DNA from: Gracilariopsis chorda | Lineage: Eukaryota; Rhodophyta; Florideophyceae; Gracilariales; Gracilariaceae | Length of the DNA stretch: 55,920 nt | Direction: 5' to 3' | Assembly: GCA_003194525.1 (NCBI GenBank) | Contig: NBIV01000375.1 | Span: 1 to 55,920 of the forward strand | In this document: positions 1-55,920 of the stretch, one piece after another | Layout: every line of letters starts with the position of its first letter | Numbering within the stretch: position 1 is the stretch's first letter | The notes under the pieces: generated by a model | The model's input: only the letters and a program-made list of their open reading frames with translations | Database searches by the model: none | What the model was told of the DNA's origin: nothing | Program-made: the position numbers and the translations under genes

Positions 1-1
1 C

Positions 2-103
2 ACCTGCTTGCAGGACATCGAAGAAAGTTACGACCAAATGCGCTCTGCTCTTGAGAAGATCATGATTGCATTCTCCTTATCACTGCAAAATCGTTATCGA
101 TAG
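2..103 (+). CDS. C-terminal end of unrecognised ORF (partial at window edge)
   Basis: The frame from base 2 reads 33 residues to a TAG at 101-103. The peptide (TCLQDIEESYDQMRSALEKI and on to QNRYR) is nearly identical to the C-terminus of the 121-aa minus-strand ORF at 53740-54105, so the reading frame is conserved between two copies. It looks like an amphipathic helix rich in Glu, Gln and Lys. The rest of the gene lies outside the window. No function can be assigned. Confidence 0.5.
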   Translation, partial: TCLQDIEESYDQMRSALEKIMIAFSLSLQNRYR

Positions 104-107
104 GTAG

Positions 108-138
108 ATGATGATCATCATCATGATAAAGCTTTATC
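108..138. other. Two adjacent perfect 14-bp palindromes
   Basis: ATGATGATCATCAT (108-121) and GATAAAGCTTTATC (125-138) lie directly after the stop codon at 101-103. Both are kept in the inverted copy near 53705-53735. A 3'-UTR hairpin or 3'-end signal is possible, but no function is shown. Confidence 0.5.
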
Positions 139-619
139 CAGTGCAAGGAAGGGACGGTCAGACCGAGCCTTTGACCTAGCAGCTGCGCGTCGTCAGTTTA
201 CGGCTCACTGCAGTGTACCGCAAGACAGTGCGCTCCAGCCGCTATATTGAGCGATGTCTGGGGCAGGGTTGGGGACCACGAACTCTCGAGAAGCATTCCG
301 CTTTGTCCGAGCCAGCCGAGAGGTAAAGATAGAAAGACGTTGGCATTACTTAGTGCGTACCGCTCGCTTTCTGTGGGGTCTTGGGAGGTGGCTGGAGCCA
401 GTTCAACCATCTCCAACAACACCTCTTGATCACGCCCCGTACCAACACATACATTGTAAAGGGTTCTGAGAAAGGGCTAAAGGGTTACCCAAGGGTAGTC
501 GCTCCCATGCCATGCACCAACGGTAAACGGTACGTGTACAACTCTAAGAACCATAAAAGACTGAATCTTCAACATTTTAGATCTTCTCTAGACATCTGGC
601 AAGCTCGCTCGCTATAGCT

Positions 620-2146
620 TTATGCTCGGCAGAACCACGAACTCCAACGCACTTCTTCACCTGTGTCGATGTGGTGTTCAGATGTCGGGCAAGCACGTCG
701 AGAACTTGCCCTTTCTGTATGACCATGAAACAGTTCGTTTTCACGAAATCCCTTCAAAAAAACGCTCATTGCACTGCGTTTTAACGACTTAGGGAAACAG
801 AAGACATTTCTGGACACCTCTGATCTGCGCACTTGTGAAATTTGTAGGATACTTGCCATGGCATCATACGCATACCGCTCCTCGTGCTGACTAACAATGG
901 TCTGGATGTTCCTGTTAGTTGCACTTCATGAGTCAACGATGATATAATTGGAAGTATCACTTTCACTTGAAATCGAATGAATCTCGCTGACTTGGCCGTT
1001 AAACTCACCATAGGAAGTCCTAAAGCCGCTGCTCTTCTTCCGCGAAGCGACTCAAACTGCACTGATCCGGCCGTGGCAGCGTTTTCAAGAATCCCCTCCA
1101 GTTCTTCGTCACCCGGTACTTCCATCTCCGAAATGGTGAGCGGGTTTTGCCCACCTGACCCAATAACTACGTACGCAACGAAGGTACATGTCCATTTTGA
1201 AACAAAGTTAGCCAATGCGAGACTAGAATATTCAGGGTCGCGGCCGCTTTCGGAGTTGTACTGAGCTATCATATCGTTGAGGTCAGCATGAGCAAGCCGA
1301 AAGCAAGTCTTAAGCAAGTGCAAGGAGTTATTCGGTTTCACTTTCTGAGGTGGACGCTTCGCTCCAGTCTTTCTTAGATATGCACTGATTACATCATCCG
1401 AGTATCGTGAGACTCGCTCAAGACTGGCAGATCTACTCATTGATCTTGCGAGTCCGGAGGCGAGCATGCACACTTTTTTAAGGTGCCTTGCTTTCCGTTG
1501 TACGGTTCTCGGGGAGAAACAATCAACATGAAAATCTACGAAACGTTGCACGACTTCTAGAACCGTCACAGTGCCAAAGAGAGCATCCATTTGGTATGCA
1601 TCATTCCTGCGGCACACGCGCCACGAGATATACAGAGTCTTAGAAACTGCGACACAGTGTTTGATAGCCTTCGGAACTCGTCACTACCTTGGGAGAGGTT
1701 CCATTGCTCTTTGGGCTTCCAAAACACGTCATGGACCTTCCAAAGCCCTAGGCAGTTATCCGCGGTTGCGTTGACGCCTTCATATGCTCTCCATTGCCCC
1801 ACACTCGGGACAAGCGTGAGAGCTTGGAACTACTCGTTGAGAAGAATCTAGGCTGAGATGAGCAAATGCACTGCAGATTCTGTAGCCATAAACGCTGTGC
1901 TTCACGAGCTCTTGCGTTATGCTTAGAAATCCCCGAATCAGTTTGAGTCTCTAAGCCTGCTGGGCGTTCGAATTCAGCGCTTCGTTGTGATCGTGTGTTT
2001 CCTTCCAGGCTGGCGATCTGAACCAAAGCCGTCTCAACATGCTTCTTGAGGCACTTTCGAGATACCGATACCTCATATTCAGGACGTTCTTCAAACCTTC
2101 TCTTAGTGCCACGCATCAGCCTGTTGGTATCGGTTGGGATCACCAA
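620..2146 (-). pseudogene. Decayed tyrosine-recombinase-like gene
   Basis: Three overlapping minus-strand frames (2146-1748, 1802-1566, 1617-781) and a short tail (859-620) together look like one broken protein. The middle piece has a stretch beginning TVSQFLR that aligns with residues 288-360 of the 387-aa protein encoded at 3650-4813, resembling the helical core-binding domain of tyrosine recombinases. The 278-aa piece continues into a region with RQ-type and FHKC-type motifs, and in a shifted frame the 3' end reads LARHLNTT, similar to the box near the catalytic tyrosine in this superfamily. The tyrosine itself is not evident. At least three frame changes are needed, so it is almost certainly inactive. 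A Crypton- or DIRS-like origin is an inference from the fold-like pattern; no database comparison was possible. Confidence 0.4.
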
Positions 2147-2807
2147 TGGGTAATCGTAATAGCTAATAGGATTGAGCAGTGCGGTCGCAAACTCGCGATA
2201 GTTTGTCTCAGGCGGAGCTTTGAGAACCTTCGGTTAAGTTGGCTCTTTTTCTGAGGTGGGGACAACTCTAAGAGAATACAGGACAACTTGAGAAATGGCC
2301 GTTGTCGATCTTTCAATGTGCCCCTTCAATAAGAGCCAACGTTTCTCCTGGGGGAAAAACGTTGGCAAGCGAATAGAGCGACACCAGTGGCTTTTCTGAG
2401 AATGAGCTTTGTACCGGAATCTTGACCCTTGGTCTGGATCTTTGGGGGTCCAACATTTGCCTACTGCTTGGCTTGGTCCAATCGAAGGCACAATCCAGAA
2501 TGGCGAAAGGCAAAGCAGGAAACGGATTTTAATTGACCGGCAACAGCTGTATACTTAGAAGTTGGACATTTGGGGGAACCATCGGTTGTTTGCACTGCCA
2601 AACTAGCTTGCCAAGCCAGATGCAGGAAAAAGCTTCCCGCCATTTTGTATGTCATGGTTGACAACTATTTATCTTCGGTACCGATGCACGGCGGGTAACG
2701 CTAACATTTGGTAAGGGTTTACCGCTCGTACCTTTGTACCTTCGTACCGACCGCTGTGTAAGTTTTCTTCTAGTGTACCTTCGTATATGACGTTACCCAC
2801 TGGGTAA
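2147..2807. other. Intergenic, no supported gene
   Basis: Only short overlapping ORFs occur. The 2665-2805 part is rich in GGTAC, GTACC and GGTAAC motifs, also seen near 5920-6030, 490-530 and 54385-54420, which suggests a degenerate short repeat. No coding or RNA feature is supported. Confidence 0.5.
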
Positions 2808-2856
2808 CGGTCACAACGTGGTATAATGCCCACGTGGTGATGTGGAGAGCCTTTGG

Positions 2857-2889
2857 TTGGTGGATCCACCAATATACAGCTAGCTGTAT
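2857..2889. other. Tandem perfect 16-bp palindromes near the repeat boundary
   Basis: TTGGTGGATCCACCAA (2857-2872) and ATACAGCTAGCTGTAT (2874-2889) are both perfect and are separated by one base. They lie about 50 bp inside the direct repeat. In the right copy the second is intact and the first has one central change (GGAGCC). They could form hairpins or be protein-binding sites; neither is shown. Confidence 0.7.
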
Positions 2890-3144
2890 TTCGCCAACGC
2901 AGGATAACTTGCGCGTTCTATGTCCTAAACCGCCCCCTTTGCTACGAGCGTGCTGAAAACGTGACCCTCGTGGAACAAAGTCTCGTGCGTGAGGAACAAT
3001 CGGCCAAATCACTCACAAGCAGAGTTCATACTGTCATCAGGCGACGCTGCGCAAGGAACAAAACGCTCTGAGCTTTTTGTACTGCATCATAAAGGAGCAG
3101 GATTAGCGTATCCGTCATCTTTTCAGGGGCTCCCCAGATAAACC

Positions 3145-3566
3145 ATCACTTTCTTGGCATCCCCGAGCGGGGATGACAGTGCCCGAAAGGTTGGACGTAT
3201 CAGTTGCTGTGCATCAAACGCAACGACGTATACTCAAATGCATTGAAGCACTTTTGAACGCGTTCTTAGAAGACTTGTATGGATCATCTTTGATCTCACG
3301 CAAGAGCTTTTCCGGTGAGTGCACGTTCACACCCACTAGGGTTGCTCTCTCTGACGCACATGGGAAGATTCTACCGTTGCAACAAGAGCCCGACGCAGCT
3401 TTCTGCTACAAAGTGGGGCTGAATTTGTGTGGATCCATTCCGACGCTCCCAAAATAGCACATATCAGGATACTTTTTAACCAATACTTGTGCAGTTGCTT
3501 CCGAGTGAAGATTTTCCGACAGGTGCTTTGCCGGGAGAGATCAAGGTTCAGATATTGCCATGGCAT
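3145..3566 (-). pseudogene. Broken left copy of small divergent ORF
   Basis: This is the counterpart of the intact minus-strand ORF at 54825-55250. The start (MPWQYLNLDL) is kept at 3566, but several single-base gains and losses break the frame, so only an N-terminal stretch of about 75 residues stays open before further shifts. The product is unrecognised. It is divergently arranged with the 387-aa gene, with about 84 bp between the start codons. Confidence 0.5.
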
Positions 3567-3606
3567 ATCACGTGTTGGGGGGGCTTCGTGAAGAAGTCAA
3601 CCTCTC

Positions 3607-3614
3607 TATATAAG
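3607..3614. promoter_or_regulatory. TATA-box candidate shared by divergent genes
   Basis: TATATAAG lies 36 bp before the ATG at 3650. Its TATATA core is self-complementary and is also 41 bp from the divergent ATG at 3566, so it could serve both directions. The motif and spacing are kept in the right copy (55290-55297). Confidence 0.55.
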
Positions 3615-3649
3615 CGTTCTAGTGCAAGTCCCCACGCTCTCCCGTATAG

Positions 3650-4813
3650 ATGGCTACCCACACTGCCCACGAGATCCTCGATCATTCCAAGAGACTGTCT
3701 TGTTCGTCTTCAACACCAGCCCACATTTCTCCTGTTCACTTTGCAGGCATGGACGCCGTATCGTTCGAGGAATTCAAATCTGTGCATGATCTGCCTCACG
3801 AATATGATGCAGCTACCCCTCAACACAATTTGCGCTGCAAGAGCACAGAAGCTGTCACCCTGAGATCCGTTGGGGATATGAAGCTACGTATCCGCCCACA
3901 ACTCAGGAAGAAGTCATCACGGAAGAAGCTGTCGAAGATGTCGAATTTATGCTTCAGGTCTTCCAAAGGACCCACCTCAACGCACATTATCCAACCTGTC
4001 TCTGATGTTGAACCTGAGGCACATAGTTTGTGTTTAAGGTCATCAGCAGAATTCTGTTCCATAGAAACAATCAATCTCGTGTCTGATGTAGAATTGGAAA
4101 CCGAGAGGGTTCGTGACTCAGTCGAACATGTTACTGAGATGGAATCAGGAACACAAAGCGACAGTGACGTTATTGACCTTGTGTCCGAAGGAGAATCTGA
4201 GACATCTACCGGTGTAAAAGGGGAGGATTGCGGGGGAGAGCCCTCCAATGGCAATGGAAACGTGACAAGTCGAACAGAAGCTGCCTGGAGGTTTAGAATC
4301 AAGGCTCTGAAGAAAAAGAACCCGAGAATATTTGATAACAAGGAAGCGCGGATGGAAATTCGCACCAAAGCGAAGCAGGGCCACACGGTTTACATGGGAA
4401 TCGGGGTGGACACTTCAAATTGCGATGGACTTAGAAGCGTTATGGATTTCGTTTGCTGTCCAGAATTCAACTTAAACCCGAGTGAGAGGTGGAAAAAAGA
4501 GTTGAGGACAACTGTGTCTCAGTTCTTGCGTTGGTGCGTGGCCAACTCTGCTTGCCACAAATACGACGTTTGGAAACGGAGCGCCTTGTTCGAAAATGTG
4601 TCGAACAAGACTCTTGTGGAAACGTTTCTTGGATATTTTCTTGAGCGCTGTTCCACCCGAACTTTCTACTCAAAAGCAGAACAGCTTTCCGCCATATGCG
4701 AGGCAGCTCGCCCTACCCTCAATGAAAGCCAAAGGGGGAAACTTGGCGAAGTTATCGCCATCCTCGACAGCATTGGGCACAGGACAAGAGCAGTGGCTTT
4801 TACAAAACTCTAG
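3650..4813 (+). CDS. Recombinase-related protein, 387 aa, lacking a catalytic domain
   Basis: This intact ORF starts at the first ATG after the TATA-like box. Residues 86-96 (RKKSSRKKLSK) and 218-225 are basic and resemble nuclear localisation signals. Residues 110-185 are acidic and Ser-rich and carry three related motifs, IIQPVSDVEPE, INLVSDVELE and VIDLVSEGES; the last two look like SUMO-interacting motifs (hydrophobic core followed by acidic residues and Ser). Residues about 245-385 align by eye with the decayed gene at 620-2146, including TVSQFLR and a helix-rich stretch like a tyrosine-recombinase core-binding domain. The ORF stops before any catalytic domain, so it is either truncated or a DNA-binding derivative. 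The right copy at 55333 is frameshifted. Presence of an ORF is clear; function is inferred. Confidence 0.6.
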   Translation: MATHTAHEILDHSKRLSCSSSTPAHISPVHFAGMDAVSFEEFKSVHDLPHEYDAATPQHNLRCKSTEAVTLRSVGDMKLRIRPQLRKKSSRKKLSKMSNLCFRSSKGPTSTHIIQPVSDVEPEAHSLCLRSSAEFCSIETINLVSDVELETERVRDSVEHVTEMESGTQSDSDVIDLVSEGESETSTGVKGEDCGGEPSNGNGNVTSRTEAAWRFRIKALKKKNPRIFDNKEARMEIRTKAKQGHTVYMGIGVDTSNCDGLRSVMDFVCCPEFNLNPSERWKKELRTTVSQFLRWCVANSACHKYDVWKRSALFENVSNKTLVETFLGYFLERCSTRTFYSKAEQLSAICEAARPTLNESQRGKLGEVIAILDSIGHRTRAVAFTKL

Positions 4814-4980
4814 TCATCTGCTTATTGGATAGGCTTCTGTTCTAACTGTGTTGCTGTATATCTCGGAGCACCGAGCATTTAGTCATTGCATTCCGTCTCC
4901 GAGCACTACTTTGTCCGGTACATTTGACCCAGCTCAAGCTGCAAAGTGATGAATAAAGGCCTGTGCCCCCATACCATAAA

Positions 4981-5767
4981 CTACTGTTTCCCACATGGAT
5001 CATTGATAACGTTCAAATACTCTTCCAGTTTCTGCAGCGCAAAGATATCGTTTTCAACTTCTGAAGTCACAATACCCGTTCGGGAAAAAGCCCAATGTCC
5101 CAGTCTTAGATCCCAACGGCTCTCCTTCGCGGCGACATGAATCAAAATCTATGAGCACTGGAGTATTACAGCCGTCGAACATCACGTTGTCTGGGCTAAT
5201 ATCATTGTGACAGAAACCTAAAGCGTGCAAGTGCTGAATTCCCTTCTTAACTGACTGGATACAAGAGGCTCTATCGACTTTACGCGGACAACCATCGACG
5301 CGTTCGCGCAGGGTCTCACTGTATCGCTCGAAACAGAGCCCAACGATGTATCCGTCTTTGACCTCACACCCCAAATACTTTGCTATGTTAGGGTGAGGGG
5401 ATTGTCTCAAGATCTCACATACTTTGGCTTCCTCACGCATCACTTTCCACAGTTGAGTGTCTTCTTCGCTTTCCTCGCATGTATACATCATCACATTTGG
5501 CCGCTTAATGTAAACCTTATCCCTTGGTGATACTGAGACATTGGTGAAGCTGTCTACATCAAAACGAGGATAAATATCGTTCCTGTCAATTTCCCGACCG
5601 TTTAATGCATGAAGATCGAGGCTTTGTAAGTCCGAATCATATACCCGACGTGGAATTGTGGTAACAAAGACTTTCTCTTGGTCTGTGTAGAGAACGGCTG
5701 TGAAAGAAAACTTCACGACTCCCTCTTCTCCCAGCTCATATATAAATTCGGTCTTGAGCAGCTTCAT
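4981..5767 (-). pseudogene. Small protein-kinase-like gene with one frameshift
   Basis: The ORF starts at 5767 and reads 237 residues. Kinase features are clear: VYIK (Lys88, the beta-3 lysine position), a Glu-rich helix near 112-114, a catalytic loop HNDISPDN (187-194) with Asp189 and Asn194, and a metal-binding DFD (207-209) in place of DFG. HND for HRD and DFD for DFG are seen in divergent small kinase families. The frame stops at 5054, but shifting one base near 5087 (an extra A in CCGAACGG fits) continues into a helical tail with ENDIFALQKLEEYL, ending at TAG 4981-4983, which looks like a kinase C-lobe end. The gene is therefore probably a recent pseudogene or contains a sequencing error. 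It is convergent with the 387-aa gene, 167 bp apart. Confidence 0.7.
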
Positions 5768-6165
5768 GGTTTACGTTCGTGTTTGGCTTAGATTTCCAAG
5801 TGCGTTAGAAACGTTCTCAGTCGATAAATGGATGATGTTGTCAACCTTTCGGGTACAGTGAACAGGGTTGAAGGATGCTGTTGGTACCATAGATACAGGA
5901 CGTTTGCTATCGAATAGTATGCGACCGGTAACCCTTCAACCGTTTAACACTTCCGTTTCAGACAAAACACATCATTTACCTTCGTAACAAATGCCAGTAG
6001 GTACGGAGGTACCAACGGTACATGATGCACAGATAGCCTTGCTCGTAGACCCCCATCAGTCTCCGGCTGCTAGGGGTCTTTTACTGGAGCGCCAAACGCA
6101 ACTTACCGTCGTGCATTTGGTGCGACAGTTCACGTACGAAGGGTGCACCATGGGAACTTCGTAAC
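5768..6165. other. Intergenic, short inverted repeats only
   Basis: There is no supported gene. GGTTGAAGG (5866-5874) pairs with CCTTCAACC near 5933-5941, and AGACCCC (6047-6053) with GGGGTCT (6073-6079). GGTAC-type motifs recur as at 2665-2805. A decayed small DNA transposon is possible but not demonstrated. Confidence 0.4.
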
Positions 6166-6170
6166 CCCAC
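6166..6170. repeat. Target-site duplication of copia element F (left)
   Basis: CCCAC lies directly before the left LTR and is repeated at 23038-23042 directly after the right LTR. This fixes the outer limits of F although A is inserted within it. Confidence 0.9.
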
Positions 6171-6472
6171 TGTGGGTTGAGTGGACTCCATACTAATTAC
6201 GGACGGTGACAAATACAATCAGAGCACAGTATTAAGCACAATTGCCCGGAGTCCGCCCTTCTTCTCTCGCTTGGCCCTCTCCTCTCGTTTACTCTGAGCC
6301 TCATCGCTCCTTTTATAACACTCGCACGCGGCCGTTCTCCCTCCTGATATATCTTTCTGTTCCGACCTTTCATGTATGTCAGCTATCGCGGTGCGCTGCA
6401 ATAAATTCCGGCGCGTGCCTTTGTTTAATTACAAAGTCCAATATCAATTCGATACATATACGTCTCATCACA
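6171..6472 (-). repeat. 3' LTR of copia element F
   Basis: On the minus strand it runs from TGTGATGAG to CAACCCACA, so it has TG...CA ends. It is preceded on that strand by the purine tract at 6473-6482. It matches 22736-23037 over its full 302 bp. Confidence 0.92.
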
Positions 6473-6482
6473 CTCCCCTGAG
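6473..6482 (-). other. Polypurine tract of element F
   Basis: The minus strand reads CTCAGGGGAG directly before the 3' LTR start, as expected for the plus-strand primer site. It is short, but its position against the LTR is exact. Confidence 0.7.
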
Positions 6483-6559
6483 TTGACCTGATCAATGGTT
6501 AACTCGCACACAGACTATCTTCATCAGCTGTGTTCGTAACCCCAACACGTACACAAATA

Positions 6560-7929
6560 AGTCATGCAGTTGTTATACCCAACGTTTACTGTTGACTTCT
6601 TTTGTTGGATCGTTATTGGACTTCCAAATTCCAGTGCAGCAAAAAAAATCAATTTTTGTCTGGATATCGTAGTTCCTCTTTTTTAAGCCTTCTGCAAGGT
6701 TACGATTACCTTGTATCCACATGAGCTTATCAAGCTCTCCAGCTTCGAAACTGTTGCGAATGCGTTGTACGGTAGGTCGCAGTTGGTACTCGTGTCATTC
6801 ATGTAGTGTTGTTATCGTGTCCCATAATTCCTTCGAATCCACCCCAATCTCATGTGTTATGAAACAGGTGCTGAACATAGAGCGTATAGCGTTCTTGACG
6901 TAGTATCCACGATCATCTGCAAAAGCACATGCCAGAACTTCTGCACCATATGCAGAGTAAGAAATCCATTTCTCTTTGTGGCTTGACCGGTCGATGGTGT
7001 GGAATATGTTTCTGCTGGCTGTTGTAACTTTAATTCCTTGCGGCATTCCGGATTGTCCGTAGTCTCGTTCTTTTACTGCATGTGAAGCATCCGAGAAAGT
7101 GACGATAGCTGTGCATCGGATTTCCAAAGGTCTTATGAAACGAAGAATGGGGCTTATGCGTAGCAATTCGTTGACTGATACATTCGCATCGACAATGTCC
7201 TGCACTTTCAGGTTAGATATTCGTTGTTGCATCAGCGATGCAATGGGCGAAGCTTGTGGCATAACTGCGTTCCTAAGGTACAGCAGAGTTCCTACTAGCG
7301 ATCTGAAAGTTCTTTTCTCGACTTCTGTTACCTATGAGAGAGCCTGCTTGCGCCTTGTCCGATCAAGGTGAATGACCTTGATTCTCTTCATATATCTATG
7401 CATTGACATAGTCACTGAGCCATGTTCGTCTTGTTCAATCTTGCATCCGCTGCAGAGAATCTTCTGATTCACCACTGCCTTTCCGATGACGAACCTCTTG
7501 CGTATTCTTGCAATAAACCGTTGCATTTCTTCAATGCTACCTGCCATCAGAAATTCATCGGTAAGCTTCGCGATTATCATCACGATTTTCTTGCTTTTGC
7601 GCTTGACGTACAACTGTCCTATGCCTAGTATCCGTTCTATTCCGCCGTACGTGAGCATCCATTCTTCCACGGTCTTCATCCATTGCCTTCCTGCTTCGAC
7701 GATACCGTAAGGAAGTTTCGTTAGTTTCCACAATATGCCACGTATGCCATCCCATTCTCGTGGTTGACGGACGAATATGGATCTCCTTATCGGCCGCTCT
7801 GGAGGTATGTGCCCTTAATGTCGATCGCAGCAAGTCGGAATCCGAGGAAAGTTGTAATTGAGAGAAGAAGTCTTATTATATCCAGTTGCACTGTGGCTGA
7901 GTCTTTTCTAATGTCCTCTTTTTCCTTAT
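6560..7929 (-). pseudogene. Copia F pol, C-terminal part (RT palm and RNase H)
   Basis: Minus-strand frames at 7733-7332 and 7262-6795 hold the second half of RT and RNase H. LPYGIVEAGRQW is the copia-type motif that follows the fingers. RNase H shows TFSDASHAV, the HKEKWISYSAYGAEVLA stretch with its catalytic Glu, and HEIGVDSKELWDTI. The expected YVDD box is replaced by a segment reading KLTDEFLMAG, so the second catalytic Asp is not in place. The parts lie in different frames, separated by at least one stop and shift. The piece joins the one at 19589-19918 across element A. Confidence 0.8.
7925..7929. repeat. Target-site duplication of gypsy element A (left)
   Basis: CTTAT lies directly before the 5' LTR of A and is repeated at 19589-19593 directly after its 3' LTR. 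Confidence 0.92.
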
Positions 7930-8833
7930 TGAAGTGCAATCCTCAAGGAGGAAGACTCAGCGATGCCCTGTGGACTTGGTGTTTTTGCCGCTTTCGCGTG
8001 TTTATGATTACTACCGCTATTAGCGGGTGTCTCAGCCCTCAGCGGATCCGCACTGTGCACCAGTTGCACAGTTGTGCATGCGCCGTGTGCCGCTCAAGGC
8101 GTGAGTGGACCACGTGTGACACGAATAGTCAAGAGGAGGTTGGCACCACGGTGTGGACATTTAGTTAACTTATATTTATTATTTATTATTTATCTACGCT
8201 ACAGTAGGGAGATTACTACACTATATAGTGGCTCGGCGACCTCGCCCTGACACTGAGTAAACTTCCCCAACCAGGGTTCTTGGCTCTAAGTCTTTTCCGC
8301 TTTCGCGAGTCTTCTACACTCCTCGGAGGTAAAGCCGCGTACTAACGGTAGACCTATCCACCCTGCGTCACTAGGAGTATCACCGCCTTGGGCACTTGTC
8401 ACTTAATTCACCACCGCCGTGTTCTCGCCCCTGTATAGGGTTTCCTTTGTACCTTTCTTTCGTGGTCCCGTTGGCCCACACCCCCGTCGCCCCCCAATCG
8501 GGCATCCCCCGTATTTCACTTACCCCACTCTCGTGGTTCCTACCCCTTTGTGTGGTTGCTCGTCACCGCTGACGCGTGTCTCTCGTGCCGGTATCCCTTG
8601 ACGCCCCCCCCCACTTACGTGGACTCGTACTCCTTGGAAGGGCTGTTTTCCCATTCGTGGTGATCCTAATCCTACCTTTTCAACCCTCCCCGCTTGGCGT
8701 GAGCGTGAGCCTCGGCTTTACAACCAGACTTCGTCGTGCTCATCCGGAGAGGCTCCGTTCGCTGTGTTACCCTCCAGAGGGGAAGATTCCGAACGTCTTC
8801 GTGTGTTGTCCCGCTTGCGGGTATTGCACTACA
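7930..8833 (+). repeat. 5' LTR of element A
   Basis: 904 bp from TGAAGTGCAAT to ATTGCACTACA, matching 18683-19588 with about 20 differences and a few 1-2 bp indels. It contains an AT-rich stretch (about 8166-8203) and the palindrome CACTATATAGTG (8219-8230), a likely core promoter region. Confidence 0.95.
8219..8230. promoter_or_regulatory. Palindromic TATA-like motif in LTR of A
   Basis: CACTATATAGTG is a perfect palindrome within the LTR and is kept in the 3' LTR at 18972-18983. Its symmetry would suit promoter activity in both directions, relevant to the antisense gene next to the 3' LTR. This is inferred from motif and position only. Confidence 0.4.
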
Positions 8834-8836
8834 AAG

Positions 8837-8854
8837 TGGTCTCCCGACCTAGAA
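8837..8854 (+). other. Primer binding site of element A
   Basis: TGGTCTCCCGACCTAGAA begins three bases after the LTR. The identical 18 nt occur at the same place in C (33041-33058) and B (46050-46067, minus). Its complement ends in CCA, with A at the discriminator, G72 opposite C1, and C at position 61 as conserved in tRNAs, so it fits the last 18 nt of a tRNA. A C1:G72 pair hints at tRNA-Tyr, but this is not proven. Confidence 0.85.
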
Positions 8855-8948
8855 TCGGAAACGGTTAGGTTTTTTATTACCTCTCCTCGGAGATTCACTG
8901 TCCAAACTTTTCGTTTCTTACCACTTCGTGGGAGTTTTTGGTCTACAC

Positions 8949-11063
8949 ATGTCTCGGCGACCATCCTCCGCCGAACCCGTTGTCACGCGGAGTCATTCCG
9001 TCAGTGACGTGGAACAGGCAGAGATCTCGAAGGTCCCCGCTGGCCACCCTCGACGTGCCACTTTGAAAGGCAAGTCGAAGGGCCAAGACTCGTCGAGAGC
9101 CCAGAAACCCCCGCCTAAGGCGTTGAAGGACGCTCCCAACTGTGGTGTCGACCCGGCTTCTGCCGATGTAGCTGCACCCCGGAGGGGAGAACCCGATACC
9201 GACGCCCCCCCTAGTGTCCAAGCGCAGCTTGATGAGGTGCGTGAAGCACACAATACCCTCGTGGAGGAGTTTGAAGTCCTGCGTGTTAGGTTTGATACCT
9301 CTTCTATGAAGGATTTGGCTGAGGACATTCGGCTTTTAAGGGCAGATGTCAACACTGTGCTGGAATGTTTTGGTGGTCCTGCCAACTATGTCGAGAATGT
9401 GGAAACCCGATTTGATCGTGTCAGTGCCCGTCTGAGGACGTTGGAGCAAACTATCTTGATGGATGACAACGTCCCGGGTGAGGCCGCTGCTGTCTCGCAA
9501 AAAGCGAAGCGCGAGAAGAAAGATTCTACCCGCCGCACTCGTAAGAAGCAACCCAAGCACGATCCCGACTCGTCGGATTCCTCCCTGTCTTCACAGGATT
9601 CTCACCATTCAGATGGTTCGGTGTCGTCGGATTCTTCGTCGGACGATGATCGTCGCCGACGCCCGTCCCATTCTAAACGGTCTTCTTCCACCCAAGGTGT
9701 GATTCGCCCCCGGAGGAAGGGGAGGAAGCACTTAGGATTGAGGGAACTCAAATGTACTAATCCCCTCTACAAGAGGTTGGTATCGTACCGATATTATCGG
9801 CTTGAGGACTCCTCATTGGATCATACACCCCGTGGTACGGGTAAGGTGAAGGACTGCATAAAGCGTATGCAGCTTTCCCTTCGTAACCAGTACTTTTCTG
9901 GAGAGGATCCCATATTGGTGTTAGACTTCCTCGGAAGGTTCGTTTCCGAAGCGGGCATACTTGGTATGAACGAAGGACAGGCGTTTATTGCCCTACCGTA
10001 TTTTCTACGTGGCCTCGCCGAGGATCAATACAACTCTGTAAGAGGTTCTTCCCGAGCCTCCGAAGGAGGTGTAACGTGCTGGCCGGAAGCGGTTCAGTAC
10101 CTCTTGCGATCCTACGCGACGAACAACGCTATTCAGGCGGCTATTCTCGCTTTACGCGATACCCGCCAGAAATCTGGAGAGACGGAAACCGAATTCTCGG
10201 TACGCCTTAATAAGGCTTTCCACAGGTGTGGCAATGTTTACTCCTCTGGAGAGCGCTGCACCATGTACATCGATGGATTGGATCCGGCAATCTGTACGCT
10301 GGTGGCCCGATATCGGGAGGATTGTCGTAACACCACCTACTTGGAGTTGATTCAACACGCGCAAGCGGAAGGTGATGCACTTCGAGCTCGTATCCCTGCA
10401 TCGAAGTCTCGTCCCGCCAAGGCGTTGATGATGGAAGCCAGTTCACCATCTTTATCGCTAGCAGCGAGTGGACGCCATTGAAGGGACTACGATAACGTGT
10501 ACCTCGCTCAGGCCGATGCTCAGTCTATTCCGACCACGGAACTGCCGTCCACGACGGATGCGTCCTACGACACAGCTCAGGAGCATTCCCTGCTGTATGT
10601 TGACGGACCCCGTGTTCACGGACCTCGCATTTCCTATTCGAATGGTGCCCTCCGGCAGAGTCGTCCCGGATGGAAGGATACCTGCCCAGCGGTGAGACAC
10701 ACGGATGCTCGTTCCGGTCAGCCGCCCCCAAGCTCTCGAGTCATATGCCACATATGTTACGAACACGGTCACATTTCACCGAACTGCATCCTCAACTTGA
10801 GAGAAGTAACCCGAGTGATCAGTAACTATGAAGCCCTTACTCCAGCGGAGAAGCAGACCGTTCCGATTGCATCGTACTTACGAGCGAAGACGGACTTCCC
10901 CCGGAATATCCCGGATACGAACCCGCGACACGCGTTGCTTTCCCCTGCTGAGCAGGTCACTAACCCCCGTCTTGTTCGACAAGACACCCCCGCTAGCGCT
11001 CCACTGCTAGTGGTTCAGGACTCTGAGACCCCGCCTCAGGCGGAACGGGCTCAGGAAAACTGA
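8949..11063 (+). pseudogene. gag: Gag polyprotein of element A, interrupted by TGA
   Basis: ATG 8949 begins MSRRPSSAEP, matching the gag start of B (MSRKPFSAEP). The frame is open to TGA at 10479-10481 and continues in the same frame to TGA 11061-11063. The product has a basic N-terminus, a coiled-coil-like region, a Ser/Asp-rich linker, a capsid-like helical domain (including YYRLEDSS, SGEDPILVLDFL and RGSSRASEGGVTCWPEAV, all shared with B and C), and a CCHC zinc knuckle, CHICYEHGHISPNC (10746-10787). Element C reads through the position of the internal stop without a stop, so it is probably a nonsense mutation (CGA to TGA would fit). The ORF ends QEN-stop at a conserved -1 shift signal. Confidence 0.9.
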
Positions 11064-11088
11064 TTTCGGGAGTCTCACCTACGGGAGA
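11054..11088 (+). promoter_or_regulatory. Candidate -1 ribosomal frameshift signal, gag to pol
   Basis: G GAA AAC (11054-11060) lies immediately before the gag stop. Pol is open in the -1 frame from here on. Twelve bases downstream a hairpin can form (11073-11088, TCTCAC/GGGAGA with one mismatch), and a second, CCCTCA-GAGT-TGAGGG, follows further on. Element B keeps the same G GAA AAC stop arrangement with a perfect TCTCCC/GGGAGA stem at the same spacing. Confidence 0.6.
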
Positions 11089-14000
11089 GGCGCCCTCAGA
11101 GTTGAGGGTGAAGGCGCCCGAGGCGTCACTGCCTCGCTCCCCGGTCAAAATCCTTACTAGGAAACAGGCCGTCTCAGACTTGAACTCTGAACACTTTAGT
11201 GTTCTGCGTCGACCGTGGAAACGTGTTCGAAACAACCGGTTCCCGGACAGAGTTTTGGTAATGGCCAAGAGAAACTACAAGGTATATGCTGACCTTGGCC
11301 TTTCCACCCAGTTTATGGTGCGAGTTCTCACTGTTTTGGACACAGGTGCAGGCCCGAACTTCATCGTTGAGTCGCTCCTGCCACCGTCATTGCAGTCTCA
11401 GATCCGCCAAGGCGTGATACCGGATTTTGCGGATGCGAATGATAACCCGTTATCAACGGTTGGGACAATCGACCTGGTCGTGCGCCTTGGCTCCTTTCTT
11501 GTGAAACTCAACTTTATTGTTTGTCGGAAACTCGCCGCCCCTTTGATCTTGGGATGCGACTTCTGTGACAGATTCGTCGATGCCATCAGGCCCCGTCTAA
11601 GACGTGTGGAAATGGAAGACGGCTCCTCCGTTTCGATCGTACGTCGTCCTCTACGACGTGCCTCGAAGAAGCACGTTCCATTACCTGCTGCGCAGGAACC
11701 CCCAACGGCTTCCCGGGACTCTACAAAGCTCCGCGTTGCCTCGTCTGTCCAACTTCCACCGGAATCCCAAGTTCGGGTACGAGTCACTTCCCGTCAACAC
11801 GTTTCACGAGTAATTCAACCCCTTTCATCCTTATATCAACTCGCCGTGGCGAATGGAGTAGCTCAAATTGAGCCCGATAAACCGGTCAACGTGCTTGTCG
11901 CCAATCTAGGCTCTACGCCCCAGTCACTGGTGAAAAACCAAGTCATTGGTTCGGTAATGCCCCACCCCACCGCGATGGTTCCCACGAGAATGACCGCCGC
12001 CGATGTCCTCGGTCTCGTTCACTCTAACAAGGGGGAGGACACTGTCGTCCAAATGCCGAAATGCTCGGATGCTAAGCCGGTTCGAACGAGTTACGACCGG
12101 ATTGATCCCGTGAAAGAACTCGAGGAACTTGACCTCGGTCATGTGCCAGAATCGCACCGTGAACTTGTCCGTGAGATGCTACGGAATTTCACCACGATGT
12201 GGGATGGCTCCCTAGGGGAGATTACTATAACGGAGCACCGGATTGACTTGCTACCTGATACCAGGCCGATCGCTCAGCACCCCTATAGGGCAGGCCCTAA
12301 AGCTCGAGAAGAGGAAGAATTCCAAGTGGAAAAGATGCTCCGAGCTGGAGTAATAGAACCGGCTCAGTCGCCGTGGGCATCCCCAGTGGTACTGGCTCCG
12401 AAACCAGATGGATCCTGGCGCTTTTGCATCGACTACCGTGGACTGAACGCCGTAACCATCAAGGATGTGTACCCGATCTCACGAATGGATGAGTACATCG
12501 ATTCACTCGGAAATGCTACCGTTTTCACGGCTCTAGACGCCAATTGGGGATACTGGCAGGTGCCCGTCAGGGAACAGGACCTCGACAAGACGGCTTTTGT
12601 CTGTCACTCCGGACTCTACAGTTTCAGACGGATGCCTTTTGGTTTGACCAATGCTCCCGCTACTTTCCAGCGTGCTATCGACATACTACTGGCTCGCTTC
12701 AAATGGCGTACATGCCTCGTCTACCTGGACGATATCATAGTATTCTCAGATAATCTGGATGACCACCTCACACACGTGAGAGATATCATGACCACGCTAC
12801 GTGAGGCTGGAGTTACTCTGAAGTTGAGGAAATGTGAGTTATTTACAGATACAGTGAAGTATCTGGGCCACATAATCCGCCCTGGGCGTGTGATGATCGA
12901 GGAAGCTCGAGTTAAGTCGCTCCGTCAAGCGAATGAACCCGCCACTCAAACGGAACTGCGCTCATTTCTAGGATTAGTCAACGTCTATCGACGGTTTATC
13001 CCGAATTGCGCGGATATCTCAGCACCCTTGAACGCGCTCTTGCGGAAAGGCCAACCACCGAAATTGGAACCCTTTACGTCCGTCGAGACGAAGGCGTTTA
13101 ACTCCATCAAGGAGACTGTAACATCAGCACCGATCTTATCGTTACCGAAACCCGGACTACCGTTCACCGTAGACACGGATGCTAGTGACTACCAAGTAGG
13201 TTGCGCTCTCTTTCAGACAACTCCCGAAGGAGAACGAACCCCTATTGGGTACTGGTCACGCTCACTGAATGTTCACGAGCGGAATTACTCCGTCTCGGAG
13301 AAAGAGTGTCTTGCAGTTGTGTGGGCACTCTCCACTCTCCGCCCCTATCTTATGGGTGTGCACTTCACCGTTTACACGGATCACTCGTCATTACGATGGC
13401 TCATGACAGTCTCTGAACCGTCAGGCCGCTTAATGCGTTGGAGGCTCTGCCTTGCGGAATTCGACTTCGAGGTGATCTACAAGAAGGGCACAAAGAACGC
13501 TCAGGCGGACGCGCTGTCGCGTTTACCCACGGATGGTGAAACTCTACCCGCTGGGGACGAGGACATTCCTTGCTTCGTCCACGACAGTCGAGAACCGGAG
13601 GCCCCGGACCGTGAACCCGATAGCTCGGATGAAGAACCGGAATCGGATGATGAACTGGACGCACTACTCGTCTCGGACGATGCTCAGAAACCCCCACTGG
13701 GTAATTTCGTGCCAATACCCCCGGAGGAGATGGTCAGAGAACAACAAGGTGATCCCTTCTGTACTCAGATTCGCGCCCGACTTAATGGCGGTGCGCAACT
13801 CCCTTTCGAGGTGAATGATGTTGGATACCTCGTCAGGACGGTTCAAACAACCCCACAGGTAGTGGTACCGCATACTCTACAATCTAGAGTGCTGCACTTG
13901 TCGCACTATGCGAAACTTGGTGGACACGCCGGTGGACGGAAACTTTACCTCACGTTGCGACGGAGTTACTATTGGCAAGCCATGGCTGTGGACTGCTACG

Positions 14001-15415
14001 CGACTGCTCGGTCATGCACGGAGTGTGCCAAAAACCGGGTCAAACGCCGGAAGCACTCAACGAAGTTGAAGTTATTTCCAGCACGGGCCCCTCTAGAGTT
14101 TGTTGCAATTGACCTCTTGGGACCGCTGCTCACCACAAAGCGTGGACATAAGTTTTTACTCGTTATCACGGATCGTTTCTCCAAGTTGGTTCGCACAGTA
14201 CCTTTACGGAAGATATCTGCTTTCGCGGTGGCGCAAGCCTTCGTCACCCATTGGGTACTTGTCTACGGACCACCGGTTAACATTCTATCCGATAACGGAA
14301 AGCAATTGGCATCGCGATTCTTTGAGGACGTGTGTCGGATTCTCGATATCAAGAATCTGTTCACAACGACCTACCAACCCCAGTGTAATGGGCAAGTCGA
14401 GCGGTTTAACCGAACGCTGTTAGCCTCTCTCCGTTCTTACGTTGCTGATCACCCCAAAACATGGGACCTGTACACTGACGCCTTGACGTTTGCGTATAAC
14501 ACACAGGTACACCGTACAACGGGTTTGACTCCATTTGAATTGGTACTTTCGCGTCATCCGCCCGCCGTAGCGTTGGAACCCCAGCCTACGCTAGCAAACT
14601 TCCCTTCCGTGAAGGATTATCGCCAACGATGGAAAGCGTGGCTTACGAAGTTAATCCCGGTCGCCCGGAGCTCCATGGCACGAGCACAGGCCGCGTACAA
14701 GCGTGATTTTGACTCTCGTGTACGAGGTACAGCACCGCCAATTAAGGAGGGTGACTACGTCTTCGTCCGTAAGGAGCACTGGAACCCTGATAAGGAGAAA
14801 CGGCATAAGCTCTCACCCGTCGCGGACGGTCCCTACAAGGTCATATCAGTGGATAACGACACCTTAGTGGTGGAAATGAACGACGCTCATGAGCGGATTT
14901 CCCGCGATCGCGTTGTTCTGGCACCGCCACCCTCTGTAGAGGTTGCTTACCAAGATGAGAACCAACACACCCCAGTGGCACAACCCACATCTGTGGTTAA
15001 CAGGCCTTCTGTGTTGCCACACCCTTCAAGGGGACTCTCAGATATACCGTCCTTATTGGACGCAGGCCCGAATGCCCTTTCTTCTCTAACGCCACTGCGC
15101 GGCGTCTATCCCCGCAGTTTGGCGCTTCTACCACTCCCCATGCCGCTCCATCTAAGGAGGGGGAGGAGGACCCTAACACTGAAACCGCTTCGTCGCGTCA
15201 TGACAACCGTGGTGCACGGACCTCCGGAAACATCGAAAAGGACAATAGTGGACCGAGAGTTCCGTCTACTGACGTGCCATCTTCGCATTTGCGCGCTACA
15301 GCTACCGCTGAACCCTCGCGAGGAAGTTCTACCACATCCGCGCCAGATCGCACTCCCCACCGGGATTCTAGTCGTCAAAATGCACCACGCAGTGGGAAGT
15401 CTCTCGCCAAAGTGA
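11063..15415 (+). CDS. pol: Pol polyprotein of element A (PR-RT-RNase H-IN)
   Basis: The frame is -1 to gag and is expected to be made as a Gag-Pol fusion, so no start codon is needed. Numbering from 11102, the protease has VLDTGAGPN (DTG at 80-82). RT has the WRFCIDYRGLN and FGLTNAPATFQRAI motifs and YLDD at 541-544. RNase H has TVDTDAS (Asp693) followed by [10 protein letters not shown] and TDHSSLRWL. IN has an HHCC-type zinc finger from His935 and the D,D35E triad Asp1004, Asp1064 and Glu1100, then a C-terminal RHKLSPVADGPYKV fold. All catalytic residues are present. The last 90 or so residues are in a shifted frame relative to the linker that follows in frame 1, so a 1-base indel likely lies near 15.0-15.15 kb. 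It cleaves, copies and integrates the element. Confidence 0.95.
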   Translation: MSGVSPTGEAPSELRVKAPEASLPRSPVKILTRKQAVSDLNSEHFSVLRRPWKRVRNNRFPDRVLVMAKRNYKVYADLGLSTQFMVRVLTVLDTGAGPNFIVESLLPPSLQSQIRQGVIPDFADANDNPLSTVGTIDLVVRLGSFLVKLNFIVCRKLAAPLILGCDFCDRFVDAIRPRLRRVEMEDGSSVSIVRRPLRRASKKHVPLPAAQEPPTASRDSTKLRVASSVQLPPESQVRVRVTSRQHVSRVIQPLSSLYQLAVANGVAQIEPDKPVNVLVANLGSTPQSLVKNQVIGSVMPHPTAMVPTRMTAADVLGLVHSNKGEDTVVQMPKCSDAKPVRTSYDRIDPVKELEELDLGHVPESHRELVREMLRNFTTMWDGSLGEITITEHRIDLLPDTRPIAQHPYRAGPKAREEEEFQVEKMLRAGVIEPAQSPWASPVVLAPKPDGSWRFCIDYRGLNAVTIKDVYPISRMDEYIDSLGNATVFTALDANWGYWQVPVREQDLDKTAFVCHSGLYSFRRMPFGLTNAPATFQRAIDILLARFKWRTCLVYLDDIIVFSDNLDDHLTHVRDIMTTLREAGVTLKLRKCELFTDTVKYLGHIIRPGRVMIEEARVKSLRQANEPATQTELRSFLGLVNVYRRFIPNCADISAPLNALLRKGQPPKLEPFTSVETKAFNSIKETVTSAPILSLPKPGLPFTVDTDASDYQVGCALFQTTPEGERTPIGYWSRSLNVHERNYSVSEKECLAVVWALSTLRPYLMGVHFTVYTDHSSLRWLMTVSEPSGRLMRWRLCLAEFDFEVIYKKGTKNAQADALSRLPTDGETLPAGDEDIPCFVHDSREPEAPDREPDSSDEEPESDDELDALLVSDDAQKPPLGNFVPIPPEEMVREQQGDPFCTQIRARLNGGAQLPFEVNDVGYLVRTVQTTPQVVVPHTLQSRVLHLSHYAKLGGHAGGRKLYLTLRRSYYWQAMAVDCYATARSCTECAKNRVKRRKHSTKLKLFPARAPLEFVAIDLLGPLLTTKRGHKFLLVITDRFSKLVRTVPLRKISAFAVAQAFVTHWVLVYGPPVNILSDNGKQLASRFFEDVCRILDIKNLFTTTYQPQCNGQVERFNRTLLASLRSYVADHPKTWDLYTDALTFAYNTQVHRTTGLTPFELVLSRHPPAVALEPQPTLANFPSVKDYRQRWKAWLTKLIPVARSSMARAQAAYKRDFDSRVRGTAPPIKEGDYVFVRKEHWNPDKEKRHKLSPVADGPYKVISVDNDTLVVEMNDAHERISRDRVVLAPPPSVEVAYQDENQHTPVAQPTSVVNRPSVLPHPSRGLSDIPSLLDAGPNALSSLTPLRGVYPRSLALLPLPMPLHLRRGRRTLTLKPLRRVMTTVVHGPPETSKRTIVDREFRLLTCHLRICALQLPLNPREEVLPHPRQIALPTGILVVKMHHAVGSLSPK
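12029..12039 (+). other. Internal purine tract between PR and RT of A
   Basis: AAGGGGGAGGA sits between protease and RT and resembles the 3' PPT. Purine runs occur at the equivalent place in C (36212-36227) and B (31331-31347, minus). It may act as an internal plus-strand primer or only reflect an acidic Lys/Glu/Gly linker. Confidence 0.4.
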
Positions 15416-16560
15416 AATCGTTGCAGGAAACTATTCGCGTTCGCGATACTGAACCGGCTGTGCCGTCGAGCGTTGATCCGCATTCCGTGGGTCACGGTTC
15501 GTCAACAACAGCTACGCTGGATAATGCAGAGCAGGCCCTCGCGGGATCCTCTGAGCCGACTACACCGGACGTGGTAACTCCTACTGCACGGCAGAACACA
15601 CCGGCCAGGCCGGGCAAGCACACCGTACAGGACGGAAGGAAAATGACCAGCGAGCTGGATTCTGGTTTAGGACCATCGCGCAGTCGCGAACTCACTCCGA
15701 GTGTCTCGGTTGATCCCGACAGTGTCGCCGAAGTCGCACCGGTCACTCCGGAAGGAAAGCACGTCAAAGACGGAAATAATTCGTCGCCGAAGCGAGACAA
15801 CACACCGGCAGCACCGTTGCAACCGCCCTCATGTGAGGAGGCGGAACGCTACACGGCGCGGACAACCCTCGACCATCCGTTGCAAACGGCACGTGACCCC
15901 GACACCGTACGGACGGCAAAGGCACCAATTACCGCCCGAGGCGAGTCAACGCGTACTGTACGACGCACCGTGGCGCAACCGACTTCGTCGTCTGAAGCAC
16001 CCCCGTCAAGACGGATATCTACACACAAACCTGTGGTTCGCGACCCAGATGCTCATCTTTCAGATGCGTTAGAAGCCCCTCAAAGGGTGTCGTCAATAGA
16101 CGCCCCCTCAAGGAGTGAAGAAACCGCGAAGCGGGATACTTTAACGCACGGCAATGGTCCCGATACGCACCATCAAGTGGTCGACGCAACCGGCCGTGCC
16201 GAGGACCTCCAGGCCCGCCAAGCGGATGAACCTACCCGGAAACCGGTTAATGACCTTTCTTTGGGCATGGACAGGCAGTACCAAGCCATGCCCCTTCCGG
16301 GGAAGACTGTCCAACACCCACCAGTGGTGGTAGAGCCTGCCGTGCAGGACGCGATAATGCGAACACGGCGAGGCCGGGAAGTCTACAAACAGGAGTTTGT
16401 TGTTGACCACATTGTAGAACATTCTTACCATCCAGATGGTTACATCCAGTACCGCGTACGCTGGTACGGCTTCGGGCCCGAATGTGACTCGGATTAGTCG
16501 ATAGAGCACCTCCCACGTTCGAAAGTGGTTTCATATCATCGCAGAACGCGAACGGGAATC
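15148..16560 (+). pseudogene. Linker and chromodomain of element A
   Basis: Frame 1 is open from about 15148 to TAG at 16495-16497. About 400 residues are low-complexity (Pro, Thr, Ser, Arg, Asp), then a chromodomain begins: YKQEFVVDHIVEHSYHPDG and YRVRWYGFGP. The stop falls where B and C have DTMEP and DTWEP, so a Trp codon (TGG to TAG) is the likely loss, and the next codons resume IEHLPRSKVV in the same frame. Chromodomains target chromoviral integration to modified histones. In typical chromoviruses the domain follows integrase closely; here a long linker intervenes and its frame differs from that of pol. Confidence 0.75.
15154..15170 (+). other. Internal polypurine tract after integrase of A
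   Basis: AAGGAGGGGGAGGAGGA has the same AGGAGGGGGA core as the 3' PPT (18671-18680). The equivalents in C (39377-39391) and B (28133-28148, minus) share it. It lies at the start of the IN-chromodomain linker. Confidence 0.55.
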
Positions 16561-16806
16561 CCAGCATCGGTGATACACGCCCAAGTGGGATAAGCAAACC
16601 ACTGCGGTGGAAGGAAGGAAATGAAGGATCGAGTTGTGGTGTGGAAAGGAAGAAAGGAAAGGAAAGAAGAAGGAACACAAGTCAACTTGGATTTTATTCG
16701 ATACGATCGATGGAACACCGACTAGTCGAAGGACTACACTGCGTCACAAGGTTGCACCCCCATGGTGAGGGAACACGCCCCCTTACGGGTTGGAACTGCC
16801 CCCACC

Positions 16807-18647
16807 TTAGTGGTTATTTCCCTGGAGTCGGGCTATCAGAGCATCCCGCATCACGGTGACATCGCCACTGGCCTCGTTACCTCCCAGCCCCACTTGGCGG
16901 AGGAACTGAGAGATCACGGCAGCCTGACCCGCAGGGGCCACGTTTGCCTCACCTGGCGTAGAGGACCCACCAGTGCGAAGACCGACCGACGGATTGGACG
17001 GCTGACTCGCAGGGGCGACTCCAGGAGCATCCATACCATATGGTTCTCCCTCTGCCTCGGCGTGACCGGCACCTTCGTCGGGCTCGTTGTCGAACATCGG
17101 ATCCTCACCGTCGTAGACGTTGTAGTACTCATCGGCGTCAACAAAACCGGTCGGATGCCCCTCGGGGATATATCTCGGTGCAAACCGGAGCTCGTTCGCT
17201 TCCTCCGCGGAGATATCATGCCCCTTGCAAGGGTTGAAGTAGATGAAGTCACCCGAGAGCGGAGTTTGACGCCCTGGCGACAGGTCCTGTATCCGGCTAC
17301 CGGCAGTACGCCCACTCTGCTCTAGAGGAACCGAAGCCCAGTCAACCTGGTCGATGAAATCGAGGAGCCCCGCTACTTCGTCAGTGTTTGCCTCACCACC
17401 TAGTGGGATTCGTAAGTCCAGCGCTCGGATGGCGGCACGGACCCGCAACGGGATGAACCACAGTCTGAACTGGTCATAAACCTCCCAGAGGATGAAAGCC
17501 GCTGTGCGGACCGCCCATTCGGTGACCACCACGGACCAGAGTCCGGACTGAGGATCCTCGTTGAGGTATGAGCCGTAATACGTGATCACGGGAGGCAACT
17601 CGATGTAGCAACCTCGGCACGCTTCGAGATGCGACCACCACGGTGGAATCGGAACGTACCGACCCCGTCGGTTGACCACGCGGATGCGTTCGACTTTCAC
17701 GTTCTGATACGGAATCAAATACCCGAATCGGGACCGTGCTGGCCGCTCAAAGCGTATCATCGAAAAGAACTTGGCCCTCGCCAAGCGACGCATATAGCGG
17801 AATTCAGCCCGAATGATCGGTCGTGTCCAGCACACCGCGTCTTGGCGCGCCGCGGGAATGCTTCTCCACAAGAGTGGTTCCAAACCCGCGAGGCGGTCGA
17901 GGTACCCCATTTCACCTGGGTGCGATACAATCCGATGTCGGAGCCCATACCATCGGGGATGGGATACTCGAAGGGAGCCCGGCGAAGCCGTTGATGAGCG
18001 AGTAAGACCAACGCCGCGTGCGCGGAAGCTGCTGATTCCCGACCCCGTCGGATTACCGTGTGCACGGGTATCGCTACGCGATTGTGCCAATCCCACGAAG
18101 TGGTCACGATTGCCGGAACGTCACCCGGGAGCATTCCGTTTCCATCGGTATACATCGCCAGAAGGGCATCATTGAACACCGCAGTCGGGTGGAACCACGG
18201 CGCCAACCGGAGAGTCATGGCATGTTGCGAAGGCTGCAGCCCGACCAGCATGTCGTACGACAGCCACGCTGCCATTAGATACCCTCCCGTGGGAGCCGCA
18301 CTCGCATTTGCGCCTGTTTGTTGCGCTGGAGTGGAGAGACCGCTCTGCGATAGAGGCACGGAATGAAATCCGGAGAAGTACTGTAACGGTGTGTTGCTGC
18401 CGGCGTTGCCGTTGTTGTTGCCGTTGTTGTTGCCGTTGTTGTTGCCGTTGTTGTTGTTCATCGTAGATGATGGAAGCCGAGCAATCGGAGAAAAAGGCCG
18501 CGAAAGCGTGTGTGTTGTTGGAAGAACCTCGGAAGAGTTGGTCGCAGATTCGCTGTTCGCAGCTAGGTGCTCGTTACTCAGAGTGGGATGGAGAACCGGC
18601 GAGCCGGACTTACATTTAAGGACCTTGCCCGGTGCTTCCGTCGCCAT
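16807..18647 (-). pseudogene. Antisense ORF (aORF) of element A, one frameshift
   Basis: On the strand opposite to gag-pol, ATG 18647 begins 36 bp from the 3' LTR. The frame 18647-17757 has an Asn/Gly repeat (residues 63-84) and then a conserved region with APWFHPT and TSWDWHNRVAIPVH. It breaks near 17.9 kb, where the frame ending at 16807 takes over: RPIIRAEFRYMRR, RFGYLIPYQNVKVERI, ACRGCYIELPP, FILWEVYDQFRLWFIP, IPLGGEANTDE, GDFIYFNP and an acidic stretch with DPMFDNEPDE. All of these align in order with the aORFs of B and C. No signal peptide, membrane segment or known domain is recognised. The gene is convergent with pol and the chromodomain. Confidence 0.8.
18405..18462. repeat. Short tandem repeat encoding Asn/Gly tract
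   Basis: Units of GTTGTTGCC type on the plus strand encode a run of Asn with spaced Gly in the aORF on the minus strand. The aORF of B has a shorter Asn run at the same position. Confidence 0.8.
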
Positions 18648-18670
18648 CGTGGATGTCGTATTCGCACCTC

Positions 18671-18682
18671 AGGAGGGGGATA
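18671..18682 (+). other. 3' polypurine tract of element A
   Basis: AGGAGGGGGATA abuts the 3' LTR (starts 18683). The equivalent in C is AAGGAGGGGGATG before 42672. Confidence 0.85.
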
Positions 18683-19588
18683 TGAAGTGCAATCCTCAAG
18701 GAGGAAGACTCAGCGATGCCCTGTGGACTTGGTGTTTTTGCCGCTTTCGCGTGTTTATGATTACTACCGCTATTAGCGGGTGTGTCAGCCCTCAGCGGAT
18801 CCGCACTGTGCACCAGGTGCACAGTTGTGCATGCGCCGTGTGCCGCCCAAGGCGTGAGTGGACCACGTGTGACACGGATAGTCAAGAGGAGGTTGGCACC
18901 ACGGTGTGGACATTTAGTTAACTTATATATATTATTTATTATTTATCTACGCTACAGTAGGGAGATTACTACACTATATAGTGGCTTGGCGACCTCGCCC
19001 TGACACTGAGTAAACTTCCCCAACCAGGGTTCTTGGCTCTAAGTCTTTTCCGCTTTCGCGAGTCTTCTACACTCCTCGGAGGTAAAGCCGCGTTACTAAC
19101 GGTAGACCTATCCACCCTGCGTCACTAGGAGTATCACCGCCTTGCACTTGTCACTTAATTCACCACCGCCGTGTTCTCGCCCCTGTATAGGGTTTCCTTT
19201 GTACTTTTTTTTCGTGGTCCCGTTTGCCCACACCCCCGTCGCCCCCCAATCGGGCATCCCCCGTATTTCCCTTACCCCACTCTCGTGGTTCCTACCCCTT
19301 TGTGTGGTTGCTCGTCACCGCTGACGCGTGTCTCTCGTGCCGGTATCCCGTGACGCCCCCCCCCCACTTACGTGGACTCGTACTCCTTGGAAGGGCTGTT
19401 TTCCCATTCGTGGTGATCCTAATCCTACCGTTTCAACTCTCCCCGCTTGGCGTGAGAGTGAGCCTCGGCTTTACAACCCGACTTCGTCGTGCTCATCCGG
19501 AGAGGCTCCGTTCGCTGTGTTACCCTCCAGAGGGAAGATGATTCCGAACGTCTTCGTGTGTTGTCCCGCTTGCGGGTATTGCACTACA
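18683..19588 (+). repeat. 3' LTR of element A
   Basis: 906 bp, same ends as the 5' LTR, followed by the CTTAT duplication at 19589-19593. If the antisense gene has an LTR promoter, it would lie here, running leftward from around the palindrome at 18972-18983. Confidence 0.95.
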
Positions 19589-21544
19589 CTTATTTCTGTT
19601 CCCGTGCGGTACTATTATTGCCTTCATTGCGCGTTCTCCGTCTTCGTCCGTCTTGACCTTGTAAACCACGTGGGAAGTTATGACATTTGCGTTTCGGTCT
19701 ACCTCGTGCTCCGGTATTGGTGTGTATGCGTCTACCCAATTGGTGTCGTGTTCTTTCTGGAAGGGCTCGTCGAGGATCCATGCTGGTGCAAACGCAAGTT
19801 CTTTCTTGTTCACCTGTTTACTCCCGATGTGGTCAAATATGTTGTTTAGCACTTTCTGCTTATCCGACTTTAGTTGAGTTGGTACGTTCTCCTTCTGTTC
19901 TCTTCCCGTTGCGTGCACGCCGATGTCCTTCCTTTCCGCTTCTTCAATTCATGTCCGTGATGAAATCATGTGGTTGTTCGTCGGAAGCATATCTTTTGCT
20001 GAGCTCTCTTCCCTTCCCCCTGCTTCCGATGAATCAACTCCGTATCCAAGGGGGTCGTCGAGGGATCCTCGCATCAGTTCGGCTGTTAGCGGGTTATCTG
20101 GTACAAGACGAATGTCTTCGTAAGCGGTTTTCATTGGCCTGCCTTGCCGTGACCTTCGGGTAACAATATAGTGATCTCTTGCATCGAAGACTTCTGCTTC
20201 TGTCCAGTAAGCTGTTCCACGTGATGGTTTGATAAATACGTACACTTTTCTTCCCTGAGGTAGCATATAAGGGCTGGTAGTGATAGGTGACCGTGTCTTG
20301 AGGAGCCTGTGTAGCGCCCTTATCGCTACTTGCTCTTTGTGGGCGTCGAGGATCTCCTGCGATACAACCGAGGTCGGTATACCTAGCAGCGATGGGCTGT
20401 ATCCTTTCACCAGCTCGAATGAGCTCAGGATGGTTGAACCCGAGAAAAGATTAGACAGAAACGTTGCTCTGGTGAGAATCGTGTGGTGGTTGTCTTGCGA
20501 GTTCTCCTTATTCAGCTTTTCGATGATCTTCTTGACCGTTTGGTTTTTCCTTTCCACTATACCCAATTTGTTGTGCCTTCTTGCTGGTCTTGGGCGATAC
20601 TCAATTTTGTGGCTAACACAGAATGCTCTTAGGGATGGTTAATTGTACTCATCATCTGCGGATAATCTTAGTGGACATCCGTGTCTGCATATCCATATGG
20701 ATGCAATTTCCCCAGGGTCGTGGTTGTGGACCTATCTGTTACGATGGCTGCCTCCGAATAGCGTGTGCCGGTATCTGTGATGTGGATTATCGTTCGTTTC
20801 TCGCTATGGATATCTATGAAGAAGAAGTCGATCTGGACTTCTTGGTTGAAGTGTTCGTTCACATGGGACAAAGATATCTTTCTCGTTTTTGCCGGTTGCC
20901 CCGATTGGGCACAAATGTCACATCCGTCTGATATGGAATCTATAGCTTGTCTTAGTGCTTTGTCGAGTATTCCTGCGTCTTGGCATATCCTTTTCACTTC
21001 TTCGGGGCATGTTTATATCGATGTATCCGTTTGGCCAATGTTTTCATAGCCCGGTTGTGATTTGGGTTAGAACTGGTGAGGAGCATTTTCGAGATTCTGG
21101 TTACGTCTGGCCGCGGGACTATAAGCAGTCTGAATCGCTTGTCCGAACTGTTTACATCGATGTATGTTGGAAGTGTGCGTGATCCTTTATCTTCTGGTCG
21201 TTCGATGATGATCTTTTTGTGTTTGCCCTCTTTGATGGTGTCCGCGTACTGTTTTGTGTCGAGTCCAACGATTAGTGGATCGTTTCCGTCGGTCAGATCG
21301 ACTGTCAGAGAAAGCGGTTTGGAGTTCTCGTCGTCGACAGTTAATGTCGATGAGCATTTCACTGGTTTGGCGTTTATGCCGTTCGGGCCCCATCCTTGGA
21401 GGTATTCTTCTCGGGGAGGGTCTAAGTCTAGCTGTATTCCGAGTATATCACATATGCGCGCTGCTGTGGCAATACCTCCCGTCGATGTTGGTGCTCATTC
21501 GTCTAGAATGGGATTAGGATCTGGTTGGAGCTCACCGATGCTAC
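19589..21544 (-). pseudogene. Copia F pol, N-terminal part (PR, IN, start of RT)
   Basis: Several minus-strand frames line up in copia order. Protease: near 21500 the frame reads PILDE-stop-APTSTGG, where a TGA replaces the Gly expected in the D-x-G-A motif. Integrase: CDICAQSG (zinc-binding pair) and QIDFFFIDI near 20.8 kb, then IVERKNQTVKKII at 20566 with the catalytic Glu, then a basic C-terminal domain. RT start: 19918 onward, NWVDAYTPIPEHEV and a stretch ending just at the insertion of A. Frameshifts separate PR, IN core and RT. It continues at 7929 on the other side of A. Confidence 0.8.
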
Positions 21545-22756
21545 TTACTGAACATACTGCCTATCTTCTGGTTTCGATTCTTCCTCTTTCTCCGCCGTAT
21601 CTTGTACATCGTCTGCCTTATGCTTCTTACTCCATGGTTGATCCTCTCGTCCGAAGTTCGGTCTCTTCCTGTTCAGTGGGTGCATTTCGCATTTACGATC
21701 TTTCCATTGATGATCCAGTTTATCGCATGCCCAACAATTTCCTTTCTTACGAAATGATGTTCGCTTATGGTTGAATCCGGATGAACTAAATCCTTTTCCG
21801 GCTATCATAGTCTTTGTGATCTTAATCCCGCCTTCTGTATCAGCAGTTGCCTTCTTATCCGTTGGGTTGTCGACCTGTAGGTCTTTTATTGCTGCCACAG
21901 CATCCTCTAGGCATATGAAAGATCATTCCGATTTCTCCGTCATGACGAACTTATGTGGGTTCAAGATGTTGTTGATTGTTTCGTGACACTCTTTCACTTC
22001 AGCTACGTTGCTTTTCTCTGATGTGGCTTCTTGTACCGCGCTGCTGTCTTTCTCGGATCGGTGCTTGTTGAGGTTGAGTATATTTGTTAAGATACCCTTC
22101 AATTTGTGCAGCTTCGACGCCGTTATATGATGGTATGTATCGGATATAACTGGATTGACTCTTGCAGCTGCAATCAATGAAGATACGACGTTGTTGAATG
22201 TCACTGTTGATAGCTTCGAATTTTCTAATAGTACCATCGCAAATGTCTGGCTATCTTTTCCGTTGTCCTTGGTTCCTGATAAGTTGAGATACGCCTGTGC
22301 GTGGCCATAAAACCGATCGGCGTATCTGGTGAAGTTCTCATTATCTTGTCGAATCCAGTTGTGGATTGTTCTAATCATTTTCACTTTGCGCCGAACCGAG
22401 TCTGATACTGAGTCCTTGGCTACGAGGCATATGATCTTTTCCAATGCCTCGATACGTTGTTCATTGGGGTTGTTGCTGGTGCTACGTAGACATATTTCCC
22501 TTGCATCCACAGATCGATTTACAAGTTGTTGGTTTCCGTAATTCTTGCAGGAGTATATTGTAAGACAAAGGGTGTTGGCTACTCCTTTTGCTCTGTTGTC
22601 TCCTCCTTCTGCATAATTGAAGATTCTTTTTGGCCATATCCGAACACTTTGTCGCCACAAATATTTGTCAGTTGTGGATTCTAGTCTCGGTGGTTCGAGA
22701 AGGTGGATGGGTGAAGAGTGCGCTGGGCCCATAACTGTGGGTTGAGTGGACTCCAT
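21545..22756 (-). pseudogene. gag: Gag of copia element F
   Basis: ATG 22756 lies in the LTR end and a second in-frame ATG at 22732 overlaps the PBS (ATGGGCCCAGC). The frame is open to TGA 21923-21925 and continues in the same frame to 21545. The N-terminal part looks like a copia-type capsid (WIRQDNENFTRYADRFYGHA is typical). The second part has a degenerate zinc knuckle, CWACDKLDHQWKDRKC, with CX2CX4HX6C spacing rather than CX4HX4C. The internal TGA is taken as a nonsense mutation. It is not functional as a whole. Confidence 0.8.
22715..22735 (-). other. Primer binding site of F, complementary to tRNA-iMet anticodon arm
   Basis: The plus strand reads GTGCGCTGGGCCCATAAC directly against the LTR. 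This matches the anticodon stem-loop of eukaryotic initiator tRNA-Met (GCUGGGCCCAUAAC) up to nucleotide 39. The Drosophila copia element uses a half-tRNA-iMet of this kind as primer. The stretch is therefore a PBS and not a tRNA gene. Confidence 0.8.
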
Positions 22757-23037
22757 ACTAATTACGGACTGTGACAAATACAATCAGAGCACAGTATTAA
22801 GCACAATTGCCCGGAGTCCGCCCTTCTTCTCTCGCTTGGCCCTCTCCTCTCGTTTACTCTGAGCCTCATCGCTCCTTTTATAACACTCGCACGCGGCCGT
22901 TCTCCCTCCTGATATATCTTTCTGTTCCGACCTTTCATGTATGTCAGCTATCGCGGTGCGCTGCGATCAATTCCGGCCCGTGCTTTTGTTTAATTACAAA
23001 GTCCAATATCAATTCGACACATATACGTCTTATCACA
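22736..23037 (-). repeat. 5' LTR of copia element F
   Basis: 302 bp, matching 6171-6472 with about seven differences. The CCCAC duplication follows at 23038-23042. Confidence 0.92.
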
Positions 23038-23042
23038 CCCAC

Positions 23043-23444
23043 AGTGTAGAGGTCAACGGTCCCCTCAGGGCCGTTCCAAACAAGCGTTCTGGCATACCAG
23101 CGTACCAGAGTTTTCACACTTGTACGATAGTAGTTCGCCCTCCGACAATCAAAACATCATAGGGATCCCAAGTAGAAGTTCAGCTCTTAATTCGACAACT
23201 TCCGAAATTTTGGTGAAGCACCTCCACCAAAACGTTAATCTCTCAACAACCAATAGAAGTATTTTGGTTCTCATACGTGCGTCATATTTGCAGCACAATC
23301 AACATGCAACAACTCACCCCACAAGAATCACGAACGTACTTTTCGTCATATCAATAAGCTAACGTAATGGCTGTAAAAGCCCAAAAATAAAGGGTTTCAA
23401 ATAGTGGCAATATATATGTGCCGGTTTAAGCAGCTGACCGTTCA
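23043..23444. other. Unique DNA between F and B, no gene seen
   Basis: A hairpin, TTTTGGTG (23208-23215) with CACCAAAA (23225-23232), is present. The rest is AT-rich and has no supported ORF. Confidence 0.5.
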
Positions 23445-23904
23445 CTACATACCAAAACTCAACTCTCCATCACTGTCTGGAGCAACAACTCTCGCCACAG
23501 GAACCAACAACGCTATGCGCGCTTCAGTGTTTTGAGCTTTCGCTCGTGCTTGACGCATCTCCAATCTGTGTTTGCGAGACTGCACATAACGACGGTCACA
23601 AATGCTCTGCTGCAGGGCCAGTTGCAGAAGACGCTTAATATCGCTTTTTAGCACCTTGAAAGCAGCTGCGCGTCTTTTTGCCTTCTTTCCTTTCTTTCTA
23701 CGTTTGTGATGCTCAATACGTTTCAAATGCGCTTCAATCACAGCAACTGAAGTAACATATGAACCAGCGGTTGTATGGAGTTGAACATGTCCATTCGTTT
23801 CCACGACGGCGTTGCGTAGTAAGATACGATGCTGCTTTTCAAACTCTGATACAAGCGCTTTCATGCTAACGTTCTCTTTCTCACTTCTTTTTGCATTTGT
23901 CAAA
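23445..23904 (-). pseudogene. C-terminal fragment of basic protein, truncated by the LTR of B
   Basis: About 150 residues open on the minus strand, entering from the LTR of B (the ORF start at 24035 is in the LTR and is artificial). The peptide is rich in Lys, Arg and Gln with likely long helices (HHKRRKKGKKAKRR and similar) and ends GELSFGM. The region HVQLHTTAGSYVTS followed by a coiled coil resembles the C-terminal tail of pogo/Tc1-type transposases; this is a weak resemblance. The upstream part of the gene is not found on the far side of B. Confidence 0.4.
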
Positions 23905-24698
23905 TTTAGTGCAATGCCCGGAAGCGGGAGTGCACCGAAAGACGTTCGGGATCTTTCCTCGTTAGAGGTGAGCCCAGTTGGGTAGAGCCCTCCCAGGAGT
24001 GGCACGACTATTTCGGGTTGTAAGGCCAAGGCCACCCGTCGCGACTTGCGCGGGGGGGTTGAGGCAAGAATCGGGTATCTGCAGGAGCGGTGTATCGGCG
24101 TGTTCGTCCTCTAGAGAGGTGAGGTTTCCACGTTAGTGGCACGCGCGAACATGAGCCGTGGGTAGCGGGAAAGCCACCCTGTAAAGGGAAAAATAAGGGG
24201 GAGCTGAGTCACGAGTGTCGTGACGAAGACTAACGGCAGTGCCGGTAAATAAATCTTATACAAGGCGAACACCAAGACAGCTGGAATAACAATCCGAATA
24301 CTCGGGTCCTTTAGATAGGCAAGGGGTAGACTTCCCGTATGCGACGGTGCTTCCCTCCAAAGAAGAGTAGAGAACACGCGAAGGCGGTGAGGTCTAGAGC
24401 TAATTCCCCAGGTTGGGGTCCCTTGTTGGGGAAGGGTTACTGGTGCGACGGCAACCCGCCGGCCCACTAGGTACTAACCATCCCAGAAGTGGGTGGAAAA
24501 ATAATAAATAGAATTAACTAAATTACTCCACTTTGGTGGTTCATGCCCACTACTGTGGCCAACCGCCAATTGACTCTTCCGTGTCCCACATGTCAAATCC
24601 ACTATTATTGGTCGTAGTTAATGCAATGACTACATTACCGAAACATTCGGGAAATCAACCAAGTACCAAGAATCCCTCGCTGAGGGCATTGTACTTCA
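23905..24698 (-). repeat. 3' LTR of element B
   Basis: About 794 bp. Its start on the minus strand is TGAAGTACAATG; its end reads CATTGCACTAAA where the 5' copy has CATTGCACTACA, so the terminal CA is mutated or lost. The preceding PPT (minus, AAGGACGGGCATA) is degraded compared with A and C. Confidence 0.9.
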
Positions 24699-24754
24699 TA
24701 TGCCCGTCCTTAGTCGGGAAAGCAACCGCGAACGCGGGCGAATCCCAGTGGAAA

Positions 24755-26581
24755 ATGGGTGATAAAATTCCAAACCTCTCCGGGTCACCGGGTCAGGCCT
24801 CTGCCTCAGAGAAACAACCTCCTGCAAAAGCAGCGAACCAGCCTTCCACAAGTGCACGCTCCTCCTCTTCCTGCTCAACTCAGTCAGATAATGCCCTTTC
24901 GAAGGGGAATATGAACAACAACAACAACCAGCCTCCAAGACCGACTCCAGTCGGGAACTTCACAACCGGTTTTTGGTCGGTACCCTTTCCACAAGGGAGG
25001 CGAACTCCTGCACAGCCGGCACACACTGGTGCAGCGTCCCAGCATGGGTTCCAACTTCCACCAGCAGTGGCTCCCTCCGGACTGATCCCGGCGGCGACTT
25101 GGCCTTCTTATAACGCCCTTGTAGGGTTAGATCAGATGAATCGGAGTCACGCCTCTCGGCTCCGGCTTGCGCCGTGTTTCCATGCCATTGCTGCCCTCAA
25201 CGAGGATTTGGTTACGGCCTACGCGGATGGTTCCGGTACTTTGCCCGGGGATCTACCCAGCGTTGTCACCTCGTCGTGGGACTGGCGGCATCGAATCGCC
25301 ATCCCGGTGCACCATATCCGAAGAAACTCGGGAGAATCCGCGATTGCGGCTCATGCTGCGCTGGTGCGGATTGCATATCAACAGCAGAGCTGGGTGCCTT
25401 TCGAATTACCGGTGCCTACCGGCTTTGGCTTCGACGTTAGCCTATTCCGCACGCGCGGTGAAATCGGTTACGGCGAACGCCTGGCCAGCCTCGAAACCCT
25501 CGCGTGGAGGAACCTTCCTGCTGCGCAGCAAGAAGCCGTGTGTTGGGAACGACCGATACTTCGGGATGAATTCCAGTACCTTTCCCGGCATTTCCGGTCC
25601 ATTTTCCTCCAGAACTTCATCCGTTATGAACGGCGCTGGCGATCCCGATTTCGGTACTTTGTCCCGTATCATAACGTGGAGATTGAGCGGATTGCTCCGC
25701 CTTACCGACACGGTCGGTACGTCGCACTCCCCGAGTGGTGGAGGTTCCATGAAGCGTGCCGGGGTTGCTACGTTGAACTCCCGCCGGCACTCACGTACCT
25801 CGGTTCCTTTGTGATTCAGGGTCCCCGGTCGGGGTTTTGGTCGGTAATTGTAATCGAGTGGGCTGCCCGCACTGCGGCGTATATCCTCGCTGAGTTTTAT
25901 GACCAGTATCGACTGTGGTTCATCCAACCACTTGTGCGGGCCACTATTCGCAATCTGGACCTCAGCGTTCCCCTTGGGGGTATTTCCAATAATCACAAAG
26001 TACTCCAATTACTCCGTTTGATTGACAGTATTGACTGGCGCGAGATCCCGCTGAAACAGAGCGGTCGGCTTAACGGCGGCGGTGGCAGTACTGGTGGTCC
26101 GGGTCTTGGTAGAAACACCGCCCTTGCGGGGGACTTCATCTACTTCGATCCCTGGGAGTTCCGGGAGATTTCCTCCAAGGAGGCGAGGGAACTCTGCGAC
26201 GAACTGCGGCACGTGCCGGACGACCACCCGATTGGGTACGTCGATTCCGACGATTATTACCGCGCGTATAGCGGGGATGGCCCGATGGTCGATGACGAAC
26301 CCGAAGAGCCGGGGGACATGGAACTAGACGTTGCCGACATGGTCGTAGACGAATCCCCCGAGGCGGTGCCTCCGGTTCCCAGTCCTCCGACGGCGAGCGC
26401 CAGGCCTTCACTCCCCAGCGGGGGTACAGTCAATGAAAGCGATATCATTGTCCGCTTCCTCCGCGGAGCGGGTTTAAGCGCTGCCGAGGTTTCGGGTGAC
26501 GTCACCGCGATGGCGGATGCCTTGGCTTACCGCCTTGCGGGTGGTCACGCCCCGGACGATGGGGAGGGGTCGAACCTCTAA
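24755..26581 (+). CDS. Antisense ORF (aORF) of element B, intact, 608 aa
   Basis: The ORF is open from 24533, but that start is a TTG inside the LTR. ATG 24755 (MGDKIPNLSG) is 57 bp from the LTR boundary, matching the position in A and C. The protein has a Ser/Gln/Asn-rich N-terminus (about 60 residues, with NMNNNNN), a central domain of some 350 residues rich in Trp, Tyr, Phe and Arg (SSWDWRHRIAIPVHHI, RPILRDEFQYLSR, FRYFVPYHNVEIERI, GRYVALPEWW, ACRGCYVELPP, SGFWSVIVIEWAARTAAYIL, YDQYRLWFI, IRNLDLSVPLGG, GDFIYFDPWE, DDHPIGYVDSDDYY), an acidic tail (DGPMVDDEPEEPGDMELD), a Pro/Ser linker and a short C-terminal helix region with SGDVTAMADAL. No known domain is recognised. It is the only unbroken aORF here although B is the most decayed element. 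It runs opposite to pol and converges with the chromodomain. Confidence 0.85.
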   Translation: MGDKIPNLSGSPGQASASEKQPPAKAANQPSTSARSSSSCSTQSDNALSKGNMNNNNNQPPRPTPVGNFTTGFWSVPFPQGRRTPAQPAHTGAASQHGFQLPPAVAPSGLIPAATWPSYNALVGLDQMNRSHASRLRLAPCFHAIAALNEDLVTAYADGSGTLPGDLPSVVTSSWDWRHRIAIPVHHIRRNSGESAIAAHAALVRIAYQQQSWVPFELPVPTGFGFDVSLFRTRGEIGYGERLASLETLAWRNLPAAQQEAVCWERPILRDEFQYLSRHFRSIFLQNFIRYERRWRSRFRYFVPYHNVEIERIAPPYRHGRYVALPEWWRFHEACRGCYVELPPALTYLGSFVIQGPRSGFWSVIVIEWAARTAAYILAEFYDQYRLWFIQPLVRATIRNLDLSVPLGGISNNHKVLQLLRLIDSIDWREIPLKQSGRLNGGGGSTGGPGLGRNTALAGDFIYFDPWEFREISSKEARELCDELRHVPDDHPIGYVDSDDYYRAYSGDGPMVDDEPEEPGDMELDVADMVVDESPEAVPPVPSPPTASARPSLPSGGTVNESDIIVRFLRGAGLSAAEVSGDVTAMADALAYRLAGGHAPDDGEGSNL

Positions 26582-26768
26582 TCCAGTATCATGGTTTCTT
26601 TCCCTGGCTTAGCCAGTAATGTAGTTTAGCATCACACAGGAACACGAGGCTCCTGAGTAAGCTTTCCCGTTTAGAACGGCGTTTTCTCTTTCATTCGCGT
26701 CCTTGACGGAGTCCATACAAAACGGGGTGTACTCCTTCCTTCCTACCGTCCCCGGCTTCGCGGCGTTT

Positions 26769-27125
26769 TTATACCACTTGGGCGTTGCACAGCGTAGCTG
26801 GATTTGCGGTACCCGCGCTGCGGTGATATTGGACCACCTTCGAACGAGGGAGGTGTTCGATGGGTTCCATGGTGTCCCAGCTTGGGTCATATCCGTACCA
26901 ACGGACGCGGTATCTTAGAATGTCTTCCTGATTCCAGGTGTGCCCGACGATTCGGCCAATCACAAACTCTTGTTTGTATACCTGCCGGCCTTGCCGTGTT
27001 ATGGTGACCTCGCTTGTCAGAGGTTGCCCGATGGACGGGATATTTCCCCTCAGGGGTGCGTCAGGATGCAACGTGCCGGCTTCGCTCGGAGGATACGGCG
27101 CAGAGTGCGGAATAATATCCCTCAA
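26769..27125 (-). CDS. Chromodomain of element B
   Basis: The ORF ends with YKQEFVIGRIVGHTWNQED, YRVRWYGYDPSWDTMEPIEH and LPRSKVVQYHR, a full chromodomain core. It lacks the conserved Trp of DTWEP (Met here). It lies in a separate frame from integrase, downstream of a long decayed linker, as in A and C. It probably bound modified chromatin to guide integration when the element was active. Confidence 0.8.
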   Translation of the reverse strand: MRDIIPHSAPYPPSEAGTLHPDAPLRGNIPSIGQPLTSEVTITRQGRQVYKQEFVIGRIVGHTWNQEDILRYRVRWYGYDPSWDTMEPIEHLPRSKVVQYHRSAGTANPATLCNAQVV

Positions 27126-28132
27126 GAAGGTGTCTTCGTGGAACTGTTGCCGCTTACAGCGGTAATTGGGTCGTACCGCTAGTTTGCGGGGGTCCTCCGT
27201 CCCATGTTGAAGGTAATCCGGTCGAACCGCGAGCTAGTGGGCATGTTGCCGCTTTGGCGAAGTTGTGGAGGTCACTCCCTGGTAGGGCTTTCCGCGTCGC
27301 GCGGTGATTGGTGCGGGGCGCACAATCTCCGTGCGTTCACGTGACTCCCACGGCATGTGGCTCTGAACCGCCTCCTTGCGTTCCGCCTCCCTTGGCTTTG
27401 GCCCTACACTGTCCGGCTGAGCCGTGCACTGCTATGTTGGCACCCGGTATCCGGCGGTTACTTCCAGTGCTCCGGTGTGTTGCCTCAACCTCCCTTCTGG
27501 GGAGTGGACAGCTGGCGCCGTTGACACCCTGCTCGGGGACTTTGCCTCTAATTGAGGTGTGATGTCTTCCTCAAGAGGTGCATCATCCGGAACGACCAGT
27601 TATATCCTGGCGACGTCGCAGGATTTTTCCGAGACGCTCGGTATATTACCGTGATTGCGCGGAGACTTTGGAACTTCTATCTCCGAAGTTCGGACAACAT
27701 TCCCGTTATGAACAGTTCTCAAGTCCGGGGCTGTAGAGACAGGGACTTGAGTTGCAAGATGTGCATTCCTGCCTTTCTCCCTCAAGAGGGTCTTTTCACT
27801 TTCCAGCGTTGCTGGTTTTCCAAGGCGTGCGTTGCCTGCTACCAGCGGTGTGGATGGTGCTGAGGAATCCCTTTTGGAGGGAAGTTCCGTCGACGACGGT
27901 TCTGCGACTACACCTTGGTGAGGGGTCTCCGAAACGATATTGCTATTCTGATTCAGGGAATTGCCCTGGTTCAGGGGTACGGACTGCGATGTCGGTCCAC
28001 TCTCCCGTATCATACGGTGTAGCTGCGTCGTTCCGGAACCCTGTGTGGGGGATTGCGAGGCTTCATCGACCTTCCGTGTTTCACGGCTCAAATCCCGTTG
28101 CGACCGTAATAAATTTCCAGCGTGGCGATAGG
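27126..28132 (-). pseudogene. Decayed IN-chromodomain linker of element B
   Basis: It includes the 163-residue frame 28091-27600 (Ser, Thr, Gln, Asn and Pro rich). By position and composition it corresponds to the 400-residue linker of A. The frame differs from that of the integrase end, and further shifts precede the chromodomain. Confidence 0.55.
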
Positions 28133-28148
28133 TCCCCTCCCCCTCCTT
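28133..28148 (-). other. Internal polypurine tract after integrase of B
   Basis: The minus strand reads AAGGAGGGGGAGGGGA, sharing the AAGGAGGGGGA core with the 3' PPT of C. The position is the same as 15154-15170 in A. Unlike the 3' PPT of B it is not degraded. Confidence 0.55.
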
Positions 28149-31100
28149 AGACGGAGCAGGGGGAGTAATAGTAGGATATCCCGCATGGCGGGTGTAATGC
28201 GTGCCGAAGGGGCGGTAGTGTTAGGAGTAGAGAAAGGTCCGTTTGGACCTGAACGATCCAGCCGAGCCGGGGGTTCCGACAAAGTCGGTAAATCTGAGAG
28301 GCCCCAAGTAGGGTGTGGTAGAGTAGTCGGTCTATTTAGTCCCGGGGTTTCCGGCGTTGCTGAGTCCGTAGAGACGGGTTTCCCTGTTTCCTGGACAACC
28401 TCAGACGAGGAAGGAGAGGCAGAAACAACACGATCGCGGGAAATCCGCTCGCGTGCCTTGCCCATTTCCACTACGACAGTATCGGAGTTAACGGATACCA
28501 CTTTAAACGGTCCATCCGCCACAGGCGAAAGCTTGTGACGCTTCTCCCGTTCCGGGTTATAATATGCCTTACGTATAAAGACGTAGGTATTAGCCCGTAT
28601 GCGGGGAGCATTATCTCGTAAGCAAGCGTCGAAATCCCGCTTGTACGCGGCTTGCGCGCGTTCCATACACTTCCACGCTGCGGGGACCAGTTTAGTAAGC
28701 CATTTCTTCCATTCCTGGCGGTAGCAACCCACAGATGGGAAATTGTCCAAGGTGGCTTGGGATTCTAACGCCACAGGCGGGGTGAACGAGATAGAACCAA
28801 TTCGAACCGTGACACTCCAGTAGTCCGGTGAACGTGTGTATTCTATGCAAATGTTAAAGCATCTGCATACAAGTCCCAAGCTTTGGGGTGATCAGCAACG
28901 TAGGAACCGAGAGAGGCCAACAAAGTCTGGTTGAACCGTTCGACTTTCCCATTGTACTGGGGATGGCAGGTAGTCGTGAACAAGTTCTTCACGTCCAGGA
29001 TGCGACAAACATCCTGGAAGAACTTGGACGCGAACTGCCGTCCGTTATCGGAGAGCACCTCCACAAGAGGACCGTAGACAAAAATCCAGTGCGTTACCAG
29101 AGCCTGGGCCACGGTGAAAGCAGGTATCCTCCGAAGAGGGACAGTCCGAACAAGCTTTGAAAAGCGATCGGTGATCACAAGTAAGAACTTGTTGCCTCTC
29201 TTTGTAGTGAGGAAGGGTCCGAGAATATCGATTGACATAAACTCGAGTGGTGCCCTAGCAGGGAATAACGTCATTTTCTTCGCATTCCTGCTGAGCTTCA
29301 CCCAGTTCTTCGAGCATTCGGTACAAAACCGCACAGTTGCGTAGCAATCAACCGCCATGGCGGGCCAGTAAAAAGCCCTTCGCAGGGTGAGGTAGAGCTT
29401 CCTCCCACCTACGTGGCCACCGAGCTTCGCATAGTGCGAGAGATGTAACACCCGCAACTGCAGGGAATGAGGTACCACAATTTGTGGGCGAGCTTCGACC
29501 AACCCAACGAGGTAGCCTTTATCGTTCACCTCGAACGGGAAGTCTTCGCAAACGTTTAAACGAGCACGAATCCTCATACAGAAGGGGTCACCGAATTGTT
29601 CTCGGATCAATTCCTCCGGTGAAACCGGTACAAAACTTCCCAGTAAGTGGTTCTCAGGGATCTCGCGGGATGCGAGTAAGTTGTCAAAGCCAGCATCTTC
29701 ATCCCAGTCTTCTAGCCATTCCTCAAACTTCCACTCCGGGTCATCCGGTTCTTCAGCCATGAAGCATGGAATGCCGTCATCCTCCGTTGGAAGTGCTTCC
29801 CCATTTGTGGGTAAACGCGACAAAACGTCGGCCTGGGTGTTGAGGTTGAGCCCTTCCTTTTTATATATGACTTGGAAGTCATATTCCACAAGGCGGAGTC
29901 TCCAGCGCATAAGGCGTCCCGAGGGATCGGATATGTTCATTAACCACCTCAACGAGGAATGATCAGTCTATACGGTAAACTGAACTCCCATAAGATAGGG
30001 GCATAGGGTGGAAAGCGCCCACACGACGGCGAGACACTCTTTCTCCGACACAGAGTAATTCCCCTCGTGGACATTGAGCGAGCGTTACCAATAACCAATT
30101 GGCCTTCGGTCCCCCTCTGGGGTGGTTTGGAAAAGAGCAAAATCCACTTAATAGTCGCTCGACTCCGTGTCCACGGACTACGGGAGTCCCAGTTTGGGTA
30201 AAGATAAGATAGGTGCTGACGTCACAGCCTCCTTTAAGGAGTTAAACGCTCCCGATTGCTCGGGCGTGAAATGTCCCAATTGTGGGAATTTCATTTGCGT
30301 AACAACGCGTTCAACGGTGCCACGATATCCGAAGAGTTCGGGAAAAACCGTCGGTAGATTTTGACCAGCCCTAAAAAAGAGCGGAGTTCCGTGTGAGTGC
30401 GGGGTTCCTTAGCCCCAACGAGGGACTTGACTCGAGCCTTCTCGATCATTAACCGTCCCGGACGGATGATCTGTCCCAGACACTTGACAGTATTTATGAA
30501 GAACTCGCGCTTCCTCAACTTGGGGTTAATTCCCGCATCGCGGAGCACGGTCAGAACGTCCCTGACATGGGTGAGATGGTCGTCCAAATTATTGGAGAAG
30601 ATGATAATATCATCCAGGTAGAACAGGCAGCTCCGCCACTTGAAGCGGTTCAATAGAATATCTATTGCACGCTGAAAGGTGGCGGGAGCGTTGGTCAAAC
30701 CAAACGGCATCCGCTTGAAGCGGTACGATCCTGCGTGGCAGGTGAACGCGGTCTTATCGCGATCCTCCTGTCTAACAGGGACCTGCCAATAACCCCAATT
30801 GGCGTCCAAAGCCGTGGACACGGTAGCGTCTCCAAGGGAGTCGATGCACTCGTCCATACGAGGGATGGGATATGTGTCCCTAACAGTCACGGCATTGAGC
30901 CGGCGATAGTCGACACAGAACCTCCAGGTTCCGTCGGCATTCAAAACCAGTACAACTGGGGATGCCCAGGGTGATTGAGCGGGCTCCATCACACCTGCGC
31001 GGAGCATTTTGTCCACTTGGGACTGCTACTCTCCTGAGCGTTCGGTCTTGCCCTGTAAGGGGGTTGTGCCATCGGACGTGCACCCGGTAACAGATCTATC

Positions 31101-32120
31101 CGGTGTTCCGTAGCATTAATCTTGCCGAGCGAGCGATCCCACATCTTGATAATTTCCCGTAGCATTGCACGGAGTTTGTCGCGGTGTGACTCCGGCAGAT
31201 GGCCGAGGTCTATATCTTCGAATGCCTTTATGGGGTCCACTCGCTCAGAATGCGCTGTAACATTGTCCTGTGGTACAGGTGTGGCCGTCAGTTCCGAGTT
31301 ATTCAGGGTGTCCTACGTTAAAACAACGGTTTCCTCTCTTTCCTTTGACGATAGTTCGTCAGTGGTGGGGGTGGCTTCCTGAGAAGAGGCGGCAATTCCG
31401 AGAACATCGGCGGTCGTCATCTTCGCCGGGAGCATCCCAAGGGGGTGTGGAGTGACGCTTCCAATTACTTGGTTCTTTACTAGACACTGGAGGCGTTGGC
31501 CAAGATTGGCAACGAGTATCCGGAAAGGAGCATCCGGGGTAACGTGAACAATTCCGTTCGCCAGCAAGAGCTGGTATTTCTCGTATAACGAGGACAGAGG
31601 TTGAATAACCCGAAGACCGTGTTGACGGCAATTGACTTGCACGCAGACTTGGGACTCAGGCGGTATAGAAACCAAGTCTGCAACTCGAAGTTTGGTGGAA
31701 TCGCGAGACGCGGGAGGTGGTTCCTGCGCAGCAGGTAGTGGGACTTGCTTCTACGAAGCACGCTTCAGCGAGCGACAGACGATCGGGAGTGACGATCCGT
31801 CGTCGAGTTCCACACGCCTAAGGCGGGGCCTGATTGCGTCGACAAATCTGTCGCAGTAATCACATCCCAGTATGACTGGAGCGGCCAATGACCGACAAAC
31901 AATAAAGTCGAGCTTCACCACAGAGGTGCCCAACCGCACGACTAAGTCGACGATACCCACCGTTTTGAACGGATTGTTGTTCGCATCTGCGACGTCAGGA
32001 ACCGTTTCGGAACGGATACGAGACCGCATCTGCGGGGTAGCAATGATTCTACGATGAAGTTGGGGCCTGCCCCTGTGTCCAGGACTGTTAGAAATCTCAC
32101 CATAAAATGGGTATCAAGGC
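28149..32120 (-). pseudogene. pol: Pol of element B, main part (PR to IN), decayed
   Basis: Protease resumes at 32120 with TVLDTGAGPN (DTG kept), then shifts. A stop at about 31313 precedes the RT N-terminal region. RT is open at 31016-30291, with WRFCVDYRRLN, FGLTNAPATFQRAI and FYLDDIIIFS. The RNase H start is shifted. The frame 29952-28843 carries the RNase H end and most of IN: HLSHYAKLGGHVGG, CTEC, SIDILGP, LSDNGRQF and KVERFNQTLL, so the IN triad is present. The IN C-terminal domain (RHKLSPVADGPFKV) is in the frame 28879-28088. Catalytic residues survive, but at least five frame changes or stops separate the parts. The element cannot make an active Pol. Confidence 0.88.
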
Positions 32121-32125
32121 CAAGG
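32121..32125. repeat. Target-site duplication of element C (left)
   Basis: CAAGG before the 5' LTR of C is repeated at 43585-43589 after the 3' LTR. It lies in the protease coding region of B. Confidence 0.95.
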
Positions 32126-33038
32126 TGTAGTGCAATACATTCCCGCGTACGGGCGATGGTGAAACTCATATCTGAGGTGTACTCGGTGCGAGCGATGAAG
32201 CGGGATGCATGAATTTTAGCCCCCGTTTACCGGGCTAATTGGCGGTCGGGTTACCCAGGGTGGTTATGGGAACATTCATATTTTGTGGTACCTGCCTGGC
32301 AAGGGTGGTGGACACGTGGCTACAGCCCCGGCCAGGAGGCCCAAAACGGCTACTTGTTTTAGTATAGTTTAGGGGTTAATTTTACTTAGGCTAGTGCACT
32401 ACCTACTGTACTGCACTGAGCTAGTACTTGAGCGTCGGCCGCACGGCGGCGAGCTCACCAAGAAAAGTAACAAGAGTTCGGCTCTTACTCTATTCGCCAT
32501 GCGAAGTGTCTAACTCCTCGCGGAGGTACATCGCTTGCCCGATAGTTTCACCCGACTCGCACCACCGAGGAGACCGTGCTCGTCGTACCCAGTGGGTTGT
32601 GACCACTCGTGGTATTCATTGTTGTCGTGTGACCGCCCGTACAGGCCCTATCTCCGCCCCAGTTTTGGGTATTGATATTACCGACGTGTGTCGTGAGACC
32701 GTGAGACCATCCCTTCCCCTCATATCCCCTAACCGCCGCGCGGTGCGTGTTCGTGTGTGTGTATCGGCACCCCCCTCCGGGGTCTGTTCCCGCTTTCCGC
32801 ACGCCCCCGTCGGGTGGTCCCTTTCCCTCTTTTGTTCCCCTGTTCGCAGGCTACTTCCGGACCAGCCGTGGTTCCGACCCGTTCTAACCCCTAAACCTCC
32901 GAGGTACATCCAGGCTCCCGACGGAGTTACACCCGTCATACGGGACACGGAGGGCTCTACCCAGCTGGGCCTACCTCTCCAAGAGAGCAAGGCTTCGAGC
33001 TGCCTTGGGTGCTTTTCCCACACCGGGATTGCACCACA
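32126..33038 (+). repeat. 5' LTR of element C
   Basis: 913 bp, matching 42672-43584 without length change. AT-rich promoter-like sequence (TTTTAGTATAGTTTAGG) lies near 32356. Confidence 0.96.
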
Positions 33039-33040
33039 AG

Positions 33041-33058
33041 TGGTCTCCCGACCTAGAA
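33041..33058 (+). other. Primer binding site of element C
   Basis: TGGTCTCCCGACCTAGAA, identical to A and B, two bases after the LTR. Confidence 0.85.
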
Positions 33059-33196
33059 CGGGTTTGGCTTTCAAGCCGGCCTGTCGGAAGTCCGCTTCCC
33101 CTTTTCCCTTTTTTCCCTTTTATCCCTTTTTGCTCATTCGTTGAGATTCCCTAGCCGTGGGACTGGTGAAGTAAGCCGTGGACGGCTATCTGCAGT

Positions 33197-36100
33197 ATGC
33201 TGCCCACAGCTCCGAGTTCCCCCAGGAATGGTCCGCAACGGAACGCCGCAGCGGCGAGATCACGAAGGTCCGTTCCGGAACAACTACTTACCGATGCCGT
33301 CGGTCTGGAATCCCAAGGAATCCCATCGGCAACCTCGGTGCCTCGAGCCGTGACAGCTGTGGCCACTACGCCACCTCCGGTGGTCGAAACGCCGTCGGCT
33401 GTCCCCCCGAGACCCGGGTCGCCTAAGTACCATCTCCTCGAGTCGAGAATCGACATTGCCAATGTGGCCCACGCCTCCCTCTCGCAGCAAGTTACCGAGT
33501 TGGAACGGCGATGGAGTGACTCCCTGGCTCGGGATTATTCGGGAGATATTCGTCTCCTGAGAGCTGATGTGAATTCCATTCTGGAGTGTCTGGGTACTCC
33601 GGCTGCCTTCGTAGAAGGATATCGGGAGTTCGTGGAGGAAGTTAAAACCCATATGATGCGGGTAACCGGACGTATGGACACGCTGGAAGCGTTGCTCAGA
33701 GAAGACCTGAACGCTCCGAGACAAGAGGAAGTGAAGGTCATCTCAACCCAACGCCGCTCCAGTCACCTCCCCCGTCACCCTGGAAAGAGAGTTCATCGTT
33801 ATGAAGTTTCGTCAAGTTCCGACTCGGAAACAAGTTCGAGTAGCTCGCCTTCGAGATCATCGCGTGAAGGGAGAGGCCGCCGTCGCGGAGAAGAACCTAG
33901 TTCGAGGGCTACCTACACCTCCCATGGAGCCATCCGTGCGCGGGAGAAAGGTCGCCGTCATCTCGGCTTGAAGGAATTGAAACCGACGAATCCCCTTTAC
34001 AGGAAGCTGTTGTCCTATCGTTATTACCGATTGGAAGACTCTTCGGGCACTCGAAGTTCGAGAGACACCGGTCGGGTGAAGGATCTCATACGTCGTATGA
34101 ATGTGACGATGCTTAAGCAGAAGTTCTCCGGTGAAGATCCGATCCTCGTGTTGGATTTTCTGGCCCGCTTTGTGCAGGAAACAGACGTACTCGAAATGAG
34201 TGAGGCGCAGGCATACGTTGCGTTGCCCTACTTTCTTTCAGGAATGGCTGAAGATCAGTACAACTCGGTCAGGGGTTCGTCCAGGGCCTCAGAAGGAGGT
34301 GTTACGTGCTGGCCCGAGGCTGTACACTACCTGCTCAGGTCGTACGCGACGGGAACTGCAATCAGTCAAGCCATCGTGGCGGTTCGCGATACGAAACAGA
34401 AGCCTGGTGAAACGGAAACGTCGTATTCAACTCGCTTGAATAAAGCGTTTCATCGTTGTGGAAATGTGTTTACCGCTTTTGAGCGTTGCTCCATGCTGGT
34501 GGATGGTTTAGATCCTGGTATCAGGGCACTGGTGTCCCGCTACAGGGAAGAGAAGCGCAAGGCGACGTATCTGGAACTGGTCCAGTACGCACAGGCTGAG
34601 GGTGACACCCTCAGAGCGAGAGACCCGAGGCGTCGGTCGTCGAAGGCTCTCTTCGTCGAGAACGAGACTTCCTCGGCATCTCTCCCTAACCCGGGACCAC
34701 CTTCCGGATTTGCGGATAACATCCAGTATCTTGGCAGTCTTGAACAGTCGTTGGCAACCTCGGAACTGCCGTCCACGGTTACACCCCCCGTGGTAGATCC
34801 GGCCTTTTACGCAAACCCCGGTCGGGTTCCCCCAGCCCCGCTAGCCTACGCGTCGAGCGCCACAAGACACTCCCGCCCGGGATGGTCCAACCCGAAGCAA
34901 CTAGCATTCCAACCACAACACCCTCAGCACCGCGGAATGATGTCCCACGCCACCGGAACACGTTCAGCCCCGCTGATTTGCTACATTTGTTACCTTGAAG
35001 GTCATACTGCGTCGCAGTGTACCCTCCCCATTCGCGAGATGTGGAAGATCGTGGGAAATTATGAGAATCTCCCACCGGAGCATAAGGCTCGTGTCCCGAG
35101 TAATTCGTATGAAGACGCAAAGGCTGCGGTCCACAATGCTCAAGCTCGAGAAGCCTCGAAAGCCGCGAACGGTAACAACCCTAACCTTTCGGAACGGGCT
35201 CAGCCGCACCCAGCGGTCGATTCGGTCCCGAAAAAACTAATCTTGGGAGTCTCCCCCACGGGAGGGGTGTCTTCCAAGCCGAAGTTGAAGACGCCTGAGG
35301 CGCCACCGCTTCGCTCCCCTGCCAAAATCCTTACGAGGAAACTGGCTCAAGAAGACGTGAGCTCGGACCACTTAGTGGCTCTGCGTCGTCCGTGGATACG
35401 GTCCCGTAACCTCCGCATCCCGGATCGAGTTTTGGTAATGGCCAAGAGGAACTATAAAGTTTATAGTGACCTCGGTCTCTCTAACCAGTTCATGGTTCGT
35501 CAGTTATCTGTCCTGGATACAGTTGCCGCTCCGAACCTGATCAATATCGGGATTATTCCACCCGCCATGCGGAAATGCATTCGCATTGGTCCAAGTCTGG
35601 ATCTGGCAGACGCTAATAACAACCCGCTCCAGACTCTTGGAACAATTCCTCTGGTACTCAGACTAGGCACCTACGTGGTGAAGTTGGACTTCATCGTATG
35701 CGACTCTCTTGCTGCACCGGTCATCCTCGGTTGTGATTTCTGTGACCGCTTCGTGGAAGCCATCCGCCCTCGCTCCAGATCCGTGGAATTGGCCAACGGT
35801 TCGACCATCCCGATTGTACGGAAGCCCTTGCGACACGCCTCCCGTAAACGGGTACCTTTACCTGCTGCTCAGGAAGCGTCCAATGTGGATCGAGCATCTA
35901 CGAAGATTCGCGTCGCGGAACCAGTTTCGATCCCGAAGGAATCTCAGGTGTGGGTCTCAGTAACATCCAAACACCACGGGTTGCAGGTTGTTCAACCGCT
36001 CCCCTCGCTCTACGAACAGCGCCGTCTCGCATTAGCAAATGGGATCGTATCCGTCGAGCCGGACAAACCCTTTAAGGTTCTCGTTGCTAACCTCGGAACT

Positions 36101-39100
36101 ACCACTCAGTGGTTGGTTAAAAACCAGGTCCTGGGCAACATGCTTCCGCACCCGTTGGCTATCCTTCCTACAAAGATTCCGATATCCGACGTTCTCGGAA
36201 TACAAGACCCTAAGGAGGGGGAGGAGGTCCCGTTCGTTCCGTTGGATCCCGCCCGGGAAAGTTCAGATTCGACTGTCGAAGAAGCTCAGAAGAGCACGAC
36301 TTCAGCATCGGCAGATACTGCGTTAGACCCAGAACAGGCTTTGGATAAGTTGGACCTGGATCACATTAATGAATCTCATCGTGAGAAGTTTCGTGACATG
36401 CTCAGGGACTTTACCGCCATGTTGGACGGTTCCCTGGGGACGATAGGGGTAACCGAACATCGGATTGATTTGTTGCCGGATACACGGCCTATTGCACAGC
36501 ACCCGTATCGGGCAGGCCCTAAAGCAAGGGGGGAAGAGAAATCTCAGGTGGAGAAGATGCTGCGAGCTGGAGTTATCGAAACAGCACAATCCCCTTGGGC
36601 TTCTCCTGTTGTCCTTGTTCCGAAAGCCGATGGATCATGGCGTTTCTGTGTGGATTACCGCCGCCTGAATGCGGTTACTGTCAAGGACGTCTATCCGATT
36701 CCACGAATGGACGAGTACATTGACTCCCTGGGGAGCGCAACGGTGTTCACTACCCTCGATGCCAATTCGGGATACTGGCAGGTCTCTATTAGGAAAGAAG
36801 ATCGTGATAAGACCGCGTTTGTGTGCCACCAAGGACTATATCGCTTTAAGCGAATGCCGTTTGGACTAATGAATGCCCCAGCTACATTCCAAAAGGCAAT
36901 CGATATCCTCTTGGCGAGGTTCAAATGGACCAGCTGTCTGGTATACTTGGACGACATTATAGTGTTCTCCAATAACTTGGACGATCACCTGTCCCATGTC
37001 CGGGAAGTCTTGACAGTGCTCCGCAACGCGGGCATCACCCTGAAGCTGGGAAAGTGTGAGTTCTGCGCCGATTCGGTAAAATATCTGGGGCACATCATCC
37101 GCCCCGGACAGCTTTCAATCGATGAAGCAAGAGTGAAATCACTTCGAGAGGCGAAACATCCGACTAATCAAACGGAGCTTCGATCCTTCCTAGGACTTTG
37201 CAATGTATATCGCCGATTCGTCCCGAACTTCGCCGACTTGTCAGCACCGCTTAACGCACTCCTCCGGAAAGGACAACCCACCGAACTGGACGTCTTTGAC
37301 GAGGCTGAGTCGTCAGCATTCTCGTCTTTTGTCGACGCTGTAACGTCCCCGCCAGTTCTGGCCTTACCGCACCCGGACTTACCCTTCGAAGTGGATACTG
37401 ACTCAAGTGCCCACCAGGTGGGTTGTGCGTTGTTTCAAGTCACGGAAGAAGGAGAAAGACATCCGATCGGATATTGGTCACGTTCGTTGAACGTTCACGA
37501 GCGCAACTACTTGTCCGAGAAGGAGTGTCTTGCTGTTGTTTGGGCGTTGGCGACGCTTCGCCCATATCTTATGGGTAACCATTTCAAGGTTCACACCGAT
37601 CACTCGGCTCTCCGTTGGCTACTCGAAATTCGAGAACCGTCGGGCCGCCTCATGCGTTGGCGTCTCCGACTCTCGGAATTTACATTTGATGTCCTCTACA
37701 AGAAGGGATCCCTGAATACTCAGGCTGACGCCCTATCGCGCTTAGGAACATCAGCGGAAACCGAACCGGTCGACGATCTGGAAATACCATGTTTCATGGC
37801 ACAATCCTCGGAGGGAACGGAAGAAGACGACCCAGACGTGAATGGGGATGACATCTGTGACGATATTCTAGCTGCAAACCCTACGGATCCTCCGGATGAC
37901 CAGGTTGTTCCCATATCCTCTGAGGAAATGATCCGTGAACAACAGCAGGATTCTTTCTGTGCCCAGATTCGTGCCCCTCTTAACGGGGGCGCACAGATAC
38001 CCTTTGCGGTGAACGATCGAGGCTACCTAGTCAGGTTGCTGACACGGACCCCACAGATCGTTGTACCTCACACGCTGCAGCAGCGCGTCTTGCATCTATC
38101 GCATTACGCGAAGTTGGGTGCACATCCCAGCGGGAGGAAACTATACCTGACCCTTCGCAGGGACTTCTATTGGCCTGCTATGGCATTTGACTGCTATGCA
38201 GTTCGCCGCTCGTGCGTGGAATGTGCGAAGAATAATGTAAAACTTCGGAAGTACTCGAAGAAGTTAACACTATTCCCGGCACGGGCGCCACTCGAATATG
38301 TCGCTATTGATATCTTGGGCGAGCTTGTCAAAACCAAACGTGGTTACAAGTATCTTCTCGTCATTACTGACCGCTTCTCAAAGTTGGTGAGAACAGTACC
38401 GCTCAAACGGATTACCGCGGACGTGGTTGCGCGTGCGTTCGTAACCCACTGGGTCTTTACTTACGGCCCGCCGGTACATCTACTCTCCGACAACGGATCT
38501 CAATTTACCTCAAAGTTCTTTCAGGACGTATGTAGAATCTTGGGAATCAAGAATATGTTTACTACCACCTACCACCCGCAGTGTAACGGACAAGTGGAAC
38601 GATTCAATCGTACTATGCTCAACGCACTGCGCGCGTATGTCGCGGATCACCCCATGGAATGGGACTTGTACACGGACGCTATTACGTACGCGTATAACAC
38701 CCAGGTACACCGGGTCACGACCCTCGCTCCATTTGAGCTGGTCCTGTCTCGGATTCCGCCATCCATGGCTATTGAAGCGCAACCGAACGTCTCGGGGTAC
38801 CCTTCGACAAGGTTATATCGAGATTCCTGGAAGGAATGGTTGAAGAACATGGTCCCTACCGCCCGAAAGGCTATGAGAAAAGCCCAGGAGGCATACAAAC
38901 AGAACTTCGACGCGAAGATTCGTACCCCGATACCCCAGGTCTCGGAAGGGGATTCTGTCTTCCTGCGAAAGGAATATTATAATCCCGAAAAGGAGAAGCG
39001 CCACAAGTTGTCACCGATAGTGAATGGACCCTATCGGGTGGTTTCCGTCGCCGACGACACAGTCGTACTGGACATCGATAACCAGTTCGAACGCGTCTCA

Positions 39101-39655
39101 CGCGACCGCGTAGCCCACGCGCCTGCGCCCCCTGAGGGCTCATCACCGCTCGTGACAATCCCGGAGGATGACCTCGTAACTCCGCCAACGGATAATCTGC
39201 TTCCGTCCCGCCCACCCGTCTTACCGCACCCGGAACGGGAACTCTCGGATCTTCCGATTGCCGATCAACCGGTTGAGCGCGCCGCGCGTATCGTGAAACG
39301 CACGCTTGACCCCAAACGCCTAACCGTTACACCGCCCGCGGAGGTCCTTCAGCCTGAACCCACCCCCCTCTCACCTAAGGAGGGGGAGGGACGGGAATCG
39401 ATCGCGCCATCGCGGAAGGAAGCTCCGGCGTCGGACGGTGTCCCGTTTCATACGGCATCGTCGGATGAGCACCCCCGGAGCAGGGAGGAGTTGAACGCAT
39501 CTCGAAGCGAGAAGGCCGTCTCCGCGGACCCGGATGCACTCCTGTCGAGCGAGTCGCTGGGTAGCGAAGGAGGAAGTAGTGAACCGGACTCGGTGTGGTC
39601 ACTAATGTGGCGAATGATATCTCCGAGCACGGAGCACATACAACCTCGGTCATAA
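33197..39655 (+). CDS. gag-pol: Fused Gag-Pol polyprotein of element C, 2152 aa
   Basis: One uninterrupted frame from ATG 33197. Gag: capsid-like region with YYRLEDSS and RGSSRASEGGVTCWPEAV, then zinc knuckle CYICYLEGHTASQC at 595-608. Protease: LDTVAAPN, with DTV at 774-776 where A and B have DTG. RT: YLDD at 1250-1253. RNase H: EVDTDSSAHQVG and [23 protein letters not shown] zinc finger and D,D35E at Asp1705, Asp1765 and Glu1801. The C-terminus runs past the IN fold into an acidic linker with PKEGEGR encoded by the internal purine tract. Compared with A, a net insertion of about 28 nt after the QN-type end of gag brings gag and pol into one frame; the old slippery site remains at 35231-35237. 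Loss of the protease Gly suggests dependence on proteins from relatives. Confidence 0.96.
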   Translation: MLPTAPSSPRNGPQRNAAAARSRRSVPEQLLTDAVGLESQGIPSATSVPRAVTAVATTPPPVVETPSAVPPRPGSPKYHLLESRIDIANVAHASLSQQVTELERRWSDSLARDYSGDIRLLRADVNSILECLGTPAAFVEGYREFVEEVKTHMMRVTGRMDTLEALLREDLNAPRQEEVKVISTQRRSSHLPRHPGKRVHRYEVSSSSDSETSSSSSPSRSSREGRGRRRGEEPSSRATYTSHGAIRAREKGRRHLGLKELKPTNPLYRKLLSYRYYRLEDSSGTRSSRDTGRVKDLIRRMNVTMLKQKFSGEDPILVLDFLARFVQETDVLEMSEAQAYVALPYFLSGMAEDQYNSVRGSSRASEGGVTCWPEAVHYLLRSYATGTAISQAIVAVRDTKQKPGETETSYSTRLNKAFHRCGNVFTAFERCSMLVDGLDPGIRALVSRYREEKRKATYLELVQYAQAEGDTLRARDPRRRSSKALFVENETSSASLPNPGPPSGFADNIQYLGSLEQSLATSELPSTVTPPVVDPAFYANPGRVPPAPLAYASSATRHSRPGWSNPKQLAFQPQHPQHRGMMSHATGTRSAPLICYICYLEGHTASQCTLPIREMWKIVGNYENLPPEHKARVPSNSYEDAKAAVHNAQAREASKAANGNNPNLSERAQPHPAVDSVPKKLILGVSPTGGVSSKPKLKTPEAPPLRSPAKILTRKLAQEDVSSDHLVALRRPWIRSRNLRIPDRVLVMAKRNYKVYSDLGLSNQFMVRQLSVLDTVAAPNLINIGIIPPAMRKCIRIGPSLDLADANNNPLQTLGTIPLVLRLGTYVVKLDFIVCDSLAAPVILGCDFCDRFVEAIRPRSRSVELANGSTIPIVRKPLRHASRKRVPLPAAQEASNVDRASTKIRVAEPVSIPKESQVWVSVTSKHHGLQVVQPLPSLYEQRRLALANGIVSVEPDKPFKVLVANLGTTTQWLVKNQVLGNMLPHPLAILPTKIPISDVLGIQDPKEGEEVPFVPLDPARESSDSTVEEAQKSTTSASADTALDPEQALDKLDLDHINESHREKFRDMLRDFTAMLDGSLGTIGVTEHRIDLLPDTRPIAQHPYRAGPKARGEEKSQVEKMLRAGVIETAQSPWASPVVLVPKADGSWRFCVDYRRLNAVTVKDVYPIPRMDEYIDSLGSATVFTTLDANSGYWQVSIRKEDRDKTAFVCHQGLYRFKRMPFGLMNAPATFQKAIDILLARFKWTSCLVYLDDIIVFSNNLDDHLSHVREVLTVLRNAGITLKLGKCEFCADSVKYLGHIIRPGQLSIDEARVKSLREAKHPTNQTELRSFLGLCNVYRRFVPNFADLSAPLNALLRKGQPTELDVFDEAESSAFSSFVDAVTSPPVLALPHPDLPFEVDTDSSAHQVGCALFQVTEEGERHPIGYWSRSLNVHERNYLSEKECLAVVWALATLRPYLMGNHFKVHTDHSALRWLLEIREPSGRLMRWRLRLSEFTFDVLYKKGSLNTQADALSRLGTSAETEPVDDLEIPCFMAQSSEGTEEDDPDVNGDDICDDILAANPTDPPDDQVVPISSEEMIREQQQDSFCAQIRAPLNGGAQIPFAVNDRGYLVRLLTRTPQIVVPHTLQQRVLHLSHYAKLGAHPSGRKLYLTLRRDFYWPAMAFDCYAVRRSCVECAKNNVKLRKYSKKLTLFPARAPLEYVAIDILGELVKTKRGYKYLLVITDRFSKLVRTVPLKRITADVVARAFVTHWVFTYGPPVHLLSDNGSQFTSKFFQDVCRILGIKNMFTTTYHPQCNGQVERFNRTMLNALRAYVADHPMEWDLYTDAITYAYNTQVHRVTTLAPFELVLSRIPPSMAIEAQPNVSGYPSTRLYRDSWKEWLKNMVPTARKAMRKAQEAYKQNFDAKIRTPIPQVSEGDSVFLRKEYYNPEKEKRHKLSPIVNGPYRVVSVADDTVVLDIDNQFERVSRDRVAHAPAPPEGSSPLVTIPEDDLVTPPTDNLLPSRPPVLPHPERELSDLPIADQPVERAARIVKRTLDPKRLTVTPPAEVLQPEPTPLSPKEGEGRESIAPSRKEAPASDGVPFHTASSDEHPRSREELNASRSEKAVSADPDALLSSESLGSEGGSSEPDSVWSLMWRMISPSTEHIQPRS
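35231..35264 (+). other. Relic -1 frameshift signal in element C
   Basis: A AAA AAC followed by TAA (35231-35240), read in the frame gag would have without the 28-nt insertion, is a canonical -1 heptamer next to a stop. A hairpin CTCCC-CCAC-GGGAG (35251-35264) follows at the same 12-14 nt spacing as in A and B. Confidence 0.55.
36212..36227 (+). other. Internal purine tract between PR and RT of C
   Basis: AAGGAGGGGGAGGAGG shares the core of the 3' PPT (42659-42669). It is in frame as Lys/Glu/Gly codons. Confidence 0.5.
39377..39391 (+). other. Internal purine tract after integrase of C
   Basis: AAGGAGGGGGAGGGA, with the same core and location as in A and B. Confidence 0.55.
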
Positions 39656-40098
39656 CCAGTTTCGTGGTGAGCTGAAAAGCAACCGCGGACACGGAGAGTG
39701 TGGTTGACACTGCGTGCGCTACCGCAGAGCCCCACAAATGGACACTGTGACGCCACTGTCACGCGGACGAAGCCCGAAGTTCCAAACCGTGGAAAGGTGT
39801 ACACGTACATACCGCCGGCCGGCGTCAGGAGTACAGTCAAGACCCGCGTCGTGGAAAGACCGCGTGCGACACTTGCCGCCAGCGGCCAGCCAATCACAGT
39901 GTGTGATGCATGGCAATCCGCCTCCTGGCGTCGGAACCGTAGTGAACCGCCTCCCTCACCGTGAACGGTCAAACTCACCAGAGTTGCACGGGTCGCGTGG
40001 GAGAAGAGCTCGCGAGCTGCGAGTCAATAGGGGAATCCGGTTAGAACGGAAGGCCCTCCCCCCCCACAAGGAGAGGATTAGGAAGCGGAAAGACCGCA
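39656..40098 (+). other. Decayed linker between Pol and chromodomain in C
   Basis: Shifted frames of Arg, Pro, Ser and Thr-rich composition fill this stretch (for example 39714-40142 and 39698-39964), corresponding to the linker of A. No single frame joins pol to the chromodomain. Confidence 0.5.
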
Positions 40099-40443
40099 AT
40101 GCGGTATCAAGTCCCAGCACTCGCAGCGTCGAGGAAAGCTGACTTTGCCCGCAGGGTCGCGCCAATTTCAGGCAAGTCCCCTCACAGGGTTCTCCCCTTA
40201 AGCCCTGCCATGACGGGTCAGGAGCCGGCTACGTACGACCAGGAGTTTGTCGTTGACCACATCGTGGATCATGTTCTGGACTCCAAAGGAGTGTGGTTTT
40301 ACCAAATCCGATGGTACGGATACCCCCCGGAAGAGGACACATGGGAGCCCATTCAGCACCTTCCTCGTTCCAAGGTGATAACCTACCACCGCCGGACGCG
40401 GTTCCCACTCCCATCCACTTTGGACATGGCCCAGGTTGGGTAG
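40099..40443 (+). CDS. Chromodomain ORF of element C
   Basis: 114 residues with YDQEFVVDHIVDHVLDSKG, QIRWYGYPPEEDTWEPIQH and LPRSKVITYHRR, a full chromodomain with the conserved Trp of DTWEP. It starts at an ATG but is more likely the tail of a longer protein. The frame is -1 to gag-pol, as in A. A 15-bp direct repeat (ACCGCCTAGCGGTCC at 40586-40600 and 40628-40642) lies between this ORF and the convergent aORF. Confidence 0.8.
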   Translation: MRYQVPALAASRKADFARRVAPISGKSPHRVLPLSPAMTGQEPATYDQEFVVDHIVDHVLDSKGVWFYQIRWYGYPPEEDTWEPIQHLPRSKVITYHRRTRFPLPSTLDMAQVG

Positions 40444-40779
40444 GACGATACACTGCACTATGCAGAAGATTCCGAAGACGGAAGAGAAGTCTCCGAAGAG
40501 AAGAGGACACAGGAAGAGATCTGGCTACAGAAGGTTACACGAAGTAATGGACTGGATAGGGAAACCAATGGTCATTGGACGTCACACCGCCTAGCGGTCC
40601 GACCGAAGTAACGGTTTAATGAAGAATACCGCCTAGCGGTCCAGCATGAAGATGCTATGAAGAAGAAAAAGAAGAGTCCGAACATACGGATATAGAAGAA
40701 GGAAGTCGTTTACCACAAGCTATGGAGCGTTAAGCGCTAACCTATATCAGGTGTGCGTGCCACGGTCCAGGATCCTGAC

Positions 40780-42620
40780 TTAGGATGAGCCGCTCGTTGG
40801 CGGTTGGTAGTTCGCAGACGCGAAAGCCAATAACTCGCTCACGCTGGTGAGGTTGGAAGGCGCAACCACTCCAATGGACTGGAGGTGAGCCCTGAGGGCA
40901 ACGGCCTGAGGGTCCACGGGGACCGGAGATGCGGTAGACGGAGAAGCAGCCGCACTGGCGGCCATATTCCAGCCATCTGGAGCAGCCACATGCTGGCCGG
41001 ATCCGTCGAGATCGTTGACCATCGCCGTTACCGGGGCTACGGCCTCCTCCACCTCATCGGGGTCGTCATCCACCATTGGATCATCCTCGTAGGAACCGTG
41101 CCAGTCATCGGAAAACATGAACCCAACCGGGTGGCCTCGCGGAACGGAGCGTGGTACATCGCGTAACGCTAGCGCGTGAGCCCGTGAAGTCACGGATACC
41201 TCCCAAGGGTCATAGAAGACGAAGTTGCCAGCGTTTGGATTTCTCCGGCCTGGAGAGCGATCATGCCTGGAAGGCTCACCGTCAGGGACGTTGGAGACTG
41301 GGACTGTATCCCAGTTAACCATATCGATGGTGTTCAGAAGGCACTGAAGCTCATCCACATTGGCTTCGGATCCCAGAGGGATATAGAGATCCAATCGGCG
41401 GATAACCTGGCGTAGGTGAGGAGGAATGTACCACAGACGGTTCTTGTCGTACACCTCCCAGAGGAGAAATGCGGCAACGCGAGCAGCCCATTCGGCGAGG
41501 AAGAGAGTCCAGTAACCGGAATCCGGATTGTTGATTAATCGTGAACCGATGTAGCTGAGGCACGGAGGCATCTCCGCAAAGCATCCCCTCGGGACTTCGA
41601 ACCTGCTCCACCAATGGGGAAGAGGTGCATACCGGCCGCGCATCGCGGATGGACGGAGCCTCTCGACCTCGAGATTTTGGTATGGTACCAGGAACCCGAA
41701 GCGGGAGCGCGCCTTTCGCTCAAACCGGAGTCGGTCGAAGAAGGATCCGCGATGATTCGGACGACGAAGATATCGGAACTCTGCACGCAGAATTGGGCGC
41801 CTCCAGAGGAGCATCCCGGCTTCTATTGGAGTAGACCGGAACGGTGTAGATGGCTGGTAGGCAGCAAGGTTCTCGCAGTATGAGACTTCACCGTAGGTAC
41901 GGTACCGCGAGAGGTCAAAGCTGTATTCCGTTGGTATCAGCTCATCCGGATAACTCGCGCGGGCGAGACGGTCGTAGGCGACCTTGGCAATCCCGGCACG
42001 GGCGTCATTCAGCGTCTCGAAACCATATCTGGTGCGCTTCCGTGCGAGGAACTGTGGCTCTACCGCGATACGCGTCCTCCAGTCGAAGGAGTCGACCATA
42101 TCCCGGCCTAGTCCCCCTGGGAGCTCGCCCTCCTCCACATAGAAGTCGATGAGGTCCGAGTCGGAAACCAATGTGGGGTGGAACCAGGGCGCACGCGAAA
42201 AGAGGAGAGCGTCTTCCCGGGGATTGCGGGCCCAAAGTGTCGATGGTGACACCCAGCCGGCGGCGGTCGCAGTGATCGGTATCGCTTGGGCGGAATTCCA
42301 GGCGGCGATACTCGCGGCATCCGAGGCATCCAAGGTTGGAACATGAGACGATCCTCCAGGCAGAGGCAAGGAGAGGAACCCAGAGGTTGGGTGACGAACC
42401 CACGACCCCGGCGTCGCGAAGGAAGGTTGCCGCTCGCGGAAGTCCCCTGCGGGGCGCCCGCAGGCGGGTTGTTCGAAAACGGAGTGTTGGTCATAGTAGA
42501 GAGGGGCGCAGAGTCTGTTGAAGAAGGTACTGAGGGTTGATCAGTTGTAACCGTGTTGGTACGGGGGACCGGTATCTCGGCGATTCCCTTGTCGGGACTA
42601 TTTATACCCTCGCGCCTCAT
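40780..42620 (-). pseudogene. Antisense ORF (aORF) of element C, one frameshift
   Basis: ATG 42620 (MRREGINSPD) is 52 bp from the 3' LTR. Its frame holds a Ser/Thr/Pro-rich N-terminus (an alternative ATG is at 42494) and stays open to about 42108, but homology passes to another frame near 42.40 kb. There the 529-aa frame 42369-40780 carries the conserved core: APWFHPT, DSFDWRTRIAV, RPILRAEFRYLRR, RFGFLVPYQNLEVERL, GRYAPLPHWW, RGCFAEMPP, FLLWEVYDKNRLWYIP, IRRLDLYIPLGSEANVDE, NFVFYDPWE, GHPVGFMFSDDW and DPMVDDDPDEVEE. The TTG at 42369 is not a likely start. It is more diverged from A and B than they are from each other. Span (1841 nt) equals that of A. Confidence 0.8.
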
Positions 42621-42658
42621 CTCCTCACGTTCTATACTCACGTTCGTTTTCGGCCCTT

Positions 42659-42671
42659 AAGGAGGGGGATG
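42659..42671 (+). other. 3' polypurine tract of element C
   Basis: AAGGAGGGGGATG abuts the 3' LTR at 42672. Confidence 0.85.
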
Positions 42672-43584
42672 TGTAGTGCAATACATTCCCGCGTACGGGC
42701 GATGGTGAAACTCATATCTGAGGTGTACTCGGTGCGAGCGATGAGGCGGGATGCATGAATTTTAGCCCCCGTTTACCGGGCTAATTGGCGGTCGGGTTAC
42801 CCAGGGTGGTTATGGGAACATTCATATTTTGTGGTACCTGCCTGGCAAGGGTGGTGGACACGTGGCTACAGCCCCGGCCAGGAGGCCCAAAACGGCTACT
42901 TGTTTTAGTATAGTTTAGGGGTTAATTTTACTTAGGCTAGTGCACTACCTACTGTACTGCACTGAGCTAGTACTTGAGCGTCGGCCGCACGGCGGCGAGC
43001 TCACCAAGAAAAGTAACAAGAGTTCGGCTCCGACTCTATTCGCCATGCGAAGTGTCTAACTCCTCGCGGAGGTACACCGCTTGCCCGATAGTTTCACCCG
43101 ACTCGCACCACCGAGGAGACCGTGCTCGTCGTACCCAGTGGGTTGTGACCACTCGTGGTATTCATTGTTGTCGTGTGACCGCCCGTACAGGCCCTATCTC
43201 CGCCCCAGTTTTGGGTATTGATATTACCGACGTGTGTCGTGAGACCGTGAGACCATCCCTTCCCCTCATATCCCCTAACCGCCGCGCGGTGCGTGTTCGT
43301 GTGTGTGTATCGGCACCCCCCTCCGGGGTCTGTTCCCGCTTTCCGCACGCCCCCGTCGGGTGGTCCCTTTCCCTCTTTTGTTCCCCTGTTCGCAGGCCAC
43401 TTCCGGACCAGCCGTGGTTCCGACCCGTTCTAACCCCTAAACCTCCGAGGTACATCCAGGCTCCCGACGGAGTTACACCCGTCATACGGGACACGGAGGG
43501 CTCTACCCAGCTGGGCCTACCTCTCCAAGAGAGCAAGGCTTCGAGCTGCCTTGGGTGCCTTTCCCACACCGGGATTGCACCACA
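42672..43584 (+). repeat. 3' LTR of element C
   Basis: 913 bp, ends as in the 5' LTR, followed by CAAGG (43585-43589). Confidence 0.96.
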
Positions 43585-43589
43585 CAAGG

Positions 43590-43810
43590 TCGGCGTAAAC
43601 CTTGTAGTTGCGCTTGGCCATGACCAAGACTCTATCCGGGATCCGGGGGTCTTCACTCCGTATCCACGGGCGACGCAGCACAGAAAGGTGTGCAGAGTCT
43701 GCGTCTGCGGTGTCCTTCCTTGAAAGGATTTTCAGCGGGGAGCGAGGCGTCAACAGACTCATCTCTGAGGACGCCTCTCCCAAAGGGGAGACTCCCTCAG
43801 TTAGTTTTCC
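43590..43810 (-). pseudogene. pol: Start of pol of element B, with -1 frameshift signal
   Basis: On the minus strand, G GAA AAC (43810-43804) precedes the gag stop TAA (43803-43801). Pol is open in the -1 frame: GKLTEGVSPLGEASSE and on through PRSPLKILSRK and MAKRNYKVYADL, where C is inserted. A perfect hairpin TCTCCC-CTTT-GGGAGA (43791-43776) follows the heptamer by 12 nt. The continuation is at 32120. Confidence 0.8.
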
Positions 43811-45954
43811 TGGGAGGTTCCCGCCGTAGGCGGTAGTACAGGATCCTCGAACACGAGAGCTTCGTTCCGGGGGCCGGGGTTTTTATCCGCATAAGCGGTG
43901 TTTGCGTCGGACGTTTGCGCGACTTCCCGATTCGGGTTAATTGAAGCTAGCCGCGCACGCGGGATATGTGGCAAGGCATGCGAGAAGTCTGTTTTAGCAC
44001 GTAGGTAGGAAGCCGTCGGAAGGGAACGTTTCTCCTCTGAAGTGAGGGCCTCGTAATTTGCCACCACCTTGGCCATATCCTTCAGTGAGCAAAGACACTG
44101 AGGGGATGTATGGCCATGGGTGTACCAAAGGTGGCAAATTAGAGCCAACACGGCGACGCACCGGTTAGTATCCCGAGCATTGGAGAAGCGTACCGCCAGG
44201 TGGGTGTCATTCCATCCAGGCCGTTGATAACGGGATTGGCCGTTCATAAATGGGACTCGTGGCGGGTGAACGCCATTGTTCCCCACGTACAATACGGGGT
44301 TGTCTTGCGCCGTTTCGAACATGTCCTCCGTCGTTGACGGTAAGTCCGTGGTTGGTATAGACACACCATTCCCTCTGCAGATTGCACGGTGTCGTATCCC
44401 TGTGGGGGGGTTCTATCCGCAAAAGTGACGGCGATGAGGAGTCACTCTCCAGCACCAACGCCTTGGCGGGCCTAGACCGAGGACTCGGAGTTCTTGCACG
44501 AAGTGCTTCCCCTTCCGCTCGAGCGTGTTGAACAAGCTCGAGATAGGTGACCCTCCACTTGTCATCGCAGTAACGAGTGACAAGACTCCGGATTGCCGGG
44601 TCAAGGCCATCGATGAACATGGTACAACGTTCCCCTGCGGGGTATACATTCCCACAACGGTGCAAGGCCTTGTTAAGGCGCACCGAGTAATCGGTTTCAA
44701 TCTCACCTGAGCGCTGACGAGTATCTGGCAAAGCGAGGATTGCCCCCTGAGTGATGGTATTGGTGGCATAGGAGCGCAAAAAAATATTGTACCGACTCCG
44801 GCCAGCAGGTTACTCCTTCCTCTGAGGCACGAGATGATCCTCTGACAGAGGTGTACTGGTCTTCTGCCACTCCCCGTAAGAAATACGGTAATGCAAAATA
44901 GGCTTGCCCCTCGTTCATTCCGAGGATATCGGCTTCCGCTACAAAGCGGGAAAGAAAGTCCAACAACATAATTGGGTCTTCCCCAGTAAAATACTGGTTA
45001 CGCAGTGAGAGTTGCATACGTTTTATGCACTCTTTCACCTTCCCCGTGCCACGGGGTGTACGTCCTAAAGAGGAATCTTCGAGCCGGTAGTACCGGTAGG
45101 ACAATAGGTTCCGATACAACGGGCTCGTCGGTTTTATTTCCCTGAGGCCAGGGTGTGTTCTCCTCTTGCTGCGGGTCCGAATTCCACCTTGGGTGGCGGA
45201 TGACCGCCTAGAGCCGGAAGAATGGCCTCGTTTCTCGTCCTCCGAATCGGAGTCCGAGGAAGTAGAACCATCTGACCCGTTTCGGGATGAGTCCGATGAT
45301 GTCGTAGAATCAGAATCCGAGTGATCTCGTTTGTGTTTGCGCTTATAGCGGCGTTTTTTTTCTTCCAGCATGCTGGTCTTGGTGTAACGCAGCTGGTGCC
45401 GGATCATCTGGGGACTGTTTATCCATGAGGATAAACGGCTCTAACGTCTCCAGACGGGCACGAACTCGATCAAATCGACAGTCAACTCCTTCTATGAAGG
45501 TAGCGGGTTGCCCCAAACTCTCTAACATAGAGTTGACATCGGACCGTAAGATACGGAGATCCTCTGCGACCACCTTTGTAGGGGTGTCCATCACCTCCTC
45601 ACGGAGGGTTTGGAATTCCGCGACAAGGGTGTCGTGGGCGGTCCACAAAGCGTGAACCTGAGATTCCAGGGAATTCCCCTGGGGGGTGTTATCCCCCGTC
45701 AGACGGGGTTCAGGTGCGGCGGCGGCCACGGCCGTAGCCAGATGAGCACCATCCACGGCATTCGATAACGGAGTCGACGTGGATTTCCGGGGTTCCCGGG
45801 GTGGGTTTAGAGTCCTAGACGAGGCACCCCCAGCATGGCTGGATTTAGCCCTAGTCGGGATCCGACAAACGAACCGAACTTCGGGGTTATCTCCACCATT
45901 GTGGGAGCGACTGCAGGTAGTCGCAGGCTCCGCAGAGAAGGGCTTCCTCGACAT
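43801..45954 (-). pseudogene. gag: Gag of element B, frameshifted
   Basis: ATG 45954 gives MSRKPFSAEP as in A. The frame breaks at a run of eight T (plus strand, near 45354-45361), again at a run of A (near 44780-44786), and again near 44.4 kb before the last frame 44364-43801. Conserved gag blocks are present in order, including YYRLEDSS and RGSSRASEEGVTCWPESV. The zinc knuckle reads CHLWYTHGHTSPQC, with the second Cys changed to Trp. Two of the shifts fall at homopolymers, so sequencing error is possible there. Confidence 0.85.
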
Positions 45955-46049
45955 GAGGGCCAACCGTTACGACGGGAAAACAACGGAACTTCCGGAAAAC
46001 AAACAAAAGTAACCAAACCTCGACAGAGGTAAGCAAACACCAAAACCGA

Positions 46050-46067
46050 TTCTAGGTCGGGAGACCA
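46050..46067 (-). other. Primer binding site of element B
   Basis: The minus strand reads TGGTCTCCCGACCTAGAA three bases after the 5' LTR, identical to A and C. Confidence 0.85.
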
Positions 46068-46070
46068 CTT

Positions 46071-46867
46071 TGTAGTGCAATGCCCGGAAGCGGGAGTGCA
46101 CCGAAAGACGTTCGGGATCTTTCCTCCTTAGAGGTGAGCCCAGTTGGGTAGAGCCCTCCCAGGAGTGGTACGACTATGTTGGGTTGTAAGGCCGAGGCCA
46201 CCCGTCGCGACTTGCGCAGGGGGGTTGAGGCAAGAATCGGGTATCCGCAGGAGCAGTGTATGGGGGTGGTCGTCCTCTAGATAGGTGAGGTTTCGCCGTT
46301 AGTGGCACGTGCGAACATGAGCCGTGGGTAGCGGGAAAGCCACGCTGTAAAGGGAAAAATAAGGGGGAGCTGAGTCACGAGTGTCGTGACGAAGACTAAC
46401 GGCAGTGCCGGTAAATAAATCTTATACAAGGCGAACACCAAGACAGCTGGAATAATAATCCCAATAATCAGGGTCCTTTAGGTAGGCAAGGGGGTTAGAC
46501 TTCCCGTATGCGACGGTGCTTCCCTCCAAAGAAGAGTAGAGAAAACGCGAAGGCGGTGGGGTCAAGAGCGAGTTCCCCAGGTTGTGGTCCCTTGTTGGGG
46601 AAGGGTTACTGGTGCAACGTCAACCCGCCGGCCCACTAAGTACTAACCATCCCAGAAGTGGGTGTAAAAATAATAAATAGAATTAACTAAATTACTCCAC
46701 TTTGGTGGTTCATGCCCACTACTGTGACCAACCGCCAATTGACTCTTCCGTTTCCCACGTGTCAAATCCACTATTAGTGGTCGTAGTTCATGCAATGACT
46801 ACATTACCGAAACATTCGGGAAATCAACCAAGTAACAAGAATCCCTCTCTGAGGGCATTGCAATTCA
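46071..46867 (-). repeat. 5' LTR of element B
   Basis: About 797 bp; minus-strand ends TGAATTGCAATG...CATTGCACTACA. It matches 23905-24698 with about 5% differences. Confidence 0.9.
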
Positions 46868-47471
46868 ATACTCAAGGGAGGGCGGCCTTGCCGTTTCACC
46901 CTGAAATAAAGACAAGCTGTGACTCGGCTCTGAGTTTATCGCCTGCGCGAAGTGACCAAATCCTGCTGGGGTTTCACCGCGTTCAGTCTCGTTATAATCA
47001 CCCGCATAGTATCACCAAGGGCCGCTGATTTGTATTACCCCGTGGGCTCGCCCACTGTTCACTGTTTTTACCGTTTTGGTTACTTTCTATTGTGGGAACG
47101 GATAGCCGTTCGACTCAGTATTGAATTTTGCCGTGCTGGCTGAATAAGAAATACCCCCCACCGCCGGGTCTCTTTCGGCTTTCCGCACTACCCGCCGGGC
47201 TGTACCCTCCCTTTTGGTTTCTCACCTTTTTCCCTTTTCCCTTTCTGGAGTCTCCGTGTACCGGAATACTGCTCACACGGACCTGTGCACTACGTTGACC
47301 AGCTGGTAACCCGATTCTCGGTACCACCTCCGTCGGTATAGCCGGACGCCATCTCGGTTTTACACCCGAACACCGTGTGGTACGGAGGACCCTGTGGCTG
47401 CGCCTACATCGCAAGAGAGCAAGGCTGCGAACACCTTCGGAGGATTTCCCGCATAGGGATATTGCTCCACA
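46868..47471 (+). repeat. Truncated gypsy LTR (E) abutting element B
   Basis: The last part is clearly related to the LTR of C: CAAGAGAGCAAGGCT near 47412 and an end reading ATTGCTCCACA at 47461-47471. Earlier parts align more loosely (CGCGAAGTG, CTTTCCGCAC). It is plus-oriented and lacks its 5' part, which would lie where B begins. No PBS follows, so it is a solo or 3' LTR. Confidence 0.65.
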
Positions 47472-48869
47472 GTCTTCTGTATTGCATACATAAGTCGTTC
47501 TGCCGGCATCTTTATCGCTCAATGGTTCGGCGTTGGAGAGGAAATAGCAAGGTTCGGGAGCCAAGCAGCCTCCTGTGTCACTTGCTCACTTTTCTGTCAG
47601 CTTGTGTTGTATATCTCATTCCAGCGCTTCGTCTCCCATCTTTCATCAAACCGAAATCTCATTACAGTTTCAATACTTTTCATGGCCTCAAAGTTCAGGC
47701 GTGTATCATTGATACCAGATTAAAACTAGAAGTATAGCGGGTCACGAGATTCTCCCCTGAGACGTACATGTTCTTCTTTCTTATCATTTAGACGCCAAAT
47801 GACCTCTCCCAATATCTTAACGACGTTGTTGCTCCTTTTCATGTCCTTCACTTGTACTGGTCTTGGTATTGGCTCCCGTGTTGGACAAAGAATGAGAGCA
47901 GAAAAGTTCTTCATGGAAGCATCTTAAAATGCAGAGACTGAGCTGGGTGAAAAGACACCAGAAAGTCTGACAATGATAAAATGGTAGAGATAAACAAATA
48001 AAACATTCTTTGGACTAAAAAGCAGCAGAAGATAATTGTAAAATCGTCTCAAGAGGTTTAATATCGCACTGTGATGCTGTACAAAAGCCATGACATAACT
48101 ATAGAGATTCCTTTGGGAACTTATGAATAAATCCATCTCACAAGATGAATAGAAACACATTTATTCCCAATCGATATTTATTGGTAACACCACAGCATTA
48201 TCAATTGTTTAAAATGCCCAAACTGCAAAAAGAACAAACAAATTGATTTAAAGTCCAACCATGTGCAAGAAGTGGTGAGGCAAGATACGTTTTGCATAAA
48301 ATATATACAAACTGAAAGGTACTCTTTTTCAGTGTTGAGTAAGTCGTTGAAAAACTTGCCTACAAATATGTGATTTGTTGTACAAAGTAAAATGTAACCG
48401 CTAGTTTATTTTTAAAACTATTATAACGATTTTGTTTTCCTTTTATGGCTTTTAATTATTTTCCGCTTTCGTTACAGAAAGGTGAATTTGTATTTGTTTT
48501 GTATGGTTTTGGCTAATATGAGGACTTTTGTACCTTATCATTTTGGTGCAGATACTTTTTACAGGGCCTTGCTGCGCAAAGAGGTTTTTAACGGTGGCAG
48601 CTTTGGTCAATTGCTCGAGATAGATACTAGTAGTACGCAATTATGATACTTTGTTCATAACTGCGAGGGACGGTGTGAATGGCTGTGCCAGCCGATAAGT
48701 GAAACGTGTAGACGTACATGTTTCACTGAACCTGACAGTCAGATTATCAATAAAGCCGCCGGCGGCTCTGGCTGACCTCGTGTGTCGGTCAAGCCGCAAG
48801 GCACCACCCCCATGTTTTTCAAGATAGAGGGGTGTGGTAACGATATTTGGGGGTATACAGCGTACTTTA
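47472..48869. other. AT-rich stretch without supported gene
   Basis: From about 47.7 to 48.65 kb base composition shifts strongly to AT, unlike the elements on the left. Only short ORFs exist. A hairpin (48699-48726) is noted separately. Confidence 0.5.
48699..48726. other. Hairpin, 12-bp arms
   Basis: GTGAAACGTGTA, loop GACG, TACATGTTTCAC with one mismatch. GGCTGTGCCAGCC lies just before (48681-48693). No function is known. Confidence 0.5.
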
Positions 48870-49520
48870 AGTATTATTTATGTTAAAAACTTCGAAAATG
48901 AATGACCCATTTGTTGGTACTTTATGATAAGAGTGTTGTTCCCTGGGACGACGCCGCTCCCATCGCGCCCGCACTCGCGCCTCACCTCCGCCACCCCCAC
49001 CTCCGCTGCTGCCTCCGCCTCCGCCGCCGTTGCCGTTCTCGCGTGTAGCAGCAACCGCCTCGTACCATGGCCCTCCCCCACGCGCCCCGTTGCCACCGTA
49101 CTGGACTACTGCGCCGGCCTGCATAGTGCGCACAATGCACAACAAGCTCCATCAATTTGACCACGCGTTGCGCAGGTACGCCGCGAATGGACGCCAGTGT
49201 CTCGGCCTCTCTCTCTCTGACTGCATATCTCGTTCAAACGCTCCAGGAAAGCCCAGACGTGGCGGGGCTCGCTGTGCTTTTGGGCGCCGTGCGCCCCCTT
49301 CGCCACGCGCCCAGTGCTTGCTTGGTCGTGCCGCATATCCGCTAGAAGCCTATGAATATATCGCGCCCGCCGCCGCCGCTGGCGGGTGATGGTACGCGTT
49401 CCTAATTTGTGCAGTCGTTTCTCGTCGATGTGGATCTTGTGATGGTGTGGAATGCGCCGCTCTGAACGAAACTGTCGCTATAGCGACAGCTCGCGTGCCG
49501 TCTTCCAAAGGGTTGGGGCG
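48870..49520. other. GC-rich low-complexity stretch upstream of HisF pseudogene
   Basis: Runs of CCG, CCT and CCGCC units (48985-49035) give Pro- or Gly-rich frames on either strand. This could be a remnant of the upstream part of the HIS7-type gene or of a promoter, but no conserved peptide is seen. Confidence 0.35.
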
Positions 49521-49529
49521 AAAACCCAC

Positions 49530-50202
49530 ATGGTGTGTCTAGATGTGCGTGAGAATGGTCAAGGCGATCTTGGTCGTGACTATGGACGACCAGTGTGGCG
49601 TTTCAGACGCGTTGTCGGGAGAGGTGTAAGACCTGTGCAAACCCATCTCGCTCACCAAGCACTACATTGAGCAGGGAGCTGACGAAATCTTCTTTCTGAA
49701 TATCACTTCGTTCCGCGGGGAGCTACTGGGAGAGGCAGCAATTGTGGAAGTGCTGCGCCAGACGTCGTAGCATGTGATTGTGCCGCTCTGCACTGGCGGC
49801 GGCATCGGGGGTTACACTGACGGCGTGGGACAGCGCTGCGGTGCGTTGGATATGGCGGCAGTTTGCTTTCGCACCGGTACGGATAAAGTATCGGTGGGCA
49901 GCGACGCCGTGTACGCGGCTGAGCGTTTTGGGTCGGGCGGCGGCGTGACATCCGGGTCATCTTCTATCGCGCAGATTTCGAATCTGTCCGGCACGCAAAC
50001 AGCGAGGGTTTCAATCAACACGCGGCGCGTGCGTGTGGCAGAGACATGTTGCTTCGACACCATCCAGAACGCGGACGGGCGATGCTGTTGGTAGCAGAGT
50101 ATGGTGAAGGGTGGACGCACGTCGATGCAGCTGGCGTGGGCCGTGCAGGCGCTGAGCGCCATCGAGGTCCTGCTCAACTCGATTGCTTCGACCTACAACT
50201 AA
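49530..50202 (+). pseudogene. HIS7-like: Imidazole glycerol phosphate synthase (HisF domain) pseudogene
   Basis: Pieces in order match the HisF (cyclase) part of the bifunctional eukaryotic enzyme, which makes imidazole glycerol phosphate in histidine synthesis. Recognisable are CLDVRENGQGDL (49536 on, with the catalytic Asp), YIEQGADEIFFLNITSFRGE, VPLCTGGGIGGYTDGVG, GTDKVSVGSDAVYAAE, ARVSINTRRV (the second catalytic Asp is Asn) and VKGGR followed by LSAIEVLLNSI. A frameshift after the first block, a TAA near 49.63 kb and a TAG after LRQTS disrupt it. The glutaminase half is not seen upstream. No introns are evident within the matched region, so either a processed copy or a decayed intronless gene fits. 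Confidence 0.85.
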
Positions 50203-51553
50203 TATGGCTGGTACGCCACATGAAAACGACCGGGACCGTCCTGGTGATCGGCAGTTCCTCAATTCCTGGGAAATGCCACTATTGCGTGTCGTTCGCTGCG
50301 TACATACCCATCAGGTTTCATCAAAGCTACTTCTCTAACGCAAGAGATAAGCAGCCCTTCAGATACACCTCCTAAAGCATTGTGCTGACTCAAGAGGCGT
50401 TTTAGATCTACACATTCAGAGCATGGTCAGGGGATTTCCAAGATTTGCTAACCGCTCTCTTAGTACAGCTATATGTGCGATCCATTCGTCCTTGCTCGTC
50501 TTCAATGCTTACTCAAGGAATCGGAGTTCTCGGTCTACTACGGAAAGCGAGGGATTGTGCAGACCCCATACAATCTTATCAGGCTACCCGGTATGTGATT
50601 GACAACTTATTATGGATAAGAACACTTCACAACTACGTGTAGGTATAGGACAAATTTGCTGACGGTATGCCGTCGCTGCCCTACTTGTCTTTCGATGCTT
50701 GGACGATATCTACCCTTTGGTAATACGTATTGATGCGTACCCACGGGCAGCCAACCACAATCGTGACGGTACGATCTCCAGAAAATATCTTCACTACGAG
50801 GCTCTTACCATGTGGTAGCCGTAATCTTCTCCCCGCCACGCACCGATTTCTTGATCGTGCAAAGCGCGTCTTCTTTTCTGCCTCTTACAAGCAATTGCTC
50901 AACGCCGGCACTCCTCGTCGCCGAATTTCTATCCCTTGTTCACATACTGCGCAACCCACCCTCTTTGATTTCATTTGCGTCCGCTTGCCTCCGAAGCAAT
51001 CCCGTGGGCAAAATGTGCAAGTTTAAGACCATGGTTACGAGAAGTGGGAAAAAGTACCTAACGCACATCGATTGTGGGAAGTCTAGCTGTCTGGACTCAG
51101 CGAAATACAAGCCCCAACGCAATTCAAGAGCTTATTTTCCTTGGCTTCCTTTCCTCACACTACAACTACGGTCGAGAAATTCGCTTTTGAATCAAGAATA
51201 TGTTCGATCTCGATCCTTTAGGTACCCACGGTCCTCTTTTCGGTACTGATTTGAGAATCGAGCAATTCAGCACAGGAAGAGTGGCGAGTTAATGGGTTTA
51301 CTGCACTTGCTTGGCGGTAAGGTTTCCTGCGGAGGTTCCATTGACTCTTGCTATTTCGAAATACGTACATCGTCTGTGCCATAGTTCATTCGTAACAATT
51401 TGAATCTGAAAGAAACTCTGCATGAAACTGCGGTCAATAAACATTTAGCTCCAAAGTTCATTTACACTGAACACAGCTATTTCTTCTTCTTCATTGTAGG
51501 TCCTTGATTCCTAACGACGACAAAGATATAAGGGTAAAATCACTTAGTCAAAG
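50203..51553. other. No supported gene
   Basis: Scattered ORFs up to 145 codons overlap on both strands without recognisable motifs. I see no LTR, RNA gene or conserved protein. Confidence 0.45.
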
Positions 51554-53181
51554 TTACTTTTTCTCTCCACAGGAAACCAAGGAATCTCTGCGGCCACTCT
51601 CTGATATGTCCTTGACGGACTTACCTCTTCGCTTGCGCAAACTTGGCGATTGTTCTCTCCTTGCTTGCTTTGCCAACTGATTTTGTAGTACGTAGTGATC
51701 AACGTCCGGCTTTGCCCTGCAAGAGCAGTTGCACAAAGTGCTATTTCATTCTGTCAACGTGCTGACGCCCGCTGGGCCTGGCTAATTCTTCTCTTCATAC
51801 GACTCCCGAGAGACCATAAATGTAAGGTCTCGTGGAGACGAGAGCTTCGGTGTTCTTCGGACGTTCGAGTGGAGGTCTGAAGTCCAGTTCGTGGCTGCAC
51901 CAGACACTACCAACCTCCGTAAATATCGAATCAACGCTTCTGAGATGTCTCATCGCATACACGCGGAACATATCGAAGTCTATCGTATCTCCCAATATAT
52001 CACGAAGAACAGTTTCCAATCGGTTTATGAGAGCGTCCATGACGTCCGGGAGCGGCCGTTTGAGCATCCAAAGTTGTATCTTTACCCGACTCCTCCCGTT
52101 CCCCTCTTTTCGCCCATACTTCCGACAAGCTTTTTTCGTGCCATCAATAACAGCACCATGAGCGACCACCGAGTGACTTTTCAAGACAAGAGGCAAGACA
52201 ATCAGAAGAAAGCTCCGCCATTGGATCCCAAGAGTCGAAGCGCAATACATTGCGGTTCTTGCAGTCTTGGTCATCCTTTATCCGGCTCTCAACGAAAGAC
52301 AGGAAACAACTTGCTTCATCTCCTGCGCATGCACTTGCTTCTTTGGCTTGATACGCACATCTCAGTATATACTCGGATATAGCACACATATGAATAACAA
52401 GTTCTTGCATTTCTTGCGAGTGTATTGTCTTCAAACCCACTTCTTTTGCAATTGTTCCGTCGCTTCTGCCCGGGCTGTAGAGAGCTATTGCATTTCTCGG
52501 GCAAGGAGAAGCGATTGTACCCTTCCTATCGCCAACCACCATATTTCGTCCATACAACAACTTTAAACCGCTGTAGACGATCCTAGAGGAGGGATAGCGA
52601 GACATTGGCGTCAAAAATGTTCCTTCCCCGGCCTTCTCCTGGGAGTTTCGCCGGACAGGGCACAAACGTTCTCCCACATACTAGTCTCACCCTTCCAAGT
52701 TACTTCGAGCCATTCATCAAAATGCGCACGTCGTACTGCTTGACAATCTTTTGAGCAAAGGACCGCGCGTTGTAGAAAGACTTTGTGTTCTGATTTCTCA
52801 AGAGGCCATGCGCCTCTTCAGTTTCTTCGACTTCCGCATCCATACGTTTCTCGTACCCAGCGCACAACATCTGGAATCGATTCAGAAAGTACTATCTTCC
52901 GTGGTTTGCAGTTCTTTTCTAGCTGCGTTTTTCACGAACCTTCACATTACTGATGATCCTCTTCCTACCACTCTTTGTGATCTTCTTCGACACTCCTTTC
53001 CAGGCAGTTGCACCTTTCGCATCGCTGTTTTGAGGCCCTTGCTCTTTCTTGTGCCATGCCTCTCTTCCTCATGTCTAGACAATGGATTGCAGGACTCCTT
53101 TCTTATCACTCTGAACAAGTCGACTTCCTTCATTGCCAAATGAATTGCTCGGTTCTGCACATCGTGAGCGCTATATGACAT
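51554..53181 (-). pseudogene. Unrecognised minus-strand ORFs, probably one decayed gene
   Basis: Four minus-strand frames follow each other: 53181-52942 (79 aa, basic), 52677-52144 (177 aa), 52274-51795 (159 aa) and 51736-51554 (60 aa). Their order and overlap suggest a single gene with frame changes. The 177-aa part has a Cys-, Ser- and Glu-rich helical stretch, and the 159-aa part a helix-rich stretch around RLETVLRDILGD. I recognise no family. It may be a transposon-borne or host gene; coding status is uncertain. Confidence 0.3.
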
Positions 53182-53382
53182 GGGAGGCTGTGGCTTTCAG
53201 CGAATTACGAGGAGCAGTGCATATCTGCAAGGGCCTTGCGAACTTTCATAGAACGCCCCTTACGGGCGTATTAATTTGCGTTCGAAATGTTGATGGACAG
53301 TTCAGTCCCAAGAAGCTCAGAAAAAACTCAAGAAAACGTTCGTTGGAGAAACGATGCCGGCCAGTCTGTCCCAGCAATTTTT

Positions 53383-53842
53383 CAATGTATGTGTTGGTAC
53401 GGGGCGTGATCAAGAGGTGTTGTTGGAGATGGTTGAACTGGCTCCAGCCACCTCCCAAGACCCCCACAGAAAGCGAGCGGGTACGCACTAAGTAATGCCA
53501 ACGTCTTTCTCTCTTTACCCTCTCGGCTGGCTCGGAACATAAGCGGAATGCTTCTCGAGAGTTCGTGGTCCCAACCCTGCCCCAGACATCGCTCAATATA
53601 GCGCTGGAGCGCACTGTCTTGCGGCACACTGCAGTGAGCCGTAAACTGACGACGCGCAGCTGCTAGGTCAAGGGCTCGGTCTGACCGTCCCTTCCTTGCC
53701 ACTGGATAAAGCTTTATCATGATGATGATCATCATCTACCTATCGATAACGATTTTGCAGTGATGAGGAGAATGCAATCATGATCTTCTCAAGAGCAGAG
53801 CGCATTTGTTCGTAACTTTCTTCGATGTCCTGCAAGCAGGTG
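53383..53842 (-). repeat. Inverted repeat, right copy
   Basis: Reverse complement of 1-456, with scattered differences, including the ORF end and both palindromes. Confidence 0.85.
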
Positions 53843-54105
53843 AATGAGAAGGACGAGAAACAGTCAAACAAGAGACAACTGGCGATGATTGTCGATAACC
53901 AATCCGGATCACACTGGAGAGTATTTTCAGGACATGACTCTTTCTCATTATGCCGGAATTTATCATTCATCATGTTCAGTAACTGCTCGCCGTTTCGCCT
54001 CCTCCAAAGGGACACTATTTTCATGTCAACTTCAAAAGCGGTATGGTTTTCGCGTTGAAAGCGTTGGACATTGCAGTGCCTGTGATGGGGTACCCGGTAG
54101 TACAA
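53740..54105 (-). CDS. Unrecognised ORF, 121 aa
   Basis: The C-terminal 33 residues are repeated at 2-103, so at least that part is a conserved frame. The N-terminal region is basic with Cys and His residues, and the middle has a hydrophobic Phe/Ser-rich stretch (CLLFDCFSSFSF). The true start may lie upstream. No function is known. Confidence 0.4.
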   Translation of the reverse strand: MYYRVPHHRHCNVQRFQRENHTAFEVDMKIVSLWRRRNGEQLLNMMNDKFRHNEKESCPENTLQCDPDWLSTIIASCLLFDCFSSFSFTCLQDIEESYEQMRSALEKIMIAFSSSLQNRYR

Positions 54106-54474
54106 GGCTCCGTGTTTGAAAATATGAGCAGTGGTCAGTTAAGCACCACAAGTGCCAAGTGTTGACATGCGACCGACACGCGTGGTCTCTCACTGCAGCC
54201 CCCTTTTGCTTCCCTTTAGAAGGGCCGTGGCTCCCTCGTTCACGAAAGTTCCTAGCCAATCTTCGCGGGAGAAGCAAGTCATTTCGGAAAGGGAATTACA
54301 CCTACTTTCGTTGGAGGTAGAGGGCTAGCCGTGGCCTCTAGGGTTGGTGTACGGCACATGCTTTTTCTCATCGTCGGGGTAAACGGCACCGTTGGTACCG
54401 ACGGTACCCTGGGCACTGGTAATGAATTGAGGCTGTTTACCTGTGCGCAACTCGTGCGATCAGAATGTGGTGAT
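54106..54474. other. Intergenic, no gene seen
   Basis: It contains GGTAC-type motifs around 54385-54420 (GTTGGTACCGACGGTACC) like those at 2665-2805, just left of the direct repeat, so the flanks of the two repeat copies are related in style but not in sequence. Confidence 0.4.
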
Positions 54475-54824
54475 GCGGTCACAACGTGGTATAATGCCAC
54501 GTGGTTGATGTGGAGAGGCCTTTGGTTGGTGGAGCCACCAATATACAGCTAGCTGTATTTCGCCCAACGCAGGATAACTCGCGCGTTCTATGTCCTAAAA
54601 CCGCCCCCCTTTGCTACGAGCGTTGCTGAAAACGTGACCCTCGTGGAACAAACTCTCGTGCGTGAGGAACAATCGGGCCAAATTCACTCCACAAGCAGAG
54701 TTCATACTGTCATCAGGCGACGCTGCGCAAGGAACATAAACGCTCTGAGCTTTTTTTGTACTGCATCATAAAGGAGCAGGATTAGCGTATCCGTCATCTT
54801 TTCAGGGGCTCCCCAGATAAACCA

Positions 54825-55250
54825 TCACTTTCTTGGCATCCCCGAAGCGGGGATGACAGTGGCCCGAAAGGTTGGACGTATCAGTTGCTGTGCATCAAAC
54901 GCAAACGAGTATACTCCAAATGCATTTGAAGCACTTGTGAACGCGTTCTTAGAAGACTTGTATGGATCATCTTTGATCTCACGCAAGAGCTTTTCCGGTG
55001 AGTGCACGTTCACACCCATTAGGGTTGCTCTCTCTGACGCACATGGGAAGATTCTACCGTTTGCAACAAGAGCCCGACGCAGCTTTCTGCTACAAAGTGG
55101 GGCTGAACTTGTGTGGATCCATTCCGACGCTCCAAAATAGCACATATCAGGATACTTTTTAACCAAAACTTGTGCAGTTGCTTCCCGAGTGAAGATTTTC
55201 CGACAGGTGCTTTGCCGGGAGAGATCAAGGTTCAGATATTGCCATGGCAT
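54825..55250 (-). CDS. Small divergent ORF, 141 aa, intact copy
   Basis: ATG 55250 gives MPWQYLNLDLSRQSTCRKIF; the ORF is open to TGA 54825-54827. An in-frame upstream start (55283) would overlap the TATA-like box, so 55250 is preferred. The protein is basic with several Cys residues and has no recognised motif or membrane segment. It is divergent from the recombinase-related ORF with 82 bp between the start codons. The left copy (3145-3566) is broken. Confidence 0.5.
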   Translation of the reverse strand: MPWQYLNLDLSRQSTCRKIFTREATAQVLVKKYPDMCYFGASEWIHTSSAPLCSRKLRRALVANGRIFPCASERATLMGVNVHSPEKLLREIKDDPYKSSKNAFTSASNAFGVYSFAFDAQQLIRPTFRATVIPASGMPRK

Positions 55251-55289
55251 ATCACGTGTTGGGGGGCTTCGTGAAGAAGTCAACCTCTC

Positions 55290-55297
55290 TATATAAG
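55290..55297. promoter_or_regulatory. TATA-box candidate, right copy
   Basis: TATATAAG, 40 bp from the minus-strand ATG (55250) and 36 bp from the plus-strand ATG (55333), as in the left copy. Confidence 0.5.
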
Positions 55298-55332
55298 CGT
55301 TCTAGTGCAAGTCCCCACGCTCTCCCGTATAG

Positions 55333-55920
55333 ATGGCTACCCACACTGCCCACGAGATCCTCGATCATTCCAAGAGACTGTCTTGTTCGTCTTCAACACC
55401 AGCCCACATTTCTCCTGTTCACTTTGCAGGCATGGACGCCGTATCGTTCGAGGAATTCAAATCTGTGCATGATCTGCCTCACGAATATGATGCAGCTACC
55501 CCTCAACACAATTTGCGCTGCAGGAGCACAGAAGCTGTCACCCTGAGATCCGTTGGGATATGAAGCTACGTATCCGCCCACAACTCAGGAAGAAGTCATC
55601 ACGGAAGAAGCTGTCGAAGATGTCGAATTTATGCTTCAGGTCTTCCAAAGGACCCACCTCAACGCACATTATCCAACCTGTCTCTGATGTTGAACCTGAG
55701 GCACATAGTTTGTGTTTAAGGTCATCAGCAGAATTCTGTTCCATAGAAACAATCAATCTCGTGTCTGATGTAGAATTGGAAACCGAGAGGGTTCGTGACT
55801 CAGTCGAACATGTTACTGAGATGGAATCAGGAACACAAAGCGACAGTGACGTTATTGACCTTGTGTCCGAAGGAGAATCTGAGACATCTACCGGTGTAAA
55901 AGGGGAGGATTGCGGGGAGA
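55333..55920 (+). pseudogene. Right copy of recombinase-related gene, frameshifted and partial
   Basis: It is nearly identical to 3650-4239. One G is missing near 55555 (GTTGGGAT against GTTGGGGAT), which ends the frame after 76 residues. The remainder follows in another frame to the window edge. Either a pseudogene or a sequencing error at a G run. Confidence 0.75.

Follow-up and report, generated by a model that had tools for sequence, protein, structure and literature searches.

Antisense genes in three chromodomain elements

The window analyzed here, a stretch of 55,920 nucleotides from the red alga Gracilariopsis chorda, contains three Ty3/gypsy elements with chromodomains, here called A, B and C; C is nested inside B. 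Element limits were set by LTR pairs, which place A and C on the forward strand and B on the reverse strand. Element A is bounded by a 5′ LTR at 7930..8833 and a 3′ LTR at 18683..19588 (+, 97.6% LTR-LTR identity), B by a 3′ LTR at 23907..24698 and a 5′ LTR at 46073..46867 (−, 94.7%), and C by a 5′ LTR at 32125..33038 and a 3′ LTR at 42671..43584 (+, 99.3%). ORF and Pfam analysis places a pol frame in A at 11027..15415 (+) and a gag-pol frame in C, with RT, RNase H and integrase, at 33170..39655 (+). The set of domains that marks chromoviruses (RT, RNase H, integrase and chromodomain) is found in these elements, with the chromodomain called from a clear sequence motif in C (40210..40443, +) and from a sub-threshold Pfam Chromo match, E 0.023 and below the curated cut-off, at the end of a frame in A (15001..16497, +). 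Rfam and tRNA scans gave no match.

Each element carries an antisense gene (aORF) on the strand opposite to gag-pol, between the chromodomain and the 3′ LTR; in C the chromodomain and the aORF are convergent. The sole unbroken aORF in the window is that of B (24755..26581, +), recognized as an ORF and by its relatives. Its open frame spans 24518-26581, no sense gene overlaps it, and translation likely starts at 24755 or at 24911 (MNNNNNQPP). The preliminary description had reported one large antisense ORF in each element. Related frames do exist in all three, those of A and C being identified by their match to B, but the aORF of A is not a single ORF at 16807-18647: it is broken and split over two overlapping frames, with a C-terminal piece in its own frame (16807..18120, −) and an N-terminal piece in another (17757..18668, −). 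In C, the good frame is open only from 42540 to 40780 (−); it is interrupted near the N terminus, and the start near 42620 falls in another frame. Copies of the C family elsewhere are open further, the commonest open frame listed having 643 residues against 586 in the window copy, and 68 of 82 C-family aORF matches have no internal stop.

The three proteins are mutually related at 36-50% identity. B matches C at 38% over 459 columns (E 7e-87) and A at 49% over 385 columns (E 2e-120), while the N-terminal piece of A matches B at 48% over 183 columns. The ordered set of motifs first ascribed to them is right as to relatedness, but their letters vary from protein to protein: WFHPT reads CFHAI in B, SWDW reads SFDW in C, and RPILRAEF reads RPILRDEF in B and RPIIRAEF in A. 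A C-terminal SGDVT helix had been limited to A and B, and a GDVT helix is indeed present there and absent in C; it recurs in several distant relatives.

Purifying selection between families

Comparison between families identifies the aORF as a genuine protein-coding accessory gene of this Ty3/gypsy chromodomain lineage, kept by purifying selection. Over 551 codons, B and its sister family L051 differ with dS 0.912 and dN 0.161 (omega 0.176), and omega lies between 0.13 and 0.26 in the between-family pairs with unsaturated dS. The earlier claim of a conserved gene, with dN/dS as its measure, thus holds between families, but within young families dN/dS is 0.6-1.3, which is expected of recently dead copies and gives selection no support there. 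The six-frame test on B and L051 excludes stops from the aORF frame alone (pN/pS 0.29, 0 stops), while the other five frames have pN/pS of 0.42-2.05 and 13-30 stop-containing codon pairs. This test rules out a shadow frame, and an artefact of that kind or of simple sequence is left with a negligible chance: the antisense offset-1 frame gives a weaker form of this signal (pN/pS 0.42) but holds 26 stop-containing codon pairs, the aORF profile picks up 19 outside proteins, and the aORF of B is free of sense-gene overlap.

The aORF is less conserved than pol, with identities of 50% (A-B), 47% (A-C) and 39% (B-C). Pol identity is 65.9% for A-B and 63.7% for A-C, and gag-pol identity is 60.0% for C-A and 57.1% for C-B. 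The rank order of divergence is the same for aORF and pol, indicating that the aORF descends with the element.

Linkage to the element and loss of the gene

Approximately 250 places in this genome match the aORF. A chromodomain lies opposite it, tail to tail, at 50 of the 50 loci examined in this one genome, which represent 41 distinct copies; none of the 41 is free-standing, in agreement with the antisense linkage to gypsy elements that had been proposed. For 73 of the best 150 RT matches, an aORF is listed on the other strand at a distance of 3.2-4.7 kb; control arrangements yielded 2 pairs. Antisense position between pol and the 3′ LTR, multiple copies and conservation as a protein are features of an aORF-3R that are found here; a further feature, antisense transcription from its own or an LTR promoter, is represented by a TATA-like motif at a fixed position. 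The annotated intron in Gracilariopsis chorda gene BWQ96_10156 was judged to be a wrong gene model, since the 29 codons it excises keep the reading frame and look like coding sequence of the other families.

The preliminary description had counted absence of the ORF from intact related elements against the gene, and such absence is found in part. In one related family, three copies whose pol frames still run to 1672-1722 codons have lost most of the aORF. An identical deletion of the aORF core occurs in two insertions with different flanks; elements without the core have continued to spread. The deletion shared by two separate insertions implies that the aORF is dispensable in cis and favors a function provided by other copies in trans; alternatively, it could mean that the aORF is not needed at all. 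The first 75 codons survive in the deletion copies, as does the leader with its TATA-like site.

Protein similarity and predicted fold

That the protein has no recognizable relatives had been noted from the outset, and profile searches and fold comparison are in accord. Pfam scans of 22 aORF proteins gave no family match, with best E values of 0.11 or worse, and no relative was found among PDB sequences, PHROGs or NCBIfam. The weak Pfam matches (MUM1-like PWWP at E 0.11, DUF6127 at E 0.14, others at 0.15-0.26) were taken as chance, as were the PDB-sequence matches to UHRF1 (E 0.15 and 0.51), SETDB2 (E 1.7), RanGAP1 (E 4.2) and mL77 (E 3). Viral and prokaryote contigs gave 2, 1 and 58 pattern stretches, none of them a relative. 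We found no publication on this gene in the open-licence PMC literature.

The protein is predicted to consist of a globular core with disordered tails, and the core residues are strongly conserved. A first structure model from 12 sequences was too poor (pLDDT 64), and Foldseek and BFVD searches with it were uninformative. The better model of the core reaches pLDDT 86.1 and pTM 0.87, a confident prediction of one globular domain. Foldseek comparison of this model to the PDB returned no relative, so that the core is possibly a new fold. The predicted fold contains no pointer to nucleic-acid binding, and a crude pattern search found no classical NLS in the proteins of B or C. An env-like third gene was rejected, the aORF being antisense and having no membrane segment (highest 19-residue Kyte-Doolittle means of 1.31 in B and 1.29 in C).

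TATA-like site at the edge of the 3′ LTR

Just outside the 3′ LTR, the aORF strand carries a TATA-like site. In C, it is TATAAATA, 64 bases from the LTR edge (42600..42607, −); in B, GATAAAAT, 60 bases from the edge (24761..24768, +); and in A, the weak CTTAAATG, 61 bases from the edge (18613..18620, −). In element C, a polypurine tract adjoins the 3′ LTR (42657..42670, +), and the aORF leader starts on its far side. A TATA-like site 59-64 bases from the LTR edge was present in 5 of 5 families tested and in 0 of 5000 shuffles, figures to be read with a search window and weights fixed after family C had been seen, with base shuffles that ignore relatedness, and with a site in L053, a relative of A, that appears only as a tie. 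An in-frame upstream ATG is also conserved, 34-54 bases from the LTR edge, and would suit a transcription start inside the LTR instead. The N-terminal extension of 35 codons from this upstream ATG has pN 0.38 and pS 0.57.

Comparison with known antisense genes

Earlier discussion of antisense accessory genes in LTR retrotransposons has dealt with flowering plants and some fungi. HBZ of HTLV-1 is an antisense regulatory gene at the 3′ end of the provirus, expressed from integrated copies, and the HTLV antisense promoter sits inside the 3′ LTR. The aORF differs in that its TATA-like site lies just outside the 3′ LTR, and the likeness is one of analogy only. In plants, gene23 of the maize Ty3/gypsy element Grande is likewise an antisense accessory gene between pol and the 3′ LTR, present in most family copies, and experiments gave it an upstream promoter of its own and a nuclear product, as reported in PMC7264820. 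The putative aORF promoter is by comparison a motif only, the host of Grande is a flowering plant, and no sequence relation between the two genes was found through Pfam. Retand, which encodes TRP28 (PF04195), belongs to a non-chromovirus lineage (PMC11963269), whereas the aORF elements carry chromodomains after pol. None of the 22 aORF proteins matches PF04195 (Transposase_28) at E 1 or better, and in contrast to Retand the 3′ regions of the aORF elements showed no long tandem arrays. Boty, a gypsy element of Botrytis named in PMC7264820, is another case of an antisense accessory ORF outside land plants. The aORF is best read as analogous to Grande gene23 and Retand TRP28, with no detectable similarity to either.

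Possible function

There are several possible explanations for an antisense gene in these elements. The one we favor, at somewhat less than even confidence, is that the aORF encodes a trans-acting accessory protein produced by integrated copies from a promoter that sits at the edge of the 3′ LTR and reads in the antisense direction. Transcription by RNA polymerase II would begin some 30 bases beyond the TATA-like site. The separate antisense mRNA would have integrated DNA copies as its sole source and would never arise from the sense RNA that is packaged. Its protein product would then act in trans, most probably inside the nucleus, and its targets could be the element's own transcription, its chromatin state or the pre-integration complex, as proposed for Grande gene23 and Retand TRP28. 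How active the element is would thereby depend on whether integrated copies are present. Because the aORF would be transcribed convergently, sense and antisense RNA would also pair.

Two other protein functions are unlikely, to an equal degree. First, the protein could be a non-regulatory component of the virus-like particle or pre-integration complex, aiding assembly, nuclear entry or target choice. The chromodomain as a constant companion and a globular core that bears disordered tails fit such a role, as does the repeated loss in cis, which is expected if other copies supply the protein, but particle proteins come from the sense RNA, a supply from which an antisense gene is cut off, and there is no likeness to capsid or any other solved fold. 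Second, the protein could block host silencing, for example by small RNAs from the convergent transcripts. An arms race would suit an accessory gene that evolves faster than pol (39-50% versus 57-66% identity); the strongly conserved core residues argue against it, as does the lack of similarity to a known suppressor in Pfam, NCBIfam, PHROGs or PDB.

We consider it improbable that the aORF was taken up from a host or a virus and is a passenger whose function has nothing to do with the element. That no similar sequence was found in other element types leaves room for an outside origin, but the lack of free-standing copies among the 41 distinct ones examined, the absence of a match in viral or prokaryote contigs and the shared rank order with pol all count against such a passenger. 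Slighter still is the chance that the antisense RNA is what matters, through copy control by RNA pairing, with the frame as a by-product. The convergent arrangement, the leader, TATA-like site and first codons kept by deletion copies, and the antisense RNA control of such elements raised in PMC7264820 would suit it. Against it, the codons are under selection with stops kept out of the aORF frame alone, and an RNA mechanism would not preserve amino acids while third positions saturate.

The trans-acting reading can be extended, more doubtfully, to an undescribed fold found so far only in red-algal chromodomain retrotransposons, encoded by a separate antisense unit in which the TATA-like site and the polypurine tract keep a constant spacing. 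The protein would be made only after integration and act in trans on the element or its chromatin, and copies without it would live off carriers. If so, antisense accessory genes would have more than one origin, with unrelated proteins in red algae and in land plants. The presence of this layout in a red alga, with a protein that shows no relation to TRP28, suggests that the layout, and not one particular protein, has been repeatedly favored. With a modeled core that is a candidate new fold, the aORF is compact, well folded in prediction and multi-copy, and its natural deletion copies make the function of such genes directly testable.

Structure and coding state of the antisense gene

Three full Ty3/gypsy LTR elements are delimited by repeat pairs in the window, A and C on the plus strand and B on the minus strand, with element C, whose LTRs are 99.3% identical, nested in the gag-pol of B (23907-46867). 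Reverse transcriptase (RT), RNase H and integrase domains are encoded in the gag-pol of C and likewise in the pol of A, and a chromodomain lies downstream of pol in both elements. At 39655-40443 the pol and chromodomain of C are out of frame, and in some other copies they share a frame. Element A and the ORFs at 19949-22783 are enclosed by a repeat pair of about 305 bases (6169-6473 and 22734-23038; 97.7% identical), probably a short-LTR element that received the insertion of A. The window ends carry a 1.4-kb direct repeat (2808-4239 and 54476-55920; 97.7%) with a spacing of 51.7 kb, adjoined by inverted repeats at 1-460 and 53379-53842.

The preliminary description placed one large ORF per element opposite gag-pol, between the chromodomain and the 3' LTR. 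ORFs are indeed present in this interval in A, B and C (the antisense accessory gene, or aORF), but only that of B (24755-26581, plus strand) is unbroken. The aORF of A is divided between two frames, and that of C is broken near its N terminus, while the frame is open further in other copies of this family. The three aORFs are 36-50% identical among themselves.

Comparison of B with L051, a copy of its sister family, gives a dS of 0.912, a dN of 0.161 and an omega of 0.176 over 551 codons. The aORF frame itself shows a pN/pS of 0.29 and contains no stops, whereas the five other frames have pN/pS values of 0.42 to 2.05 and 13 to 30 stop-containing codon pairs; the frame at 0.42, with 26 such pairs, is the antisense frame that mirrors codon phase. 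Saturation affects most synonymous sites when families further apart are compared; the comparisons that still allow a dS estimate give an omega of 0.13-0.26. Among copies of a single young family omega is higher, at 0.6-1.3 (the L052 pairs take in a frame-shifted stretch), and most of these copies are probably dead. The dN/dS comparison suggested in the preliminary description thus reveals purifying selection between families, but not within young ones. The aORF is almost certainly a real gene under selection.

Lysine is scarce in the aORF proteins (3 of 556 residues at 24911-26578; 4 of 529 at 40783-42369), compared with 4.4-4.5% in gag-pol, while arginine is not; this might reflect a biased base composition of the strand or evasion of ubiquitination.

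Genomic distribution and divergence relative to pol

Across the 91.3-Mb genome (1081 contigs), four queries returned overlapping sets of at least 82, 82, 76 and 109 aORF matches, which were manually collated into at least 257 places. Among the C-query matches listed, 68 of 82 have no internal stop. Protein BWQ96_10156 of Gracilariopsis chorda matches aORF copies in this genome at up to 99%, which suggests that the host is this species or one closely related to it. Its public gene model (P0003, L022) excises 29 in-frame, coding-like codons, an intron that is probably wrongly annotated, and the related protein P0008 similarly lacks a stretch that is otherwise conserved.

A chromodomain was found on the opposite strand just beyond the aORF end at all 50 loci inspected, representing 41 distinct copies. 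For 73 of the best 150 RT hits, an aORF is among the matches listed, on the opposite strand and 3.2-4.7 kb away (median 3.7), versus 2 pairs in control arrangements. For the other 77, being outside the matches listed does not prove absence, and six were inspected. Contigs C390 and C47 carry an aORF despite none being listed, that of C47 truncated by the contig end; C214 stops at the aORF site, leaving 15 matching residues; and C279, C10 and C43 hold only the beginning of the gene. Sixteen RT hits in this genome form a block at 133.5-134.0 bits, with no aORF among the matches listed, and perhaps represent element families that lack it.

Pol identity is 65.9% for A-B and 63.7% for A-C (gag-pol: 60.0% for C-A, 57.1% for C-B), and aORF identity is 50% for A-B, 47% for A-C and 39% for B-C. 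Divergence among A, B and C ranks the same for both genes, with the aORF evolving faster.

The same layout is known from Retand elements: PMC11963269 reports antisense TRP28 ORFs in 97% of the clusters formed by recent elements. The red-algal elements differ in the protein, in the pol lineage (here with a chromodomain) and in host group. Among the papers that searches of the open-licence PMC literature listed, none describes the aORF gene.

Candidate promoter and possible role

Five families were compared for TATA-like sites on the aORF strand, with positions counted from where the 3' LTR meets the polypurine tract: the best site falls at 61 in A, 60 in B and 64 in C, at 61 in family D (L022) and at 59 in family E (L027). 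Scores summed over positions 55-85, a range picked after family C had been seen, total 30.4; shuffling, which ignores relatedness, gives a mean of 21.95, and none of 5000 shuffles attained the observed total. The site is weak in A and tied with others in L053, a relative of A. Because its register relative to the reading frame varies among families, the site is more readily explained as a DNA signal than as part of a peptide motif. All five families have an in-frame ATG ahead of the site, at 34-54, a candidate downstream start (MNN or similar) is common to A, B and most C copies, and the 35-codon N-terminal extension has a pN of 0.38 and a pS of 0.57. It is likely that the aORF has its own promoter.

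In family D, two insertions (L060 and L061, on contigs C10 and C43) carry the same deletion, which starts at aORF codon 75 and reaches almost to the end of the chromodomain region. Their stretches are 99.7% identical up to the LTR, where similarity stops, and the differing flanks indicate separate insertions. Their RT frames remain open for 1712 (C10) and 1672 (C43) codons, passing through the chromodomain in the former and ending within it in the latter. In a third copy (C279; L057, L062; frame 1722), another deletion removed the aORF after codon 129. The aORF core is therefore dispensable in cis, which suits a trans-acting protein and equally suits a non-essential gene.

How the motif leads to a transcript, and what the protein then does, are inferred here. 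An antisense promoter at the inner 3' LTR edge would drive aORF expression in integrated copies, and the product would be a trans-acting accessory protein whose target may be transcription of the element, its chromatin or its pre-integration complex; as a whole, we propose this mechanism tentatively, at slightly less than even odds.
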